A DNA stretch of 64,000 bases from assembly GCA_016234935.1 (NCBI GenBank), contig JACRNL010000015.1, positions 1-64,000 of the forward strand, in the 5' to 3' direction. Below, one piece after another: positions 1-64,000 of this stretch; the first letter of the stretch is position 1, and each line of letters starts with the position of its first letter. The stretch is from Deltaproteobacteria bacterium (GTDB lineage: Bacteria; Desulfobacterota; GWC2-55-46). A program made the position numbers and the translations under genes. The notes beneath the pieces were generated by a model. It ran no database searches. It was not told the DNA's origin and was given only the letters and a program-made list of their open reading frames with translations.

Positions 1-102
1 CTTGCCTGAAGACCTCCGAAGGGGCTACGATGAATTTCTTCCGATATCAAGATAGCTTTTGAGTCTAAGTGATGGAGAGAATAACCATAGAAACCATGTG
101 TG

Positions 103-417
103 CTAATTCAAAACTGTCTCAACAGAGGGGTTCACCCCAGCAGTTTGAGCGATAATTGCCGCCTTTTGTGCCTTACGCACAGCGCCGGGGTTAATACCGG
201 CAGCCACCTGCTTTCTTGCATTGGCTCGCTTATCCCGCGCATCACTTAAGCTGACTTCCGGGTATGTGCCGAAAGAAAGAAGCTTCTCTTTGCCCTCGTA
301 GCGGTATCTGAACCGCCACCACTTTCCTCCGGCAGGCGTTACCAATAGGAACAGGCCATCGCCGTCTGCCAGCTTGTATGGCTTATCCTTAGGCTTTGCG
401 TTGCGTGTTTTTTGCAT
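103..417 (-). pseudogene. Truncated tyrosine-type phage integrase, N-terminal DUF4102/arm-binding domain only
   Basis: 104-aa ORF with integrase N-terminal motif (KLADGDGLFLLVTPAGGKWWRFRYRYEGKEKLLSFGTYPEVSLSDARDKR..); catalytic domain absent; lies just beyond the 3' end of ssrA. Confidence 0.85.
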
Positions 418-548
418 CGGTCAATGACATGGCGCTTACCTCGTTTTGGGGGTAACTGCTTTTTGCAGTGGGGGTAACAAGCCAAATGTTACCCCCAGTT
501 ACCCCAAATGTCAATAAACTTCGTTACACCGTGTTGGATGCTAAAAAG

Positions 549-577
549 CAAAAAGCCCGCGTTTTAGCGGGCTTTTT
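549..577 (-). terminator. Rho-independent terminator downstream of tmRNA
   Basis: AAAAAGCCCGC-GTTTTA-GCGGGCTTTTT inverted repeat with T/A tracts on both sides. Confidence 0.75.
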
Positions 578-608
578 ACACCTTCTTGGACTTTGAAGGA
601 TTTTCAAA

Positions 609-957
609 TGGTGGAGGCGGTGGGAATCGAACCCACGTCCGGGAACGCTTAGCCTAGGCATCTACATACTTATCCCGTAATCAGGTCTCGCTCATCAGCT
701 GCCCACGGGCAGGCGGCCAATGCGCCAGTCCAGTTGAATCTCGCCGACAGGTCCTTAGGACATAGCCCCGTCAGCCATCCTGCCCTTTGTCATCCTTTAA
801 GCCATGCAGGAGTAGGCGAAAAGGATGCTGGTCGACTTAGGCGGCCAGTGCGTAGTTCGTGTCGTTGCCGACTGTGTTTGTCTGCCTTTTTTACGGGGAG
901 CAAGCCCCGGTATGCTTCCCTCAGCATCGGTTCGTCCCGTCGAAGCCGGTCGCCCCC
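609..957 (-). ncRNA. ssrA: Transfer-messenger RNA (tmRNA)
   Basis: Minus-strand 5' end GGGGGCGACCGGCTTCGACGGG; 3' end GGGTTCGATTCCCACCGCCTCCACCA; internal tag ORF GGC AAC GAC ACG AAC TAC GCA CTG GCC GCC TAA (GNDTNYALAA*). Confidence 0.95.
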
Positions 958-1079
958 AGTCTTCGAACAATTTGGACGTATGTCAAAGAGGAACTTCTTA
1001 CATTAATATATATTACCATTTCCAAAGGAAAAAAACAAGTCCCGCGTTCAGATGCCACGGGCGGGTTTGGAACCCGCCC

Positions 1080-2261
1080 CTACGGACTGATGCCTTCCGC
1101 TTTATGCCTGGCGGCTATTTGGGCGGCCAGGGCATCAAGGGCCGCGAGGTCGTTTGCGGCGGGCTTGCCTTTTACTACAACCGGGCTGAGGAACTCGAGC
1201 TTCAGGTTGGCGAGCGTTGCCGTTATCTGCTCCGGCATCTTTCCTCCCCAGCCGTATGAGCCGATTATCGCCGCGAACTTCATCTTCGGCTTCAAGGCGT
1301 TTGCAAGGAACGCGGCGGAGATGACCTTCGGGTGCGCGCCGCCGAGAACAGTGGGCGAACCTATGACCATCGTGGCCGCGTCAACGAGCGCCATGGCGAA
1401 CCTTCCCGCGTCGGTCACGGCGAGGTTATGCCTCTCGGCCTGAATGCCTCTTTCGGAGAGCGCCTCAACAAGGCGCTCGACCATCGCCTCGGTGCTCCCG
1501 TGCATGGAGACGTAGGGCAGGATTACTGTATTGGCGAGCCTGTCGGAAACCCAATCCCGGTGGCACTGTACGATGAAGTCCGGGTCGCTGAGCACGGGGC
1601 CGTGGCTCGGCGCGATGATCTGCACGGGATACTTTTCAAACCGCTCTATATGCTTTTTTACGATGGCGCGGAAGGGCATCATCACCTCCGCGTAATACCT
1701 CTTGGACGCCTCGCGCACGCGCTGTTTGTCCGGCTCATATATCCCGGAGACCGCAAGGTGAGAGCCGAAGAGGTCGCAGGTGAAGAGCACCCTGTCTTCA
1801 TGCAGGTAAGTCGACATCGTCTCCGGCCAGTGAACCCACGGCGTGTGGATGAACTCAAGGGTCTTGTCGCCGAGTGAAAGTGTCTGGCCGTCATTGACCG
1901 TTACTATCCTGTCTTCCGGTATCCTCACGTGCTCCACAAGCATGGGCTTGCCCTTTGGCGAGGTTATTACCTTTGCCTGAGGATACTTTGCCATTACATT
2001 CGGCAGCGCCCCGGAGTGGTCCTGCTCCGCATGGTGCGCCACTATATAGTCAATCACCTTGACGCCATCGAGACATGACATCAGGACGTCCGCCTTGGAA
2101 GGGTCTACCGTGTCGAGCAGGGCCGTCTTTTCAGACCCTTTCACAAGATACGCGTTGTAGCTCGTGCCGTCCGGCAGGGGGATAAGCGCGTCAAAAAGCC
2201 TCCTGTCCCAATCAACCGCCCCAACAAAAAAAACGCCGTCTTTTATCTTTTTAGGCTGCAT
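1080..2261 (-). CDS. FprA-family A-type flavoprotein (metallo-beta-lactamase fold plus flavodoxin domain)
   Basis: HAEQDHSG, WVHWPETMSTYL, FTCDLFGSH motifs and flavodoxin-like C-terminus (LPYVSMHGSTEAMVERL). ORF extends to 2336, but the N-terminus likely starts at MQPKKIKDG. Confidence 0.85.
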   Translation of the reverse strand: MQPKKIKDGVFFVGAVDWDRRLFDALIPLPDGTSYNAYLVKGSEKTALLDTVDPSKADVLMSCLDGVKVIDYIVAHHAEQDHSGALPNVMAKYPQAKVITSPKGKPMLVEHVRIPEDRIVTVNDGQTLSLGDKTLEFIHTPWVHWPETMSTYLHEDRVLFTCDLFGSHLAVSGIYEPDKQRVREASKRYYAEVMMPFRAIVKKHIERFEKYPVQIIAPSHGPVLSDPDFIVQCHRDWVSDRLANTVILPYVSMHGSTEAMVERLVEALSERGIQAERHNLAVTDAGRFAMALVDAATMVIGSPTVLGGAHPKVISAAFLANALKPKMKFAAIIGSYGWGGKMPEQITATLANLKLEFLSPVVVKGKPAANDLAALDALAAQIAARHKAEGISP

Positions 2262-2432
2262 GATGAACCTCGCTGTCCACTCCCACATGCTCTCATCGCG
2301 TGTCCCCCGCTCCCCGATAGAGACATTTGAGGACATGTTAAAACGTGCGGGGGCAGGCTGAAGCTAAGTTGCTTTATCAAGTCTATCAAAATACCGTGAA
2401 AACGCAACTTGACGGATGACATCCGCTCTTTC

Positions 2433-2921
2433 CTACTCCTTCTTCCTCACCTTGACCGCCCTCGCCATTTCCTTTTGCGCATCTTTTTTCTTGAGGGAAT
2501 CCCTCTTGTCATAGGAGGTCTTGCCCTTTGCAAGGGCAAGCTCCACCTTGGCCCTGCCGCCTTTGAAGTACAGCTTCGTCGGGATGATAGTGTAGCCCTT
2601 TTCCCTGACCTTGCCCTGGAGGCGGGCTATTTCTTTTTTATGCAAAAGAAGTTTCCTTGTCCTCTCAGGGTCTATCCGGACAAAGCCGTCGGCCTGCAGA
2701 TAATGGCTTATGTGGACATTGAGCAGAAAGGCCTCTTCATTTATTATCCGCGCGTAGCTGTCCTTGAGGTTGGCCTTGCCCGCGCGAAGGGACTTGACCT
2801 CCGTGCCGGTCAGCATGACCCCTGCCTCGAAGGTCTCCTCGATGTGAAAGTCGTGGTATGCCTTCCTGTTCTGGCATATCAATTTTATGCCGGTATCTTT
2901 TGCTGGAGCGGTAGATGTCAT
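2433..2921 (-). CDS. smpB: SsrA-binding protein SmpB
   Basis: ICQNRKAYHDFHIEETFEAGVMLTGTEVKSLRAGKANLKDSYARI..KRDSLKKKDAQKEM; close to ssrA. Confidence 0.97.
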   Translation of the reverse strand: MTSTAPAKDTGIKLICQNRKAYHDFHIEETFEAGVMLTGTEVKSLRAGKANLKDSYARIINEEAFLLNVHISHYLQADGFVRIDPERTRKLLLHKKEIARLQGKVREKGYTIIPTKLYFKGGRAKVELALAKGKTSYDKRDSLKKKDAQKEMARAVKVRKKE

Positions 2922-3033
2922 CTGATTATTCTTGCCCTCGAATGCTCGTATCGGGGGTCGGGATGGTTGGCGCGATTGCCGTAACGACAGGGCCTTGAAA
3001 AGCCTGCCCTCGAATGCTTTATCGGGGGGCTGA

Positions 3034-3465
3034 TTACTCCACCCTTAAGACATGGGGCCTGTAGGATCTGTCCTTTTCGACGAATCTGCCGCAGAGCTTG
3101 ATGCCAAGGAAGGCGATGACAAGGAACACCGCGCCGAGGAGGCCTGAAACAAGGTCGGGATTTTGTCCGGGGAATATTCTTCTGGCCGCGATCTGCCCCA
3201 GCACGACCCCTGATATGAAGCAAAGCGCAGGAACAAGATACAGCAATAGACCGGCCTTTAAGACTGAGGCGCTTCCAACGGTGAACGCCACGCGCTCGCC
3301 GGGCTTTGCGCCCGCGGCGTTAAATGCCTCTATCAGCATATCGGCCCCCTGGCCGCTGATGCACGCGTCTTTTGAGGCGCACCCGTCGCAGGCAGTAGTC
3401 CTTTCAGCCCTTATCACCGCAATGTCGCCCTTGCACCGCACTACAACTCCATGCTCTTCTATCAT
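3034..3465 (-). CDS. RseC/MucC-family (SoxR-reducing system) membrane protein
   Basis: MIEEHGVVVRCKGDIAVIRAERTTACDGCASKDACISG plus two TM segments. Confidence 0.8.
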   Translation of the reverse strand: MIEEHGVVVRCKGDIAVIRAERTTACDGCASKDACISGQGADMLIEAFNAAGAKPGERVAFTVGSASVLKAGLLLYLVPALCFISGVVLGQIAARRIFPGQNPDLVSGLLGAVFLVIAFLGIKLCGRFVEKDRSYRPHVLRVE

Positions 3466-3521
3466 TATATTATCGTAACAGAGAAGAGGATTTTTTTCAA
3501 GGCGGCCGGCTTGCCGAAAAA

Positions 3522-3552
3522 AACCCTATCCCTTTTTTCCGGGGATAGGGCT
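3522..3552 (-). terminator. Rho-independent terminator downstream of MCP gene
   Basis: Minus strand GCCCTATCCCCGGAAAAAAGGGATAGGGTTTTTTT. Confidence 0.75.
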
Positions 3553-3573
3553 GGCTGTAATCCATACAAGGGC

Positions 3574-3635
3574 GCCGCAAAAACATGTCCCCGCAGGCTT
3601 TAAGCGGGGAAGCGGGGCTGAAGCCTCGCGCTACG
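3574..3635 (+). repeat. 62-bp dispersed repeat, copy 1 (family E)
   Basis: GCCGCAAAAACATGTCCCCGCAGGCTTTAAGCGGGGAAGCGGGGCTGAAGCCTCGCGCTACG; near-identical reverse complement at 52471-52532 (about 3 mismatches). Confidence 0.9.
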
Positions 3636-3645
3636 TTTCAGATTG

Positions 3646-5832
3646 CTAAACGAAATCAGCCCCGGCCCTGCCCGGCATCGGCAGGACATTGCCGGCCTTT
3701 TCCCTCAGGGGTATCACCTTTTTGCCTGCAAGCGGCGCCGTCCTGAAGACCTCTACCATTGACTTAAGGTTGGTGGCAAGGCCGGATATCTCCTCGCTCG
3801 TGCGCGCTATCTGCTGTGCCCCCGCGGCGGTCTCAGCTATAACCGACGCCACGTTTTCTATGTCGCCGGTTATCTGCTCCGTCGCGGCGGACTGCTCTTC
3901 CGTGGCGGTGGATATGTGCTGCATCATGGAGGTCACGACGTCAACCTTTACGACGATGTCCTTGAGCGCCTCTCCTGCGGTGGCTGCGAGCTTCATTCCG
4001 TTTTCAACCGCCTTGACCTCGCTGGCCGTAGAGTCTATGGCCTTTGCGGTCTCATCCTGCATGGCCTTTATCATGCCGCCTATTTCTTTGGTGGCCTTCA
4101 TCGTTTTTTCAGCGAGCTTCCTCACCTCGTCTGCGACTACCGCGAATCCGCGGCCCTGATCCCCGGCCCTTGCGGCCTCTATGGCGGCGTTGAGGGCAAG
4201 TAGGTTGGTCTGGTCGGCTATGTCGTCTATGACGTTGACGATGTTGCCTATCTCCTTTGAGCGGCCTCCGAGCGTCGAGATTATTTTCTGGGATTCCCCC
4301 GCGGTGGCGGCTATCCCGTTCATGCTGCCGATGGTAACGGCGACTATCTCGCCGCCCTTGGAGGCCACGCCGCTTGCGAGCCTGGCGGCCTCGGCGGCGC
4401 CGGATACGTTTTTAGACACCTCTATAAGCGTTGCGTTCATCTCCTGCGAAGAGGTGGACACCTGAGCCGCCCTGTCGTTCTGTGCGGAGCTTCCGTGGGC
4501 TATCTGCGTGGCCGTGGCCGAGAGCTCCTCTGACGATGACGCAAGCTGGGCGACCGTGGCGTGTATCTCCTGGATAATGGCGTTGAACCTGTCTATCATC
4601 CTGTTGAAGGTCTCGGCCATCTGGCCGTTTTCGTCCTTTGAATTCACTTCCAGCTTTACGGTGAGATCTCCGCTTTTCTCTATGCGCGCCATCGTGCCGT
4701 TGAGGTAAAGCATGGGGGAGATAACCTTCGTTCGTATAACGGCTATGGCAAGGACGCCGATGACGATGATGACGCCCAGCGCCGCGAGGGAAAACAGCAT
4801 CTTCCATTTCGACGACAATAGGTCGGCCTCTACTTTTGCGTTGACCATCTTGCCGACGGCGGCGGACACGTCAAGGATGGTATTTATCGCGGCGCTGCTC
4901 CTGTCAATCCACTCTTTTCCGGATATCTGGTAGTCGCCTGTTGCGGCGTGCGCATAGACGCCCTTCCTTGTCTCATTGAAGCTGCCAAGAAAGACGTCTT
5001 CCATCACGGCTGCGCTCTTCATCACCTCCGGCCCGGCTAACCTCGAATCCTTGAGCTGCAGTATGCTCTTGAGGTTCAAATCCACGATTACCCTGTAGGT
5101 ATTGAGCTTTTCCATGGTCGCCGGGTCAATGGGCTTTTTCGCCGAGACGAAGCTGCCCACGGCGGCCCTTTCCCTGCCGGCGTACTCGCTGACGAGCCAG
5201 ACCGCCTGCTTTAGCTCTACGTTCATCCTCATGGCGTCCTGATGGGTGTCGCCCGATGAGCCTATCGCAAAGGCCGCAAGCCTTAAATTAGCGTTCGCGT
5301 CTATGAATGACGTGACGAGCTTGAACCACTCCTGCGGCGGGTAATTCTTCACCTTTTCGTTGAAGTTCGCATCCGCCGTCTTCCTGCCAGTCACTATCTC
5401 GGAATACGCTGCTTTTGATCTGTTTATCGCGTTGCCGAGCATGCTGTTGTCCCTGCTGTTTCCTGAGAGTTTTTCCGCCATGACAAGGGCTTTCGAGAAG
5501 GCCGCATCGCCCTTTGTCCGCGCCTCGATAATCTTCTCGACCAAAGAGCTGTCCACGATATCGCCTGACGATATGGCGATCGCCGTCATGCCGCGCTCCT
5601 TGGCCTCAAAGCCCGATGCGTCAAGAAGTAGGTCGGACAGCTCGTTTGCCATGCCGATGCGCTTTATATCCGAGGATTCGCTGTATGTATTTGAAAAGTC
5701 CTTGAAGGATTCTATGGTCAGGATAACAACCAAAAGGCCGACGACTCCTATGAGGAAGTTCTTGATGCTGATGTTCTTAAGCAGGTTCACGATGCGCCTC
5801 CGGGGGCTGACAGGTTTTACTTTTAAAGACAA
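3646..5832 (-). CDS. Methyl-accepting chemotaxis protein (possible NIT-like sensor region, HAMP, signalling domain)
   Basis: [42 protein letters not shown] hairpin; two TM segments; [11 protein letters not shown] in N-terminal sensor. Confidence 0.95.
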
Positions 5833-5985
5833 GACCGGGCGGATACAATCAGGATGGAATATTATTACATGTATTTTGTTTTTTACAAGAAATTTATTCC
5901 AATAAAGATGTGAAACTTAAAGCCCCGCCCAATATACTTCGTCAACCGGTGAATGCATAGACAGCTTATTTATACCGGCTGCCGG

Positions 5986-7455
5986 TCAGATACGCTCAAA
6001 GTCGTCGTCCAGCCGCACGATGTCGTCCTCTCCGACATACTCGCCGCACTGCACTTCTATAATCTCAAGCGGAGCGTCCCCTGCGTTCTCTATCCTGTGT
6101 TTGACGCCCCTTGGGATATAGGTGCTCTGGTTTATCCCTATCTCGATGGTCTCTTCGCCCCTCTGGATGCGGGCAGCGCCGGTTATCACCACCCAGTGTT
6201 CGCTCCTTTTGGCGTGCGACTGCAGGCTGAGCCGCCTGTGAGGCTCGACCCGTATCTTTTTTATCTTGTAGCCGTCGCCATGCTCAAGCAGGGTGTAGGA
6301 CCCCCAGGGCCGTTCAACGGTCCTGTGCACCTCGTGCTCTGCGAAGCCTTTCTTTTTGAGTATCCCGACGATTTCCTTGACCTCCTGCGCCCTGTCCTTC
6401 GGACATACGAGAGTCGCGTCGGGCGTGTCAACGAGTATGACGTCTTTTAGCCCGATGGTTGCAACGACCCTGTTACAGCCGATGATTATGGAATTAGAGC
6501 TCCCGATGTCTATGACCCGACCTTTAACGATATTACCGTGCTCGTCGGGCTGGAGTATATCGGCAAAGGAAGACCAGCTCCCCATGTCGGACCATCGGAA
6601 GCTGGCAGGGAATACCACGACGTCATCGGCCTTCTCAAGGATGCCGTGGTCAATGGAGACGGCCGTTATTTCATTATACGCCTCGAACTCGTCTTTGCCC
6701 GCGTGGATACCGGCTATGCCCCTGTAGACGTCAGGCAGATGCTTTTGAAGCTCCTCAAGGATGCGGGAGGCCTTCCAGAGGAATATGCCGCTGTTCCAAT
6801 AGTACCCGCCTTCTCTCAGATACCGGCGCGCCCTTTTTATGTCCGGCTTTTCAACAAACCGTTCGACAGGCCGCACAATAAAGCCCTTTATCTTTCTCGC
6901 GCCTGCCTTGCCGGCCTTTATGTACCCATAGCCGGTCTCAGGATGTGTCGGGACTATCCCGAAGGTGACGAGGTGGCCTTCCCTTGCCGCCTGGGCCGCC
7001 GCGTCAAGGGCTGTCCTGAAAGGCTTGCCGTCCTCGATTATATGATCCGCGGGCAAGACCGCCATGACCGCGTCCGGGTCGTTATTATATATCCGCATGG
7101 CCGCAAGTCCTATCGCGGGCGCAGTATTCCTGCCCATCGGCTCGACTATGTAGCCCGGAGAGAATGCCTTACCATCGTACGAGAGATGTATCCGTATTAT
7201 CTCCGCCTGCTTTGAGTTGGTGACGATATAGACCCTGTTTGAAGGTATAAGCGGCTCGAGCCTTCTGAGCGTGGATTTCAGCATGGACTCGTCCCCGACT
7301 ACCTTTAAAAGCTGTTTTGGCGTGGTTTCACGGCTTAAGGGCCAGAACCTGCTCCCTATGCCTCCGGCAAGTATCGCCGCGTAAAGCATGCCGTCTTTTT
7401 CAGGTTTTTTTTGCGTGACGGCTGTCTTTTCCAATTTGGTTGTCCTGGTCTTCAT
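5986..7455 (-). CDS. manC: Mannose-1-phosphate guanylyltransferase / mannose-6-phosphate isomerase
   Basis: AILAGGIGSRFWPLSRETTPKQLL; FVEKPD; cupin C-terminus VERPWGSYTLLEHGDGYKIKKIRVEPHRRLSLQSHAKRSEHWVVI. Confidence 0.93.
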   Translation of the reverse strand: MKTRTTKLEKTAVTQKKPEKDGMLYAAILAGGIGSRFWPLSRETTPKQLLKVVGDESMLKSTLRRLEPLIPSNRVYIVTNSKQAEIIRIHLSYDGKAFSPGYIVEPMGRNTAPAIGLAAMRIYNNDPDAVMAVLPADHIIEDGKPFRTALDAAAQAAREGHLVTFGIVPTHPETGYGYIKAGKAGARKIKGFIVRPVERFVEKPDIKRARRYLREGGYYWNSGIFLWKASRILEELQKHLPDVYRGIAGIHAGKDEFEAYNEITAVSIDHGILEKADDVVVFPASFRWSDMGSWSSFADILQPDEHGNIVKGRVIDIGSSNSIIIGCNRVVATIGLKDVILVDTPDATLVCPKDRAQEVKEIVGILKKKGFAEHEVHRTVERPWGSYTLLEHGDGYKIKKIRVEPHRRLSLQSHAKRSEHWVVITGAARIQRGEETIEIGINQSTYIPRGVKHRIENAGDAPLEIIEVQCGEYVGEDDIVRLDDDFERI

Positions 7456-7615
7456 ATTAGCCGGGTGTTGTAAAGCGGTCTTTTTTTAAGGCAGGCTGTC
7501 ATACACCAAATATCGTTGTCCAGATTTTGGAGAGTATTGCAGTTTATAGGGTTGGCTCCATCCAGCAAAATGTCAGCTACCCACCACCCTCCTGCGCTGC
7601 TTAATTTCCGCATAC

Positions 7616-8542
7616 CTAAAGGCACTTGGACAGGTAATCCATCGTCCTTCTCAATCCGTCCTCTAACCGCACCTGCGGGCTCCATCCAAGTTCCCTCTTC
7701 GCCCTCGATATGTCAAGCACGTTTACCGGCACGTCGAAGGAGCGGGCCGGGGCAAATCTTACGGAAATTGGCCGGCCTGTCACTTTCTCTATGTGGCGAA
7801 TAAGATCAAGCAGGGACGTCCCCTCTCCGCTCCCTATATTAAAGATCCTTTCCGCGCCTCCATATCCCGCCGCCGCCATGACCGCACCGGAGACATCGGA
7901 CACATGGATATAATCCCTCGTGACCGAACCGTCGCCCCATATCTCAATGGGCTCATTTTTAATTGCCTTATAGAGGAAGACCGTCACGGCGCCCTGAGAG
8001 GAAGCCGGCCGTTGGCGTTCACCGTAAGGGTTTGATATCCTGAGGATAGCGTAATCGAGCCCGTGGAGGTGATTATATAGTTTCAGGTATTTCTCTATGG
8101 AAAGTTTCTGTATCCCATACGAGCAAAGCGGCTCCGTGGAGTGGGTCTCAGGGATAGGGGTTACTGTCGGCATCCCGTATATTGTCCCTCCGGATGAAAG
8201 GAATATGACCTTCTTCACGCCATCTTTTTTAGCCGCATCAAGAAGATGCAGGGTCGAGATAAGGTTTGAGGATATATCGTATACGGGATTTTCGTTTGAG
8301 CTTTTCGGCAAGGTCGTGCAGAGGGAGTGAACTATGATATCCACGCCAACTACCGCATCCTTCACGTGGGCTTCGTTAATAAAGTCTCCCTCGACCCATT
8401 CCACATGCGGAAGAATGTGTCTAACGCTATCCTTTGCGACAGATTCTTTTTCAAATATTCGCACGGCATGGCCGGCCTTGATAAACGCCTCCGTGATGTG
8501 CGAACCTATGAATCCGCCGCCGCCAAGCACAAGGATTTTCAT
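7616..8542 (-). CDS. NAD-dependent epimerase/dehydratase (UDP-glucose 4-epimerase-like)
   Basis: ILVLGGGGFIGSHI; YGIQKLSIEKYL; extended SDR. Confidence 0.88.
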   Translation of the reverse strand: MKILVLGGGGFIGSHITEAFIKAGHAVRIFEKESVAKDSVRHILPHVEWVEGDFINEAHVKDAVVGVDIIVHSLCTTLPKSSNENPVYDISSNLISTLHLLDAAKKDGVKKVIFLSSGGTIYGMPTVTPIPETHSTEPLCSYGIQKLSIEKYLKLYNHLHGLDYAILRISNPYGERQRPASSQGAVTVFLYKAIKNEPIEIWGDGSVTRDYIHVSDVSGAVMAAAGYGGAERIFNIGSGEGTSLLDLIRHIEKVTGRPISVRFAPARSFDVPVNVLDISRAKRELGWSPQVRLEDGLRRTMDYLSKCL

Positions 8543-9909
8543 GGCTGCTTTCTCCTTAACGCAAGGATCTCATTATACGTCTTTTCAAGCTCATCGACAT
8601 AGCCTGATATGGAACACGGGGGCGTTATGTTCTTCGCAAGCCCTTCAAGAAGACCTTTCTCATCAACGAGCCTTTTTATAAGCAGGCTTAACCCTTTGAA
8701 ATCCCCTTTTTCAAAAAGGAGCCCGTCTTTCTCGTGGCGCACGACCTCAGACATGCCGCCGAGGTTTGTGGCTATCACCGGAGTCCCTGAAGCATTGGCG
8801 GAATATATCACAAGCGGGGTATTCTCGTACCAGATGGACGGAACCACCAGCACATCAAGCCCTGAGAAGACCTTGCCTATCTGATCATTCGAAAAATTGC
8901 CGAGGAACTCCACCCTATTGTCAGAACCCGCTAACCCCTTGAGCATTGCCACGTAATCAGGAAACTCATCTGTTTTTCCGTAGATCTTGACCTCTATGGG
9001 GAACTCTTTCGGAAGCAGGCCTACCGCTTTTAGGAGCACATGGGCGCCTTTGTGCTCGTAAAGGGTGCCCATAAATCCAATTCTCACCTTCGAATGCGGC
9101 TCTTTAGCAGGCTGGTTTTCAAAAGGAGCCAGGTTCAGCCCATAGGGGATGAACCTTATTTTATTCCGGTCAACTCCGTTTTTCACAAGGATCGTCTGCA
9201 TAAACACCGTCGGCGCAAGTATCCTGTCAACCTCGTTCAACAGGCCGACAATGAATTCCTTCCGCCTAGATGCAGCCCTTAAATGCGATAGATTTTGATT
9301 CTTCCTGAACAAGCGCGGAATTCGGCTCATCAGGATTATCATGGACAGAAGCAGGGCGGGCATACTCCTGACCTTTTTCTTCATCGCTTCAGGCTGCGAT
9401 ATCTCTACTCTGTGGCGCAGGCAGTTGACGCTTAAAAAATCGGGGCCGGTGCAAAGGCTGTTGTCCTCCAGCCTCAACTGGCACGTCGGACAAATTGTCC
9501 AGAAATCAGTCGGCGTAAAAACAACCGGGATGTCAAGCTCACGGCAGACAGATATAAGAGAGGCTGAAAGCCTCATCATATGGAATGGATGGACGACGTC
9601 GGGCCTCGCCTTCTTTGCGTATTCCATGAAGTGTCCGGCGAACAGATGGTTGTCGTACTCGTATTCAAGCACGTCCTTGCCGCCGAGAGGGACATTGTAG
9701 CTGTGATTATATCTGTAAACGGGCAACCCGTTATACTCGTATCTGGTAACAGGCGTTTTCACCGCGGTGGCCGGGTCGGCGGGAAACCCCGTCCACACAT
9801 CCACCTCGTGACCTCTCCTTTGGAGCTCCTTTGCCGTCTCGTATGTCAGCACCTCGGTGCCGGCAGAGTATTCCGGCAGGAATTGATGGGTCGTTAAAAC
9901 TATTTTCAT
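8539..9909 (-). CDS. GT4-family glycosyltransferase
   Basis: FLPEYSAGTEVLTYETAKELQRRGHEV; IGFMGTLYEHKGAHVLLKAV; WYENTPLVIYSANASGTPVIATNLGGMSEVV. Confidence 0.88.
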   Translation of the reverse strand: MKIVLTTHQFLPEYSAGTEVLTYETAKELQRRGHEVDVWTGFPADPATAVKTPVTRYEYNGLPVYRYNHSYNVPLGGKDVLEYEYDNHLFAGHFMEYAKKARPDVVHPFHMMRLSASLISVCRELDIPVVFTPTDFWTICPTCQLRLEDNSLCTGPDFLSVNCLRHRVEISQPEAMKKKVRSMPALLLSMIILMSRIPRLFRKNQNLSHLRAASRRKEFIVGLLNEVDRILAPTVFMQTILVKNGVDRNKIRFIPYGLNLAPFENQPAKEPHSKVRIGFMGTLYEHKGAHVLLKAVGLLPKEFPIEVKIYGKTDEFPDYVAMLKGLAGSDNRVEFLGNFSNDQIGKVFSGLDVLVVPSIWYENTPLVIYSANASGTPVIATNLGGMSEVVRHEKDGLLFEKGDFKGLSLLIKRLVDEKGLLEGLAKNITPPCSISGYVDELEKTYNEILALRRKQP

Positions 9910-10106
9910 ATTGGATGCCAATAGTCTATTTTTTAAGTGTAAGCACAATGATATCCTGAAATTGATGAATAGCGCCGTGACTCGCTAAGTAATTCTCGCT
10001 TTTGCGCCCTGAGACATTCTGCATCAACAGCAATGACGGAAAGGGACTGACATAGTCCAGTCTTTAACCGGCATGCGGCAACCCAGTTCGTAATCCATAT
10101 CGTTCA

Positions 10107-11441
10107 TCAATTCCTCCTTATTGAATCATAAACAGCCAGAACGTCTTCCACCATCATTTTAACGGTTTTAGTATATTCAGTCGTAAGCGACATTGCGCGT
10201 GATTTATCCGGGTCTGCGATTATATTTTTAAGTACTCGTTCCAGATCCCCGGCATCGCCTCTGGAAAATATAAATCCATTTTTACCCTGTTCGATGAACT
10301 CCGTCATGCCCTTGACGTCTGAAACTATAACCGGCGTGTGGCTGGCAAGCGCATCAAGGAGCACCAGCGGGCTGTTTTCGTACCACGTTGATGGTATAAT
10401 GAGAAAGTCTATTTCCGAAAAAACCTTCGCCATCCTCTCCTTCGGGAAGATGCCCTTGAAGTGCACATCATATCCTTCGGCTTTCTCTCTCAGGCTTGCC
10501 ATATAAGCAGGATCCTGGTTCTCCGGCCCGAATACATACAGACTGACCTTCCCCTTCGGCAGCCTCCGAAATGCGTCGACGAGTATGTCAACGCCCTTGT
10601 GCGGGGCTATCTGTCCTATAAAGCCGAAAATTACCGGCGCACCGGCCACCCTTTCCGGCTTTGGAACCCTTTCTATGTCTGTGCCGAAATGTATCAGATG
10701 GCTCGGTATATTAAATCCGTTTGCCAGGTAAGCATCCCTGAGGAATTTAGTGGGGGCAATTACAGCCCTGTAGTTTGAATAACAGCGCGAAAGGATTCCA
10801 GGCCTGTCTATGATATCAAGCACATTACCGGCGCACCTCCGGCCTATCGACGGCATAAAACGCAAATAATAACAGGCAATGGCCGCAAGCCTTGGATACC
10901 TGTCTGTAAACGTCCTTAAATAGCTCGCCTTGTGATTATGCTTGTCGGCTTTGAAGAAGCAGGCGATGCAGTTTATCCTTTTTATATCAGGGCCTTTGCA
11001 GAGCGAGCCGTCTGAAGCCTCAAGCTTGTTATTAAAGCAGAACCCGAAAAAATCCGTCAGGGTGGCAACGGTGGGAAGCCCAAGTTCCTTAGTCACGTCG
11101 AGAAGCGCGGCCGTGTGGTTTATGAGGTGAGTGACATGGACGAGGTCGGGCTTTATGTCTGATAAAAGGTCTTTCAGCACGCTGCGCATGGCAGGCTGGT
11201 AATAAGTTTCCCTTATCGAACTGTGGCGAATAAGATTCTTGTCTATGCAATAAACCTGAATCCCTTCATGCTCGTAGCGTGATACGAGAACACCCTTAGA
11301 AGGCTCGCCCTGGAAGATGGCCGAAACCACCACGGGTTCATGCCCCATCTCCTTCAAGTTCCTGGCAAGCTGCAACGTATATGTCTCTGTCCCGTAAAAA
11401 TGGTCAGGAAAAAAACAATGTACAAATATGGCTATCTTCAT
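10107..11441 (-). CDS. GT4-family glycosyltransferase
   Basis: FFPDHFYGTETYTLQLARNLKEMGHEPVV; FIGQIAPHKGVDILVDAFRRL; WYENSPLVLLDALASHTPVIVSDV. Confidence 0.88.
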   Translation of the reverse strand: MKIAIFVHCFFPDHFYGTETYTLQLARNLKEMGHEPVVVSAIFQGEPSKGVLVSRYEHEGIQVYCIDKNLIRHSSIRETYYQPAMRSVLKDLLSDIKPDLVHVTHLINHTAALLDVTKELGLPTVATLTDFFGFCFNNKLEASDGSLCKGPDIKRINCIACFFKADKHNHKASYLRTFTDRYPRLAAIACYYLRFMPSIGRRCAGNVLDIIDRPGILSRCYSNYRAVIAPTKFLRDAYLANGFNIPSHLIHFGTDIERVPKPERVAGAPVIFGFIGQIAPHKGVDILVDAFRRLPKGKVSLYVFGPENQDPAYMASLREKAEGYDVHFKGIFPKERMAKVFSEIDFLIIPSTWYENSPLVLLDALASHTPVIVSDVKGMTEFIEQGKNGFIFSRGDAGDLERVLKNIIADPDKSRAMSLTTEYTKTVKMMVEDVLAVYDSIRRN

Positions 11442-11524
11442 GCCCTTTCGACCTTAGCGTGGTATTTGAATACCGGAACCAGCCAATTGACCATAAAACG
11501 TTTTGCCGAGCAAAGCAGTTTCCC

Positions 11525-12688
11525 TCACGTCCCTTTAAGCAGGTCTTCGTAAAGTTCCGCGTAGCTCTTTATCATAACTTCAACGGAAAAAAGCGCTCTT
11601 GCCCGTTCCATGTTCGCCATACCGATGGAAAGCCTTTTTTTCCGATCTTCAAGTAGCCCTATGATTATTTCCGCAAGCCTTTCGCTGTCTCCTTGCGGCG
11701 CAAGGAGATCCCTTGCGCCTATTATCTCGGAAAGGGCCCCGACATCATAGCCCACCACCGGGATCCCCATATTCATGGCAAAGGGCGAGACCTGCCCGAA
11801 GCTTTCCTTCCAGACCGGCGCAACGAATATGCTCATCATCCCGTATAAAACATGAAGCCTCTCATAAGAGACATATCCCGTGAACTCGAAGGAATCCATG
11901 ACCCCCGCGTTATTTACGGCTTCTTTGTAGACCTTCATATAAGTCCCTCCACCTACGATAAGCACCTTAGTGGAAGGCCTTCTCTTCACCACCTTTATGA
12001 ACACATCTATGGCCTTTTCATTGAGCTTATCACATTCGAGACGGTAAACCATCCCGATACAATCGTCAGGGACATCCTGGATATCGACTTTTGTGAAAAT
12101 ATTAAAGTCACTGCCTGGATAGATAGTGAGGCTTTTCCCGTCCACCCTTCCAAAGGCGTTGAGCACATAATCGCTCACATAGACATAGCGGTCGATGGAA
12201 TCGGAAAAATAAGGTTCTACCGGGGTATTGACGTTCTCAATTATCTTACATCCGTATCTTTCGGCTGCTTTTATGATGTTCTCGTACCACGCCCTGTCGC
12301 AATCCCCCCAGTAGTGAATATGCACAAGCTCCGGGCGGAATTTACTAAAATAATCACTAACCGGATCGGGCGAACCAAGGTGCCTGTATTCGTGTATAAT
12401 AAGCCCCGTATAACATGGAGGCTTCGGATTATGGCTTGTTACGACCTCATGCTCATATATGTGGCCGAGGCGTTCTATAATGTCTACAACAAGGCGCGAC
12501 GAGCCTCCGGTCATGAAATTAGCTATGGCATGCACAACCCTTTTACGGTCTTTAACAGGCTCATATAAACATCTCACCCTGTAAGGCTCAAACACATCGG
12601 GTGCCTTGACGGACTTGTCTCCATGCCCCTCGGAAGCCCCGCCTCCTGATGATATAATATCTTTTATACTCTTGAATATCTTCCACAT
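11525..12688 (-). CDS. GT4-family glycosyltransferase
   Basis: FMTGGSSRLVVDIIERLG; FVAPVWKESFGQVSPFAMNMGIPVVGYDVGALSEII. Confidence 0.85.
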   Translation of the reverse strand: MWKIFKSIKDIISSGGGASEGHGDKSVKAPDVFEPYRVRCLYEPVKDRKRVVHAIANFMTGGSSRLVVDIIERLGHIYEHEVVTSHNPKPPCYTGLIIHEYRHLGSPDPVSDYFSKFRPELVHIHYWGDCDRAWYENIIKAAERYGCKIIENVNTPVEPYFSDSIDRYVYVSDYVLNAFGRVDGKSLTIYPGSDFNIFTKVDIQDVPDDCIGMVYRLECDKLNEKAIDVFIKVVKRRPSTKVLIVGGGTYMKVYKEAVNNAGVMDSFEFTGYVSYERLHVLYGMMSIFVAPVWKESFGQVSPFAMNMGIPVVGYDVGALSEIIGARDLLAPQGDSERLAEIIIGLLEDRKKRLSIGMANMERARALFSVEVMIKSYAELYEDLLKGT

Positions 12689-12739
12689 CAGGTAAAATTA
12701 TCCTTATCGGCCAGGCGCCTGTTTTTTCCGCTGATAATA

Positions 12740-13093
12740 CTACTTGCCAATGAAAATACCTAAAAACTTCCTTACCGGAGCGGTTATCCTCCAGCTCATG
12801 GACGCCTCCAATGCCTTTACCCGGGCGTCTCTATCAGCCAGAGACGCCTCCAATGCCTTTATCCGGGCGCTACCGGCGCTAATAGTGCTTTCCAAATTAG
12901 GTATATATAGCCTCTTGTTTTTTGTGTCTATTTCGTATATCTTTATCCGATCATCCTTTTTAGACAACTCCTCTTCGAGCGCGCTGATCTTTCGCTCTTT
13001 CTCGGTCAGCCTCTTTTCCAACAAAGTGATGCGCCTTTCAGCATCTAAAATCTGCGTAGTGTCCATAGGCTCACCTCCTCTTGATGTGGTCAT
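12740..13093 (-). CDS. Small coiled-coil protein with C-terminal SMSWRITAPVR motif
   Basis: Heptad-like ..ERRITLLEKRLTEKERKISALEEELSKKDDRIKIYE.. ending in a SWRITAPVRKF motif. Confidence 0.65.
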   Translation of the reverse strand: MTTSRGGEPMDTTQILDAERRITLLEKRLTEKERKISALEEELSKKDDRIKIYEIDTKNKRLYIPNLESTISAGSARIKALEASLADRDARVKALEASMSWRITAPVRKFLGIFIGK

Positions 13094-13128
13094 ATCTTAA
13101 AAGCGTCAACGGCTTCCTGCCTGCCTTG

Positions 13129-15171
13129 TTACGCCCCTGCTCGGCGTGTCCACCTGGCTATGAACGCATCTAATTCCGCCTGAGTATAAAAGTGCCTGGC
13201 GCCACGGGAATAGTACATATTCTCGATGAATGCGTCCGTGAATACGATCTTTTCTTTAAATTCTTTGTATATTTTATCGTACCATTTAGAAGTCGCCACA
13301 TTGCCCTTCTTTAACTCAACCCCATGGATTCCAAGGAATTCCTCAAATGCCTGTCCCGCGCACCTGTCCAGATCCTCAAGCCGGATGAGCAGCAGGGAAA
13401 AACGCCCTTTGTCGATTATGTCATATCCCTTTTCATACGGGAAAGGCCGTGAATACACGTCAATATCAAAGACAGGCTTAAGCCTGTCCTCGAACCAATC
13501 AAGCGGAGGCGGGTGCGGCCATTTATTGATGAATATGTCAATAAGTTCTGATACATCCATGGTGCCGTCTTCTATCCGCTTGCGGGCTGGGATGTCTTCA
13601 CCTAACGCTTGAAAAAACCTCGACACTTCCATAGCCAGAGGATCCCTAACAAGCGATATTACATTCCAATCCTCTTTCGGGAAATCGTCTATGTATCCGC
13701 GATACCGCCTGCCATCATTGACCACCCATAACGCGGCTTCAAGTCCTACTGACACGTCTCTTCTTAATATCTTCTCTGTTTCGTCAAAATCGTTCAACAA
13801 ATGAGCGGTAAATACAGGCACGCCCATAATCGAACGAAGTGTTTCATAAACAGTGGTCGAGCCGACCTTGCCCATATTATAGATCATTACAGGCCTGCCG
13901 ACCCTTGATAAACCGGCCTCAGAGCCTGCATGCGAGGCCAACTGCCTGTCCTTTTCCAAAAGCTGACAATCAAGTTCAATCATCTGTTTTTCCTTCTCCG
14001 CAAGCTGCGTGTCCTTTTCAGCAAGCTGTTTTTCCTTCTCGGCAAGCTGCGTGTCCTTCTCCGCAAGCTGTTTTTCCTTCTCGGCAAGCTGCCGGTTCTG
14101 CTCAGCACACTGCTCGGCCAATTGACGATCCTTCTCGGCAAGCTGGTTCTCAATCTCCGCGAGCTTCCAAACCTTGTTCAAATTAAAGAAGTCATATTTA
14201 CCGGTTAATTCAATAAAGTTTTTATCTCTAAAATTATATTTTTTTTCTAACTGCGCTGCCATAATCTCACTTCCGAGTAAATCATGCAAAACATCTATTG
14301 CGAAAATTTGATGAACCGGGAAAAATCTCATATTTTCCATGGCGAGCATCGCCACATAAAATGAAATAAAATCGGTTTCTATCCGATCCCAAAATTTGGA
14401 AGCATCTGGAAAAATCTTCAGGAACTCTTTGCGCGATTTAATTTCTAAAAAATTCTTTAAAACCTTCGCATACTCATACTGCGTCCTTCTCACGGCCACA
14501 GGTCTGTTTCCGCTTACGTTAGCCTCCCCGGCGCGCAGACGCAGCTTTATGAGGTTTTCCTGGATGATATGTATCTCATGCTTCAAACAGACCCGTATCC
14601 ATAAGTCAAAATCCGGAGTCTGGGCTAATTGCGGGTTATAAAATCCGACTTCGTCATAACACCCTCGCCTGATAAGGACGGTTGGATGGCAAAGGCTGTT
14701 GCACTCATAAAAAAAGTAGTTCAACCATTCAAAGCGAGTCCTGTTAGGCTGTCTAAAAAAAGCATATATCGGATGGGTTGCATCCATAAAATCACATCCG
14801 TCTTCATCTATAATTTGGGGATAACCAAAGACAGCAACTATATCAATATGCTCATCGAGAAATTTGACCTGCTTTCCAAGCTTCTCGGGCAGGAATATGT
14901 CATCCGAGCTGAGCATGGCGATAAATTCGCCCTTTGCCTCACTTACGCAATTATTCGCGGCTACGCTCGCGCCCCTGTTCTCTTTGAATTCAAAGAGTCT
15001 TATCCTCTGATCCTTGAACTTCTTTATCTCTTCGACGGTATTGTCCGTTGAGCCGTCGTCCGTGATAACGATCTCAAAATCCTGAAATGTCTGGTCAAGG
15101 ACACTCTGGATTGCTTCGGCTACGTATTTGCCGTGATTATATGATGGTATTATTACGCTTACACGTGGCAT
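13129..15171 (-). CDS. GT2 glycosyltransferase fused through a coiled-coil repeat to a putative sulfotransferase-like domain
   Basis: N-terminus VSVIIPSYNHGKYVAEAIQSVLDQTFQDFEIVITDDGSTDNT; central (Q)LAEKD/EKQ repeats; C-terminus MIYNMGKVGSTTVYETLRSIMGVPVFTAHLLN (PAPS-loop-like). Confidence 0.82.
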   Translation of the reverse strand: MPRVSVIIPSYNHGKYVAEAIQSVLDQTFQDFEIVITDDGSTDNTVEEIKKFKDQRIRLFEFKENRGASVAANNCVSEAKGEFIAMLSSDDIFLPEKLGKQVKFLDEHIDIVAVFGYPQIIDEDGCDFMDATHPIYAFFRQPNRTRFEWLNYFFYECNSLCHPTVLIRRGCYDEVGFYNPQLAQTPDFDLWIRVCLKHEIHIIQENLIKLRLRAGEANVSGNRPVAVRRTQYEYAKVLKNFLEIKSRKEFLKIFPDASKFWDRIETDFISFYVAMLAMENMRFFPVHQIFAIDVLHDLLGSEIMAAQLEKKYNFRDKNFIELTGKYDFFNLNKVWKLAEIENQLAEKDRQLAEQCAEQNRQLAEKEKQLAEKDTQLAEKEKQLAEKDTQLAEKEKQMIELDCQLLEKDRQLASHAGSEAGLSRVGRPVMIYNMGKVGSTTVYETLRSIMGVPVFTAHLLNDFDETEKILRRDVSVGLEAALWVVNDGRRYRGYIDDFPKEDWNVISLVRDPLAMEVSRFFQALGEDIPARKRIEDGTMDVSELIDIFINKWPHPPPLDWFEDRLKPVFDIDVYSRPFPYEKGYDIIDKGRFSLLLIRLEDLDRCAGQAFEEFLGIHGVELKKGNVATSKWYDKIYKEFKEKIVFTDAFIENMYYSRGARHFYTQAELDAFIARWTRRAGA
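13965..14165 (-). repeat. Tandem ~21-bp coding repeat (QLAEKDT/EKQLAEK heptads)
   Basis: Repeated ctgtttttccttctc(g/c)gcaagctgcgtgtccttctc units; translates to coiled-coil heptads. Confidence 0.85.
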
Positions 15172-15176
15172 ATGGT

Positions 15177-16307
15177 TTATTTTCCGAGGTTTTTCAAAAT
15201 TGCGCAGATATTCTGCACATCATCCGCTCTAAGCCCGCCGTAAAAAGGCATCGATAGCACCTCTCTCACCACCTTATGCGCAACCGGCAAGCTCGCAGGG
15301 CTTGAAGAAGGAAGTTGCCTGTAACAGAGGTAATCACTGCACAGCGGATAAAAATATTTCCTGGTAAAGACATTATATTTCTTAAACTCGCTGTAAACCT
15401 TGTCGCGTGATGCGCCGAACGCCTTCTCATCTATCCTTATCACAAAATACTGATAGCTATCCCTTACGTTTGAAGAATTTTTAAAAACCGTTATCCCCTC
15501 AACACCCTTGAGGCACTCAGTATATACATCCAGAAGAACCTTTCTCTTTTTTCTTTCCTCTTCGACATATTCGAGAACAACAAGGCCGAGTACGGCCTGA
15601 AGCTCGTTCATCTTGCCGTTTATTCCCGGCATCGCGACCTCGTCCTCGTTTTTTATCCCGAAATTCTTAAGCAAATCTATCCTCTGTTTGAGGTTCTTGT
15701 CTTTAAAGGTCAGCGCCCCCCCCTCGGCCGTGTGGAAGAGCTTCGTGGCATGAAAGCTGAACATGGAAATATCGCCGAAGTTGCCGATGCCTTCGCCGTC
15801 TATCTCTACACCGAAGGCATGCGCCGCGTCATACATTACTTTAAGCCCGTGCCTATCGGCGATCTCCTGTATCTTTTGCACATTGCAAGGAGTGCCGAAA
15901 ACATGGACTGCAAGTATGGCTGTGGTAAGCGGCGTTATCCTCGACTCGATCCTGTCCGCGTCTATGTTCATGGTCACGGGATCAATGTCGCAAAAAACCG
16001 GCTTTATGCCGTTCCATGTGAGCACATGAGGAGTTGCCGGAAAAGTAAAAGGCGTGGTAATCACTTCACCCGAAAGGCTAAGGCTCTGGCAGGCTACTAT
16101 AAGGGCTATCGTGCCGTTATTGAATAGAGAGAGGCCGGAGACCTTCAATACTTTAAGGAGCTCTTTTTCAAGGATATTGTGCTGAGGGCCGTTATTGGTA
16201 AGCCAACCCGATGCCCAGACCTCTTTAAGCTTTGCGGACACTTCCTGCAGGTCAGGCAGGATTGGACGGGTAATATAGACCGGTTCTTTAAAAGGTCTTA
16301 CGAGCAT
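15177..16307 (-). CDS. DegT/DnrJ/EryC1/StrS-family sugar aminotransferase
   Basis: SLFNNGTIALIVACQSL; YDAAHAFGVEIDGEGIGNFGDISMFSFHATKLFHTAEGGALT. Confidence 0.92.
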   Translation of the reverse strand: MLVRPFKEPVYITRPILPDLQEVSAKLKEVWASGWLTNNGPQHNILEKELLKVLKVSGLSLFNNGTIALIVACQSLSLSGEVITTPFTFPATPHVLTWNGIKPVFCDIDPVTMNIDADRIESRITPLTTAILAVHVFGTPCNVQKIQEIADRHGLKVMYDAAHAFGVEIDGEGIGNFGDISMFSFHATKLFHTAEGGALTFKDKNLKQRIDLLKNFGIKNEDEVAMPGINGKMNELQAVLGLVVLEYVEEERKKRKVLLDVYTECLKGVEGITVFKNSSNVRDSYQYFVIRIDEKAFGASRDKVYSEFKKYNVFTRKYFYPLCSDYLCYRQLPSSSPASLPVAHKVVREVLSMPFYGGLRADDVQNICAILKNLGK

Positions 16308-16341
16308 ATTCTTTCGTGCTCCAATTTTTATGCATATTTTA

Positions 16342-17085
16342 TCATCTCTTTTTAAACACCAGCAGTTCCAGCCTGCTTATGCCTTTTATGAAACGGTTTT
16401 TGTAAGCGATCTCCATCTTCTTCGCCAGCATGTTAACTTCGTCATCCCATTTCGGTATATTAGGATGCTTTAATATTGCATTAAAAACACGAGTCATAAA
16501 AAAATAGGTGCTGAAATCCCTTTCTTCCACTAATTCGAAATACGGCCTCGTAAACTCAAGGAGTTCCTTCTTATTAAAAAACACGTTATGCCATTTGACT
16601 CCTATCGGAGGCAGGCTGAATTCAGTCCTTATCTTATTCACCACAGTAACGCCATCATTAAAGCCTTCAAGCATGATATACCGGCCTGCGTCTTCAAGCA
16701 GGGAATGAATGGCCTTTATGGCTTTTTTCTGCTCGTCGAAGCTCTCAAGGTTTACAAGCGACCTCTGAGTTATAGCCTTAGTGAACTTCTTTTTGGTGCT
16801 TTCACAAGAGACCTCGCGCATGTCCATGCGGATTGTATCTATTTTACTGTTTTTTGACTTAAGCTTTTCAAGTCTCGTTTCAGAGTAGTCGAGCGCAAGC
16901 AATTCCCTTACCTTCTCAAAATATCTGACAGTCCCCTCTCCCTCCCCGCATCCGATATCAATCACACTGTCAGACCTGTCGAGGAAGGCGAGTACCGCTT
17001 CGGTCTCGATCTCCAACAGGTTTTTGTCATACATCGATTCCGTCGTATCGTTATCCCAGTATTTTTTTACTTCTATATTGGACAT
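16342..17085 (-). CDS. SAM-dependent methyltransferase
   Basis: SVIDIGCGEGEGTVRYFEKVRELLALDYSETRLEKLK. Confidence 0.85.
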   Translation of the reverse strand: MSNIEVKKYWDNDTTESMYDKNLLEIETEAVLAFLDRSDSVIDIGCGEGEGTVRYFEKVRELLALDYSETRLEKLKSKNSKIDTIRMDMREVSCESTKKKFTKAITQRSLVNLESFDEQKKAIKAIHSLLEDAGRYIMLEGFNDGVTVVNKIRTEFSLPPIGVKWHNVFFNKKELLEFTRPYFELVEERDFSTYFFMTRVFNAILKHPNIPKWDDEVNMLAKKMEIAYKNRFIKGISRLELLVFKKR

Positions 17086-17128
17086 TGCCGCCCTCTATGA
17101 TTTTCTATAAGTGTCTTTTGAAAAAGTT

Positions 17129-17992
17129 CTACCAATTATAAAAAACATTAATTAATTTATATAACCTCTCATTATGAGGTCTATAATACGCTTTCAATAG
17201 CTCCTTTGTTTTGGCCGGCACATCATTTTCATATTCACCCTTGAAAACCGATGCCAAATCCTCATTACTCCAATTATGCTCAGACAAACCTAAAAATTTT
17301 TCAACCTGCTTTAGCGTTCTTATCGTATCCACTTTAAAGGTGTCTTTCTCTAATATCAAAATCTGCTCCTTTTTAAAAATACAAAAATACCTCTCCAGCT
17401 GTTTGCTGTAAAGTCCATGCGCCAATAAAGACGCTTCAATATCCTTCCCCTTTTCCTGTGCGGACAATTCCTCTGCGATGACATAATCGAAAGAGTCGAA
17501 CTTCTCAATATTCCTTCTCACCAATTGACCTTTATCATAACTCTCATCGCATCTTCTCATCCAATTGTGAAACCAGCCTTTATCAACTTTATAGAGTTTT
17601 CTATACATGTTCCATGCTGAGAATGCTCTCTCAACAGGCTCTCGCAGCAACACTATCTGTTTTATATTAGGATTGTAATCATAAATCCTTTTTGGAGCCT
17701 GAGAAGCAAAAAGGTAATTAGGTGAGGCATCAAAAGTAATTTTCCCCGGATTATTTTCAGCTAAAGGAAAATGCGAATGATAGAAACCAATCCCTTTATT
17801 ATAACGTGCAATGCACCCGAAAAAATCAATTTCCTTTATACTCGAAGTCACAATAAGATGGTGTTTTGCCAGGTACTCAAACATTGCTGTTGTACCAGAT
17901 TTTTGAGCTCCGGAAATCAAAAAAACCGGTCTTAGCCGTTCTTCCTTTTCTTCATTAATAGATTTGCTCTTTTTCATAGAACGGTCTAACAT
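17129..17992 (-). CDS. Sulfotransferase domain protein
   Basis: RPVFLISGAQKSGTTAMFEYLAKH (5'-PSB-like loop); VLLREPVERAFSAWNMY (3'-phosphate-binding-like). Confidence 0.88.
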   Translation of the reverse strand: MLDRSMKKSKSINEEKEERLRPVFLISGAQKSGTTAMFEYLAKHHLIVTSSIKEIDFFGCIARYNKGIGFYHSHFPLAENNPGKITFDASPNYLFASQAPKRIYDYNPNIKQIVLLREPVERAFSAWNMYRKLYKVDKGWFHNWMRRCDESYDKGQLVRRNIEKFDSFDYVIAEELSAQEKGKDIEASLLAHGLYSKQLERYFCIFKKEQILILEKDTFKVDTIRTLKQVEKFLGLSEHNWSNEDLASVFKGEYENDVPAKTKELLKAYYRPHNERLYKLINVFYNW

Positions 17993-18072
17993 GTTATTCT
18001 TCTTTTCTGATGAGCACTATATTTTCAAGAAAAACTTTTGCCCCAACAGATACAGCTGCATTATGGCAAATC

Positions 18073-19413
18073 TCATAGCTTGCTTTCTTTCAGTCTGTTA
18101 ATGTTCCTGACCTTGACACTGTTATCCCAATGCGTAAGCCCGTAGAGCTTTGTAGGCTTTCTTAGGCGCATTTCAAACTGCACCGCAAGGGGCACAAAAT
18201 CGCAAAAGTCCACTTTGCTTATTACGAGGTCTACGGGTATAGACATTACGCAGGCGATATTGTAGTTGCCTTCCCTTAAGGCAGCCTTGAAGCTCCAGTC
18301 TATAAGATACCTTTCGCCATTTTTCACCGAGGTCAGGGAGGAATTTTCAATCATCGAATCCGAATAAACAGCGTCAACCCCGTTCTTGTCCCTTATGTGA
18401 TACCCGAATGCGAGCATCGGAATATCTTCGTTTATCTCAATGGCCATCCGCAGGGTCACCTTCTGTTCATATTCCACGGAGCGCAATTCCTCCCCCAACT
18501 CATCCAGTAGTTGCACATTCCAAAACTCTGCTTTGCCGTTCTGAACCCTCTGAAAAGAAGCCCTCTTAAGGAAGTCAGCATTTTTTGAAAAAACCGCATC
18601 GTCTCCCATATTTTCAACGTCATTTTGCAGCAAGGAATTCGTTGGCAGCGGCTTAACGTCATTTTTTGTCGCCTGGCTACCTTTCACAATAGAAGAAAAA
18701 TACTCCTGAACGACCTTGTCAGACTGACCGTAAACAATCATCTCGCCGTTGGCAAGAAGGAGCCCCTTTTTGCAGACGCTCTTTATCGTGCCTGTATCGT
18801 GGCTGACAAATATGAGCGTAACGCCCTTTTCAAGAATCGTTTTCATCCTGGTTACGCACTTGGCCTGAAAAAACATATCACCCACTGACAGCGCCTCATC
18901 CACTATTAAAATGTCCGGTTCTACGTTTATCGCGCAGGCGAACGCCAACCGCACATACATGCCGCTTGAGTAGACCTTTACCGGCTGGTCTATAAATTCC
19001 CCGATATCCGCAAATGAAGCTATAGAATCGAAACGCTCCTGCATTTCCACGGCGCTTATCCCCATGATGGCGCCGTTCATGAAGACGTTTTCCCTGCCTG
19101 TAAACTCGGGATTAAACCCGGCGCCAAGCTCAAGGAGGGCGGATATGCGGCCGTTCACCTTCACCTCTCCTGCGGTCGGTTGCAGCACACCGCAGAGAAT
19201 TTTCAGAAGCGTGGATTTACCGCTGCCGTTACGGCCTATAATGCCGAGGGACTCCCCCTTCTTTAAGTCAAAAGAAACGTCCCTCAGGGCCCAGAAGTCC
19301 ATATGGTACTTCTTCTTGAAGGGATGGAACATCTCCTTCAACTTCTCGGCCGGTGAGTTATACATCTTATAACTCTTGCTGATATTTTTTAAGCTGATGA
19401 CTATATTATCCAT
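18073..19413 (-). CDS. Polysaccharide ABC transporter ATP-binding protein with Wzt C-terminal carbohydrate-binding domain
   Basis: GIIGRNGSGKSTLLKILCGVL; LELGAGFNPEFTGRENVFMNG; C-terminal beta-sandwich-like extension. Confidence 0.92.
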   Translation of the reverse strand: MDNIVISLKNISKSYKMYNSPAEKLKEMFHPFKKKYHMDFWALRDVSFDLKKGESLGIIGRNGSGKSTLLKILCGVLQPTAGEVKVNGRISALLELGAGFNPEFTGRENVFMNGAIMGISAVEMQERFDSIASFADIGEFIDQPVKVYSSGMYVRLAFACAINVEPDILIVDEALSVGDMFFQAKCVTRMKTILEKGVTLIFVSHDTGTIKSVCKKGLLLANGEMIVYGQSDKVVQEYFSSIVKGSQATKNDVKPLPTNSLLQNDVENMGDDAVFSKNADFLKRASFQRVQNGKAEFWNVQLLDELGEELRSVEYEQKVTLRMAIEINEDIPMLAFGYHIRDKNGVDAVYSDSMIENSSLTSVKNGERYLIDWSFKAALREGNYNIACVMSIPVDLVISKVDFCDFVPLAVQFEMRLRKPTKLYGLTHWDNSVKVRNINRLKESKL

Positions 19414-19414
19414 A

Positions 19415-20230
19415 TTAAAGCACTTCCGCGAAGGCCGGTTTGAGCTTTTTGAAGAATAGCCCGCCGACGCCGAACGTGACGAATGAGCTCACCGCCAGAT
19501 AGGCAAAATCCTGCGCGGGGATTATACTGCCGGCAAGAAGGGCGAGCTTGTAGCCTTGCACAACGTGGAACATCGGATTCAATCTTAAAAACACAAGCAT
19601 GCCCTTAGGAAACACGGACAGGGAATAAAAAACAGGGGTGCCGAAGAAAAGGGCCATCATAACAACCCCCACTACCTGTTGCACGTCCCTCAGAAACACA
19701 CTCAGGCTCGAAAGTATCCACCCAAGCCCTATTGAAAAAACAGCCGCGAAAAAGAGGTAAAGAACGACCAGGGGCGTGTAAACCGAAAGCTTTCCGAAAA
19801 AAGCTACGATGAGCAGCAGTATGCCCAGGCTTATAAAATGGTTCATCATATTGCTTATGACGGTTATGATAGGCAGTATCTCGCTGGGGAAGCCTACGGC
19901 CTTCTTTACAATGTTGCTGCTTGAGACTATCGCCCCGCTCGAAGCCGTTACGGCCTGAGCAAAAAACTGCCAGGGAACAAGCCCGCAAAGGAGAACTAAG
20001 ATATAACTGTCCGTCCCGTAGATCGGGTCAGGTTTGGATTTGAAGAAGACCCCGAAAACCATGCCGTAGATAACCACTTCGGAAACCGGGTGGAGCACGG
20101 CCCACAGCACGCCGAAAAGGCTCCCGACATACCTTTTCTTAAGCTCCCTTACTGCCATTGTTCTTATCATACTGCGGCTTCTAAAGAGCTTCTTTATGAA
20201 ATCAAAGAATATGGCCAGGTTCTTCATCAT
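19415..20230 (-). CDS. Polysaccharide ABC transporter permease (Wzm-like)
   Basis: MAVRELKKRYVGSLFGVLWAVLHPVSEVVIYGMVFG; six hydrophobic segments. Confidence 0.9.
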   Translation of the reverse strand: MMKNLAIFFDFIKKLFRSRSMIRTMAVRELKKRYVGSLFGVLWAVLHPVSEVVIYGMVFGVFFKSKPDPIYGTDSYILVLLCGLVPWQFFAQAVTASSGAIVSSSNIVKKAVGFPSEILPIITVISNMMNHFISLGILLLIVAFFGKLSVYTPLVVLYLFFAAVFSIGLGWILSSLSVFLRDVQQVVGVVMMALFFGTPVFYSLSVFPKGMLVFLRLNPMFHVVQGYKLALLAGSIIPAQDFAYLAVSSFVTFGVGGLFFKKLKPAFAEVL

Positions 20231-20248
20231 TTAATATTCGCAGTCCCC

Positions 20249-20456
20249 TAATAGGTTGCTGAAAAACCCAAAACTTGTTCAGGCCGACCCATCCTTCGGA
20301 TGGGTGCCCCGAAAAGTCCCAGATGCAAGGAGTCGAGGAGTGAGGAATGAGGCGTAGTTTTCTCTACGCCGTTCGTTCCGAGCGACGAAGCCTGCCCTCG
20401 CAGGCTTTAAGCGGGGGACGACGCCGCAGATGGGACTTTTTCAGCAGCCTGCTAAA
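20249..20456. mobile_element. MITE-like inverted-repeat element (family D), copy 1; contains nested module
   Basis: Ends taataggttgctgaaaaaccc ... gggactttttcagcagcctgcta; internal gtcgaggagtgaggaatgag/ctacgccgttcgttccgagcgacgaag shared with 56564-56741 and partly with 63732-63886. Confidence 0.75.
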
Positions 20457-21009
20457 GCTTCACAAACCCTTTTGACCTGATATGGTCTATTATCATGTCA
20501 GCCCCTGCCTCCGGCGTACACTGGCTTGTATCCACCCGTACCTCCGGGTTATGCGGCGGCTCATACGGGTCGTTTACTCCGGTGAACTGCTTAATCTCTC
20601 CGCTCCTTGCCTTGGCGTAAAGCCCCTTCACATCCCTTTTTTCACAGATATCCACCGAACAGTCCGCAAACACCTCTATGAAACTTCCAGGGCCGCCAAC
20701 GTGCTCTATCATCTTCCTGACCTCATTACGCACATTCCTGTAAGGGGAGATTGCCGCCACTATATTAGGGACGTTGTTTTTGGTGAGGAGCTGGGCTACC
20801 CAGCCGATCCTCCTTATGTTGGTGTCTCTATCCTCCCTCGTGAAGCCGAGACCTTTCGAGAGGTGCGTCCTTACCACGTCGCCGTCAAGCACTTCCACAT
20901 TTGTCACCCCTTCAGACTGGAGCCTATGATGCACGATATTTGAAAGGGTCGTCTTGCCGGCGCCGGAAAGACCAGTGAACCATATTGTGAAGCCGCGTTG
21001 CAAAGCCAT
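20452..21009 (-). CDS. cysC: Adenylylsulfate kinase
   Basis: FTIWFTGLSGAGKTTLSNIVHHRL; VEVLDGDVVRTHLSKGLGFTREDRDTNIRRIGWVA. Confidence 0.93.
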   Translation of the reverse strand: MALQRGFTIWFTGLSGAGKTTLSNIVHHRLQSEGVTNVEVLDGDVVRTHLSKGLGFTREDRDTNIRRIGWVAQLLTKNNVPNIVAAISPYRNVRNEVRKMIEHVGGPGSFIEVFADCSVDICEKRDVKGLYAKARSGEIKQFTGVNDPYEPPHNPEVRVDTSQCTPEAGADMIIDHIRSKGFVKL

Positions 21010-21020
21010 TGCGTTTCTCC

Positions 21021-22142
21021 TTAACTTTGTGTTTTGGGCATCTTCGCAAGACCCTTATACTGGCGATCATAATAATCCATATATTCGCCGGACATTATCC
21101 GCTCCCACCAAGAGCGGTTTTCAACGTACCAGTCAACGGTCTTCCTTATCCCGCTTTCGAAATTCTCCTCGGCCTTCCAGCCTGCGGCTGATTCTATCTT
21201 TTTGCAGTCTATCGCGTATCTTTTGTCATGGCCCGGCCGGTCTGTTACGTATTTTATAAGAGATGTGCGGCTTCCATCCAATGGATACTCCCCGGCAAAT
21301 CCCTTATCCGAAGCTGCCTTTTCGTCAATAATCGAACATATCAATTTTACTATGTCTATGTTCTTCCGCTCGCTCCTGCCGCCTATGTTGTAGGTTTCAC
21401 CCGGCCTGCCCTTTTCAAGCGCCGCGTCAATGGCCCTGCAGTGGTCCTCCACATGGAGCCAGTCGCGCACGTTTTGCCCGTCGCCGTATACAGGCAGGGG
21501 CTTTCCGGTAAGCGCGTTTATTATCATAAGCGGTATGAGTTTTTCAGGGAACTGATAAGGGCCGTAGTTGTTGGAGCAGTTCGTCGTGACGGCAGGCAGG
21601 CCGTATGTGTGGAAGTAGGCCCGCACCAGATGGTCGGAGGCCGCCTTGCTCGCCGAATACGGCGAATTCGGGCTGTAAGGCGTCTCTTCCGTGAAATAGC
21701 CGGTCGGCCCAAGAGAGCCGTATACCTCGTCCGTGGAGACGTGCAGAAATCTTTTGCCGGCGGCATCCGCAACGCCAGGCCAATGCCTTCTGGCGGCCTC
21801 AAGCATGGTGAAGGTGCCGTTAATATTCGTCTCTATAAAAGACCGTGGGCCGGATATGGAACGGTCAACGTGAGACTCGGCCGCGAAGTGAACGACGATA
21901 TCTATCTTTTCCTTCTGAAACAGGCTGTCCAATAGTTCGAAATCATTTATGTCGCCCTTTACGAATCTAAAACCTTCGCCATCTTTGATTCCCTTCAGGT
22001 TCTCAAGGTTCCCTGCGTATGTCAGCTTATCAAGGACTATCAGGCGGTCACCGGGGTGCGCGCCCTTCATATATATGACGAAGTTGCTCCCGATAAAACC
22101 CGCACCGCCTGTTATAAGTATCTTACGCACTGCCGCCTCCAT
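21021..22142 (-). CDS. rfbB: dTDP-glucose 4,6-dehydratase
   Basis: KILITGGAGFIGSNFVIYM; HVSTDEVYGSL; YSASKAASDHLVRAYFHTYGLP. Confidence 0.93.
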   Translation of the reverse strand: MEAAVRKILITGGAGFIGSNFVIYMKGAHPGDRLIVLDKLTYAGNLENLKGIKDGEGFRFVKGDINDFELLDSLFQKEKIDIVVHFAAESHVDRSISGPRSFIETNINGTFTMLEAARRHWPGVADAAGKRFLHVSTDEVYGSLGPTGYFTEETPYSPNSPYSASKAASDHLVRAYFHTYGLPAVTTNCSNNYGPYQFPEKLIPLMIINALTGKPLPVYGDGQNVRDWLHVEDHCRAIDAALEKGRPGETYNIGGRSERKNIDIVKLICSIIDEKAASDKGFAGEYPLDGSRTSLIKYVTDRPGHDKRYAIDCKKIESAAGWKAEENFESGIRKTVDWYVENRSWWERIMSGEYMDYYDRQYKGLAKMPKTQS

Positions 22143-22183
22143 GCCGCAAATAGCCGAAGCCTTTTTCACATGCCCGCCGGCCT

Positions 22184-22663
22184 TCAGTCAATCCTGTACG
22201 GCGAGTCCTTGTCTTCTTCATACCTGATTTCATCCACCGGATCCTTCTTGCCCTGTCCCTTAAAGAGCCTGTTAGGGCAGTTTATGACCAGCCCGTCCCT
22301 GTCACCGACGTTTTTATAGGCGTGCACGACGCCCTTTGGCACTATGACCACGGTCGGGGCCGACTCGCCCGCCACGAAGACCATCCTGTTAAGGTATGTG
22401 GCGGAGCCTTTGCGCGCGTCCCATAAAAAGAGCTTGAAGTCCGACGGGCCGGCGAAACAGAAGTAGTCGGCCTGGTCAACGTGCTCATGCGGTCCTCTGG
22501 CCACGCCCGGCTTCGTAAGGGAAAGATACGTCATCACGGGGATGTATTCCTGGTCTATCTCGTCATGACGATAAATCTCCATGAGCCAGCCGCGCGCGTC
22601 CGAGTATTTATTCAATTTCCGAACCATTACGCCTTCAATGCCGCCGTCCTTGAACATACGCAT
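22184..22663 (-). CDS. dTDP-4-dehydrorhamnose 3,5-epimerase-related cupin protein
   Basis: DARGWLMEIYRHDEI..YLSLTKPGVARGPHEHVDQADYFCFAGPSDFKLFLWDARKGSAT. Confidence 0.75.
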   Translation of the reverse strand: MRMFKDGGIEGVMVRKLNKYSDARGWLMEIYRHDEIDQEYIPVMTYLSLTKPGVARGPHEHVDQADYFCFAGPSDFKLFLWDARKGSATYLNRMVFVAGESAPTVVIVPKGVVHAYKNVGDRDGLVINCPNRLFKGQGKKDPVDEIRYEEDKDSPYRID

Positions 22664-23778
22664 CAGACCTCCACCACGGAATCGTCGCCTATCATCAACC
22701 TCAACGCCTCATGCTTGTGGTGGCATTTAATAACCTTGGCGTTCCTGCCGATGAGACTGTCCTCCAACCGGTTGATATGGCTTATCTCGGCCCCTGACAG
22801 GATGACGCAGTGCTCGATAATGGACTTCTTGATGCTGGTATCGGCCCCGATACTCGTAAACGGGCCGATGAAGCTGTCTTCTATGACCGCGCCGCTGCCT
22901 ATAACTATCGGCCCGCGGAGCGTAGAGTTTCTTACGACCGCCCCTTTTTCCACGGTAACGCGGCCTGTTACGGTGGAAGCCGCATCCACCAAACCGGCTA
23001 TATCCCTCTTGTACCATTCATCGAGCACAATGGTATTTGCGGCAAGAAGGTCGTCTTTTTTACCGGTATCAAGCCACCAGGTGTCGAGGATATGGCTGTG
23101 GACGGATTTGCCGGCGGATACGAGATGCTGAATAGCGTCGGTTATCTCAAGCTCGCCCCTTAAGGAAGGTTTTATTTTGGATATGGCCCTGTGTATCTCG
23201 TTTGAAAATACATAGACCCCGACAAGGGCAAGGTTGCTTTCAGGATTTTTGGGCTTTTCTTCAAGCTTCAATATCGCGCCCTTTTCATTGACAGTCGCCA
23301 CACCGAAGGCCGAGGGGTTGTCAACAGGATTAAGCAGTATCACCGCGTCCGCGTCAGTGTCGTTGAAGGTCTGGATGAACTTCTCGATGCCGCAGCCGAT
23401 AAGATTATCCCCCAGATACATCACGAACGGGTCATCCCCCAGAAACTCTCCGGCCACGACAACGGCATGGGCAAGCCCCTTGGGCTCATCCTGCTGTATG
23501 TAGGTTATGGAGACCCCTTGAAGGGGCTCAGCCCCCCATTTAGAGCCGTCACCGATTGTATTTCTTATCTCCCCGCCCGTCTCAGGGGAGATAATGACCC
23601 CTATTTCCCGTATACCGGCCTTTACGATGTTGTCTATTACATATGACAGTATCGGGCGGTTGGCTATCGGCACAAGCTGCTTGGCCCCTGTGTAGGTAAG
23701 CGGCCGGAGCCTCGTGCCCTTTCCGCCGCTGAGCACAAGCGCCTTCATCTTTTTTTTAGAATCTTTTTTGTTAGACAT
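22663..23778 (-). CDS. Glucose-1-phosphate thymidylyltransferase (long form)
   Basis: MKALVLSGGKGTRLRPLTYTGAKQLVPIANRPILSYVI; contains in-frame palindromic insertion (KWGAEPLQGVSITYI). Confidence 0.92.
   Translation of the reverse strand: MSNKKDSKKKMKALVLSGGKGTRLRPLTYTGAKQLVPIANRPILSYVIDNIVKAGIREIGVIISPETGGEIRNTIGDGSKWGAEPLQGVSITYIQQDEPKGLAHAVVVAGEFLGDDPFVMYLGDNLIGCGIEKFIQTFNDTDADAVILLNPVDNPSAFGVATVNEKGAILKLEEKPKNPESNLALVGVYVFSNEIHRAISKIKPSLRGELEITDAIQHLVSAGKSVHSHILDTWWLDTGKKDDLLAANTIVLDEWYKRDIAGLVDAASTVTGRVTVEKGAVVRNSTLRGPIVIGSGAVIEDSFIGPFTSIGADTSIKKSIIEHCVILSGAEISHINRLEDSLIGRNAKVIKCHHKHEALRLMIGDDSVVEV
23511..23537. repeat. Palindromic family-B repeat inside rmlA-like CDS
   Basis: agaccccttgaaggggctcagcccccc. 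Confidence 0.8.
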
Positions 23779-23896
23779 TTTCGCAGTCCTTGTCTAATTC
23801 ATAGTCCCTGCTTCTCTATATTATCTTAAAAAATTATTCACAAAATTCTTATGTTTATCACATTAAAACCAGCCAACCTGACCTGTCTCACTGCCC

Positions 23897-23919
23897 TATT
23901 GTTCATTAAGTGAACAATA
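23897..23919. promoter_or_regulatory. Perfect 9-bp inverted repeat, candidate operator
   Basis: TATTGTTCA-TTAAG-TGAACAATA in the divergent intergenic region. Confidence 0.5.
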
Positions 23920-24102
23920 ACATAGTCAAAAACTTCCGTCAAGGTTTTTTTGTTTATTTTTACTTACGCGGCCCGCTTTTTTCAGGCTGATGAATTCCTT
24001 GTATTTAAGCATCCCATATATTACATTATTTATTATGAAAATAGCACGAGATACAGGGGAAGAGACTCTGCCGGTGCCGGGTCTGCCTTATAATGGCTGT
24101 CC

Positions 24103-25155
24103 ATGAACGCGCAGAGATTGGTTTCCATAATTACCGCCACGTACAACCATGAACAATACATAGGCGAGTGCATCGAGAGTGTGCTTTCACAGACATATCC
24201 GTTCTGGGAAATGATCATTGTTGACGACGGCTCCACGGATAAGACCGCTGAAGTGGCGTTGGGATATAAAGACCGGCGCATCCAATATGTAAGGCAGGAG
24301 AATCATGGCATCTACAAACTCGCGGAGACGTACAACAAGGCGCTGCGGCTTGCAAAAGGGGAGTTGGTCGCCATACTTGAAGGGGACGATTACTGGCCCG
24401 CCAATAAACTGGATGTCCAGGTAAAGGACTTCGACAACCCTGACGTTGTTCTTTCATTCGGGAAGTTCCAGGTAATGCGGGACGGCAAGCCGCTTAAAAT
24501 ATTGCCGCCGGAAAGCCTGCCCGAAGAGGCGCGCGTAAACAGGCCCATAGGCCGCGGGGCCCTCTACATGATGGATCCGGATTACCTCATCTTTTGTTTT
24601 CCCGTGTCGGTCGTCATCCGCGCAAAAACCCTTGAACGCATCGGCGGTTTCCAGCAGCCGCCCTACCTGCCGGTGACCGACTACCCAACGTTCCTGCGGC
24701 TTATGTTCGAGGGGGAGGCGGCCTATCACAACGAGATACTTGGTTTCTGGCGCAGGCATCACCGATCATCTACAACGCAGTTGCTGCCGGTCATCCTTGA
24801 CGGCGTCCAGCGGCTCGTCATGCAGACTTTGGATGAAAAAGGTTCCTTTTTTACTCCTGAAGAAAAGGCGCGGACAGCAGCCTCATGGTCAATTATTCAG
24901 ATCAAACGGTGGGCCTTGCTCGGCAGATTATTCCTTGAGGACGGCCAGTGGGCAAATGCGCGCAGGTCTTTCCGGAACGCGCTGAAACTGCCGTGCGCCG
25001 TCCACTGGCGGCTGGCGCTTGGCGCGCTGACAGCGATAAGCTATCTGCATTTGAATGTCGAGCCGCTTGCGCGCTGCTTAGGGCTGCCCACTGTGCGTGA
25101 TTATATGGCTAAAGACGATCATATGATAAGCAAGGATATGATCAAAGGGTCTTAG
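24103..25155 (+). CDS. GT2-family glycosyltransferase
   Basis: LVSIITATYNHEQYIGECIESVLSQTYPFWEMIIVDDGSTDKT; LVAILEGDDYWP. Confidence 0.9.
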   Translation: MNAQRLVSIITATYNHEQYIGECIESVLSQTYPFWEMIIVDDGSTDKTAEVALGYKDRRIQYVRQENHGIYKLAETYNKALRLAKGELVAILEGDDYWPANKLDVQVKDFDNPDVVLSFGKFQVMRDGKPLKILPPESLPEEARVNRPIGRGALYMMDPDYLIFCFPVSVVIRAKTLERIGGFQQPPYLPVTDYPTFLRLMFEGEAAYHNEILGFWRRHHRSSTTQLLPVILDGVQRLVMQTLDEKGSFFTPEEKARTAASWSIIQIKRWALLGRLFLEDGQWANARRSFRNALKLPCAVHWRLALGALTAISYLHLNVEPLARCLGLPTVRDYMAKDDHMISKDMIKGS

Positions 25156-25182
25156 CCGGGGCGCGCAAGGGTCATAAAACAA

Positions 25183-25219
25183 AACGCCGCGGCCGGATGC
25201 AACATCCGGCCGCGGCGTT
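25183..25219. terminator. Perfect 17-bp hairpin between convergent genes
   Basis: AACGCCGCGGCCGGATG-CAA-CATCCGGCCGCGGCGTT. Confidence 0.65.
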
Positions 25220-25364
25220 CATTTTAAGCCCCCCACCCTGCCCTCCCCCGCAAGGGGGAGGAGAGAAGGAAGGGGTCATCAGCGCGCCCTTAGCGGATTC
25301 CTTTTCCATGTAGAGCCAGCCGCGGTTGAATGCCGGAAGCCAGCCGCGGGCGCGTTCTTTTTTA

Positions 25365-27524
25365 TCAGTTGGCGGCCATCGCCGGCCTGTCCATTTGAAC
25401 TATCCTGCCGCCCTTTTCCTTCATCGGTATCACCTTTCCGGCGGCGCTTCCGGCGCCTGAGGCGCCCGCCACCTTGAACATCTCCACCGTCCCCTTGAGG
25501 CCCGTTGCGAGCTGGGCTATCTCTTCGCTTGCGCGCGCTATCTGCTGGGCGCTCGAAGCGGTATCGGTTATGACGCCCGCCACCGTCTCGATGTCGTGGG
25601 TTATCTGCTCAGTCGCGGCGGACTGCTGTTCCGAGGCCGTCGTTATCTGCTGCATCATCGTGGTGACGACGTCTACCTTCGCGACGATCTCCTTCAATGA
25701 CTCGCCGGCGGCGCTTGCGAGCTTCACTCCGTTTTCAACCGCCTGCACCTCGTAACCGGTGGAGGTTATGGCCTTTTGCGTCTCATCCTGCATGGCCTTT
25801 ATCATGTCGCCTATCTCTTTAGTCGCCTTCATCGTCTTTTCCGCGAGCTTTCTTACCTCATCGGCCACGACCGCGAATCCCCTGCCCTGATCCCCCGCCC
25901 TTGCGGCCTCTATGGCGGCGTTAAGCGCAAGGAGGTTCGTCTGGTCGGCGATGTCGTCAATGACGTTGACTATGTTCCCGATATCCTTGGAGCGGCTGCC
26001 GAGCAGGGATATTATCTCTTTAGACTCCTTTGCCGTCGTCGCTATCCCGTTCATGCTCTCTATGGTCTCGGAAACTATCTTGCCGCCCTTGACGGCAACC
26101 CCGCTTGCCAGACGCGCGGCGTCAGCGGCCTCGGAGACGTTCCTGGCGACCTCTATAAGCGTGGCGCTCATCTCCTGAGAGGCGGTGGACACCTGCGCGG
26201 CCTTGCTGTCCTGCGACTGGCTGCCGCTTGCTATCTGCGTGGCCGAGGCCGAAAGCTCCTCGGAGGAAGACGCCAGCTGGGCAACCGACGCGTGTATATC
26301 CTGTATTATGTCGTTGAACTTATGCATCATCCCGTTGAAGGTGGAGGCCATCTGGCCGCTCTCGTCCTGGCTCTTCACCTCGATATGCAGGGTAAGGTCG
26401 CCGGTCTTTGCTATCTCCGTCATGGTTTTGTTGAGGTAGACCATCGGATTGATGACCTTGTTCTTTATCACCCACAGCGTGACAAGGCCCATCGCGACGA
26501 TGGCCGCCAGCACGCCGACCGCCGCCGACATATTCCACTTCGCGGAGCGCAGGCTCCCGGCCACCTTGGACTCGACCATCTGGCCGACGGCTCCGGAGAC
26601 GTCAACAACGGTGTCTATCGCCTCGCTGCTCTTTTCAATCCATTCACTGCCGGTCATGGGATAATCGCCGGTCGACATCGCCGCGTAGACGGCCTTCCTC
26701 GTGCTGCCGAAGCGCCCCATGAAGACCTCTTCCAATTTCGCAACCGTGCCAAGCACCTTCGGATCAACGCCGTTGCTGTCCTTAAGGCGCAGTATGGGCT
26801 TGAGGTTCATGTCAACGATAGCCCTGTACGTATTCAGATGTTCGACGGCGTCCATGTCCGCGGGCTTCTTCGAGGCGATGAGCCTTGCCACAAGCGCCCT
26901 TTCCCTGCCGGCGTATTCGCTGACGAGCCATATGGCGTTCTTCAATTCAATGTTCATGTGCAGGGCTTCCTGCAGGGTTTGCGTGCTTGCCGTGGAGGCA
27001 AAGGCCGCTATCCTTACCTCCGCATTCGCTTCTATGGATGAAGTGACGGCCTTGACCCATTCCTGCGAAGAATACGTCTTGACCGCGCTGTAAATGTTCG
27101 CGTCCACGGTCTTTCTCGCCGCCTCGAGCCCGGAAAACACCTCATGCGAGCGCTGCAGCGAACTTAAGAGTGCCTTGTTCGTCCCGTCCACTTTGGAAAG
27201 GTCCTCGGCAAGGGCGTATGCCTTTTTAAGGGCTTCGTCGCCCTTTGTTCTCAACTCCTGTATCATCTGCACCGTCTGGCCGTCCGCCGCGGCATTGGAT
27301 GAGAGCGCCATGTTCGTCACCCCGCGCTCCTTGGCCTCGCGTTTGGCGGCCTCAAGTATCTGGTCTGAAAGCTCGTTGGCGATCCCTACGCGAGAGACCT
27401 CCTTGCTGTCCCAGTAAGTGGTCATGACGATGTTAAGCGACAGGGCGGTCAAAACCACTAAAAGCAGACCGACCATGCCCATGAGAAAAGTCTTGATGCT
27501 TATCCGGTTCAGAAAATTATGCAT
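25365..27524 (-). CDS. Methyl-accepting chemotaxis protein (paralogue of 3646-5832)
   Basis: Same architecture and nearly identical signalling domain ([61 protein letters not shown]). Confidence 0.95.
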
Positions 27525-27818
27525 GACGTCCCCCTTGCTATTTTATTACTGTTGTACGACTGTAGTTGCCCTGTTTATCTTAAAAGCAAGCGGCATGAAT
27601 CCGCCGCGCGTCTAAAAAATGATTTATGATATTTTACGCAATTGATATGTTTGCAATAACTTTGCCAATTATTGCGGTTTGAAAATAATTTCCGGCATTC
27701 GTTTTGCCGGTTGACGCAATTCTCTGTTTTATAATGTTTTTTGCGATGAGATACCTACAGGGAGCAAGGCCGCAATTGCCCTTGAGGCGCTGAGTAGAAT
27801 TATCGTAAAAAGAAAAAA

Positions 27819-27853
27819 GCGACAGGCATGTCATATTCTGACATGATTGTCGC
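27819..27853 (-). terminator. Strong hairpin followed (minus strand) by a T-rich tract
   Basis: GCGACA-GG-CATGTCA-TATTC-TGACATG-AT-TGTCGC; minus strand continues TTTTTTCTTTTTACG. Confidence 0.5.
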
Positions 27854-27962
27854 ATTTCAAATAAATATGCCTCAGCAGTCCCCTGAGATTAACAGATAAA
27901 AGAGCTGTTTGAAAACAGATGGCCGCATGCTAAACTCAAAGGCTTCGAGGGCGGGAGTTTTT

Positions 27963-29399
27963 ATGGGCAGGCAATTGAAAAAAAACGCGAGACAGGCCGC
28001 GTTTGACATTCTTGGCAGGGTATTTGGCGGCGGGGCATACGCCGACATAATACTTCAAAAGGAGCTTAACGGTTTGACCGTGAAGGACAGGCCCCTTGCC
28101 ACGGAGATAGTCTACGGCATCCTGCGCTGGCAGATCCGCATAGACTTCATCATAGACGCGTTTTCCTCGATAAAAACACGAAAGCTCGAACACGGGGTCT
28201 TGAACTCCATGCGCATCGGCGTGTATCAGCTTCTTTTCCTGTCAGGCGTGCCTTCTTCAGCCGCGGTGAATGAATCGGTCAATCTGATAAAGTCCGGCTC
28301 GAAGGGCGTCACGCCCTCGAAGGGTGCCGCGCCCGGCGCGAAAAAGGCGGGCTTTGTCAACGCCGTCCTGCGCAGGATAGACAGGGAGCGGGAGGCCATC
28401 GTCTTTCCTGACACGAAAACAGACCCGCAAAGGCATATCTCCGTCGTTTACTCCCACCCGGAGTGGATGATAAGGCGCTGGACAGCACGCTACGGGATAG
28501 ACGCCGCGGCCCGGCTTTGCAATGCAAACCAGACCCGCCCCGGCAAGACCGTCAGGGCCAACACCGTCATTATCTCAAGGGATAACCTGATAAAAGCCCT
28601 TGAGGAGGCCGGTTTCAAGGTTCTGAAGACCGTTTTCTCGCCCGACGGCATAGAAGTGACAGAGGCCCCAGCGTCAAAAACGCTCGATCCCGTTGACCCG
28701 CGCTTCTACATTCAAGACGAGGCGTCTCAGCTTATCGCGCGCCTTGTCTGTCCCGAACCCGGTGAAACAGTCCTTGACGCCTGCGCCGCGCCGGGCGGAA
28801 AGACCACGCACATGGCCGCGTTAATGGGAAACAGCGGCATGATATTGGCCATGGACAAATATCCCGGACGCGTTAAAAGCATAATTGAAGCGGCCGGAAG
28901 GCTACAGGCACACATAATAAGGCCGCTAGCAGCTGATGCCGGACGCCCCCTGCCGTTTTCTTCCTCCCCCCTCGCGGGGGTTGAACCCCTTCAAGTGGAG
29001 GGTAGGGTGGGGGTGCGTCTTTTTGACGCCATCCTCCTTGACGCGCCCTGCTCAGGCCTCGGCGTCCTCGGAAGGTCGCCGGACATAAAGATAAAACGTA
29101 AAGAGGCGGACATCGCCGCGCTCTCAAAAACGCAACAGGCCGTTATCGCGAACCTTTCTTCATACGTCAGAAAGGGAGGCCGCATGGTCTACTCTGTCTG
29201 CACCCTAGAGCCTGAAGAAACGGACGAAGTCATAAGCGCCTTTTTAAAGACCCACCCTGACTTCTCCCTTGAAAACGCCTCTATAATCCTGCCGCCTTCG
29301 TGCGCGCCGCTCGTTGATAAAGACGGTTTTTTAAGAACCATGCCGCACCTGCACAACATGGACGGTTTTTTCGCGGCGCGGCTGAAAAGGGGTGGGTAG
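27963..29399 (+). CDS. rsmB: 16S rRNA (cytosine-C5)-methyltransferase, NusB plus SAM domains
   Basis: ARQAAFDILGRVF; VLDACAAPGGKTTHMAAL; LLDAPCSGLGVLGRSPDIK; VYSVCTLEPEE; carries two repeat-derived insertions. Confidence 0.92.
   Translation: MGRQLKKNARQAAFDILGRVFGGGAYADIILQKELNGLTVKDRPLATEIVYGILRWQIRIDFIIDAFSSIKTRKLEHGVLNSMRIGVYQLLFLSGVPSSAAVNESVNLIKSGSKGVTPSKGAAPGAKKAGFVNAVLRRIDREREAIVFPDTKTDPQRHISVVYSHPEWMIRRWTARYGIDAAARLCNANQTRPGKTVRANTVIISRDNLIKALEEAGFKVLKTVFSPDGIEVTEAPASKTLDPVDPRFYIQDEASQLIARLVCPEPGETVLDACAAPGGKTTHMAALMGNSGMILAMDKYPGRVKSIIEAAGRLQAHIIRPLAADAGRPLPFSSSPLAGVEPLQVEGRVGVRLFDAILLDAPCSGLGVLGRSPDIKIKRKEADIAALSKTQQAVIANLSSYVRKGGRMVYSVCTLEPEETDEVISAFLKTHPDFSLENASIILPPSCAPLVDKDGFLRTMPHLHNMDGFFAARLKRGG
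28301..28340. repeat. Family-B palindromic repeat inside rsmB (insertion 1)
   Basis: gaagggcgtcacgccctcgaagggtgccgcgcccggcgcg, encoding KGVTPSKGAAPGA. Confidence 0.8.
28961..29020. repeat. Family B/C palindromic repeat inside rsmB (insertion 2)
   Basis: ttcctcccccctcgcgggggttgaaccccttcaagtggagggtagggtgggggtgcgtct, encoding SSPLAGVEPLQVEGRVGVRL; matches intergenic repeats at 33.9 and 37.1 kb. Confidence 0.85.
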
Positions 29400-29428
29400 G
29401 ATAGATGCCTTGCGTTCACGCGGCAATG

Positions 29429-29482
29429 CCTGCCCTCGCGTGTCCCCCGATAAAAACATTCGAGGGCAGGCTAAAGCGGGGG
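29429..29482. repeat. Family-A dispersed repeat
   Basis: cctgccctcgcgtgtcccccgataaaaacattcgagggcaggctaaagcggggg; near-identical copy at 35377-35430. Confidence 0.85.
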
Positions 29483-29677
29483 AGGCGGATGGATGGCAGG
29501 TTGTCTGCAAATGAAAGCGGTTGGCAAAGGCTCTGCCGGCGCTGCAGGACGCGGAGCGTGGGAATGATAACAATATATTATAAGGGTCATTCCCGAGGAC
29601 TTTTATCGGGCATCCGGTAGGGGCATCGAAGCATCCGGAGGGGCATCAAAGCATCTAATTTCGGCAAAACGACATAT

Positions 29678-29730
29678 CCCCGATAAAGACCCCCGATAGA
29701 AACATTCGAGGGCAGGCTATTCGGGGATGA
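29678..29730. repeat. Family-A dispersed repeat (compound copy)
   Basis: ccccgataaagacccccgatagaaacattcgagggcaggctattcggggatga. Confidence 0.75.
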
Positions 29731-29774
29731 CAGCTAAATACATTCCGACAGGGACAAATATATTATAGTCGCCT

Positions 29775-29948
29775 TCAAAAATTCTCTTCCAAAAACAGTT
29801 CGTCGTTCTTTTTTTTCTTGAGCTTCAGAGGGATGGAGCAGAACGGACAGTAGACATCATCTCCGACCTTCTCGTCCCCTGATATCGGGACTTCAGCGTC
29901 GCACATGGGGCAGTTCAGGTATCCTGCGTGTGAACCTTTATGTGCCAT
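29775..29948 (-). CDS. 57-aa zinc-ribbon protein (absent from ORF track)
   Basis: Translated by hand: MAHKGSHAGYLNCPMCDAEVPISGDEKVGDDVYCPFCSIPLKLKKKKNDELFLEENF*; two CxxC pairs. Confidence 0.75.
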   Translation of the reverse strand: MAHKGSHAGYLNCPMCDAEVPISGDEKVGDDVYCPFCSIPLKLKKKKNDELFLEENF

Positions 29949-30093
29949 TTTTACGTTCCTCTATATATTTTATATACGGCGCAGCGCGGACAATACACAC
30001 TCTATTTTAATTTTACCCCTGCCCCCGTTTTTGTCAAGAGAGAAGATGGGGCATTAACATTGGACGGCTGTCCAAAAAAACGCTCAGGGGCCC

Positions 30094-31659
30094 TTAAAAC
30101 AGCGGCTCGCCGGTCATGTCGCCGGGTTTGGGAATGCCCATGAGCTTTAAGACCGTTGGGGCTATGTCCTGAAGGCCGCCGCCTTTTTTAAGGGGACGCC
30201 CCTTCAGTTCGTCGTCGATGATGACAAGCGGCACGGGGTTTGTGGTGTGCGCCGTATACGGAGAGTATGTCTGCAAGTCCGTCATCTGCTCGACGTTGCC
30301 GTGGTCAGATGTAATTATCACCTTCCAGCCTTTTATCATGGCCGCCGAGGCGACCCTGCCGACGGCCTTGTCAACGGCCTCGCAGGCCTTTATCGCGGCG
30401 TCCATCACGCCGGTGTGGCCGACCATGTCCCCGTTGGCGAAGTTCATGAGCATGAAGGAGTGCCTGTCTTCAAATATCCGCTCCACCGCCGCTTCGGCTA
30501 TCTCAGCGGCCCTCATTTCCGGCTTTTTGTCGTATGTCGGAACGTCCTTGACGGACTGGATGAGGAACCTGTCCTCCCCTTTAAACGGCACCTCGATGCC
30601 GCCGTTAAAGAAAAACGTCACGTGCGCGTACTTCTCGGTTTCAGATACCCTGAACTGCCGGGCGTTGTTCCTGCTCAGCACCTCGCCGAGGATGTTTTTT
30701 ATGGATTGCGGCGCAAAGACCACCGGCAGGCCGAAATCGGCGTCGTATTGCGTCATGCAGACAAAGCCGGCGAGCTTCAGGCAGGCCGCCCTTTCAAACC
30801 CGGCAAAGGCCCTGTCCGTGAATACGTGCGTCAACTCCCTTGCCCTGTCGGCCCGGAAGTTGAAAAAAAAGACGGCGTCGCCGTCCGCTGCCTTTGCCGC
30901 CGGTCTGCCGGAGCCGGTTATTACCGTCGGTAGGACAAACTCATCCGTTTCGCCCCGGCCATACGCGCTTTCAACGGCCTCTGCGGCCCCCCTAGCCTCC
31001 ACGCCGCTGCCAAGGGTAATGGCCTCGTAAGCGAGCCTCACCCTGTCCCAGCGTTTGTCCCTGTCCATGGCGTAGTAGCGTCCCGACACCGTCGCGACAG
31101 CCCCTGTGCCGGTCTTCTTGAGAAATGCGTCAAGCGCCTTGATGTAGCCAAGGCCGCTCTCTGGAGGCGTATCCCTGCCGTCAAGGAAGGCATGGACAAA
31201 GACCTTGCTTAGACCCTTGAAGGGTGTCACACCCTTTTCCTTGAAGGCCTCAAGCAGGGCATAGAGGTGTTCGATGTGGCTGTGGACGCCGCCGTCAGAG
31301 ACAAGGCCCATGAGGTGAAGCGCGCCGCCAGTGCCTTTGACCTTTTTAACGATATCGTCTATAACCGGATTTTTTAAAAATTCCTTATCCTTAACGGCCC
31401 TGTTAATGCGCGTCAGCTCCTGATAGACGACCCTGCCCGCGCCCATCGTAAGATGCCCCACCTCGGAGTTGCCCATCTGCCCCTCCGGCAGCCCCACCGC
31501 AAGGCCGGAGCAGTCAAGGGCGGTGTGCGGATATTCTTTGAAAATCCGTGAAATGTTCGGCATGACGGCCTGCGCCTCGGCGTTGCCCTCGCTATGCGGG
31601 TTTATGCCCCAGCCGTCAAGTATTATCAGACAGACTTTGTTCATCGGTGCGGTTGTCAT
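30094..31659 (-). CDS. gpmI: 2,3-bisphosphoglycerate-independent phosphoglycerate mutase
   Basis: LIILDGWGINPHSEGNA; MGNSEVGHLTMGAGRVVYQELTRI; VHAFLDGRDTPP; SDHGNVEQM. Confidence 0.96.
   Translation of the reverse strand: MTTAPMNKVCLIILDGWGINPHSEGNAEAQAVMPNISRIFKEYPHTALDCSGLAVGLPEGQMGNSEVGHLTMGAGRVVYQELTRINRAVKDKEFLKNPVIDDIVKKVKGTGGALHLMGLVSDGGVHSHIEHLYALLEAFKEKGVTPFKGLSKVFVHAFLDGRDTPPESGLGYIKALDAFLKKTGTGAVATVSGRYYAMDRDKRWDRVRLAYEAITLGSGVEARGAAEAVESAYGRGETDEFVLPTVITGSGRPAAKAADGDAVFFFNFRADRARELTHVFTDRAFAGFERAACLKLAGFVCMTQYDADFGLPVVFAPQSIKNILGEVLSRNNARQFRVSETEKYAHVTFFFNGGIEVPFKGEDRFLIQSVKDVPTYDKKPEMRAAEIAEAAVERIFEDRHSFMLMNFANGDMVGHTGVMDAAIKACEAVDKAVGRVASAAMIKGWKVIITSDHGNVEQMTDLQTYSPYTAHTTNPVPLVIIDDELKGRPLKKGGGLQDIAPTVLKLMGIPKPGDMTGEPLF
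31211..31240. repeat. Family-B palindromic repeat inside gpmI
   Basis: agacccttgaagggtgtcacacccttttcc, encoding EKGVTPFKGLS. Confidence 0.8.
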
Positions 31660-32117
31660 CCTCTTACCGCCCCTTGGTATGCAGCCAACAGTTGCGGGTC
31701 GTCAATCGAGCCGTGATGGTGAACTTGCCGCCACTGTCCGGCTATTTTTTGAAATATACGAGACGTTCGAATGGCGAGCTTCACATCTTTCCCGCCAAGA
31801 CGAAAGTATCCGCGCTCCCTTCCTACCGCGCAGAACATTTCCATCGTTTGGTGAATCGTATAATCGTAATATTCTACATAGACCTCTGCTGGGCCGTTGA
31901 AAATGCGCTCGTACACAGGTCTTATCTCGTTCCATCCGCGCTTTATACCGCCAAGCGGGTTGTCCATTGCGATTTCGCTGTTATTTGCCCAGTTCTTTTC
32001 CATCATTGCGATATCTCCCCTGTTAAAGGCGCAATAGAATTGGACAAGCGCTTGGAATGGCGGCGTAAGGCCGCCTTGCTCTTCGCTTCCAGTTATTGGT
32101 TCTTGGATTGGTTCCAT
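31656..32117 (-). CDS. NTF2-like (SnoaL/DUF4440-type) protein
   Basis: 153-aa ORF overlapping gpmI start by 4 nt; VQFYCAFNRGDIAMMEKNWANNSEIAMDNPLGGIKRGWNEIRPVYERIF. Confidence 0.75.
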   Translation of the reverse strand: MEPIQEPITGSEEQGGLTPPFQALVQFYCAFNRGDIAMMEKNWANNSEIAMDNPLGGIKRGWNEIRPVYERIFNGPAEVYVEYYDYTIHQTMEMFCAVGRERGYFRLGGKDVKLAIRTSRIFQKIAGQWRQVHHHGSIDDPQLLAAYQGAVRG

Positions 32118-32129
32118 CAGTCGTGCCTG

Positions 32130-32609
32130 TTAGTGCGAATACGGCTCGCCCTTTATAATTGTGAACGCCCTGTAAACCTGCTCGGCAAGCACAAGGAGCG
32201 CCATCTCATGCGGCATGGTCATCTTTGACAGGGAGAGCGTTGCGTTGGCGGCTTCAATCACCGACGGATGAAGCCCGTAAGGGCCGCCCACCACGAACAC
32301 GATGTTCTTAGCGCCTCCCAGCATGAACCCTTCAATGAATTTGGCAAACTCCCCTGAACTAAAACCCCTGCCGCCGCCGTCAAGGGCGACGGTGAAATCG
32401 CCGGGCTTAAAGAGCTTCCTTATGCGCTCCGCCTCTTTTTTAAGGCTGTCTTCTTTGACGGCCTTAATGGTCTTTTTTGAATAAGGCTCTTCCTTCACTT
32501 CAATGCTTGAGACGCCGCAGTAGTTCCCTATCCTTTTCAGGTAATCCTCAACCGCATCTTTTACGCATGATTTTCGCAGACTGCCGACGGAGATAAGGGT
32601 TATCTTCAA
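32130..32609 (-). CDS. rlmH: 23S rRNA (pseudouridine1915-N3)-methyltransferase RlmH
   Basis: MKITLISVGSLRKSCVKDAVEDYLKRI; VFVVGGPYGLHPSVIEAANATLSLSKMTMPHEMALLVLAEQVYRAFTI. Confidence 0.96.
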   Translation of the reverse strand: MKITLISVGSLRKSCVKDAVEDYLKRIGNYCGVSSIEVKEEPYSKKTIKAVKEDSLKKEAERIRKLFKPGDFTVALDGGGRGFSSGEFAKFIEGFMLGGAKNIVFVVGGPYGLHPSVIEAANATLSLSKMTMPHEMALLVLAEQVYRAFTIIKGEPYSH

Positions 32610-32657
32610 AATTACCTGCGGGGCCTGACGCCGACGGGATGAAAGCTGCGCAAGGCC

Positions 32658-33044
32658 TTATTCAGCCCTGGATTTTGCCGGGGCCTTTTTGGCGGCCGGT
32701 TTGTCCTCGACCTCGATGCGCGGCGCGTCGGCCCACATGCCCTCTATGTCGTAAAAGAGGCGCACGGGCTTATGAAATATGTGGACGATAACGTCGTTGT
32801 AGTCCATGAGCGCCCACCTGCCCCTGGCCGCGCCCTCAACGCCGAGGGGACGTATGCCCTCATCACGCATGCTGTCTTCTATGAATCCGGCTATGGCGTC
32901 TACCTGCCGCTCGGAATCCGCGCTGCAGATGAGCAGATAATCCGTCAGCGAGGAGAATTTTTTAAGGTTGATAATAACTACGTCTTCGGCCTTCCTATCG
33001 TAGGCCAGCCGGGCTATCTCAAGCGCTTTTTTCTTGGGTAACAG
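32658..33044 (-). CDS. rsfS: Ribosome silencing factor RsfS
   Basis: Manual translation extends the listed ORF: KKKALEIARLAYDRKAEDVVIINLKKFSSLTDYLLICSADSERQVDAIAGFIEDSMRDEGIRPLGVEGAARGRWALMDYNDVIVHIF; the upstream part has no ATG/GTG/TTG. Confidence 0.88.
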   Translation of the reverse strand: MLPKKKALEIARLAYDRKAEDVVIINLKKFSSLTDYLLICSADSERQVDAIAGFIEDSMRDEGIRPLGVEGAARGRWALMDYNDVIVHIFHKPVRLFYDIEGMWADAPRIEVEDKPAAKKAPAKSRAE

Positions 33045-33094
33045 GGTGAATGTCTCCTTTAAGTTGAACCCCCTCAGGGGGATGTTTTACGCAT

Positions 33095-33736
33095 TTACCG
33101 GTAAAGCCCGTTTTCAACTATATACCTGATGACCTTTTCAGGAAGGAGATACCTTGCTGACCCGCCCTGCTTTATCTTCTCCCGTATGCCGGAGGATGAC
33201 ACCGCCATCAGGGTCGTGTCAAAATAAGTAACGGAAGTCCCGAAGGAATTCCGATACGACCCGGCAGCGCCATCATACCAAAACTTTCGCGCCAGTTCAA
33301 CAGGAAGGGCCTCGCCTATCTTCTTCGCGCCGTAACCCGGCCTTGGCACGACGATGAAATGCGCCATCTCCAGAAGCGTTTCATACTCGCACCACGTGCT
33401 TATCCCGTTAAACGAATCGTCGCCGAGTATGAGGCTTACCTTAACATCCCTGTCGTCCTTCTTAAGCTCCCTGACGGTGTCTATCGTAAAGGAGAGGCCC
33501 CCGCGCATCATCTCCATGTCCGAGGCCTCGAAGCCAGGGTTGTCCGCTATGGCAAGCTTGATCATGGCAAGGCGGTCTTTGGCCAATGCCTGTTTCTCGT
33601 CAGGCTTATGCGGCGGCGTGGCGGCGGGCATAAAAATCACCTTATCCGGCCCAAACCCTTCCCTTACCTCCTCCGCTATCCGCAGATGTCCGAAATGTAT
33701 AGGGTTGAAACTCCCCCCGAAAACAGCGATATGCAT
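33095..33736 (-). CDS. nadD: Nicotinate-nucleotide adenylyltransferase
   Basis: IAVFGGSFNPIHFGHLRIAEEV; FIVVPRPGYG; SSSGIREKIKQGGSARYLLPEKVIRYI. Confidence 0.96.
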   Translation of the reverse strand: MHIAVFGGSFNPIHFGHLRIAEEVREGFGPDKVIFMPAATPPHKPDEKQALAKDRLAMIKLAIADNPGFEASDMEMMRGGLSFTIDTVRELKKDDRDVKVSLILGDDSFNGISTWCEYETLLEMAHFIVVPRPGYGAKKIGEALPVELARKFWYDGAAGSYRNSFGTSVTYFDTTLMAVSSSGIREKIKQGGSARYLLPEKVIRYIVENGLYR

Positions 33737-33901
33737 GATTTAAATATGTTAGATGATAAAAGATAGCCTGTCAACCTGCCTTTTTTGGAAAAAAGGGCGC
33801 TGCGCACGGCTAAAGTTTGGATGCGACCATTCAGCTTTGCCCGCCGCAGGCGGCCAAAGAACTTTAATTTTTTTCATTCCTCTCTCCTTTGGGGAGAGGG
33901 T

Positions 33902-33954
33902 AGGTCGATGACCACTTCCTTATCTCCTCCCCCTTGACGGGGGAGGGCAGGGTG
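33902..33954 (+). repeat. 53-bp perfect direct repeat, copy 1
   Basis: aggtcgatgaccacttccttatctcctcccccttgacgggggagggcagggtg. Confidence 0.95.
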
Positions 33955-34088
33955 GGGGGTGAAAGTTGCCCCTTGAAGGGGCTGATCCCTCTCAGGAGGC
34001 TGAACCCCCCTCACCCTACCCTCTCCCGCGAGGGGAGAGGGGAAAAAAGGATTTAAAAATTACGCAATATGGCACAGTCTAACATACA

Positions 34089-34141
34089 AGGTCGATGACC
34101 ACTTCCTTATCTCCTCCCCCTTGACGGGGGAGGGCAGGGTG
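34089..34141 (+). repeat. 53-bp perfect direct repeat, copy 2
   Basis: Identical to 33902-33954. Confidence 0.95.
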
Positions 34142-34154
34142 AGGGGTGTAAAAA

Positions 34155-34194
34155 ATCTTATCGTTCCCACGCTCCGGCGTTGGAACGATAAGAT
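34155..34194. repeat. 13-bp perfect inverted repeat
   Basis: ATCTTATCGTTCC..GGAACGATAAGAT enclosing cacgctccggcgtt; related motif at 38621-38655. Confidence 0.85.
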
Positions 34195-34319
34195 GCCTTC
34201 CTTCCCCTTCCAATCATAGCGGTTTTCAAGCATGCTTCATCGGGCTTGACATGGCGGCATTTTAACGGATATCCTGATATCCGCCTGTGCCGCCGGATTA
34301 ACCAAAGGATTTCTAATCC

Positions 34320-35357
34320 ATGAAGCGTGTCTGGAGCTTTTTTTCTTCCATCTGGCTGACTATCGTCCTCGCGGCGCTTATCTGCGTTGACGCGGCATGG
34401 GGGTCTATCCTTGCGGTCTGGCAGCCGGAGGCCTTCCGCGCGCTTGACCGGGTCGTGCTTGTGCCGGCCCTTATTGCCTCGCCTGAGACCGGGCTTTTCC
34501 TCTGGATTTATATTTTAATCTTTCTAATCTTTCTATTCGCCATAAACACCTTTGTCTGCACCGCGGACAGGGTATACGCCATCGTAAAGCAGAAAAGTCC
34601 GTGGCAGTCGTTTTTCCCGCACATCGTGCACATAGGTTTTCTTGTCGCGCTTCTCGGCCATCTAACGGGGAACGTCGCCGGCTTCAAAAGCTACGGCAAC
34701 ATTCTTTATCAGGGAGAGCAGACGCCCGTGCCGCAAGTGGAAGGGCTTTCCGTGAGGCTTGATAAGTTCGACATGAAACAGTCGGCGCGAGGCGAGACAG
34801 AGTCCCTCAGGACGCGCGTTACGCTCCTAAAAAACGGAACAGAGGTGAAAAACGGCGACATAGAGGTCAACAGCCCTCTCATTTACGACGGCATCGCGTT
34901 TTACCACCTCGACCAGGGCGTCATGCCCGTGGGTCTCATCCTTGACGTCGCGGGAGAAAAAGCGGCAGTGCGGTTTTACTCGTCCGCAAAACTCTCCGGC
35001 GGCGGCTCCATTGCCCTCGGCGCGATATATCCGGACTTCGCCCTTGACGGCGCGGGCAGGCCGCAGAGCCGGTCGGATGAATACAGGAACCCTCATATCG
35101 AGGTCATATACAAAGACGCGGGCGGGACGGAAAAAAGGGCATTTCTCAACGCGGCGCGGCAGGGGAATTCGGCAAGGCTCGGAGGAAAGGCCGTCACCAT
35201 CGGCGCTATTGCGCTCTCGCAATACGTTGTCCTTAACGTCAGCAAAGACCCCGGCATATGGCTTATCATCGCCGGCAGCGTAATCCTGACCATAGGCATG
35301 GCGCTCCTTCTTTTCTTAAGGGGCAAAAGAAGCGAACTCGTCAAGGCCTGCAGTTGA
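34320..35357 (+). CDS. ResB-like cytochrome c biogenesis protein
   Basis: VWSFFSSIWLTIVLAALICVDAAWGS; FPHIVHIGFLVALLGHLTGNVAGFKSYGNILYQGE. Confidence 0.85.
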   Translation: MKRVWSFFSSIWLTIVLAALICVDAAWGSILAVWQPEAFRALDRVVLVPALIASPETGLFLWIYILIFLIFLFAINTFVCTADRVYAIVKQKSPWQSFFPHIVHIGFLVALLGHLTGNVAGFKSYGNILYQGEQTPVPQVEGLSVRLDKFDMKQSARGETESLRTRVTLLKNGTEVKNGDIEVNSPLIYDGIAFYHLDQGVMPVGLILDVAGEKAAVRFYSSAKLSGGGSIALGAIYPDFALDGAGRPQSRSDEYRNPHIEVIYKDAGGTEKRAFLNAARQGNSARLGGKAVTIGAIALSQYVVLNVSKDPGIWLIIAGSVILTIGMALLLFLRGKRSELVKACS

Positions 35358-35376
35358 TGCGCAGTCAATAAACCAG

Positions 35377-35430
35377 CTTGCCCTCGCGTGTCCCCCGATA
35401 GAAACATTCGAGGGCAGGCTAAAGCGGAGG
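35377..35430. repeat. Family-A dispersed repeat
   Basis: cttgccctcgcgtgtcccccgatagaaacattcgagggcaggctaaagcggagg. Confidence 0.85.
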
Positions 35431-35443
35431 ACGGAGAACTCAA

Positions 35444-36481
35444 GTGGCATATGACGTCTTAACCCTCGTATTTTTTCTTATCGTCATCGTCGCCGCGAGC
35501 GAGATATTCACAAACGCCATAGAAGCCCTTGGCGCGCGCCTGAACTTCTCCGAAGGCGTCACGGGGTCTATCTTTGCCGCCGTGGGCACAGCCCTGCCGG
35601 AGACGATGGTCCCCATCGTGGCCATATTCGGCGGCGGCAGCGGCCGGGCCGCCGAGCACATAAGCGAGGAGGTCGGCGTCGGCGCCATCCTCGGCGCGCC
35701 GTTCATGCTCTCCACCCTTGCCATGTTCCTCATAGGGCTGGCCTCGATGCGCTACGGGGGCAGAAGAAAAATAAAAGAGGTCACGCCGGAGCCGGGCGGC
35801 TTCCGGCGCGACATGGAATTCTTCATCTTTTGCTTCACCCTCGCGTTTCTCGTGGCATTCACCCCCCATGGATACCGCGGTGTGCGCATCTTCGTGGCCA
35901 TTACCCTTGTGCTGACCTATTTTTATTATGTAATGGAAACTGTCAAGGCCAGCGAGACCCTCGTAAAAGGCGGCCACGCCACCGAGAAGACCAAGGGGCT
36001 TTATCTGTCGCGCATATTCAAAGAGCACATGTTTTTCGTGGTATTGCAGCTCCTCTTCGCCGTCGCCATGATAATCGCAGGGGCAAAGGGTTTCGTTGGC
36101 GGTGTGAACGGGCTTAGCGAGGCACTTGGCCTGCCAATCATCGCCGTGTCGCTCCTGATAGTGCCCGTCGCAACGGAACTGCCGGAGAAGATAAACAGCA
36201 TCCTCTGGATAAAGAGCGGCAAGGACACAATGGCCGTCGGAAACATCACCGGCGCCATGGTCTTTCAGGGGAGCCTCCTGCCCGCCATAGGCATCTTCCT
36301 CACGCCGTGGACGATAAACCTGACGGTCATGTCCAGCGCAATAATAACCATAATAGCAGCGGTGTGGCTGTATTACTTTGCCATTAAAGCCAGAAGTTTT
36401 TCGTTCAGGCATATGCTTTTCAATGGCTTCCTTTATCTGACGTTCGTTTTCACCGCTCTCTTCATAGCATTTAAACATTAA
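35444..36481 (+). CDS. CaCA-family sodium/calcium exchanger-like membrane protein
   Basis: GVTGSIFAAVGTALPETMVPIVAI; VSLLIVPVATELPEKINSILWI. Confidence 0.85.
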   Translation: MAYDVLTLVFFLIVIVAASEIFTNAIEALGARLNFSEGVTGSIFAAVGTALPETMVPIVAIFGGGSGRAAEHISEEVGVGAILGAPFMLSTLAMFLIGLASMRYGGRRKIKEVTPEPGGFRRDMEFFIFCFTLAFLVAFTPHGYRGVRIFVAITLVLTYFYYVMETVKASETLVKGGHATEKTKGLYLSRIFKEHMFFVVLQLLFAVAMIIAGAKGFVGGVNGLSEALGLPIIAVSLLIVPVATELPEKINSILWIKSGKDTMAVGNITGAMVFQGSLLPAIGIFLTPWTINLTVMSSAIITIIAAVWLYYFAIKARSFSFRHMLFNGFLYLTFVFTALFIAFKH

Positions 36482-36606
36482 AACCGGCAAACTCACAAAA
36501 ACAGATACACTAAAAGATACATAAAAAAGCACCAAAAGGGGTATCGCAAGAATTAAAAAGGCAAGTTCTAATTGTAACAGCTTGATTTCCATATATTTAG
36601 CATATT

Positions 36607-36622
36607 TGGCACGAATTGTGCT
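36607..36622 (+). promoter_or_regulatory. Sigma54 (-24/-12) promoter
   Basis: TGGCACGAATTGTGCT, GG/GC spacing matches the RpoN consensus. Confidence 0.75.
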
Positions 36623-36660
36623 TACTATTATATAAAAAATCTGATGGAGGACTTTTAAAA

Positions 36661-36903
36661 ATGAAGAAGATTCTCACCGCAATCGCCGCACTCTTCGTAG
36701 CAGTATCATTCGGCACCGTAGCAATCGCAGCTGACGCGCCGGCAACAGCCCCGGCAGCGCCGGCAGCAGTAGCAGCGCCGGCGGCAGCTCCGGCAAAGAA
36801 GGCAGAGGCAAAGCCGGCAAAGAAGGCCAAGAAAGCCAAGAAGGCCAAGAAGGCAGAGAAGAAAGAAGCAGCCCCGGCAACACCGGCCCCGGCAGCAAAG
36901 TAA
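36661..36903 (+). CDS. Secreted Ala/Pro/Lys-rich low-complexity protein
   Basis: Signal peptide MKKILTAIAALFVAVSFGTVAIAADA followed by AP-rich and KKAKKAKKAKK segments; SD ggagg upstream. Confidence 0.75.
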   Translation: MKKILTAIAALFVAVSFGTVAIAADAPATAPAAPAAVAAPAAAPAKKAEAKPAKKAKKAKKAKKAEKKEAAPATPAPAAK

Positions 36904-36929
36904 TCAGCTTTAAACAAGCCTCAAACTGC

Positions 36930-36968
36930 AAAGGCATTGCGCGCCGCAAGGCGCGCAATGCCTTTTTT
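36930..36968 (+). terminator. Rho-independent terminator
   Basis: AAGGCATTGCGCGCC-GCAA-GGCGCGCAATGCCTTTTTT. Confidence 0.9.
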
Positions 36969-37084
36969 GTTGGTCGTCATCCCCGAATGTTTCTATCCCC
37001 GACACAAGCACTCGTGGACGGATATGATTTTAGATTCCCGATTAAGACCTTGTATGTTAGACTCTGCCATATTACGTAAATTTT

Positions 37085-37230
37085 TAAATCCTTTTTTCTC
37101 CTCTCCCCTCGCGGGAGAGGGTAGGGTGAGGGGGGCTCAGCCCCTTCAAGGGGCTTTTTTCACCCCCACCCTGCCCTCCCCCGCTTAAAACGCGCGAGGG
37201 TTGAACCCTTTCAAAGGGCGGGAATGACAA
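37085..37230. repeat. Intergenic cluster of family B/C palindromic repeats
   Basis: ctctcccctcgcgggagagggtagggtgaggggggctcagccccttcaaggggc...cccccaccctgccctcccccgcttaaaacgcgcgagggttgaaccctttcaaagggcggg. Confidence 0.85.
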
Positions 37231-37247
37231 TATTAAAACCCCAGCTT

Positions 37248-37289
37248 AAGACGCACACATACCTTTCAAGAAAGGTATGTGTGCGTCTT
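37248..37289. repeat. Perfect 20-bp inverted repeat with 2-nt loop
   Basis: AAGACGCACACATACCTTTC-AA-GAAAGGTATGTGTGCGTCTT. Confidence 0.95.
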
Positions 37290-37320
37290 GCTGTTGTATT
37301 AGTCCGGATTAGCCGCTATA

Positions 37321-38514
37321 ATGACAGTCATGTCGGCAATTTTCTCAAGGCTCCTTATAGCCCTCATCTTTTTATTCGGCATCCATATCCTTTTATATTG
37401 CTCCGTTGTCCGTTTTTTTTCGGTTTCGGGCAGGCGCGTTAAGGCGGCCCTGTTCCTGTCCGCGGCCTTTCTCTCGGTCAGCTTTATCGCCGCGCGCATC
37501 CTCATCCACTGGAATTTGAGCCTGCCTGCAAGGCTCTTTTTCGTGCTGAGCGCCTTATGGGGCGGGCTTATAATAAACCTTCTGCCTGCCCTTATGCTGT
37601 GCTGGCTTACGGCGCTTGCCGGATGGATTTCCGGAAGGCGCATGCCCATGCGCCGCGTCTCGTCCGCGCTTTTCGCGCTCTCTTTCCTTTTTTCAGCCTA
37701 CGGCGTTTGGAACGCCTTTACGCCGCGGATAAAAACGGTCGAGGTGGCGCTGCCGGGCCTGCCCGCCGTCTGGGAACAAAAAAACATCGTCCTCATTTCC
37801 GACGCCCACCTCGGCGTCATATACACGCCCGCATACTTCAGCAGAATCGCAAGGACGATAAACTCCCTCCATCCCGACGTCATATTCATCACCGGCGACC
37901 TCTTTGACGGCATGAGCACGGTTGATATGCCTTCGTTCATAGGGCCTTTAAACGAACTTGACGCGAAGGACGGCGTCTTCTACGTAAACGGCAACCACGA
38001 GAACTACATCGGGATTGAAAACGTGCTTACCGTGCTTGCGCGGACAAAACTGAAGGTCCTGCATGACGACGTGGTTCAGGTGGACGGCGTGCGGATAGTG
38101 GGCGTGGAGTACCCGCAGGCCGGGTTTGTGCGGGACGTGAAGAAGGTGATCCGTTCCCGCAAGGCATACAAAGACGGCATGCCCGCCATACTCCTTTACC
38201 ACACGCCTACGAGCATAGATCAAAAAAACATGACCTTTGCCGAGCTGCAGAGCCGGACATACTGGAGGCCGGACGTGGACTTCACCGCCGCTAAAGAGCT
38301 TGGCGTCAACCTCCAGCTCTCCGGCCACACCCACGGCGGCCAGTTCATCCCCTTCGTATACCTGGCCGGATACCTTTACAAAGGTTATGACTACGGCCTG
38401 CGCACGGACGGCAATTTCAATATTTACACCACCAGCGGCCTTGGCTCCTTCGGGCCGCCCATGAGGACAGGCACCGGCTCCGAGATAGTCGTATTAAAGC
38501 TCAAGGCGCGCTGA
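37321..38514 (+). CDS. Membrane metallophosphoesterase (YkuE-like)
   Basis: ISDAHLGVIYTPAY; FITGDLFDG; VNGNHENY; LSGHTHGGQFIPF. Confidence 0.92.
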   Translation: MTVMSAIFSRLLIALIFLFGIHILLYCSVVRFFSVSGRRVKAALFLSAAFLSVSFIAARILIHWNLSLPARLFFVLSALWGGLIINLLPALMLCWLTALAGWISGRRMPMRRVSSALFALSFLFSAYGVWNAFTPRIKTVEVALPGLPAVWEQKNIVLISDAHLGVIYTPAYFSRIARTINSLHPDVIFITGDLFDGMSTVDMPSFIGPLNELDAKDGVFYVNGNHENYIGIENVLTVLARTKLKVLHDDVVQVDGVRIVGVEYPQAGFVRDVKKVIRSRKAYKDGMPAILLYHTPTSIDQKNMTFAELQSRTYWRPDVDFTAAKELGVNLQLSGHTHGGQFIPFVYLAGYLYKGYDYGLRTDGNFNIYTTSGLGSFGPPMRTGTGSEIVVLKLKAR

Positions 38515-38728
38515 ACGCGGTATGCCTGCGGAGTTGAATATTCAAGCGGCAGGTGGCATAATAATGCCGAAATGGCCGCCACCGGCGGCGGGGCAATGCA
38601 ACTGGACGCCGGAGCGTCCAAGGATGCGTTCCCACGCTGGAGCGTGGGAACAATAAGCGGGTTGTATTTTAACTTTAGCCGTGCGCAGCACCTTTTTTTT
38701 CAAAAAAGGCAAGCAGGTTATAAAAATC

Positions 38729-39631
38729 ATGCCGAAGATTAAAACTTTTTTTCTCGCGACCCGTCCGCAGTTCCTTCCGGCCGTTGTTATTCCCGTTGCC
38801 CTAGGGGCTTCCACGGCGTGGGACGGCGCGGGTGTTTTCAAACCCGGTTATTTCTCCCTCTCCGTTATCGCCGCGCTCTTTTACCACGCGGGGATGAACG
38901 TGCTTAACGACTACTTTGATTTTTTTGCCGGCTCTGACAATATAAACAAAAAGGCCCTTACGCCTTTTACCGGCGGGAGCAGGTTCATACAAAGCGGCCT
39001 TCTTACGCCCCGGCAGACCGGCCTTCTCGGCGCGGGCCTCGTTGCCGCCGGATCCGTTATCGGCATATATCTGGCCGTCAATACGAGCTGGATTCTTTTC
39101 GCAATCGGGCTTATCGGACTGCTGTCCGGCCTCTTTTATTCGGCCCCGCCGGTCTTTCTTGCCGGCAGGGGGCTTGGGGAAATAACCGTTGGCGTCAACT
39201 TCGGGCTTTTGACCGTGCTTGGCTCCTACGTCGTGCAGACTGGCGCTGTCCGGCCGGAGGCGGTCTTCGCGTCGCTGCCGGTCTCCTTTCTCATCTCCGC
39301 GCTTCTTTACATAAACGAATTCCCGGATTACGAGGCGGACAGAGATACCGGCAAACGCACGCTGGTCGTGCGCCTCGGGCCGGAACGGGCGCGCTTTTAC
39401 ATCGTGGCTTTTTTAGCCGGCGCTTACCTCAGCATAATCATCGGCGCGGCGCTTGGGTATCTGCCGCGCCTCTCGCTCATAGCCCTTCTGTCGCTGGTAT
39501 TCGCCCTTCCGGCGGCAAGAGGCGTCATTAAAAACTATAAAGGCGGCGCGGAGCTTATCCCTTCGATAAAGTCCATCATACTGACGCACATGTCCTCGGG
39601 CATATTGCTCGTCGTCGCAAATCTTTTTTGA
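38729..39631 (+). CDS. UbiA-family prenyltransferase (MenA-like)
   Basis: FLATRPQFLPAVVIPVALGAS; NVLNDYFDFFAGSDNINKKALTPFTGGSR; NEFPDYEADRDTGKRTLVVRLG. Confidence 0.88.
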   Translation: MPKIKTFFLATRPQFLPAVVIPVALGASTAWDGAGVFKPGYFSLSVIAALFYHAGMNVLNDYFDFFAGSDNINKKALTPFTGGSRFIQSGLLTPRQTGLLGAGLVAAGSVIGIYLAVNTSWILFAIGLIGLLSGLFYSAPPVFLAGRGLGEITVGVNFGLLTVLGSYVVQTGAVRPEAVFASLPVSFLISALLYINEFPDYEADRDTGKRTLVVRLGPERARFYIVAFLAGAYLSIIIGAALGYLPRLSLIALLSLVFALPAARGVIKNYKGGAELIPSIKSIILTHMSSGILLVVANLF

Positions 39632-39654
39632 TATTTCTGGTATACTTTTAACTC

Positions 39655-41022
39655 ATGGCACAGTACGACTGCATCATAGCCGGGGCCGGCCCGGCCGGGA
39701 TATTTGCGGCCCTTGAACTGGCCCTGAACTCGGGAAAAAAAGGGTTGAACCCCTTCAAGGGGCTGAAAATCCTCCTCATAGAAAAGGGCAAGGACATAAA
39801 CGAAAGGAGCAGAAAGGACATCTTCTGCGGCTGGGGCGGCGCGGGGGCATATAGCGACGGGAAGCTCAACCTCTCAAGGGATATCGGCGGCTCCTTAAAC
39901 GAATACGTTGGAGCAGAGGAGCTTGACGAACTTATCGCCTGCGCGGACTCCATTTTTCTCAAATACGGCGTGACCTCCGGCGTAAAGGGCGCGGACAGGG
40001 CCCTTGCCGCCCCCCTTGAGGACGGCGCGGCAAGGGCGGGTCTGAAGCTCATGACCTTCCCCATAAGACACATAGGCACGGACAGATGCGTTTTATTTCT
40101 GAAACAGATGCGAGACGCCCTAAGCGGGCGGATAGAAACGCTCTTTGGCGCCGAGGCCGCCGAGGTCATGCATGACAGCGGCAAGGTCACGGGGATAAGG
40201 ACAACAGACGGCCGGGAACACCGCGCGGACTTCGTTATCCTGTGCCCCGGAAGGGCAGGGTCGAACTGGCTCCAAGGCGTCGCCAGGGCGCTTTCCATCA
40301 GCACGACGGTCAACCCCGTTGACATAGGCGTGCGCGTGGAGGTTCCGGCTCAAGCGCTTCGCTTCGCCACCGACGTCCTTCATGAGGCAAAGCTCATCTA
40401 CAACTCCAAAAGGTTTGACGACCCCGTGAGGACGTTTTGCATGAACCCTTACGGCGTGGTCGTGCGGGAACAGAGCGACGGATTTTCCACTGTGAACGGG
40501 CACAGCTTCTCCGTAAAAAAATCGGAGAACACGAACTTCGCCCTGCTCGTGAGCACCACCTTCACGGAGCCGTTCCATGAGGCGAACGCCTACGGCGAAT
40601 ACATAGCGCGCCTTGCCAACCTCCTTGGAGAAGGCATCATTGTCCAGCGTCTCGGCGACCTTCAGCGCGGCAGGCGCTCTACCGCGGAGAGGATAAAAAA
40701 TAATCCCGTAAGGCCGTCCCTTAAAGACGCCGCGCCGGGTGACCTTTCCTTCGCGCTGCCATACCGCTACCTCACGGACATAAGCGAGATGATTGAAGCC
40801 CTTGACAGGTTCGCGCCGGGCATTAATTCCCCCTCGACGCTCCTTTACGGCGCGGAGGTGAAGTTTTATTCCATGCGGCTGAAGCTGACAAACAGGCTTG
40901 AGACGCCGGTAAAAAACCTTTTTGCCGCCGGCGACGGAGCGGGAGTGACAAGAGGCATAATACAGGCGTCGGTCTCCGGCATAATCGCCGCGCGCGAGAT
41001 ATTAAGACGCATGGCTCATTAG
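39655..41022 (+). CDS. FAD-dependent dehydrogenase (COG2509-like)
   Basis: CIIAGAGPAGIFAALELA; FCGWGGAGAYSDGKLNLS; FAAGDGAGVTRGIIQASVSGIIAAREI; in-frame insertion KKGLNPFKGLK. Confidence 0.87.
   Translation: MAQYDCIIAGAGPAGIFAALELALNSGKKGLNPFKGLKILLIEKGKDINERSRKDIFCGWGGAGAYSDGKLNLSRDIGGSLNEYVGAEELDELIACADSIFLKYGVTSGVKGADRALAAPLEDGAARAGLKLMTFPIRHIGTDRCVLFLKQMRDALSGRIETLFGAEAAEVMHDSGKVTGIRTTDGREHRADFVILCPGRAGSNWLQGVARALSISTTVNPVDIGVRVEVPAQALRFATDVLHEAKLIYNSKRFDDPVRTFCMNPYGVVVREQSDGFSTVNGHSFSVKKSENTNFALLVSTTFTEPFHEANAYGEYIARLANLLGEGIIVQRLGDLQRGRRSTAERIKNNPVRPSLKDAAPGDLSFALPYRYLTDISEMIEALDRFAPGINSPSTLLYGAEVKFYSMRLKLTNRLETPVKNLFAAGDGAGVTRGIIQASVSGIIAAREILRRMAH
39741..39764. repeat. Family-B palindromic repeat inside FAD-dehydrogenase CDS
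   Basis: agggttgaaccccttcaaggggct. Confidence 0.82.
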
Positions 41023-41041
41023 AAAAAACAGCCGGAACGAA

Positions 41042-41830
41042 ATGCAAACAAGAAAAAATCCAACCGAAGAAGCGCCGCGCGATGAAAAGACAAAAAACAT
41101 ATCCATCGTGCTCGCCGGGCCGCAGAGCGCAGGCAACGTGGGAAGCGTCGCAAGGGCGATGATGAACACCGGGCTTTCAAGGCTCGTCCTCATAAACCCG
41201 TGCGCATACAGGAACAACGAAGGCTTTTCCATGGCCTGCAACGCCGCGCCCATGCTCCTTGACGCGCCGGAGTTTGGGACGCTCAGGGACGCCGCCAAAG
41301 GCAGCGCCCTCGTGGCCGGGGCCACAAGAAGGCTCGGCAAGATACGATACCCCGTGCTGACCCTCGCGGAGGCTGTGCCGAGAATTCTGGAGATGAGCCG
41401 GCTGAGCGATGTTTCCATCGTCTTCGGGAGAGAGGATAAGGGGCTTATGAACGATGAGATAGCCGAGTGCGACCTGCTCTTTGAAATACCCACGCACCCG
41501 GCATATCCGTCATTAAACCTTTCGCACGCGGTCTTCATCACCTGCCACGCCATCTTTATGGCCGGCGATTACAAAGGCAAAGGCCCCGCCATACAGGCGG
41601 CCCCGCGCGCGGAGGTCGAAAAGATGTACGCCCACATGGAACGGGCCTTCATGGCGCTTGATTACGGAGAAAAGGGCGGCCAGGGCCTGCTCAAAACCAT
41701 ACTGAGAAGTTTCAAACGGCTCTTTGGCAGGACAGGACTAATGCCGAGAGAGGTGAACATGCTCAGGGGAATATTCACCCAGATAGAGGCGCGGGGGTTG
41801 AACCCCTTCAAAGTGAAAAAAAAAGGTTGA
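41042..41830 (+). CDS. TrmJ/SpoU-family tRNA/rRNA methyltransferase
   Basis: ISIVLAGPQSAGNVGSVARAMMNTGLSRLVLINPCAY; IVFGREDKGLMNDEIAECDLLFEIPTHPAYPSLNLSHAV. Confidence 0.92.
   Translation: MQTRKNPTEEAPRDEKTKNISIVLAGPQSAGNVGSVARAMMNTGLSRLVLINPCAYRNNEGFSMACNAAPMLLDAPEFGTLRDAAKGSALVAGATRRLGKIRYPVLTLAEAVPRILEMSRLSDVSIVFGREDKGLMNDEIAECDLLFEIPTHPAYPSLNLSHAVFITCHAIFMAGDYKGKGPAIQAAPRAEVEKMYAHMERAFMALDYGEKGGQGLLKTILRSFKRLFGRTGLMPREVNMLRGIFTQIEARGLNPFKVKKKG
41791..41816. repeat. Family-B repeat forming the C-terminus of TrmJ-like CDS
   Basis: gcgggggttgaaccccttcaaagtga, encoding RGLNPFKVKKKG*. Confidence 0.7.
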
Positions 41831-42019
41831 AATCCCTTACGCCGTTCATTCCAGGCCAAAGATGAGGCAGAAAGACGGCTTTTGACAGCCGCGCTGCCGC
41901 GTGCTAAACTCAGTCCAGCGCAATTACAACAGGGAAACACCGTGCCGGCTTGCGAATTGACTTCCCGGACAATTTCATATCCCAATCCCAAGGCCGATTT
42001 TCAGAAAAGGAGCTATCCC

Positions 42020-44377
42020 ATGCCTGCAAGAATCCGGCAACTCCAAGTCCCCGCAGGCCCCCCGATAGAAACATTCGAGGGCAAGCTTAAGCGGGGGGCG
42101 CTGCTTTTCATCCTGACATTTTTCCTCTTCGCCTGCGCCGCGAATAAAGAGGCCGCCCAAAAAGAAGGCGCGGCCGCGCCGGCCGCCGCGGACTATCCCA
42201 AGACCATGGCTGTCCTGCCGTTCGGAAACGACACGGACGAAATAGGCATCTCCGGGCAGGTGCGAAAGAGCTTTTTCAACCACATAAGCTCAAAGCCGTT
42301 CCAGAGCATACGGATGTCGGTCGTTGACGAGAAGGTCGCCACGCTGGAAAAGGCCGGCATAAAGACCATATTCGACGCGGCGCCAAAGGATATCGGCGAG
42401 GCCACCGGCGCCGACGGGATCATCTACGGCCGCGTGACGGACTTTAAGAAGGTCTACGCCGTGGCCTATTCGCAGATGGGCGTCGAGGCGGAGGTCTGGA
42501 TGGTGGACGCCAGGACAGGCAAGGAGCTATGGCGCTACAAAGAGGCCGTCCGCTACCACGAGGGCGGGGCGTCTTTGTCGCCGATCGGCATTGTCATGAC
42601 GGCGGTATCAACGGCCATGAACCTGCGCGAGATACAGCAGGTGCGCGTCGTCAATGAATTAGGCTGGAAGCTTTCCGAGAAAATACCGGTGCCGGAAGGC
42701 CTCAAGTTCGAGGAAAAGCCGCGCATCAAGAACGTCATCTCCAACGCAAAGGAAGGCCCCTTCGGCAAAGGCAAGATAGTCAAAGTGGGCATGGAGGGCG
42801 AGAAGGGGCTGGTCGGGCTTTTCGAGATAGGCGGCTTTAAAAAGGCCGTTCCCATGAAGGAGGTCTCCGCGGGGGAGTACCTCGGAGAGTATCTCGCCGT
42901 GCCGGGCGACAATATCAAAGAATCGCCGATAACGGTCTACCTCAAACGCCCCACAGGGGAGGAAGCGCAGTGGCAGGACATAACCGGCTTCGTTACGATA
43001 GACACTACGCCGCCTTTGCCCGTTGCGGATATTAAAGGCAGGACGTTCCTTGACCGGGTGGAGCTGACGTGGAAGGAAGCCGGGGCCCCTGACCTGAAGG
43101 GGTATAAGATTATGCGCAGTAAAAAGCCGCTTTCTGATTACGAGGAGGCCGGATTTACCGAGGAGGCACGCTTTACCGACAAGAAGGCCGCGCAAAAGGA
43201 GGTCTACTACTACCGGGTGGCTCCGGTAGACGCGGCCGGCAACATCGGAGACACGGCGGAGACCGTTAAGCTGAGCCTGCGCGAGAGCGAGATACAGGAG
43301 CTTCCCGCGAGGATAAGCTCCGACATGACCCTTTTTCCCGGGGCATACCTCGTGAAAAACGAAACCGTTGTCGACGCCGGCGTGACGCTCACCGCGCAGC
43401 CGGACACGAAGATATATTTTGAAAAGGGCGCGTCTCTCAAGGTGTCGGGCGCGCTGCTGGCAAAGGGTGAAAAAGACCTGTGGATAGAGTTCCTTCCCAA
43501 AACGCCGGAAGAGCGGTTTGGCGGCATATACCTTTCAGGCAATGAAAGCGCCTTCAAATACGCGAGGATCAGAGGCGCGCAAAACGCCATTTCCATAAAG
43601 GACGCCGCCGTGACCATTGCAAGCTCCGTCATGGAATACAGCGGCGCGGGTATCGTTGCCGAGGGCGTCCCGTCGCCCGCCATATCAGACAGCACGGTCT
43701 GGCACAATGACACCGGCATAAGGCTTTCCAGCTCAAAGGCCTCCGCCCTGCGCAGCGAGATAACGCAGAACAAGACGGGACTCGAGCTTGTGGATTCCAC
43801 GCCGGAGCTGATTGAAAACAACATATACGCAAACGGCGTCAACGTGGATAAAAAGGGCGGGGCCGTCAGCCTTGACAAAAACTACCTCGGCTCCATAAAC
43901 ACGGACGAGATGCGGATAAAGGGCGGCGCCTTGATAACAAAGGCGCTTGACGCGCCCTACCCCGCAGGCAAGGCGGTTGACGTGATAGTAAACCCCTATG
44001 CGTCAATGTCTCCGGAAGAAAAGAAGGTAAAATTAGCGGAGCTTCTTGTGGCCGGAGGCAGGTACTTCAAGGACAGGAACTTCGGCAAGGCCGCCTCGAC
44101 CTTCGAGGAGGTTTTGAAGATAGAAGAAGGCGCGACGACCTATTATTATCTGGCACTCACATACCAGGGCATGGATGACAACGAAAAGGCCCTGTCATAC
44201 CTGAAAAAGGGTTTTGAGAAGTATCCAATGGACTCAACCCTCGCTAAATCCTACGGCCTTTTGCTCTACCAGATGAACAGGGAAGAGCCAGCGAAAGCCG
44301 CCCTCAGGGAGGCCCTCAGACTCAACCCCGGCGACAGGCAGGTAAAGTTCATACTTGAACGGCTTGAAGCCAAATAA
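42020..44377 (+). CDS. Lipoprotein: GNA1162/DUF799-like domain, FN3-like, right-handed beta-helix, TPR
   Basis: LLFILTFFLFAC lipobox; YPKTMAVLPFGNDTDEIG..; parallel beta-helix (SSVMEYSGAGIVAEG); TPR (YYYLALTYQGMDDNEKALSYLKKGFEKYP). Start uncertain (ORF opens at 41882). Confidence 0.75.
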   Translation: MPARIRQLQVPAGPPIETFEGKLKRGALLFILTFFLFACAANKEAAQKEGAAAPAAADYPKTMAVLPFGNDTDEIGISGQVRKSFFNHISSKPFQSIRMSVVDEKVATLEKAGIKTIFDAAPKDIGEATGADGIIYGRVTDFKKVYAVAYSQMGVEAEVWMVDARTGKELWRYKEAVRYHEGGASLSPIGIVMTAVSTAMNLREIQQVRVVNELGWKLSEKIPVPEGLKFEEKPRIKNVISNAKEGPFGKGKIVKVGMEGEKGLVGLFEIGGFKKAVPMKEVSAGEYLGEYLAVPGDNIKESPITVYLKRPTGEEAQWQDITGFVTIDTTPPLPVADIKGRTFLDRVELTWKEAGAPDLKGYKIMRSKKPLSDYEEAGFTEEARFTDKKAAQKEVYYYRVAPVDAAGNIGDTAETVKLSLRESEIQELPARISSDMTLFPGAYLVKNETVVDAGVTLTAQPDTKIYFEKGASLKVSGALLAKGEKDLWIEFLPKTPEERFGGIYLSGNESAFKYARIRGAQNAISIKDAAVTIASSVMEYSGAGIVAEGVPSPAISDSTVWHNDTGIRLSSSKASALRSEITQNKTGLELVDSTPELIENNIYANGVNVDKKGGAVSLDKNYLGSINTDEMRIKGGALITKALDAPYPAGKAVDVIVNPYASMSPEEKKVKLAELLVAGGRYFKDRNFGKAASTFEEVLKIEEGATTYYYLALTYQGMDDNEKALSYLKKGFEKYPMDSTLAKSYGLLLYQMNREEPAKAALREALRLNPGDRQVKFILERLEAK
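42049..42098. repeat. Family-A repeat overlapping lipoprotein signal-peptide coding region
   Basis: ccccgcaggccccccgatagaaacattcgagggcaagcttaagcgggggg. Confidence 0.8.
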
Positions 44378-44423
44378 CGCGAGGGGCTGACCGTTCAGGC
44401 GGCCCCTTGAAAGTCATTAAAAT

Positions 44424-44460
44424 AAAAAAGGCAGGCTGATTTCTCAGCCTGCCTTTTTTT
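44424..44460. terminator. Bidirectional terminator
   Basis: AAAAAAGGCAGGCTGATTTCTCAGCCTGCCTTTTTTT. Confidence 0.9.
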
Positions 44461-44477
44461 GATTTGCCGTATTTATG

Positions 44478-44681
44478 TTACAGCTTTACTACGTTTGTAG
44501 CCTTGGGGCCCTTCGGGCCGTTGACGACTTCAAAGCTAACAGCCTGACCTTCGGCAAGGGACTTAAACCCATCGCCCTGAATGTCGGCGTAGTGGACAAA
44601 TACATCTCCACCACCGTCTTCCGTGCTGATGAATCCAAAGCCTTTGGACTCATTGAACCACTTCACAGTTCCTTTTGACAT
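44478..44681 (-). CDS. cspA: Cold-shock domain protein
   Basis: [67 protein letters not shown]. Confidence 0.97.
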
Positions 44682-44861
44682 GGCAATCTACCTCCTTTTC
44701 AGTATTTGAAGAACAACGGAGGTCATGTCATCCAGAACAACCGCAACGCCAAGACGTTGCGATCGGTACAACAAACACTCACGTAGCCTCATTAAGTTAT
44801 ATTCGCACACATTTACTTTAAGGTCAAGCATTTTTTTAACCTAAGGCAAAAATACCCGCCC

Positions 44862-44903
44862 CCTGAGGGGGTCACCCCTTGAAGGGGGTCACCCCCCTTG
44901 CGC
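44862..44903. repeat. Intergenic family-B palindromic repeat
   Basis: ccccctgagggggtcaccccttgaagggggtcacccccc. Confidence 0.85.
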
Positions 44904-45120
44904 CGCCGGTTATTTTCCTTGGCAAGCAACGGGGCGCAATAAAAGACGGCAAATGCCGGCAAAAAAACAGCTGCCTGTAGCCGCGCACTTTTTTTCAAAA
45001 AAGATAAGCAGCACCCTTTACCTTGACTTTACCGGCCATATCCGTTTAAATACATGTTTTATATTCTAATCCCTCTCGTGTCTGTCAAACGGGAAATATT
45101 CCGGTCTTTGGAGGTTTCAC

Positions 45121-47340
45121 GTGACGTCTGCATCCCGGTCAAGGGCCACAATCCCCTTCTTAGTCTTTTTCCTCTCCGGTTTTTGCGGTCTCCTGTATCA
45201 GATAGTCTGGCTAAGGCTCGCCTTCCGCGCCTTTGGGGTGATAACGCCCGTCCTGTCCGTGGTAATAGCCGTCTTCATGCTCGGCCTGGCCGTCGGCGCA
45301 TGGGCCGGAGGGCGCTGGATACACTCCCTGAGCGAAAGGACGCGGGTATCCCCGGCCTACTACTACGCCATGGCCGAGCTTGTTATCGGCATAGGCGCAT
45401 TTGCGGTGCCGGCGCTGTTTTCCCTTTCCGAATCATATCTTCTGACCTTCGGCGAGATGAGTTCCGCCGGGTATCTGGCCGTGTCGGCCATGCTTATCGG
45501 GCTCAGCATCCTCCCGTGGAGCATCTGCATGGGCCTTACCTTTCCATTCATGATGGCCTTCCTGAAGGGCACGGACAGGTCTGACACGACGGGCTTCAGC
45601 TACCTGTATCTCGCCAACGTGATAGGCGCCATGTGCGGCGCCGCCGTCACCGCCTTCGCGCTTATCGAGATATTCGGCTTTGAGAAGACCCTTTGGCTGG
45701 CCGGGGCGATAAACCTTGCCATCGCCGCGCTCGGCATATCGCTCGACAAATCGTGCCCGTATCCGTTCGGAGCGGATTATCCTGAAAAAAGCAGGGAGGA
45801 GCCGAACCCCCTCAGGGGGCGGTCTCCCGCCGGAACGAAGCCGCAGGAAAGCCCGCTGCTCCTTGGCGTCATACTCTTTGTAACGGGCTTTGCCACGACG
45901 GCGCTTGAGGTCGTGTGGACAAGGGCCTTCACGCCGGTGCTGACGACGACCGTCTACGCCTTTGCCTTTCTTATCACGGCATACCTGCTGGCCACGTGGA
46001 TAGGGTCTTGGTTTTACAGGAGAGACTTGAGACTTGGCCGCGTTCGCTCAAACGGGACCCTTTTCGCGCTTCTTGCCGTATCCGCCTTTTTACCCGTGAT
46101 CATAAACGACCCTCGCGTAAACTACGGCAAATTACCCCTGCTTTTCAGCATAATGCCTTTTTCAGCCATCCTCGGATATCTGACGCCGAGGATAATAGAC
46201 CAGTTTTCAGACGGCTATCCAAAAGGCGCCGGAATGGCCTACGCCGTCAACATAATCGGCTGCATACTCGGGCCGCTGGCGGCGTCATACCTGCTGCTGC
46301 CCGCGATAGGCTCGAAATCGGCCATGGCGCTGCTGGCGCTGCCATTCCTTTTATTCTTTTTCATCTATTGGATGCCCCTTGCCGGCATGCCCGCGTTCAG
46401 GGCCGTTGCCGGAGCCGCCGCAGCCGCGGCCTTGATAGTCTCCTTTGCCGTTAACATCGGCTACGAAGACCGCCTGGGGGCATTTGACTTCTCAAAAGAC
46501 GCGGTCATCCGGCGCGACCATACGGCTACGATCATATCTTACGGTAAAGACTTTAATAAAAGACTTTTTGTCAACGGCGTAGGGATAACGCGCCTTACCC
46601 CGATTACAAAAATGATGGCCCACTGGCCCCTTTCGCACCTCAAGCAGCCGCCAAAATCAGCCCTCGTTATCTGCTTCGGCATGGGCACCACCTTCCGCTC
46701 TCTCATGAGCTGGCCGGACTTGAAGGTAACGGCCGTAGAGCTTGTGCCGAGCGTAAGGGACGCCTTTGGCTACTACTTCGCGGACGCCGGCGAAACAATG
46801 AAAAAACCCAACGGCAGGGTAATAATAGACGACGGCAGGCGTTTTCTGAAAAGGACCGTCGAGAAGTTCGACGTGATCACCATTGACCCGCCTCCGCCGG
46901 TGCAGGCGGCAGGTTCGAGCTTTCTTTATTCGCGGGACTTCTATGATATCGTGAAGATGCGGTTAAATGACGGCGGCATCCTCCAGCAGTGGATACCCAT
47001 CGGCGGCGACACCCTCGACAATAAAGCCATCATCCGCGCCCTTACCGACGCCTTTCCGCACGTCAAGGCGTATTCTTCGGTGGAGGGTTGGGGAATGCAC
47101 TTCCTCGCCTCCATGCAGCCCATTGATTCCCCGCCCGTTGAGACCCTTTTATCGAGGCTCCCTCTCCGGGCAAGAGAAGATATGATGGAATGGCACGCTA
47201 ACAAACAGCCGATAGAACTGATGAAGACGATGCTGCGCTTCACGGTGGACGCGGCTACTCTCGTCACCGAAGACGACGTCATGATCACGGACGATCAGCC
47301 GGTCAACGAATACTTCATCCTGAGGAGAATTTTGCTTTAG
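45121..47340 (+). CDS. Membrane-embedded spermidine synthase-like protein
   Basis: FFLSGFCGLLYQIVWLRLAFRAFG; C-terminal Rossmann domain KVTAVELVPSVRDAFGYYFAD..RVIIDDGRRFLKRT..FDVITIDPPPPV. Confidence 0.88.
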   Translation: MTSASRSRATIPFLVFFLSGFCGLLYQIVWLRLAFRAFGVITPVLSVVIAVFMLGLAVGAWAGGRWIHSLSERTRVSPAYYYAMAELVIGIGAFAVPALFSLSESYLLTFGEMSSAGYLAVSAMLIGLSILPWSICMGLTFPFMMAFLKGTDRSDTTGFSYLYLANVIGAMCGAAVTAFALIEIFGFEKTLWLAGAINLAIAALGISLDKSCPYPFGADYPEKSREEPNPLRGRSPAGTKPQESPLLLGVILFVTGFATTALEVVWTRAFTPVLTTTVYAFAFLITAYLLATWIGSWFYRRDLRLGRVRSNGTLFALLAVSAFLPVIINDPRVNYGKLPLLFSIMPFSAILGYLTPRIIDQFSDGYPKGAGMAYAVNIIGCILGPLAASYLLLPAIGSKSAMALLALPFLLFFFIYWMPLAGMPAFRAVAGAAAAAALIVSFAVNIGYEDRLGAFDFSKDAVIRRDHTATIISYGKDFNKRLFVNGVGITRLTPITKMMAHWPLSHLKQPPKSALVICFGMGTTFRSLMSWPDLKVTAVELVPSVRDAFGYYFADAGETMKKPNGRVIIDDGRRFLKRTVEKFDVITIDPPPPVQAAGSSFLYSRDFYDIVKMRLNDGGILQQWIPIGGDTLDNKAIIRALTDAFPHVKAYSSVEGWGMHFLASMQPIDSPPVETLLSRLPLRAREDMMEWHANKQPIELMKTMLRFTVDAATLVTEDDVMITDDQPVNEYFILRRILL
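45801..45832. repeat. Family-B palindromic repeat inside membrane spermidine-synthase-like CDS
   Basis: gccgaaccccctcagggggcggtctcccgccg, encoding EPNPLRGRSPAG. Confidence 0.7.
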
Positions 47341-47639
47341 CAGGCCGCTGAAAAATCCAGAACTTGTTCGGGCGGCGCGTTTGACAAAACAACGAATGAG
47401 CTGTAAACTTAATGAAAACAGGATGATTTATTTATGGAAAGACGCTCGCATATGCGGCTGAAATTTCCAGGACCCAAGGAGCGCGGAGGTGACCCGCTGC
47501 CGCAACCGCAAGGATGCTTGACATGCGCTGCGCGGCTAATGTCAAATATCCTATGTCATGATATGTAAAGACATTTCTTTCAAGAAAGGCAAGCGCGCAC
47601 GATAATTGAATCAAATCCCGTGAAAATGCATAATACCTA

Positions 47640-48332
47640 ATGGACAAACAAACAGTAAAAAGAACCGAGCCTCGTCTTCATCTCCCAATACATCCCGGTA
47701 ATGAACTTTTAATCGAAATCATAAACCTCAAACTGCGCATCAAGAGCCTCCTTGTGGGCCTTGAGCATGAGCAGTATCTCATCATTAAAATAGCCCCGAA
47801 TGACCTTATGGGCACCTTCCGCAGCGATGCCGTCAAGGAAAGCCCGATGATACTGAGATACCTTTACAAAGGCACGGTCTACAGCTTCAAGGCGCAGTTA
47901 TTGAACATCCTGTCCTCCCCCGCAAGACTCTTCTTCGTGTCATACCCTGAAGAGTTCGAGGATATACGGGTCCTTGAGAACGCGCGCTTTGACTGCATCC
48001 TCCCCGCCTCGACGCTTGTCGGAAACGATATAATCGAGATGACCGTGGTTGACATAAGCAAAGAAGGATGCCTGTGCATGATCGGCGCCGGGCCCAAGCA
48101 GGAGGCGCTTTACGGTCTTTTACAGGTCAATAAACAGATGGATATCAAAGTGCAGTTCCCCGGAATGACGGGCAAGTTCGGCCTCGTGGGGCGGATAAGG
48201 AACACAAGCAAGGGCACGGACAAGATAATGGTCGGATTGGTCTTCGAGGAAATGTCTGAAGACGTAAAAACGAAGCTCGAGGGCCTTTTAGCGCTCATGC
48301 AGCAAACCACTCGCAAGCAACGCCCTGAATGA
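47640..48332 (+). CDS. YcgR/PilZ-domain flagellar-brake-like protein
   Basis: LLVGLEHEQYLIIKIAP N-terminus; MTVVDISKEGCLCMIG PilZ-like DxSxxG element. Confidence 0.75.
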   Translation: MDKQTVKRTEPRLHLPIHPGNELLIEIINLKLRIKSLLVGLEHEQYLIIKIAPNDLMGTFRSDAVKESPMILRYLYKGTVYSFKAQLLNILSSPARLFFVSYPEEFEDIRVLENARFDCILPASTLVGNDIIEMTVVDISKEGCLCMIGAGPKQEALYGLLQVNKQMDIKVQFPGMTGKFGLVGRIRNTSKGTDKIMVGLVFEEMSEDVKTKLEGLLALMQQTTRKQRPE

Positions 48333-48582
48333 AGGATTCCTTTTACCAGATACCCAGCCGCACGCACCCCTAAGAGCCGCTCCGCAATCCTTCAAAAATA
48401 TCATGGTTTCAATATTGCAATACGTTCCGTAATTGAAACATATACATAACCGTTCGATAATCCTGCTATTTTTTAGAACTATTTTGTAGTGTTGCACTTT
48501 TGGAACAATCACCATTCATCACTTCAAGCTCCTCTTTAAAATAAATCCAATAAAATCGCTATGTTACCTGAGCATTTAAATT

Positions 48583-48598
48583 TGGCACGCTATTTGTA
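48583..48598 (+). promoter_or_regulatory. Candidate sigma54 promoter
   Basis: TGGCACGCTATTTGTA; -12 C replaced by T. Confidence 0.45.
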
Positions 48599-48655
48599 TA
48601 TTAAATAACTATGCGCTATGTGACGGCGTAAAAAACGTCCCGTGGGGTTGATAAA

Positions 48656-48787
48656 ATGGCGGAAAAATTACGCAGTATATATGACGTCTTGATACTCTCC
48701 ACCTTCAGTATTGCGATGGCGTTTACGGGCTGCATACTTTATCGGGAAGCGGCGTTGAAGTTCATCCTTAAAGGAAGCGGCAGATGA
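48656..48787 (+). CDS. 43-aa small membrane protein (absent from ORF track)
   Basis: MAEKLRSIYDVLILSTFSIAMAFTGCILYREAALKFILKGSGR*; one TM segment; downstream of candidate RpoN promoter. Confidence 0.55.
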   Translation: MAEKLRSIYDVLILSTFSIAMAFTGCILYREAALKFILKGSGR

Positions 48788-48903
48788 CGATTCTTAAGGA
48801 AGATAATATCCTGTAAGCAGCTTAACAGCCGGAACGCTGAAAGCGCAGCTTAAAAACCTTCAGTAATTCATCCCGCCTATCTCCTTTCACGAGACCCTCT
48901 CTC

Positions 48904-48946
48904 AAAAAAATACCCTGCCGGGGAAACCCGGCAGGGTATTTTTTTG
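48904..48946. terminator. Rho-independent terminator
   Basis: AAATACCCTGCCGGG-GAAA-CCCGGCAGGGTATTTTTTT. Confidence 0.92.
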
Positions 48947-49011
48947 CCTTGTAACTTTTGTCATATCCAGCGTTTTTACAATAATGTATCATTGTGCAAC
49001 ATGGAGACATC

Positions 49012-50451
49012 ATGAACGGACAGGACAATACGCTGAAACAGGCCGAAGATGCGCATTTAAACGCTGCCCTGCCTGCTTGCGGCAAAGAAACGGCAGCGAA
49101 CGTCTCAGACGTTCACAAGTGCCTTGGGATAAACAGTGAAATGATCCTCGACAGCATTGCCGACGGCGTCGTGGTCATAGGGCTCGACCACAAAGTGCTG
49201 CTCGTCAACCGCGCGGCAAAGGAAATTATGGGCGCGGCCGGAGCCGGCGACCTCCTTATCGGCAGCAGATGCTCATCCGTCCTCGGCCATACCGGCTGCA
49301 CCTTCGGGTGCCTCGTCAACACTACCATAAAAACAGGCGAACACCTTTATAACTACGAGGCGGATTTTGAAAATAACGGCAGAAAGCTCCGCCTCAGCAT
49401 CAACACGGCCCTTTTAAAGGACAGGGACGGCAAGGTCATCGGCGGCATCGAGATATTCCGCGACATCTCGCTCCTCAAGGAGCTTAAAGATGAACTGAAG
49501 GGCAGATACTCCTTTGAAAACATCATCGGCAAAAACTGGAAGGTGCACGAGGTCTTCGAGCTTCTCAAGGAAGTCGCGCCCACGAAGGCGGCCGTCCTCA
49601 TAGAAGGCGAGACCGGCACCGGAAAGGAGCTGATAGCCAACGCCATACACCACAAATCGCCAAGGGCGGGCGGCCCTTTTGTAAAGGTAAACTGCGCCGC
49701 GCTGTCCGAGGGGCTTCTTGAAAGCGAGCTGTTCGGCCACGTCAAGGGCGCCTTCACCGGCGCGGTCAGCGACAGGGCAGGCAGGTTCGAGATGGCCGAC
49801 AACGGCACCTTATTCCTCGACGAGGTCGGCGACATATCGCCGCATACTCAGGTAAAGCTCCTGCGCGCCTTGCAGGAAGGCGAGTTCGAGAGGGTCGGCG
49901 GGACAAAGACCATAAAGATAAACGTGCGCGTCATCACCGCCACGAACAAAGACCTGAAGGCCGAGGTGAAAAAGGGCGCGTTCAGGGAAGACCTCTATTA
50001 CAGGCTGAAGGTCGTGCCCATCCGCCTGCCCGCGCTAAGGCAGAGAAAAGACGACATCCCGCTGCTCGTCAAATACTTCATGGAAAAGTTCAACGTCGCC
50101 ATGGGCATGGAGGTTACGAACATCTCGCCGCTTGCAATGGAGCGGCTGATGGAATATAATTTCCCCGGAAACATCAGGGAGCTTGAGCACGCCATAGAGC
50201 ACGCCTTCGTCAGGTGCCAGGGCAAGACGATAAACCCGGAGCATCTCCCGAAAGACCTGCAGACAAGCGACATTATCTCAAAGGCGGTAAACGACGCGGA
50301 GCCGCTTAAATCCCTTGAACGGGAGATGATCATCAGAACTCTCGGCGATACGCGCTGGAAGTTCACGGAATGCGCCAGAAAGCTCAGGATAAGCCGCACG
50401 ACGCTGTGGCGGAGAATGAAAGACCTGCGGATAGAAAAACCCGCGAGATGA
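49012..50451 (+). CDS. PAS-containing sigma54-dependent transcriptional activator
   Basis: [73 protein letters not shown]-terminal Fis-type HTH. Confidence 0.95.
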
Positions 50452-50519
50452 TTCCCGCTTTTCATGCGGCAATCCGGTCAGAACCGCGCGGCTGCTTCAC
50501 GCCCCTTCCAAAACATACC

Positions 50520-51668
50520 GTGAACCACACCTTAAACAAAATCGCCGCGTCAGCCGCCGTATTCTTCGTGTTGGCCGCTCCCGCAAAGGCCGCAAGTCCG
50601 CCGGCATTATGCAAGGTCGCGCTTGACTCCCTCGGCTCCAGCTCCGGCGCGCCCGGAGACAGCTTCGAGATGCTCGGCGTCTGGGAAGATACTCAAGGCG
50701 CAAAGACTGCAAGCATCAACAAAGGCAGCGGGCGCCTTCTCGAGGTGCTTTCCTGGAGCGCGTCCGTCATCAAGGTAAGGATACCCGGCGATCTCTCACC
50801 CGGTATTTACAAGGTCGGCGTTTATTGCAACAACCCTCCGCACTGGCAGGGAAGCGGCTTTAAGGACTTCACGGTGACGGCAAAGGCCGGCGACAGGCAT
50901 AGCCCGGCAAGCCAGCCCCTTGAAGGGGTTGAACCCCCTGAGGGGGTTCAACCCCGGCCTTCTGCCCCAGCCGCATTGCCGCCGCAAAGCGCCGCACTAA
51001 CCGCGCCTGAAGTCCAGCAGACGCAACCGGCGCAAACCGGCACGGGAGGCCAAATACAGATACAACTGCGCGAAGTCACGGAAAAGCAAACGCCGCCCGC
51101 GCCGGAGCAGTCCGGAACCGGCGGCGTAAAGAAACAGGACAAACTCGGCCTGTGGATGCTTGCCGTCATCTTCGCGGCTGTGATTGTCTTTATTATCCGT
51201 AAGAGAAGCGTTGTCCGTGCCGCGAATTACCAACAGGCCGCCGGACTTCCGGAAGAAAAACCTGACGTAGTAAAAACAAAGGCCCGGATAGCTGCCGGCA
51301 GGAATTTGCCAAAGGCCTTTACAGGCGAGTATAAAGGCGTTGCTTACAGCGCCGAAACGCTCGGCTTCAACCCCGATAAAGACGACCCTTCGGCCTTCGG
51401 CACGCCTTGCGTGACGGTCTCCATTGACGCGCCCAAACCCCTTTCAAGAGAGCTTGAGGTCAACGCCCGCAAAACAAGACCCGCGGTCAGCGGCGACAGG
51501 GCCGCGCACATTGACGCCCTTCTGGACATGGGCGCCGACTACATAGACGTCGGTTTCAATACAACATGGGTGGCTGCGGAAGTGCCCGCAACAAAGGCCG
51601 TTGTCGACAGGGCGCTGGCGGAGAGGATCGTTGAACGGCTTATAAAACTGCGCGAACTTTCCGCGTAA
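50520..51668 (+). CDS. Secreted/membrane IPT-TIG-like protein with C-terminal TM and unknown domain
   Basis: GTG start after the sigma54 activator; signal peptide; YKVGVYCNNPPHWQGSGFKDFTV; GLWMLAVIFAAVIVFII TM segment. Confidence 0.65.
   Translation: MNHTLNKIAASAAVFFVLAAPAKAASPPALCKVALDSLGSSSGAPGDSFEMLGVWEDTQGAKTASINKGSGRLLEVLSWSASVIKVRIPGDLSPGIYKVGVYCNNPPHWQGSGFKDFTVTAKAGDRHSPASQPLEGVEPPEGVQPRPSAPAALPPQSAALTAPEVQQTQPAQTGTGGQIQIQLREVTEKQTPPAPEQSGTGGVKKQDKLGLWMLAVIFAAVIVFIIRKRSVVRAANYQQAAGLPEEKPDVVKTKARIAAGRNLPKAFTGEYKGVAYSAETLGFNPDKDDPSAFGTPCVTVSIDAPKPLSRELEVNARKTRPAVSGDRAAHIDALLDMGADYIDVGFNTTWVAAEVPATKAVVDRALAERIVERLIKLRELSA
50913..50956. repeat. Family-B double palindrome inside IPT-TIG-like CDS
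   Basis: cagccccttgaaggggttgaaccccctgagggggttcaacccc; contains 23-bp palindrome TTGAACCCCCTGAGGGGGTTCAA. Confidence 0.88.
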
Positions 51669-51696
51669 GGGCGGCGTAAGATACGGGGCGTTTCAT

Positions 51697-51975
51697 TCAC
51701 TTCTTAAAAAGTCCTCTTAACTTTTCCATCGGATCCGCGGCAGGGCTGTCCGCCGCCGTCCCTTCCCTGAACTGAAAATAGTCGCAGAAGTTTGACCTGT
51801 CTTTGTCCTTCACAGGCTCGGCCATTGGTTCGCGGCATTCGCTGCCTGCGTCCCTGTCATGGAAGGCGCAGTTCAGACACGCCTTCAAATCCGCGCCGCA
51901 AAAAAAGCACGCATCCCCCCTGCCGGGCTTCCCGGATATGTCAACCGGTCTTTTGCATGAAAAGCATGTTCTCAT
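51697..51975 (-). CDS. Small Cys-rich zinc-ribbon protein
   Basis: MRTCFSCKRPVDISGKPGRGDACFFCGADLKACLNCAFHDRDAGSECREP. Confidence 0.75.
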   Translation of the reverse strand: MRTCFSCKRPVDISGKPGRGDACFFCGADLKACLNCAFHDRDAGSECREPMAEPVKDKDRSNFCDYFQFREGTAADSPAADPMEKLRGLFKK

Positions 51976-52010
51976 TTCAATGAATACATGTTGATTAAAC
52001 CGGACGGCGC

Positions 52011-52457
52011 TCAGTCCTCCTGCACCACGCGCACCGCGCCGCGGCTGGGCCGGAGCCTCTCGTCAAGACTGTATTTGCCGGGGCCGATGAAGATGAAGCT
52101 GAAAAAGACGATGCCCAGCTCGACGGCGTGCGACGCGCCGAAAAGACCTTCGCCCCTGTTGAGATGAAAACCAGCCGCGACGATCATGGTTATCACGAGA
52201 AGGGCCGAGAACTCCCTTGAAAAGAGGCCGAGGATGAGCGCGAAGCCGCCGGCGAACTCGGAAACCGCCGCCATGAAGCCCCAGAACACCGGCGCGAAGT
52301 CAATGCCGAATATTCCGGCGGCCCTGCCCAGACCTTCCCACTTCGCAGGGCCGCCCAGCATCTTCGGCGCGCCGTGATAGACAAACATCGCGCCAATGCC
52401 GAGGCGCAATATCAAAAGCCCGATATTCCTGTATCTGCCGAGACTGTTTAATATCAT
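52011..52457 (-). CDS. DoxX-family membrane protein
   Basis: LLILRLGIGAMFVYHGAPKMLGG; SEFAGGFALILGLFSREFSALLVITMIVA. Confidence 0.9.
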   Translation of the reverse strand: MILNSLGRYRNIGLLILRLGIGAMFVYHGAPKMLGGPAKWEGLGRAAGIFGIDFAPVFWGFMAAVSEFAGGFALILGLFSREFSALLVITMIVAAGFHLNRGEGLFGASHAVELGIVFFSFIFIGPGKYSLDERLRPSRGAVRVVQED

Positions 52458-52470
52458 GCTCTCCCTCCAA

Positions 52471-52532
52471 CGCAGCGCGAGGCTTCAGCCTCGCTTCCCC
52501 GCTTAAAGCCTGCGGGGACATGGTTTTGCGGC
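52471..52532 (-). repeat. 62-bp dispersed repeat, copy 2 (family E, inverted)
   Basis: Reverse complement of 3574-3635 with about 3 mismatches. Confidence 0.9.
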
Positions 52533-52626
52533 TTGATTTAAGCGCGTGAACTGAATTATAGCCAATAAATACTACCTTTCCGAAATACCAGGCCAAAAAA
52601 GACGGCTCCGGAAAGGGCATCCGCGC

Positions 52627-53046
52627 CTACTCATCCCCCGTTACCTTTGTCCTTGTCTTTTTCGTGCGGCCCCTGACCTTTTTCTCAACGACGCGTTTTT
52701 CCTTCGCGGCCCTGGAGGGTTTTGTTTTAAACCGTTTTTTCGGCCTCTGGGCGGCCTTTTTTATGAGGCCGAGGAGTTTTGCGAGGGCCGTTGTCCGGTT
52801 CATCTCCCGCTTTCTGAACTCCCTTGCCGAGATGATAAGTATCCCCTCTTCGGTAACGCTGTTGGCGCCAAGACGGATGAGCCTCTCCTTAACGTCATAA
52901 GGCAGTTTTGACCGCGCTATATCAAAGCGGATATGCACGGCAGTGGAGACCTTGTTTGCGTGCTGGCCCCCCGGCCCGCCGGAGCGGGTGAACTCCTCCT
53001 GCACCTCGCTCTCGTCTATAAAGATTTCATCCGTTACGCGGATCAT
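52627..53046 (-). CDS. arfB: ArfB-like peptidyl-tRNA hydrolase (class-I RF GGQ domain)
   Basis: FTRSGGPGGQHANKVSTAVHIRFDIARSKLP; basic C-terminal tail. Confidence 0.92.
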   Translation of the reverse strand: MIRVTDEIFIDESEVQEEFTRSGGPGGQHANKVSTAVHIRFDIARSKLPYDVKERLIRLGANSVTEEGILIISAREFRKREMNRTTALAKLLGLIKKAAQRPKKRFKTKPSRAAKEKRVVEKKVRGRTKKTRTKVTGDE

Positions 53047-53121
53047 GCGTAGAGTTTACGACTTATACGGAGCGCCATCAAGGGGAATATTGAGGAATTT
53101 ATTATCCCCCTCCCCGGCGGC

Positions 53122-54624
53122 CTACTCTTTCGTTATTTTTTCTTCCTGCCATCCTCCGCCTAAAGCCTTGTATAAGGCCACGAGGTTCGTGGATACGTCC
53201 GTCTCGCTTCGGCTGAGCCTCGTCTGGGAGGAATAGAGCGAACGCTCGGCGTCAAGCACGTCTATAAAACCGGTAAGCCCTTTCAGGTAACGCTCGCTTG
53301 CAAGCCGTACGGACAGCTTGTCGGCCTCGACCTCTCTCAGCAGGGTCCTCTGCCGCTCCTGCCCCTTGTAATACGCGGCCAACGAGCCTTCGACCTCCTC
53401 AAGCGCGGAAAGCACGGCTGACCGGTAACTCAGCAGGGCCGCTTCCCCTGCGGCTTTTTTGGCCTCGATGTTGGCCCGTATCCTCCCCCCCGCGAATATC
53501 GGAAGGCTTACCCCCGGCGCTATCTGCCACGCCCTGCTGCCGGACGCGAGGAGGTTTGACGTATTGGAGCTTTGCAGACCGACAAGGGCCGTCAGATTAA
53601 AGCGCGGGAAAAGTTCCGACCTCGCGACGCCTATAACGGCGCTGGCAACGGCAAGCTCGCGCTCCGCCCTCCTTATGTCCGGCCTTCTAAGCAAAAGCTC
53701 CGACGGCAGTCCTAACGGCAGCTGCGCTGAAACCGCCGGAACGGGCCTTTCCGCGGAAAGCTCTTCAGCCAGGGCCGACGGCTGGTTGCCGAGGAGCACA
53801 GCGATGCGGTAAATGCTTTTTTTAATGGCGGCTTCAATGACTGGTATCTGAGAAGCGGTCTGGGCGGCCTGTGAATCCGCCCTTGCCGCGTCAAGTCCGG
53901 AACTGAGGCCGGCCTTATAACGCGACATGGTAAGCTCAAGGGTGTCCTGCTGTGATTTAAGGTTGTTTCTCGCTATGGACAGCTCCTGCTGGAGGCCGCG
54001 CAGGTCTATGTAGTTCCGGGCCACCTCTCCGAGAAGCGTCACCCTGACGGACCGGCTCTCTTCGACTGCGGCTTCTATGCCGGCCTTTGCCGCCTCGACG
54101 GCCCGGCGCACGCCGCCGAACAGGTCTATCTCCCACGAGGCGTCAAAACCGGTCTTGTAAAGGTCTGTCGTAGTCCCGTTGCCGCCGATTGCCCCGCCCA
54201 GCGACTTTGTGTTGACGTTGGCGCTTCCCCTGCCACGGGCGTCAGACGCCGACAGGTTTACTTTTGGGAGAGCCGCGGCCCCTGCTGCGGCAAGTTCGGC
54301 GCGCGCCTGCCGTATCCTCGTTTGGGCGAGGCGCAGGTCGAGGCTCGACTCCAGAGCCTCGTTTATCAGACGGTCAAGCACAGGGTCGTTAAAACCCTTC
54401 CACCATTGGGCCAAAGCAGAATGGCCCTCCGTACCTGACAGGGCTGCCTCCCTGCCTGACAAAGCGGCCTCCGGGACGCGGGAGGCCGCTGACTTTGATC
54501 CGTCCCACTTATTTTCCAAAGGGGTATCCGGCCGGACGTAATCCGGCCCTACCGTGCATCCTGACGGCAGCGCGGCAAGCAGCAGCGTCCCGATGACGCC
54601 AAGGCAGGCGGAACGTCTTCTCAT
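53122..54624 (-). CDS. Outer-membrane efflux lipoprotein (NodT/OprM-like)
   Basis: LPSGCTVGPDYVRPDTPLENKW; LLRRPDIRRAERELAVASAVIGVARSELFPRFNLTALVG. Confidence 0.93.
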   Translation of the reverse strand: MRRRSACLGVIGTLLLAALPSGCTVGPDYVRPDTPLENKWDGSKSAASRVPEAALSGREAALSGTEGHSALAQWWKGFNDPVLDRLINEALESSLDLRLAQTRIRQARAELAAAGAAALPKVNLSASDARGRGSANVNTKSLGGAIGGNGTTTDLYKTGFDASWEIDLFGGVRRAVEAAKAGIEAAVEESRSVRVTLLGEVARNYIDLRGLQQELSIARNNLKSQQDTLELTMSRYKAGLSSGLDAARADSQAAQTASQIPVIEAAIKKSIYRIAVLLGNQPSALAEELSAERPVPAVSAQLPLGLPSELLLRRPDIRRAERELAVASAVIGVARSELFPRFNLTALVGLQSSNTSNLLASGSRAWQIAPGVSLPIFAGGRIRANIEAKKAAGEAALLSYRSAVLSALEEVEGSLAAYYKGQERQRTLLREVEADKLSVRLASERYLKGLTGFIDVLDAERSLYSSQTRLSRSETDVSTNLVALYKALGGGWQEEKITKE

Positions 54625-55613
54625 GACTCTTTCCCTTTTTCAGCGTCTTTCAGCGGCCTTTGCGTCTGCGCCGCGCCCGCTGCGGAAGGGGCTTCGATAA
54701 ATACGTCCATCTGCTGGCCGACGTAGGCGGGCAGATCGCCGCGTCTGAAGCTGTATATGACCTGCAAAACGCGCGTGTCAACACGTTCGGTGCTGTCTCC
54801 CGTGAGCGACCTCTTGGGCAGCACGAACGGCTCCACCCTTACGAAGCTGAGGCTTGCCTTGTAGTCGCGGTTGCCCCTTAAAGAAGCGGCGGCCCGGGCA
54901 TCGCCTAAAAACCTCCACGCGTCGTTTTCATCTATATCAACCCGCACGTGGAGGTTATCGACGTTGCCGATCATCATAAGCGGCGTGGCGAGAAAGCCTG
55001 TCTGCGCATACTCGCCGGGCCTGATGTTTACCTGAAGCACCTCCGCGTCCACCGGGGAGCGCACGGTAAGACGATCAATGTTCGTCTGCGCCGCCCTGAC
55101 CATCGCGGCGGCGGCCTCGGCCTGCGCGCCGGCGCTATCCAGCTTTGCCCTGGCGATAAGCACTGCGTTCCTTCTCCGCTCAAGGTCGTCAACGCTTATG
55201 GCGCGCCTGTCGGTTATGCCTTCGACGATGTCAAGCTGGCTCTTTACGTCCGCCAGGATTGCCCCTGCCTCGCTCACGACGGCCTTTGCCCTTGCAAGCT
55301 CGCTCATCCTCACGCCGAGCTCGGCCGCAAGCTCCCTGTCGTCAAGCGCAAAGAGCGCGCCGCCCGCGCGGACCTTGTCTCCCCACTTTACGAATATCCG
55401 CTTCACTATCCCCGCAACGGGCGTGCCGATGTTGATGTTGTTTGTTTTGGCCTCTATTATACCGGCCGCGGCTATGTATGAACTGAACGGGGCCTTCGCC
55501 GGTTCGGCCAGATGCTGGGACACAGGGGCAGGCTTTGCCCCGACCGCAACGGAATACACAGCAAAGGCAAACCCTGCCGCGGCTATGACTGGAATGGTGT
55601 ATTTCGGAAGCAT
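54621..55613 (-). CDS. HlyD/DevB-like periplasmic adaptor
   Basis: GIVKRIFVKWGDKVRAGGALFALDDRELAAEL; VRSPVDAEVLQVNIRPGEYAQTG. Confidence 0.88.
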   Translation of the reverse strand: MLPKYTIPVIAAAGFAFAVYSVAVGAKPAPVSQHLAEPAKAPFSSYIAAAGIIEAKTNNINIGTPVAGIVKRIFVKWGDKVRAGGALFALDDRELAAELGVRMSELARAKAVVSEAGAILADVKSQLDIVEGITDRRAISVDDLERRRNAVLIARAKLDSAGAQAEAAAAMVRAAQTNIDRLTVRSPVDAEVLQVNIRPGEYAQTGFLATPLMMIGNVDNLHVRVDIDENDAWRFLGDARAAASLRGNRDYKASLSFVRVEPFVLPKRSLTGDSTERVDTRVLQVIYSFRRGDLPAYVGQQMDVFIEAPSAAGAAQTQRPLKDAEKGKES

Positions 55614-55777
55614 CTGCACTCTCCTTTTTAAATAGGCTGCTAAAAAAATCCCGCGTTTCCATTCCCGTGCGGGCCGCTCAAAGAACAGTGAACGATTGAC
55701 AATGCCGCCCCTGCTGTCATCCCCGAATGTCTCTATCGGGGATACAAGCAATGGTTGTTGTAAAAATAATATTACAA

Positions 55778-56536
55778 TCAATGTTCCAGCTGCGCTGGGG
55801 AATTGACAACCTGCTCTATCCTGCCGTCGTCCATGCGCGCTATCCTGTCGGCGAAGCTGAATATCCTCGCGTCATGGGTGACTATCACGAGCGTCCGTTG
55901 ATGGTCAAGGGCCACCCGTTTCAGGAGCTCCATTACCCGCGCCCCTGTTTCATGGTCAAGGGCGCTCGTCGGCTCGTCGCATACGATAAGCCGGGGGTTA
56001 TGCACAAGGGCCCTTGCTATGGCGACCCTCTGCTGCTGACCGCCGGAGAGCTGTGCGGGAAGCGCGTTCGTCCTGTCGCCGATGCCGACCTCGGCGAGTA
56101 TCTCAGAGGCGCGCTTGACAGCCTCTTTTCTCTTGACCCCGTTGATTATAAGCGGCATGGCGGCATTCTCGGCCGCTGTCAGCGCGGGAAGGAGGTTATA
56201 CGCCTGAAAGACGAAGCCGATGTTTCTGGCCCGGTAGCGCACCTTTTCGTGGCCGGCCATGTGAAGGAGGTCATGCTCGTAAACCCGGCAGCTGCCCGCG
56301 TCCTGGTCGAGTATCCCGGCTATCACCGAGATAAGCGTCGTCTTGCCGCAGCCGGACGGCCCGACGAGCATAAAGAGCTCGCCCTTATTCACCTCAAGGT
56401 CAACCCCGCGCAGCGCCATTATCTTTGAATCATCAACGCCGTAGCCTTTGGCGACGCCGCTGCATTTTACAGCTAATTCCGCGGCGTTAGTGGCTGCGTT
56501 GCCGACATTTACAGCCGGTTCCGTTTGATTTGACAT
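55778..56536 (-). CDS. MacB/LolD/DevA-like ABC transporter ATPase
   Basis: MLVGPSGCGKTTLISVIAGIL; LPAQLSGGQQQRVAIARALVHNPRLIVCDEPTSALD. Confidence 0.93.
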   Translation of the reverse strand: MSNQTEPAVNVGNAATNAAELAVKCSGVAKGYGVDDSKIMALRGVDLEVNKGELFMLVGPSGCGKTTLISVIAGILDQDAGSCRVYEHDLLHMAGHEKVRYRARNIGFVFQAYNLLPALTAAENAAMPLIINGVKRKEAVKRASEILAEVGIGDRTNALPAQLSGGQQQRVAIARALVHNPRLIVCDEPTSALDHETGARVMELLKRVALDHQRTLVIVTHDARIFSFADRIARMDDGRIEQVVNSPAQLEH

Positions 56537-56563
56537 GAGCCTTTCCTGTTATCCTTACGCACA

Positions 56564-56741
56564 GCAGGGTGCTGAAAAACTAATATACTCGTGCAGGCTG
56601 CTCAAAAAGCCTCCGACCCATGCTCCGCATGGGTACCCCGAAGGCGTCGAGGAGTGAGGAATGAGACGTAGGTATCACTACGCCGTTCGTTCCGAACGAC
56701 GAAGGCAACGCAGTAGATGAGGCGCTTGAGGCAGCCTGTTA
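56564..56741. mobile_element. MITE-like family-D element, copy 2
   Basis: cagggtgctgaaaaac...gtcgaggagtgaggaatgagacgta..tacgccgttcgttccgaacgacgaaggcaacgc...gcagcctgtta. Confidence 0.72.
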
Positions 56742-57893
56742 TCCTTTAAATACTATAGCCGGTTCAAGCTTCATTACCTTTCTTATGCTTATCAGCGCGG
56801 AGAAGATGCATATCACGGTCACGCCCGTTCCGCTGAGAACAAGGAGCTGCCATGGGAATTTAAAGGCAAGGACGCTGTCGCGCAGCAGGTATCCGAAAAG
56901 AGACGCCGCGCCTACGCCGAGGCCGTATCCCACGCTGCCGACCATCAGGGCTTGCAGCAGTATCATCTTAAGAAGCTGGCCGTTGGTGGTGCCCATCGCC
57001 TTGAGCACCCCGAACTGTCTGAGATTGTCGAGGGTAAAATTATAGAATGTCTGTCCTGCCGTAGCCGCGCCTATGATGAAGCCCAGCAAGACCGACATGC
57101 CGAAGTTTATGGGTATGCCGGTATATTTCAGGTAGTATCCTATGGTAACGGACTTGAACTCATCGCTTGTATAGGCTGTAAGGCCGGTTATCTTCGTTAT
57201 CCGTTTTGTCAGCTCCTGGCGGTCGGCGCCTTCCTTTGCCTTGACCAATATAAATGAAAGCAGCTTCCTTTCACGGGGGGCAAAACTTGTCGCGCGCGAA
57301 TACGTCGTGTATATCACGGGCTGGGACTGAAATGTCCGCGAGGTCCTGGCTATCCCGACGACTGTCGCGCGTTTGTCGTTAAGCTCAAGGGTGTCGCCTA
57401 CTTTAAGCGGGATGACCTTGCCGCCGGGCAGCCTTTTCGCGAGCTTTGAGGCCGCCCCGTCGAGGTCTACGATTACGCTGTCGCTTCTTCTGAGGTCTTC
57501 GAGCTTGCCCGCTATCATTACGGCCGGGCCGCCTATAAGGGTCGCGTCGTCAAGGCCTATGACGTTGCATGTCTGGAAGTTGCCGTTTTCAAGCCGCGCC
57601 TTTAAAAGGCCCTTGTAAAGCGGCACCGCCCACTCAACGCCCTCCACCCCGCGCACGCGGTAAAGCTCGGTGTCCTGGATGGGTTTGGTGTCGTCAATGA
57701 ACTGAACCTTCGGGTCCATGACCCAGATGTCGGGCTGGCTGAGGTCGGTTATAAAACTGAATGTGCGGGCCATGATGCCCACGAAGATGGCGGGCTGCTG
57801 CGTCATTATGAAAGACGCGAAGGTAAGACCCATGACGATGCCGATATATTTGCTCCTGTCGCCAGTGAGCATTTTAAGCGCCGTGTAATACAT
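56739..57893 (-). CDS. FtsX-like (DevC/MacB-type) ABC transporter permease
   Basis: YYTALKMLTGDRSKYIGIVMGLTFASFI; GFIIGAATAGQTFYNFTLDNLRQFGVLKAMGTTNGQLLKMILLQAL. Confidence 0.9.
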   Translation of the reverse strand: MYYTALKMLTGDRSKYIGIVMGLTFASFIMTQQPAIFVGIMARTFSFITDLSQPDIWVMDPKVQFIDDTKPIQDTELYRVRGVEGVEWAVPLYKGLLKARLENGNFQTCNVIGLDDATLIGGPAVMIAGKLEDLRRSDSVIVDLDGAASKLAKRLPGGKVIPLKVGDTLELNDKRATVVGIARTSRTFQSQPVIYTTYSRATSFAPRERKLLSFILVKAKEGADRQELTKRITKITGLTAYTSDEFKSVTIGYYLKYTGIPINFGMSVLLGFIIGAATAGQTFYNFTLDNLRQFGVLKAMGTTNGQLLKMILLQALMVGSVGYGLGVGAASLFGYLLRDSVLAFKFPWQLLVLSGTGVTVICIFSALISIRKVMKLEPAIVFKG

Positions 57894-57895
57894 GG

Positions 57896-58615
57896 CTATT
57901 TGGCTCCATCGAAGGGCGTCACACCCTCAAAGGGCGTCACGCCCTTTTTATTCAGAGGCATATGTTTGAGCGCGGCAAGGGAGAACCGGATTATATGAGA
58001 GGCCGTCTGCCCGGCGCCGTCCGCGCCGCAGTTTATTTCGGGCTTGAGCCTGGCTATGACCGCGCTTGCGTGGCTGTAAAAAAGGCACTGTCCTATTATG
58101 CTGAAGACAGAGCGGGCTATTTCCTCGTCGCTGAACTTTCCGCCCATTATTTCCCTTACGGCCTCGGTCAAAAAGACGTTGCGCGGCCTTATCGTCCGCT
58201 CCACCATGCGCTTTAACGCCACCGTCGGCTCGACCATCTCCCTTGCCATGAGCTTGCCGTGCCATGACGCCCTGCCCTTATCCAAAAAACCCTGCATAAA
58301 GCTCAGGATAAAACCCTCAAGCCTCTTTTCCGGCGGTTCGTCCTTTGAAGCCGCATACGGGTACTTCCTCGCCGCCTCATTATGCGCGGACTCCAGCACC
58401 TGTAAATACAGCTCCTCCTTGCTCCCAAAGTGGTAATTAATGGCCGCCACGTTGACATCAGCCCTCCGGCAGATCTCCCTGACCGTGGCCGCGTGAAACC
58501 CGAATTCGGCAAAGACCTCTCCTGCCGTAGAAAGAAGGCTTTTGCGCGTATCCTCGCTGAAAGATTTTATGTTGACTGACGTCTGCATGCTCATAATAAA
58601 AAACCTGCGATTCAA
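57896..58615 (-). CDS. TetR/AcrR-family transcriptional regulator
   Basis: TRKSLLSTAGEVFAEFGFHAATVREICRRADVNVAAINYHFGSKEELYLQVLE. Confidence 0.94.
   Translation of the reverse strand: MNRRFFIMSMQTSVNIKSFSEDTRKSLLSTAGEVFAEFGFHAATVREICRRADVNVAAINYHFGSKEELYLQVLESAHNEAARKYPYAASKDEPPEKRLEGFILSFMQGFLDKGRASWHGKLMAREMVEPTVALKRMVERTIRPRNVFLTEAVREIMGGKFSDEEIARSVFSIIGQCLFYSHASAVIARLKPEINCGADGAGQTASHIIRFSLAALKHMPLNKKGVTPFEGVTPFDGAK
57911..57948. repeat. Family-B repeat forming the TetR C-terminal tail
   Basis: gaagggcgtcacaccctcaaagggcgtcacgcccttttt, encoding NKKGVTPFEGVTPFDGAK*. Confidence 0.85.
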
Positions 58616-58749
58616 ACAACAATATCAAACGCCTGTTTGAATGTCAAGCCGAAAAGGCCGCGCCCGGCCGGGGGCAGGGGGAATGAAGAGACGTTGGATT
58701 GAAGATTCCTGAAAGGAAAGATTGGGATGGCCCTGCCCGCGATGCAGGC

Positions 58750-60102
58750 TCAAAAATTCATACTCCTTATAAACTCCCGCTCAAAGTTTGCGCTGCCGGA
58801 GAGCGAAACATACTTCGCTTTTGCGGCTGTCTCCTCGGCCTCTTTCTTTTTTTCTTCAGAGCCGAGGCATAGAGCGGCGCCTTCGAGCGCGGCATCCCCC
58901 ATGAACCGCACCCTGCCGTTCCAATCCTTTTCAAGAAGCCCTATGGTCTCAAGCGCCGTTGGATTTATGTTTGACCCGAAGGCGCCGGCAAGGTAGACGG
59001 CCTCGACCTCTGCCGCGCTTACGTCCGCCTTTTTAAGGAGAATGGCGATACCGGCGCGTATGGCCGCCTTCGCGGTCTGAAGCGACCTGACGTCGCCTTG
59101 TGAAAGCGTTATCTCTCCGGCAGGGCCTTTAGAAAGGACAACGGCGTTGCCCTCCGGCGCCTCTTTAATTTTGCTTGAAAGGTTCGTATGGACTTCGCCG
59201 GCGTTTTTTATCCTGCCGGTCTTTTCTATCAGCCCTGCTTTTATAAGCTCAGAGACGGCCTCGATAAGACCGGAGCCGCAGATGCCCCTTGCCCCCACCG
59301 AGCCTATCACGTCAAGCGCAAGGCTGTCGCCCGTTATCCTCACGCCCTTTATGGCGCCATTTTGCGCGGTCATGCCGCATTTGACGCCGCCGCCTTCAAA
59401 CGCAGGGCCTGCCGCCGCGGACGCGGCGTAAAGCGTCCCGCCGACGCAAAGGATAATCTCACTATTAGTACCGATATCTATTAAAAGCGCGGTTTTAGCG
59501 GTCTTATTCAAGCCCAGCGACAGCGCGGCGGCAACGGCGTCTCCGCCGACGAACGCGCCGATTAGGGGAAAGGCATAAAAAAGCGCGCCGTCTCCGGCGT
59601 CAAAGCCGACATCCCGCGCCGCAAGCCGCCTTGCCTCTTTAAAGGCAGGTTTATAAGGAACCCTTGCAAGCGGCTCAGGCGAGATATTAAGAAGGATATG
59701 CTCCATCACGGAGTTGCCCGCCGCGGATATCTCCCTGACAAGGCTGCTTCTGCCGCCTGTCAGCGCGTGGGTCAGGCCGTTGCAGGCCTCGACAACCGCT
59801 CGCGATATTTCGGGAAGAACTTTAGGGTCTTTGCTTATAGCTGTAATGCGGGAGATTACATCCGCTCCCCATTTGGACTGGGGGTTAGGCGCGGAAAGTG
59901 CGGAAAGCGTCTCACCAGAGGATAAATCCACAAGCCCCGCCGCAATGGTCGTCGTGCCTATGTCAAAGGCAATGCCAACGCGCGCGTTTAAGGATGGCTT
60001 TGTCAATTCGCCGGTTGGCAGGGCGCCTGTTTTATATTTTTTATTCACTCTCTGAGTTGAACCTGACCAGCGCCTGCCAGCCGCGAAGCTGCGCATACTC
60101 AT
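58750..60102 (-). CDS. RACo-like/DUF4445 ASKHA-domain protein without the N-terminal ferredoxin domain
   Basis: VGIAFDIGTTTIAAGLVDLSSGETL; ALLIDIGTNSEIIL; ARGICGSGLIEAVSELIKAGLI; AVYLAGAFGSNINPTALETIGLLE. Confidence 0.85.
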   Translation of the reverse strand: MSMRSFAAGRRWSGSTQRVNKKYKTGALPTGELTKPSLNARVGIAFDIGTTTIAAGLVDLSSGETLSALSAPNPQSKWGADVISRITAISKDPKVLPEISRAVVEACNGLTHALTGGRSSLVREISAAGNSVMEHILLNISPEPLARVPYKPAFKEARRLAARDVGFDAGDGALFYAFPLIGAFVGGDAVAAALSLGLNKTAKTALLIDIGTNSEIILCVGGTLYAASAAAGPAFEGGGVKCGMTAQNGAIKGVRITGDSLALDVIGSVGARGICGSGLIEAVSELIKAGLIEKTGRIKNAGEVHTNLSSKIKEAPEGNAVVLSKGPAGEITLSQGDVRSLQTAKAAIRAGIAILLKKADVSAAEVEAVYLAGAFGSNINPTALETIGLLEKDWNGRVRFMGDAALEGAALCLGSEEKKKEAEETAAKAKYVSLSGSANFEREFIRSMNF

Positions 60103-60287
60103 TCTCTTACATGTTTGCGAATTGAACTCTCAATTGCTTGAAACCAATCTATATAATCACCTACCGAATCTTCAACTAACAATATCTCTTCCCTGGTGAG
60201 GTCACGTTCTAAAAGTTGATTAGCGACTTCTTGCATATCACTAACTTTTATCGAATAGATAATTCTGTCATTATCGTCATTTTTCAT
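60099..60287 (-). CDS. 62-aa hypothetical protein overlapping the DUF4445 start (ATGA)
   Basis: ORF with 4-nt overlap; translation MKNDDNDRIIYSIKVSDMQEVANQLLERDLTREEILLVEDSVGDYIDWFQAIESSIRKHVRE. Confidence 0.5.
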   Translation of the reverse strand: MKNDDNDRIIYSIKVSDMQEVANQLLERDLTREEILLVEDSVGDYIDWFQAIESSIRKHVRE

Positions 60288-60317
60288 TGCTTCTCCTTAT
60301 AAAAAATCAATACATAT

Positions 60318-61039
60318 TTATTGATGAAAAATGTTCTGACGATGCCATTGAATTGCATTGTGATGCGGATAGATTTCACTTTTGCGCGGTAAAAGTATTT
60401 TCGTACTTTTGGTCGAATATGTTCGAATGAATTCATAATCCCCAAGTCTGCCAAAATCTGATGGCAAGGAATGAGCTTTTGATGAAACCTGAATCGTATA
60501 ATCATCTCGCAATGTTAACCAACCAATATCGAAAACCCAATGATGTAGGCGACACAATGCTAACCCATTCCAAATATCATCGCGCCCCAGAGAACTATGG
60601 GGAACAATATGGGCGGCTTCAACCTCCCACGATAAAGAATCAGGCGAATTGATTTTCATTCCGCAAATAGCACATTTACAATCGTATGCTTCAATAACTG
60701 CTTGACGAAATCCTCTCGTTCGTATGGCAGATTCTATAGTTACCTTGACAACTTTCTTTCCCTTATCAAATGGATTGTAATTTTCTGGCCTTGGAGATTC
60801 GCCAAGCTTCTTTACAATCTTCTGAACTTCGTAGGATTTAGTTGGTAAAGAGTTTTTTCTCGCAAAGGTTGATGCTCATTTAAGCCAAAGTCCTTTGCTA
60901 TTTCATCAACGAGTTCTTGTCCAACGCCAAACTCTTTGATAACGCCGCCATGTTTCAGCAATGCTCGAAGCAAAGCTTGCTCAACTTGCTTCCGTGTCGG
61001 CATATCAAACTGCTCAAGCATTTTACTTTCGTAACTCAT
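60318..61039 (-). pseudogene. HNH restriction endonuclease gene split by a frameshift
   Basis: N-part MSYESKMLEQFDMPTRKQVEQALLRALLKHGGVIKEFGVGQELVDEIAKDFGLNEHQ.. and another-frame C-part ..CKCAICGM..WEVEAAHIVPHSSLGRDDIWNGLALCRLHHWVFD; junction near 60850-60880. Confidence 0.8.
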
Positions 61040-61047
61040 TGCTATCC

Positions 61048-61263
61048 TTAATTCAACTGAAGTTCCTTTGAGATCGGCTCAAACCAGCCGACGTATTCGT
61101 CGGGATGGAGGCCGCCGTAGGTGTTTTTACGGCTGTCGGCATAAGGCGGAGAGGTAAAAATCAAATCAACGGAATTGCCTTTGACTCCTTTCAACTCCTC
61201 TTTGCAATCGCCAAGCATCAGGCTGGTTGAAATCTTCATATAAAACTCCTTAGGGGTCGGCAC
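61048..61263 (-). pseudogene. Truncated site-specific DNA methyltransferase (N-terminal catalytic motif only)
   Basis: STSLMLGDCKEELKGVKGNSVDLIFTSPPYADSRKNTYGGLHPDEYVGWFEPISKELQLN*; rest missing. Confidence 0.82.
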
Positions 61264-61268
61264 GAATC

Positions 61269-62846
61269 TCAGAAGCTCTTGGCCGACGGGACGCTTGAGA
61301 GGAGATACTTCAGGTCCTCGTCGTCGAACTGGAAGCCCAGGCCGAAGTAGCCTGACTGGACGCCCTTCTTGTTTATGAAGTCGTCGTAGCCGGCCACAAG
61401 GTAAAAGTATTTATTCAGCGATACGGCCGCCCCGGCCTTCAGGTGCGGGTTGGTCTTGCTGCCGAAGTTAGTCGTCTTCTGGTTGAAGTCAAAGGCCTCA
61501 AGCGAGAGTTTGAGCCTGTCGCTCAGCATATAGTAGTCTATCCCCGCGCCGCCGGTAGACTCGATGATGCCGCCCCTGACGACCACGCTCTTAAACCTCT
61601 TGGCTATCTGCGCGCTGAACTTTATCGTGTTCGTCCTTACGCCGTCCGTAGTCGTGGTCGTGCCGCCCGAGGTCGTGATGGTGTGCTGCTCCGTCTTTAA
61701 TTTACCCCTGGGATCGTCGATTATCTCGAGTAGATAATATTTATCCGCCTTCGGCTGGACCTTGAGGGAAAAATAGCTCTTCGTGTTCTTCTCGTCCGCC
61801 AGGAACTCCGACCTGAAGCCGACGATCGTGCGTATGTTCTCGGCCCTGTCCAGGTAGCTGTTGACGCCCTTTATGGTCTTCGTGAGGTTGTCGTGGATGG
61901 CGGGGTCGTTAATGAGTTTGCCGAGCGTGCCCTCGCCCCTGTTTATCTTGCCGGTAATGGACCCAAGAGAGTCCATGGTCTCCCTGACCTGCGGGCCGAC
62001 GTCTTTGGTCAGCTTGTTTATGTTGTCCATGGCCTCTTGCAGCTTGACCGCCGCCACCTTCAGGTTCGCCACGCCGTCTTTCAGGTCTCCCCTGTTCTCG
62101 TCAATGAGCCTGTTCAGGTTTGCGGAGGTGTTCGTAAAAGCCTCGTTCATGCTCCTTACGGCGTCCTGCAGCTCCTTTGATATCCGCGGGCCGTCGGTTT
62201 TCACCATGCCCGTAAACTCATCGAGGTTTGACATGATCCTGCCGAACCTCTCGTCGTTGGCGGCAACGAGGCGGTCTACCCTGAATGAGATGTTCTCTAT
62301 GTTCTTGATGATGTTTTTAAGGGTCGTCTCCCCCTCCGGGCCGCCCAGGACGTGGCTCATCGTCTCCGTGACCTTCTTTATGTCAATGGCCACGTCGCTC
62401 AGGATGGTCATGAGCTTGTCCATGTCGGCGTATGAAATCGTGCGCGTGATCTCGTCGCCGTCTTTAAGCGGCGGCGCGTTCGGCGAGCCGGGAATAAGCT
62501 CAAGATACTTTTCGCCCAGCAACCCCTTTGTCGTGAGGACGGCCGAAAAATCCCTGCCCAGCTTCACATCGGGCCTTATATGGAGCGTCAGATACGCCCT
62601 GCTGCCCCTTAGCTCTATGACCTTGACCTTGCCTATCTCTACGCCGGCCACACGCACGGAGGCGTCTTTATCGAGGCCGGAGGCTGAGGCGAAGCTGACG
62701 TAAAGGGTATAGCCCTCCTCGCGCCCGAAACTTATGCCCCCGATACGGAGCGACATGTAGACGAGTATCAGGATGCCCGCAAGGACAAAGAGTCCCACCT
62801 TTGCCTCTGCGCTGAGATTTAAAAGCCCTGGTTTTTTAGGTTCCAT
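61269..62846 (-). CDS. MlaD/MCE-domain substrate-binding protein
   Basis: KVGLFVLAGILILVYMSLRIGGISFG; SGLDKDASVRVAGVEIGKVKVIEL; TTKGLLGEKYLELIPG. Confidence 0.92.
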   Translation of the reverse strand: MEPKKPGLLNLSAEAKVGLFVLAGILILVYMSLRIGGISFGREEGYTLYVSFASASGLDKDASVRVAGVEIGKVKVIELRGSRAYLTLHIRPDVKLGRDFSAVLTTKGLLGEKYLELIPGSPNAPPLKDGDEITRTISYADMDKLMTILSDVAIDIKKVTETMSHVLGGPEGETTLKNIIKNIENISFRVDRLVAANDERFGRIMSNLDEFTGMVKTDGPRISKELQDAVRSMNEAFTNTSANLNRLIDENRGDLKDGVANLKVAAVKLQEAMDNINKLTKDVGPQVRETMDSLGSITGKINRGEGTLGKLINDPAIHDNLTKTIKGVNSYLDRAENIRTIVGFRSEFLADEKNTKSYFSLKVQPKADKYYLLEIIDDPRGKLKTEQHTITTSGGTTTTTDGVRTNTIKFSAQIAKRFKSVVVRGGIIESTGGAGIDYYMLSDRLKLSLEAFDFNQKTTNFGSKTNPHLKAGAAVSLNKYFYLVAGYDDFINKKGVQSGYFGLGFQFDDEDLKYLLSSVPSAKSF

Positions 62847-62908
62847 AATATTGTTGCCGGCTTCCGGCTATCGGTAAAGGCGCCGCATGGCCGTTGTTTT
62901 CTGTTTTT

Positions 62909-63655
62909 TCAATAGACCTTTATCGGCCCCTCGGCCCGGCCCTCAAGGAACTGCCTCAGGATGGGATTTGAGTTTTGCTTCATCTCGCCGACCGTGCCCT
63001 CGGCGATGATCCTTCCCTCGTGCAGCATGGCTATCTTGTCCGCGATCTTATAGGTGAACGGTATGTCGTGCGTAATCAGGATGTACGTCGTATTAAGCGC
63101 GCGCTGGGTGTCGAGAACGAGGTCCGCCACCGAGTCGCTCATTATCGGGTCAAGCCCCGTCGTCGGCTCGTCAAAAAGGACTATCTCCGGGTCCATGACA
63201 ATGGCCCTGGCAAGGCCGACCCTCTTTTTCATGCCGCCGCTGAGTTCCGAAGGCATCATGTCCTCAACGCCCACAAGGCCAACGCGCCTGAGCTTTTCTA
63301 CTACGGTCTTCATGATGTCCGCGTCATGCAGGTCCGTATGTTCCATTAAGGGGAAGCCGACGTTTTCGCCGACGGTCATGGAATCAAAGAGCGCCGCGCC
63401 CTGAAATAGCATGCCGAAACGCTTTCTGACCTCGTTCAATTCGCTCTCCTTAAGAGCGGTGATCTCAATATCGTCAAGGAGTATCCTGCCGGAGTCCGGC
63501 CTCAAAAGCCCTATTATGTGCTTTATGAGGACGCTTTTTCCCTCTCCGCTTCTGCCGATTATGACGGTTATCTTTCCTTTTTCAACTTCGAGGTTCGTGC
63601 CGTCAAGCACCTTCTTGCTGTTAAAGGATTTTTTCAAATCTATAATTTTTATCAT
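62909..63655 (-). CDS. MlaF-like ABC transporter ATPase
   Basis: VIIGRSGEGKSVLIKHIIGLLRPDSG; PSELSGGMKKRVGLARAIVMDPEIVLFDEPTTGLDPIMSDSVADLV. Confidence 0.94.
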   Translation of the reverse strand: MIKIIDLKKSFNSKKVLDGTNLEVEKGKITVIIGRSGEGKSVLIKHIIGLLRPDSGRILLDDIEITALKESELNEVRKRFGMLFQGAALFDSMTVGENVGFPLMEHTDLHDADIMKTVVEKLRRVGLVGVEDMMPSELSGGMKKRVGLARAIVMDPEIVLFDEPTTGLDPIMSDSVADLVLDTQRALNTTYILITHDIPFTYKIADKIAMLHEGRIIAEGTVGEMKQNSNPILRQFLEGRAEGPIKVY

Positions 63656-63731
63656 AATATCATACCAACTATCAACTTACCTTTCTTGAAAGAAAGGTAA
63701 GCCCAAAGAACTTTAATATTCCCTTCAACCA

Positions 63732-63886
63732 ACAGGTTGCTAAAAAACTTTACTTTTATGCAGGCTGCTCAAAAACGTCCAGATGCAAGGCGACAAGGAG
63801 CGAAGAATGAGACGTGCTTTTGGGCACGTCGCAATGATGAGCGACGAAGGCAACGCCGCAGATGGGCGTTTTTCAGCAGCCTGCTA
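63732..63886. mobile_element. MITE-like family-D element, copy 3
   Basis: caggttgctaaaaaac..caggctgctcaaaaacgtccagatgcaaggcgacaaggagcgaagaatgagacgt..gcgacgaaggcaacgccgcagatgggcgtttttcagcagcctgcta. Confidence 0.75.
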
Positions 63887-64000
63887 AGCCATCATGGAGG
63901 ACATGATATAGTCCGATGTCAGGATCATGACGCTGGCAAGGACGACCGAGCTCGTGGCGGATTTGCCCACCCCTTCGGCGCCCCCTGTGGTGTTAAATCC
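63884..64000 (-). CDS. MlaE-family permease, C-terminal part (truncated by window edge)
   Basis: Translated by hand: ..GFNTTGGAEGVGKSATSSVVLASVMILTSDYIMSSMMA*. Confidence 0.85.
   Translation of the reverse strand, partial: GFNTTGGAEGVGKSATSSVVLASVMILTSDYIMSSMMA

Follow-up and report, generated by a model that had tools for sequence, protein, structure and literature searches.

Palindromes that encode protein are an oddity, described chiefly from Rickettsia and Wolbachia. There, selfish palindromic elements sit in frame within many unrelated genes, most of them conserved, and also in the spaces between genes (PMC3767692, PMC10969869). The Rickettsia palindromic elements (RPEs) are about 100–150 bp long (PMC3767692), and the same sites are common to many Rickettsia species. 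REP sequences, of the GTAG and CGTC families, are high-copy palindromes of 20–40 bp that sometimes fall inside open reading frames (PMC3733652). The GC clusters of yeast mitochondria (GC42) are very short, palindromic and GC-rich, and they multiply, fuse and are reshuffled, with no transposase known for them (PMC4478555). The ultra-short elements of the fungus Podospora, as they are cited in PMC7218506, are likewise very short, palindromic, GC-rich and proliferating. Finally, in the palindromic coding repeats called PARCELs, palindromic DNA lies beneath repeated peptide segments (PMC2996958).

The repeat described here was noticed in a 64-kb window, one contig among the 15 that make up a 2.15-Mb genome, and it is partly like each of these systems. 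The original prediction compared it to RPEs while calling it shorter and different in sequence, and that comparison was apt. The gain is 18 or 36 bp rather than about 100–150 bp, and the sequence appears to be unrelated. RPEs are known from host-dependent Alphaproteobacteria, whereas these arrays come from another bacterial lineage; they are absent from the relatives compared, which are other genera, in contrast to the RPE sites common to many species. Unlike REPs, the arrays have no GTAG or CGTC foot and no Y1/RAYT gene in the genome, about half of them are genic, and they have a strict 18-bp quantum and an alternating C4/G4 architecture. Because of its length, its lack of shared sites, and the absence of a transposase and a foot, we file the element neither as an RPE nor as a REP. 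GC clusters differ in belonging to organelle DNA, in sequence, in length (about 42 nt), in their AG target nucleotides and in being mainly non-coding. PARCELs are longer tandem repeat domains, often in membrane or surface proteins, whereas here single or double hexapeptides occur in unrelated enzymes. A literature search, with subscription journals outside its scope, found no description of the element.

Array architecture and abundance

The original prediction spoke of a small palindromic repeat, and its motif is present at all nine coding and all intergenic places that it named. The repeat is real, but the motif is no single palindrome: it makes up half a period of an alternating array whose spacing is 18 bp. 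Displayed in register, an array consists of alternating 9-bp blocks, CCCC-YTSAR-GGGG-YTSAR-CCCC. The five-base word is almost always TTGAA, TTCAA, CTGAG or CTCAG, all four of them palindromes; the first and last bases of the word are each other's complement in 251 of 302 cases, where 138 would be expected. Both ends of an array are a tetrad. In the 809 kb scanned, odd numbers of tetrads are favored (three in 48 arrays, five in 30 and seven in 2, against two in 6, four in 16 and six in 2; P=3e-8), so that the typical array length is 4+18n; the observed lengths in the contig C5 and the window run from 13 to 62 nt. Since the array is symmetric under reverse complementation after a 9-bp shift, it offers three registers on either strand.

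There are further rules within the arrays. The word type, TTSAA or CTSAG, alternates at a lag of two words (47 different versus 12 the same, P=5e-6). The base flanking single-unit arrays obeys the same alternation (P=1.7e-4 and 1e-3), being anti-correlated with the internal word, and the middle base along an array runs G then C (103 versus 30). Taken together, these suggest that the true period may be 36 bp, with single units as windows of it. One reading is that the alternation avoids perfect long palindromes and perfect direct repeats, both of which would be unstable forms. In the long arrays, the two units are identical in none of 34. In one variant the middle word is GTSAC: GGGNGTSACNCCC is present 16 times in 809 kb of this genome, versus twice in 1.2 Mb of a relative, and the variant accounts for three sites in the window (GGGxGTCACxCCC in GpmI, the first RsmB insert and the TetR tail). 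A CCCT/AGGG variant, GGGTTGAACCCTTTCAAAGGGC, occurs 10 times in 809 kb versus none in the relative G004. The flanks of exact arrays show a weak AR...YT and neither GTAG nor CGTC.

Arrays were counted with a cyclic 18-column profile at a score of at least 20 in stretches of this one genome totalling 809 kb, or 38% of its 2.15 Mb. There are 153, which extrapolates to about 400 in the whole genome. In the 64-kb window, CCCNTTGAAGGG with up to one mismatch has 20 matches against 1.7 expected; genome-wide, CCCNTTSAAGGG has 176 and 187 matches on the two strands, and its reversed control has none. The contig C5 holds 94 arrays; a Markov shuffle yields 3 and its reversed sequence 1. Within genes there are 74 real arrays versus 3–9 in codon-shuffled genes, or 56 versus 0 at a stricter cut-off, and the coding density, about ten times that of codon-shuffled genes, is thus above what local composition would give. 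The same scan of 800 kb from G004 gave 9 arrays, all weak and of background type.

Among the genomes searched, the amplification is confined to the source genome. A degenerate 22-mer occurs 277 times there and not at all in 394 other genomes of the phylum, and the relatives in the family have roughly 3–20 motif matches each, near background. The exact 22-mer was found elsewhere once in 84,980 species genomes, as a single array between genes of an AT-rich endomicrobial bin. The prospect of a wider family in the class was rejected: the 12-mer excess in genome G051 is an intergenic hairpin, CCCTCCCCTTGAAGGGGAGGG, and that in G050 looks like background. Carriage by phage was also rejected, as viral contigs gave no match.

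Arrays within genes and their orthologues

Genes were predicted by a home-made caller based on dicodons, which gave 695 genes and a coding fraction of 85%. On this basis, the 153 arrays divide into 73 wholly genic, 74 intergenic and 6 at edges, and 64 of the 695 genes carry at least one. The density is 0.615/kb between genes and 0.106/kb within them. This roughly six-fold difference is as expected if most genic insertions are purged, and it is most simply explained by purifying selection. Of the three registers, one encodes P-L-E-G-V-Q, another P-L-R-G-L-N, and the third has a TGA at each place where the middle base is G. Among genic arrays the three are used 33:21:1, favoring the two stop-free registers (P=6e-7). 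Genic and intergenic copies are equally near the consensus (medians 0.960 and 0.967, P=0.63), in keeping with a single process, recent or ongoing, on whose products selection then acted. Positions within genes are scattered and the host genes are unrelated enzymes. As the peptides read from two registers are unrelated and half of the copies lie outside coding sequence, the unit is DNA and not a peptide motif. Selection on PLEGVQ or PLRGLN as a peptide module with a protein-level function would explain why these hexapeptides recur in unrelated proteins; the same two registers, the intergenic half and the unrelated hosts make it scarcely credible.

The relatives used for comparison are from other genera of the family and order, with the source genus represented by one genome, and at that distance empty sites are unreadable at the DNA level. 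In the window, the gene for an RmlA-type nucleotidyltransferase (22663..23778, minus strand; NCBIfam TIGR01208) contains the array ACCCCTTGAAGGGGCTCAGCCCCC (23513..23536, minus; profile score 36.3), identified both in the DNA and by alignment. It encodes the insert SKWG[AEPLQG]VSITYI, and exactly these 6 residues are absent in 12 of 12 relatives and from PDB 4ho0. RsmB (TIGR00563) has two inserts. The first, KGVTPSKGAAPG (28299..28334, plus), is a GTCAC variant of 36 bp belonging to the direct repeat family D8, and exactly its 12 residues are absent in 12 of 15 relatives. The second, SPLAGVEPLQVEGRVG (28968..28998, plus; score 33.6), is an array within a longer REP-like hairpin, in a variable loop about 14–16 residues longer than in most relatives. 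The phosphoglycerate mutase GpmI (30094..31659, minus; PDB 1ejj, E=2.5e-161) has the insert KGV[TPFKGL]SKVF, encoded by AAGGGTGTGACACCCTTCAAGGGT on the coding strand (31213..31236, minus); a 6-residue gap faces it in 14 of 14 relatives among the matches listed (14 of 29), and in the solved structure 1ejj as well. A COG2509-like FAD-dependent protein with an array encoding KKGLNPFKGLK (39742..39767, plus; score 39.6) is 8 residues longer than 7 of 8 relatives and 9 longer than the remaining one.

Four other genes of the window are recognized by presence of the motif. The arrays lie at the C-terminus of a TrmJ-family methyltransferase (TIGR00050; 41793..41811, plus; RGLNPFKV, score 28.5), in a spermidine-synthase-like membrane protein (PF01564; 45797..45820, plus; EPNPLRGRSP, score 26.3), in an IPT/TIG-like protein as the five-tetrad array QPLEGVEPPEGVQP (50913..50955, plus; score 65.8), and in the C-terminal tail of a TetR/CecR-like regulator (PF09209, PF00440) as the GTSAC-variant GVTPFEGVTPFDG (57909..57944, minus; a D8 repeat). 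Profile searches gave no family match for the IPT/TIG-like protein. Between genes there are arrays at 33063..33081 (score 29.1), at 33968..34009 (five tetrads, adjoining REP-like hairpins; score 50.0) and at 37131..37155 (score 38.1), the CCCT/AGGG variant at 37198..37219 (score 24.4), and a double array at 44858..44898 (scores 22.5 and 30.3). The sole Rfam match in the window is tmRNA; tRNAs were matched in three other stretches.

Beyond the window, RibE carries six-residue inserts at two separate sites, neither of them present in relatives, with gaps also against PDB 9ryj. Against 0.8–1.2 Mb of G004, gains of 6 residues appear in LipA, a DegT aminotransferase, RibE (both sites), GpmI and others, and gains of 12 residues in two genes. 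Comparison with G004 gives no clean gain of 18 bp for some of the strong arrays (NusB −1, C1_106694 0, C5_39267 +2, C5_168814 +2). Weak matches, scoring 18–30, mostly show no gain and are background, those with a gain being LipA, GpmI, the second RibE site and C5_136464. In the PDB alignments of GpmI, RibE and RmlA, the gaps sit between conserved blocks. An insert shared at the tested sites was not found in any relative examined, all of them from other genera. At the level of sequence comparison, the alignments establish that the arrays are insertions, with a gain of 18 or 36 bp in the clean cases. Exact-length gaps against other genera and solved structures, together with the coding density, support what had been predicted, namely a short palindrome that proliferates and lengthens conserved enzymes by added peptides. 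The 18-bp quantized gain, the internal array rules, the intergenic half of the copies and the confinement to a single genome among those searched go beyond that prediction.

Target tracts and the origin of the arrays

Two sites bear on what was there before the insertion. The array at C5:149796-149822 closes with a tetrad that is itself the 5′ end of a tRNA-Ala (GGGGCTG...), and in G004 the tRNA-Ala is present without the array. In RmlA, a Trp-Gly pair conserved in most relatives must be spelled TGGGGN, and these codons force one GGGG of the array. At least in these cases, therefore, the host G4 tract predates the insertion, and the arrays look like insertions into existing G4 or C4 tracts with matching ends.

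It is then necessary to ask where the inserted DNA comes from. It could have been made locally from host sequence, by slippage or fold-back template switching with no donor copy. The complementary word ends noted above would follow from this, and in GpmI the middle ACCC matches host-like GGGT flanks. A generic fold-back process would also be expected to enrich the same architecture built on tetrads other than C4/G4, but there are 53 such cases here versus 50 in G004. Tandem duplication is rejected by the lack of identity between units of multi-unit arrays, and single-unit arrays offer no 18-bp unit to duplicate. Perfect local copying of the flanks is rejected by the flanking base, which differs from the internal word, the opposite of words matching their flanks. 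We consider local expansion improbable. Loss of the palindrome nuclease SbcD was rejected as a special cause; the gene is absent here, but also in most relatives, and so its loss would be at best permissive.

Two other explanations appear less probable still, and about equally so. A miniature transposon of REP type, mobilized like the GTAG REPs by a Y1 transposase (RAYT/IS200-IS605), would account for many copies of short GC-rich hairpins, often clustered and mixed with longer REP-like hairpins (CTCCTCCCCC-loop-GGGGGAGGGCAGGGTG). It is very unlikely, given that the complete genome has no PF01797 match while the identical search was positive in 5 of 14 control genomes, that the arrays have no GTAG or CGTC foot, and that the other palindromic repeats of the genome are, unlike the arrays, nearly all extragenic (25/30, 16/17 and 9/9). 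A DNA signal kept by selection and tolerated in genes, such as a protein-binding site, a terminator, or a chromosome-organizing or recombination site, would suit palindromic words of conserved sequence in hundreds of copies. Against it, intergenic copies show no excess between convergent genes (7 versus 10.4 expected), the orientation of the element is near balanced (151 versus 126), positions within genes are scattered, and sister genera lack the element wholly. We give this little credence.

We think it probable, then, that the arrays are a lineage-specific, non-autonomous, ultra-short selfish palindrome that inserts by copying into GGGG/CCCC tracts already present and that genes tolerate owing to its six-codon quantum; that the element is mobile we infer. 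Donor-templated copying into such tracts is the best-supported mechanism. An existing array would be copied into the tract with the help of brief microhomology at either side. No dedicated transposase would be needed, the simplest route being template switching, assisted by hairpins, while DNA is replicated or repaired. The 18 bp that each unit would add comprise a pair of tetrads and two five-base palindromic words, and the overall form is then C4-X-G4-X-C4. Since 18 bp is six codons, the frame is kept at every insertion position. Selection would then remove only the TGA-stop registers or damaging sites, and peptides of the PLEGVQ or PLRGLN type would be by-products tolerated in loops or at protein ends. 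The copying model leaves the lag-2 alternation and the G-then-C polarity of middle words unaccounted for.

Significance

Only tentatively do we propose that this is a new class of ultra-short selfish element, with a whole-codon gain unit, that would need no transposase to spread within coding sequence, being copied into GGGG/CCCC tracts under the guidance of hairpins and microhomology, and would place hexapeptides in about a tenth of the proteins. The occurrence of an independent and much shorter case in a different bacterial lineage, with its length fixed to six codons, indicates that invasions of protein genes by palindromes recur, and that length suggests a simple rule for the harmless entry of DNA parasites into genes. 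The many inserts in conserved enzymes amount to a natural experiment on the places in a protein where six additional residues are tolerated, and the arrays themselves to one on how a sequence without a transposase multiplies.

Arrays at tRNA genes and within coding sequence

The tRNA-Ala(GGC) gene shares its first bases with the adjoining 18-bp array (L013:9796-9891, a stretch of contig C5, equivalent to C5:149796-149891), and another array lies 1-2 bp past the 3' end of the tRNA-Val at C5:86308-86382. ARAGORN also called a tRNA-Ser(TGA) at window 50891-50967, overlapping an array within the IPT/TIG gene; this call is probably false and caused by the hairpins. RibE (C5:145917-146645) has inserts in both halves of the protein, at one site each. 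A search for SbcD (TIGR00619), a palindrome nuclease, gave no match in the genome under study or in most of the relatives searched, a result that takes in most of its family.

Other repeated sequences

Two further repeat families were found in the 809-kb sample of the genome, and neither has a copy in the sampled part of the relative G004. The larger, CCCCCGATAGAAACATTCGAGGGCAGGC, has about 30 copies, 25 of them extragenic; copies in the window lie at 2295-2350, 29428-29483, 29674-29729, 35376-35431 and 42043-42098. The other, ACGCCGTTCGTTCCGAGCGACGAAG, has nine copies, all extragenic, including window 20327-20390 and 56641-56704. Separately, the window holds a pair of similar long genes of 728 and 719 codons (3736-5407 and 25467-27138), spaced 21.7 kb apart and with 70-75% DNA likeness in blocks.

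REP-like hairpins beside the arrays

REP-like hairpins of the form CTCCTCCCCC-loop-GGGGGAGGGCAGGGTG, which occur at window 25222-25280, 33902-34151 and 37079-37153, often adjoin or enclose the 18-bp arrays. A repeated hairpin in the relative G051, CCCTCCCCTTGAAGGGGAGGG, resembles them. The CCCCTTGAAGGGG core may have come from REP-like hairpins of the CTCCTCCCCC-loop-GGGGGAGGGCAGGGTG form.
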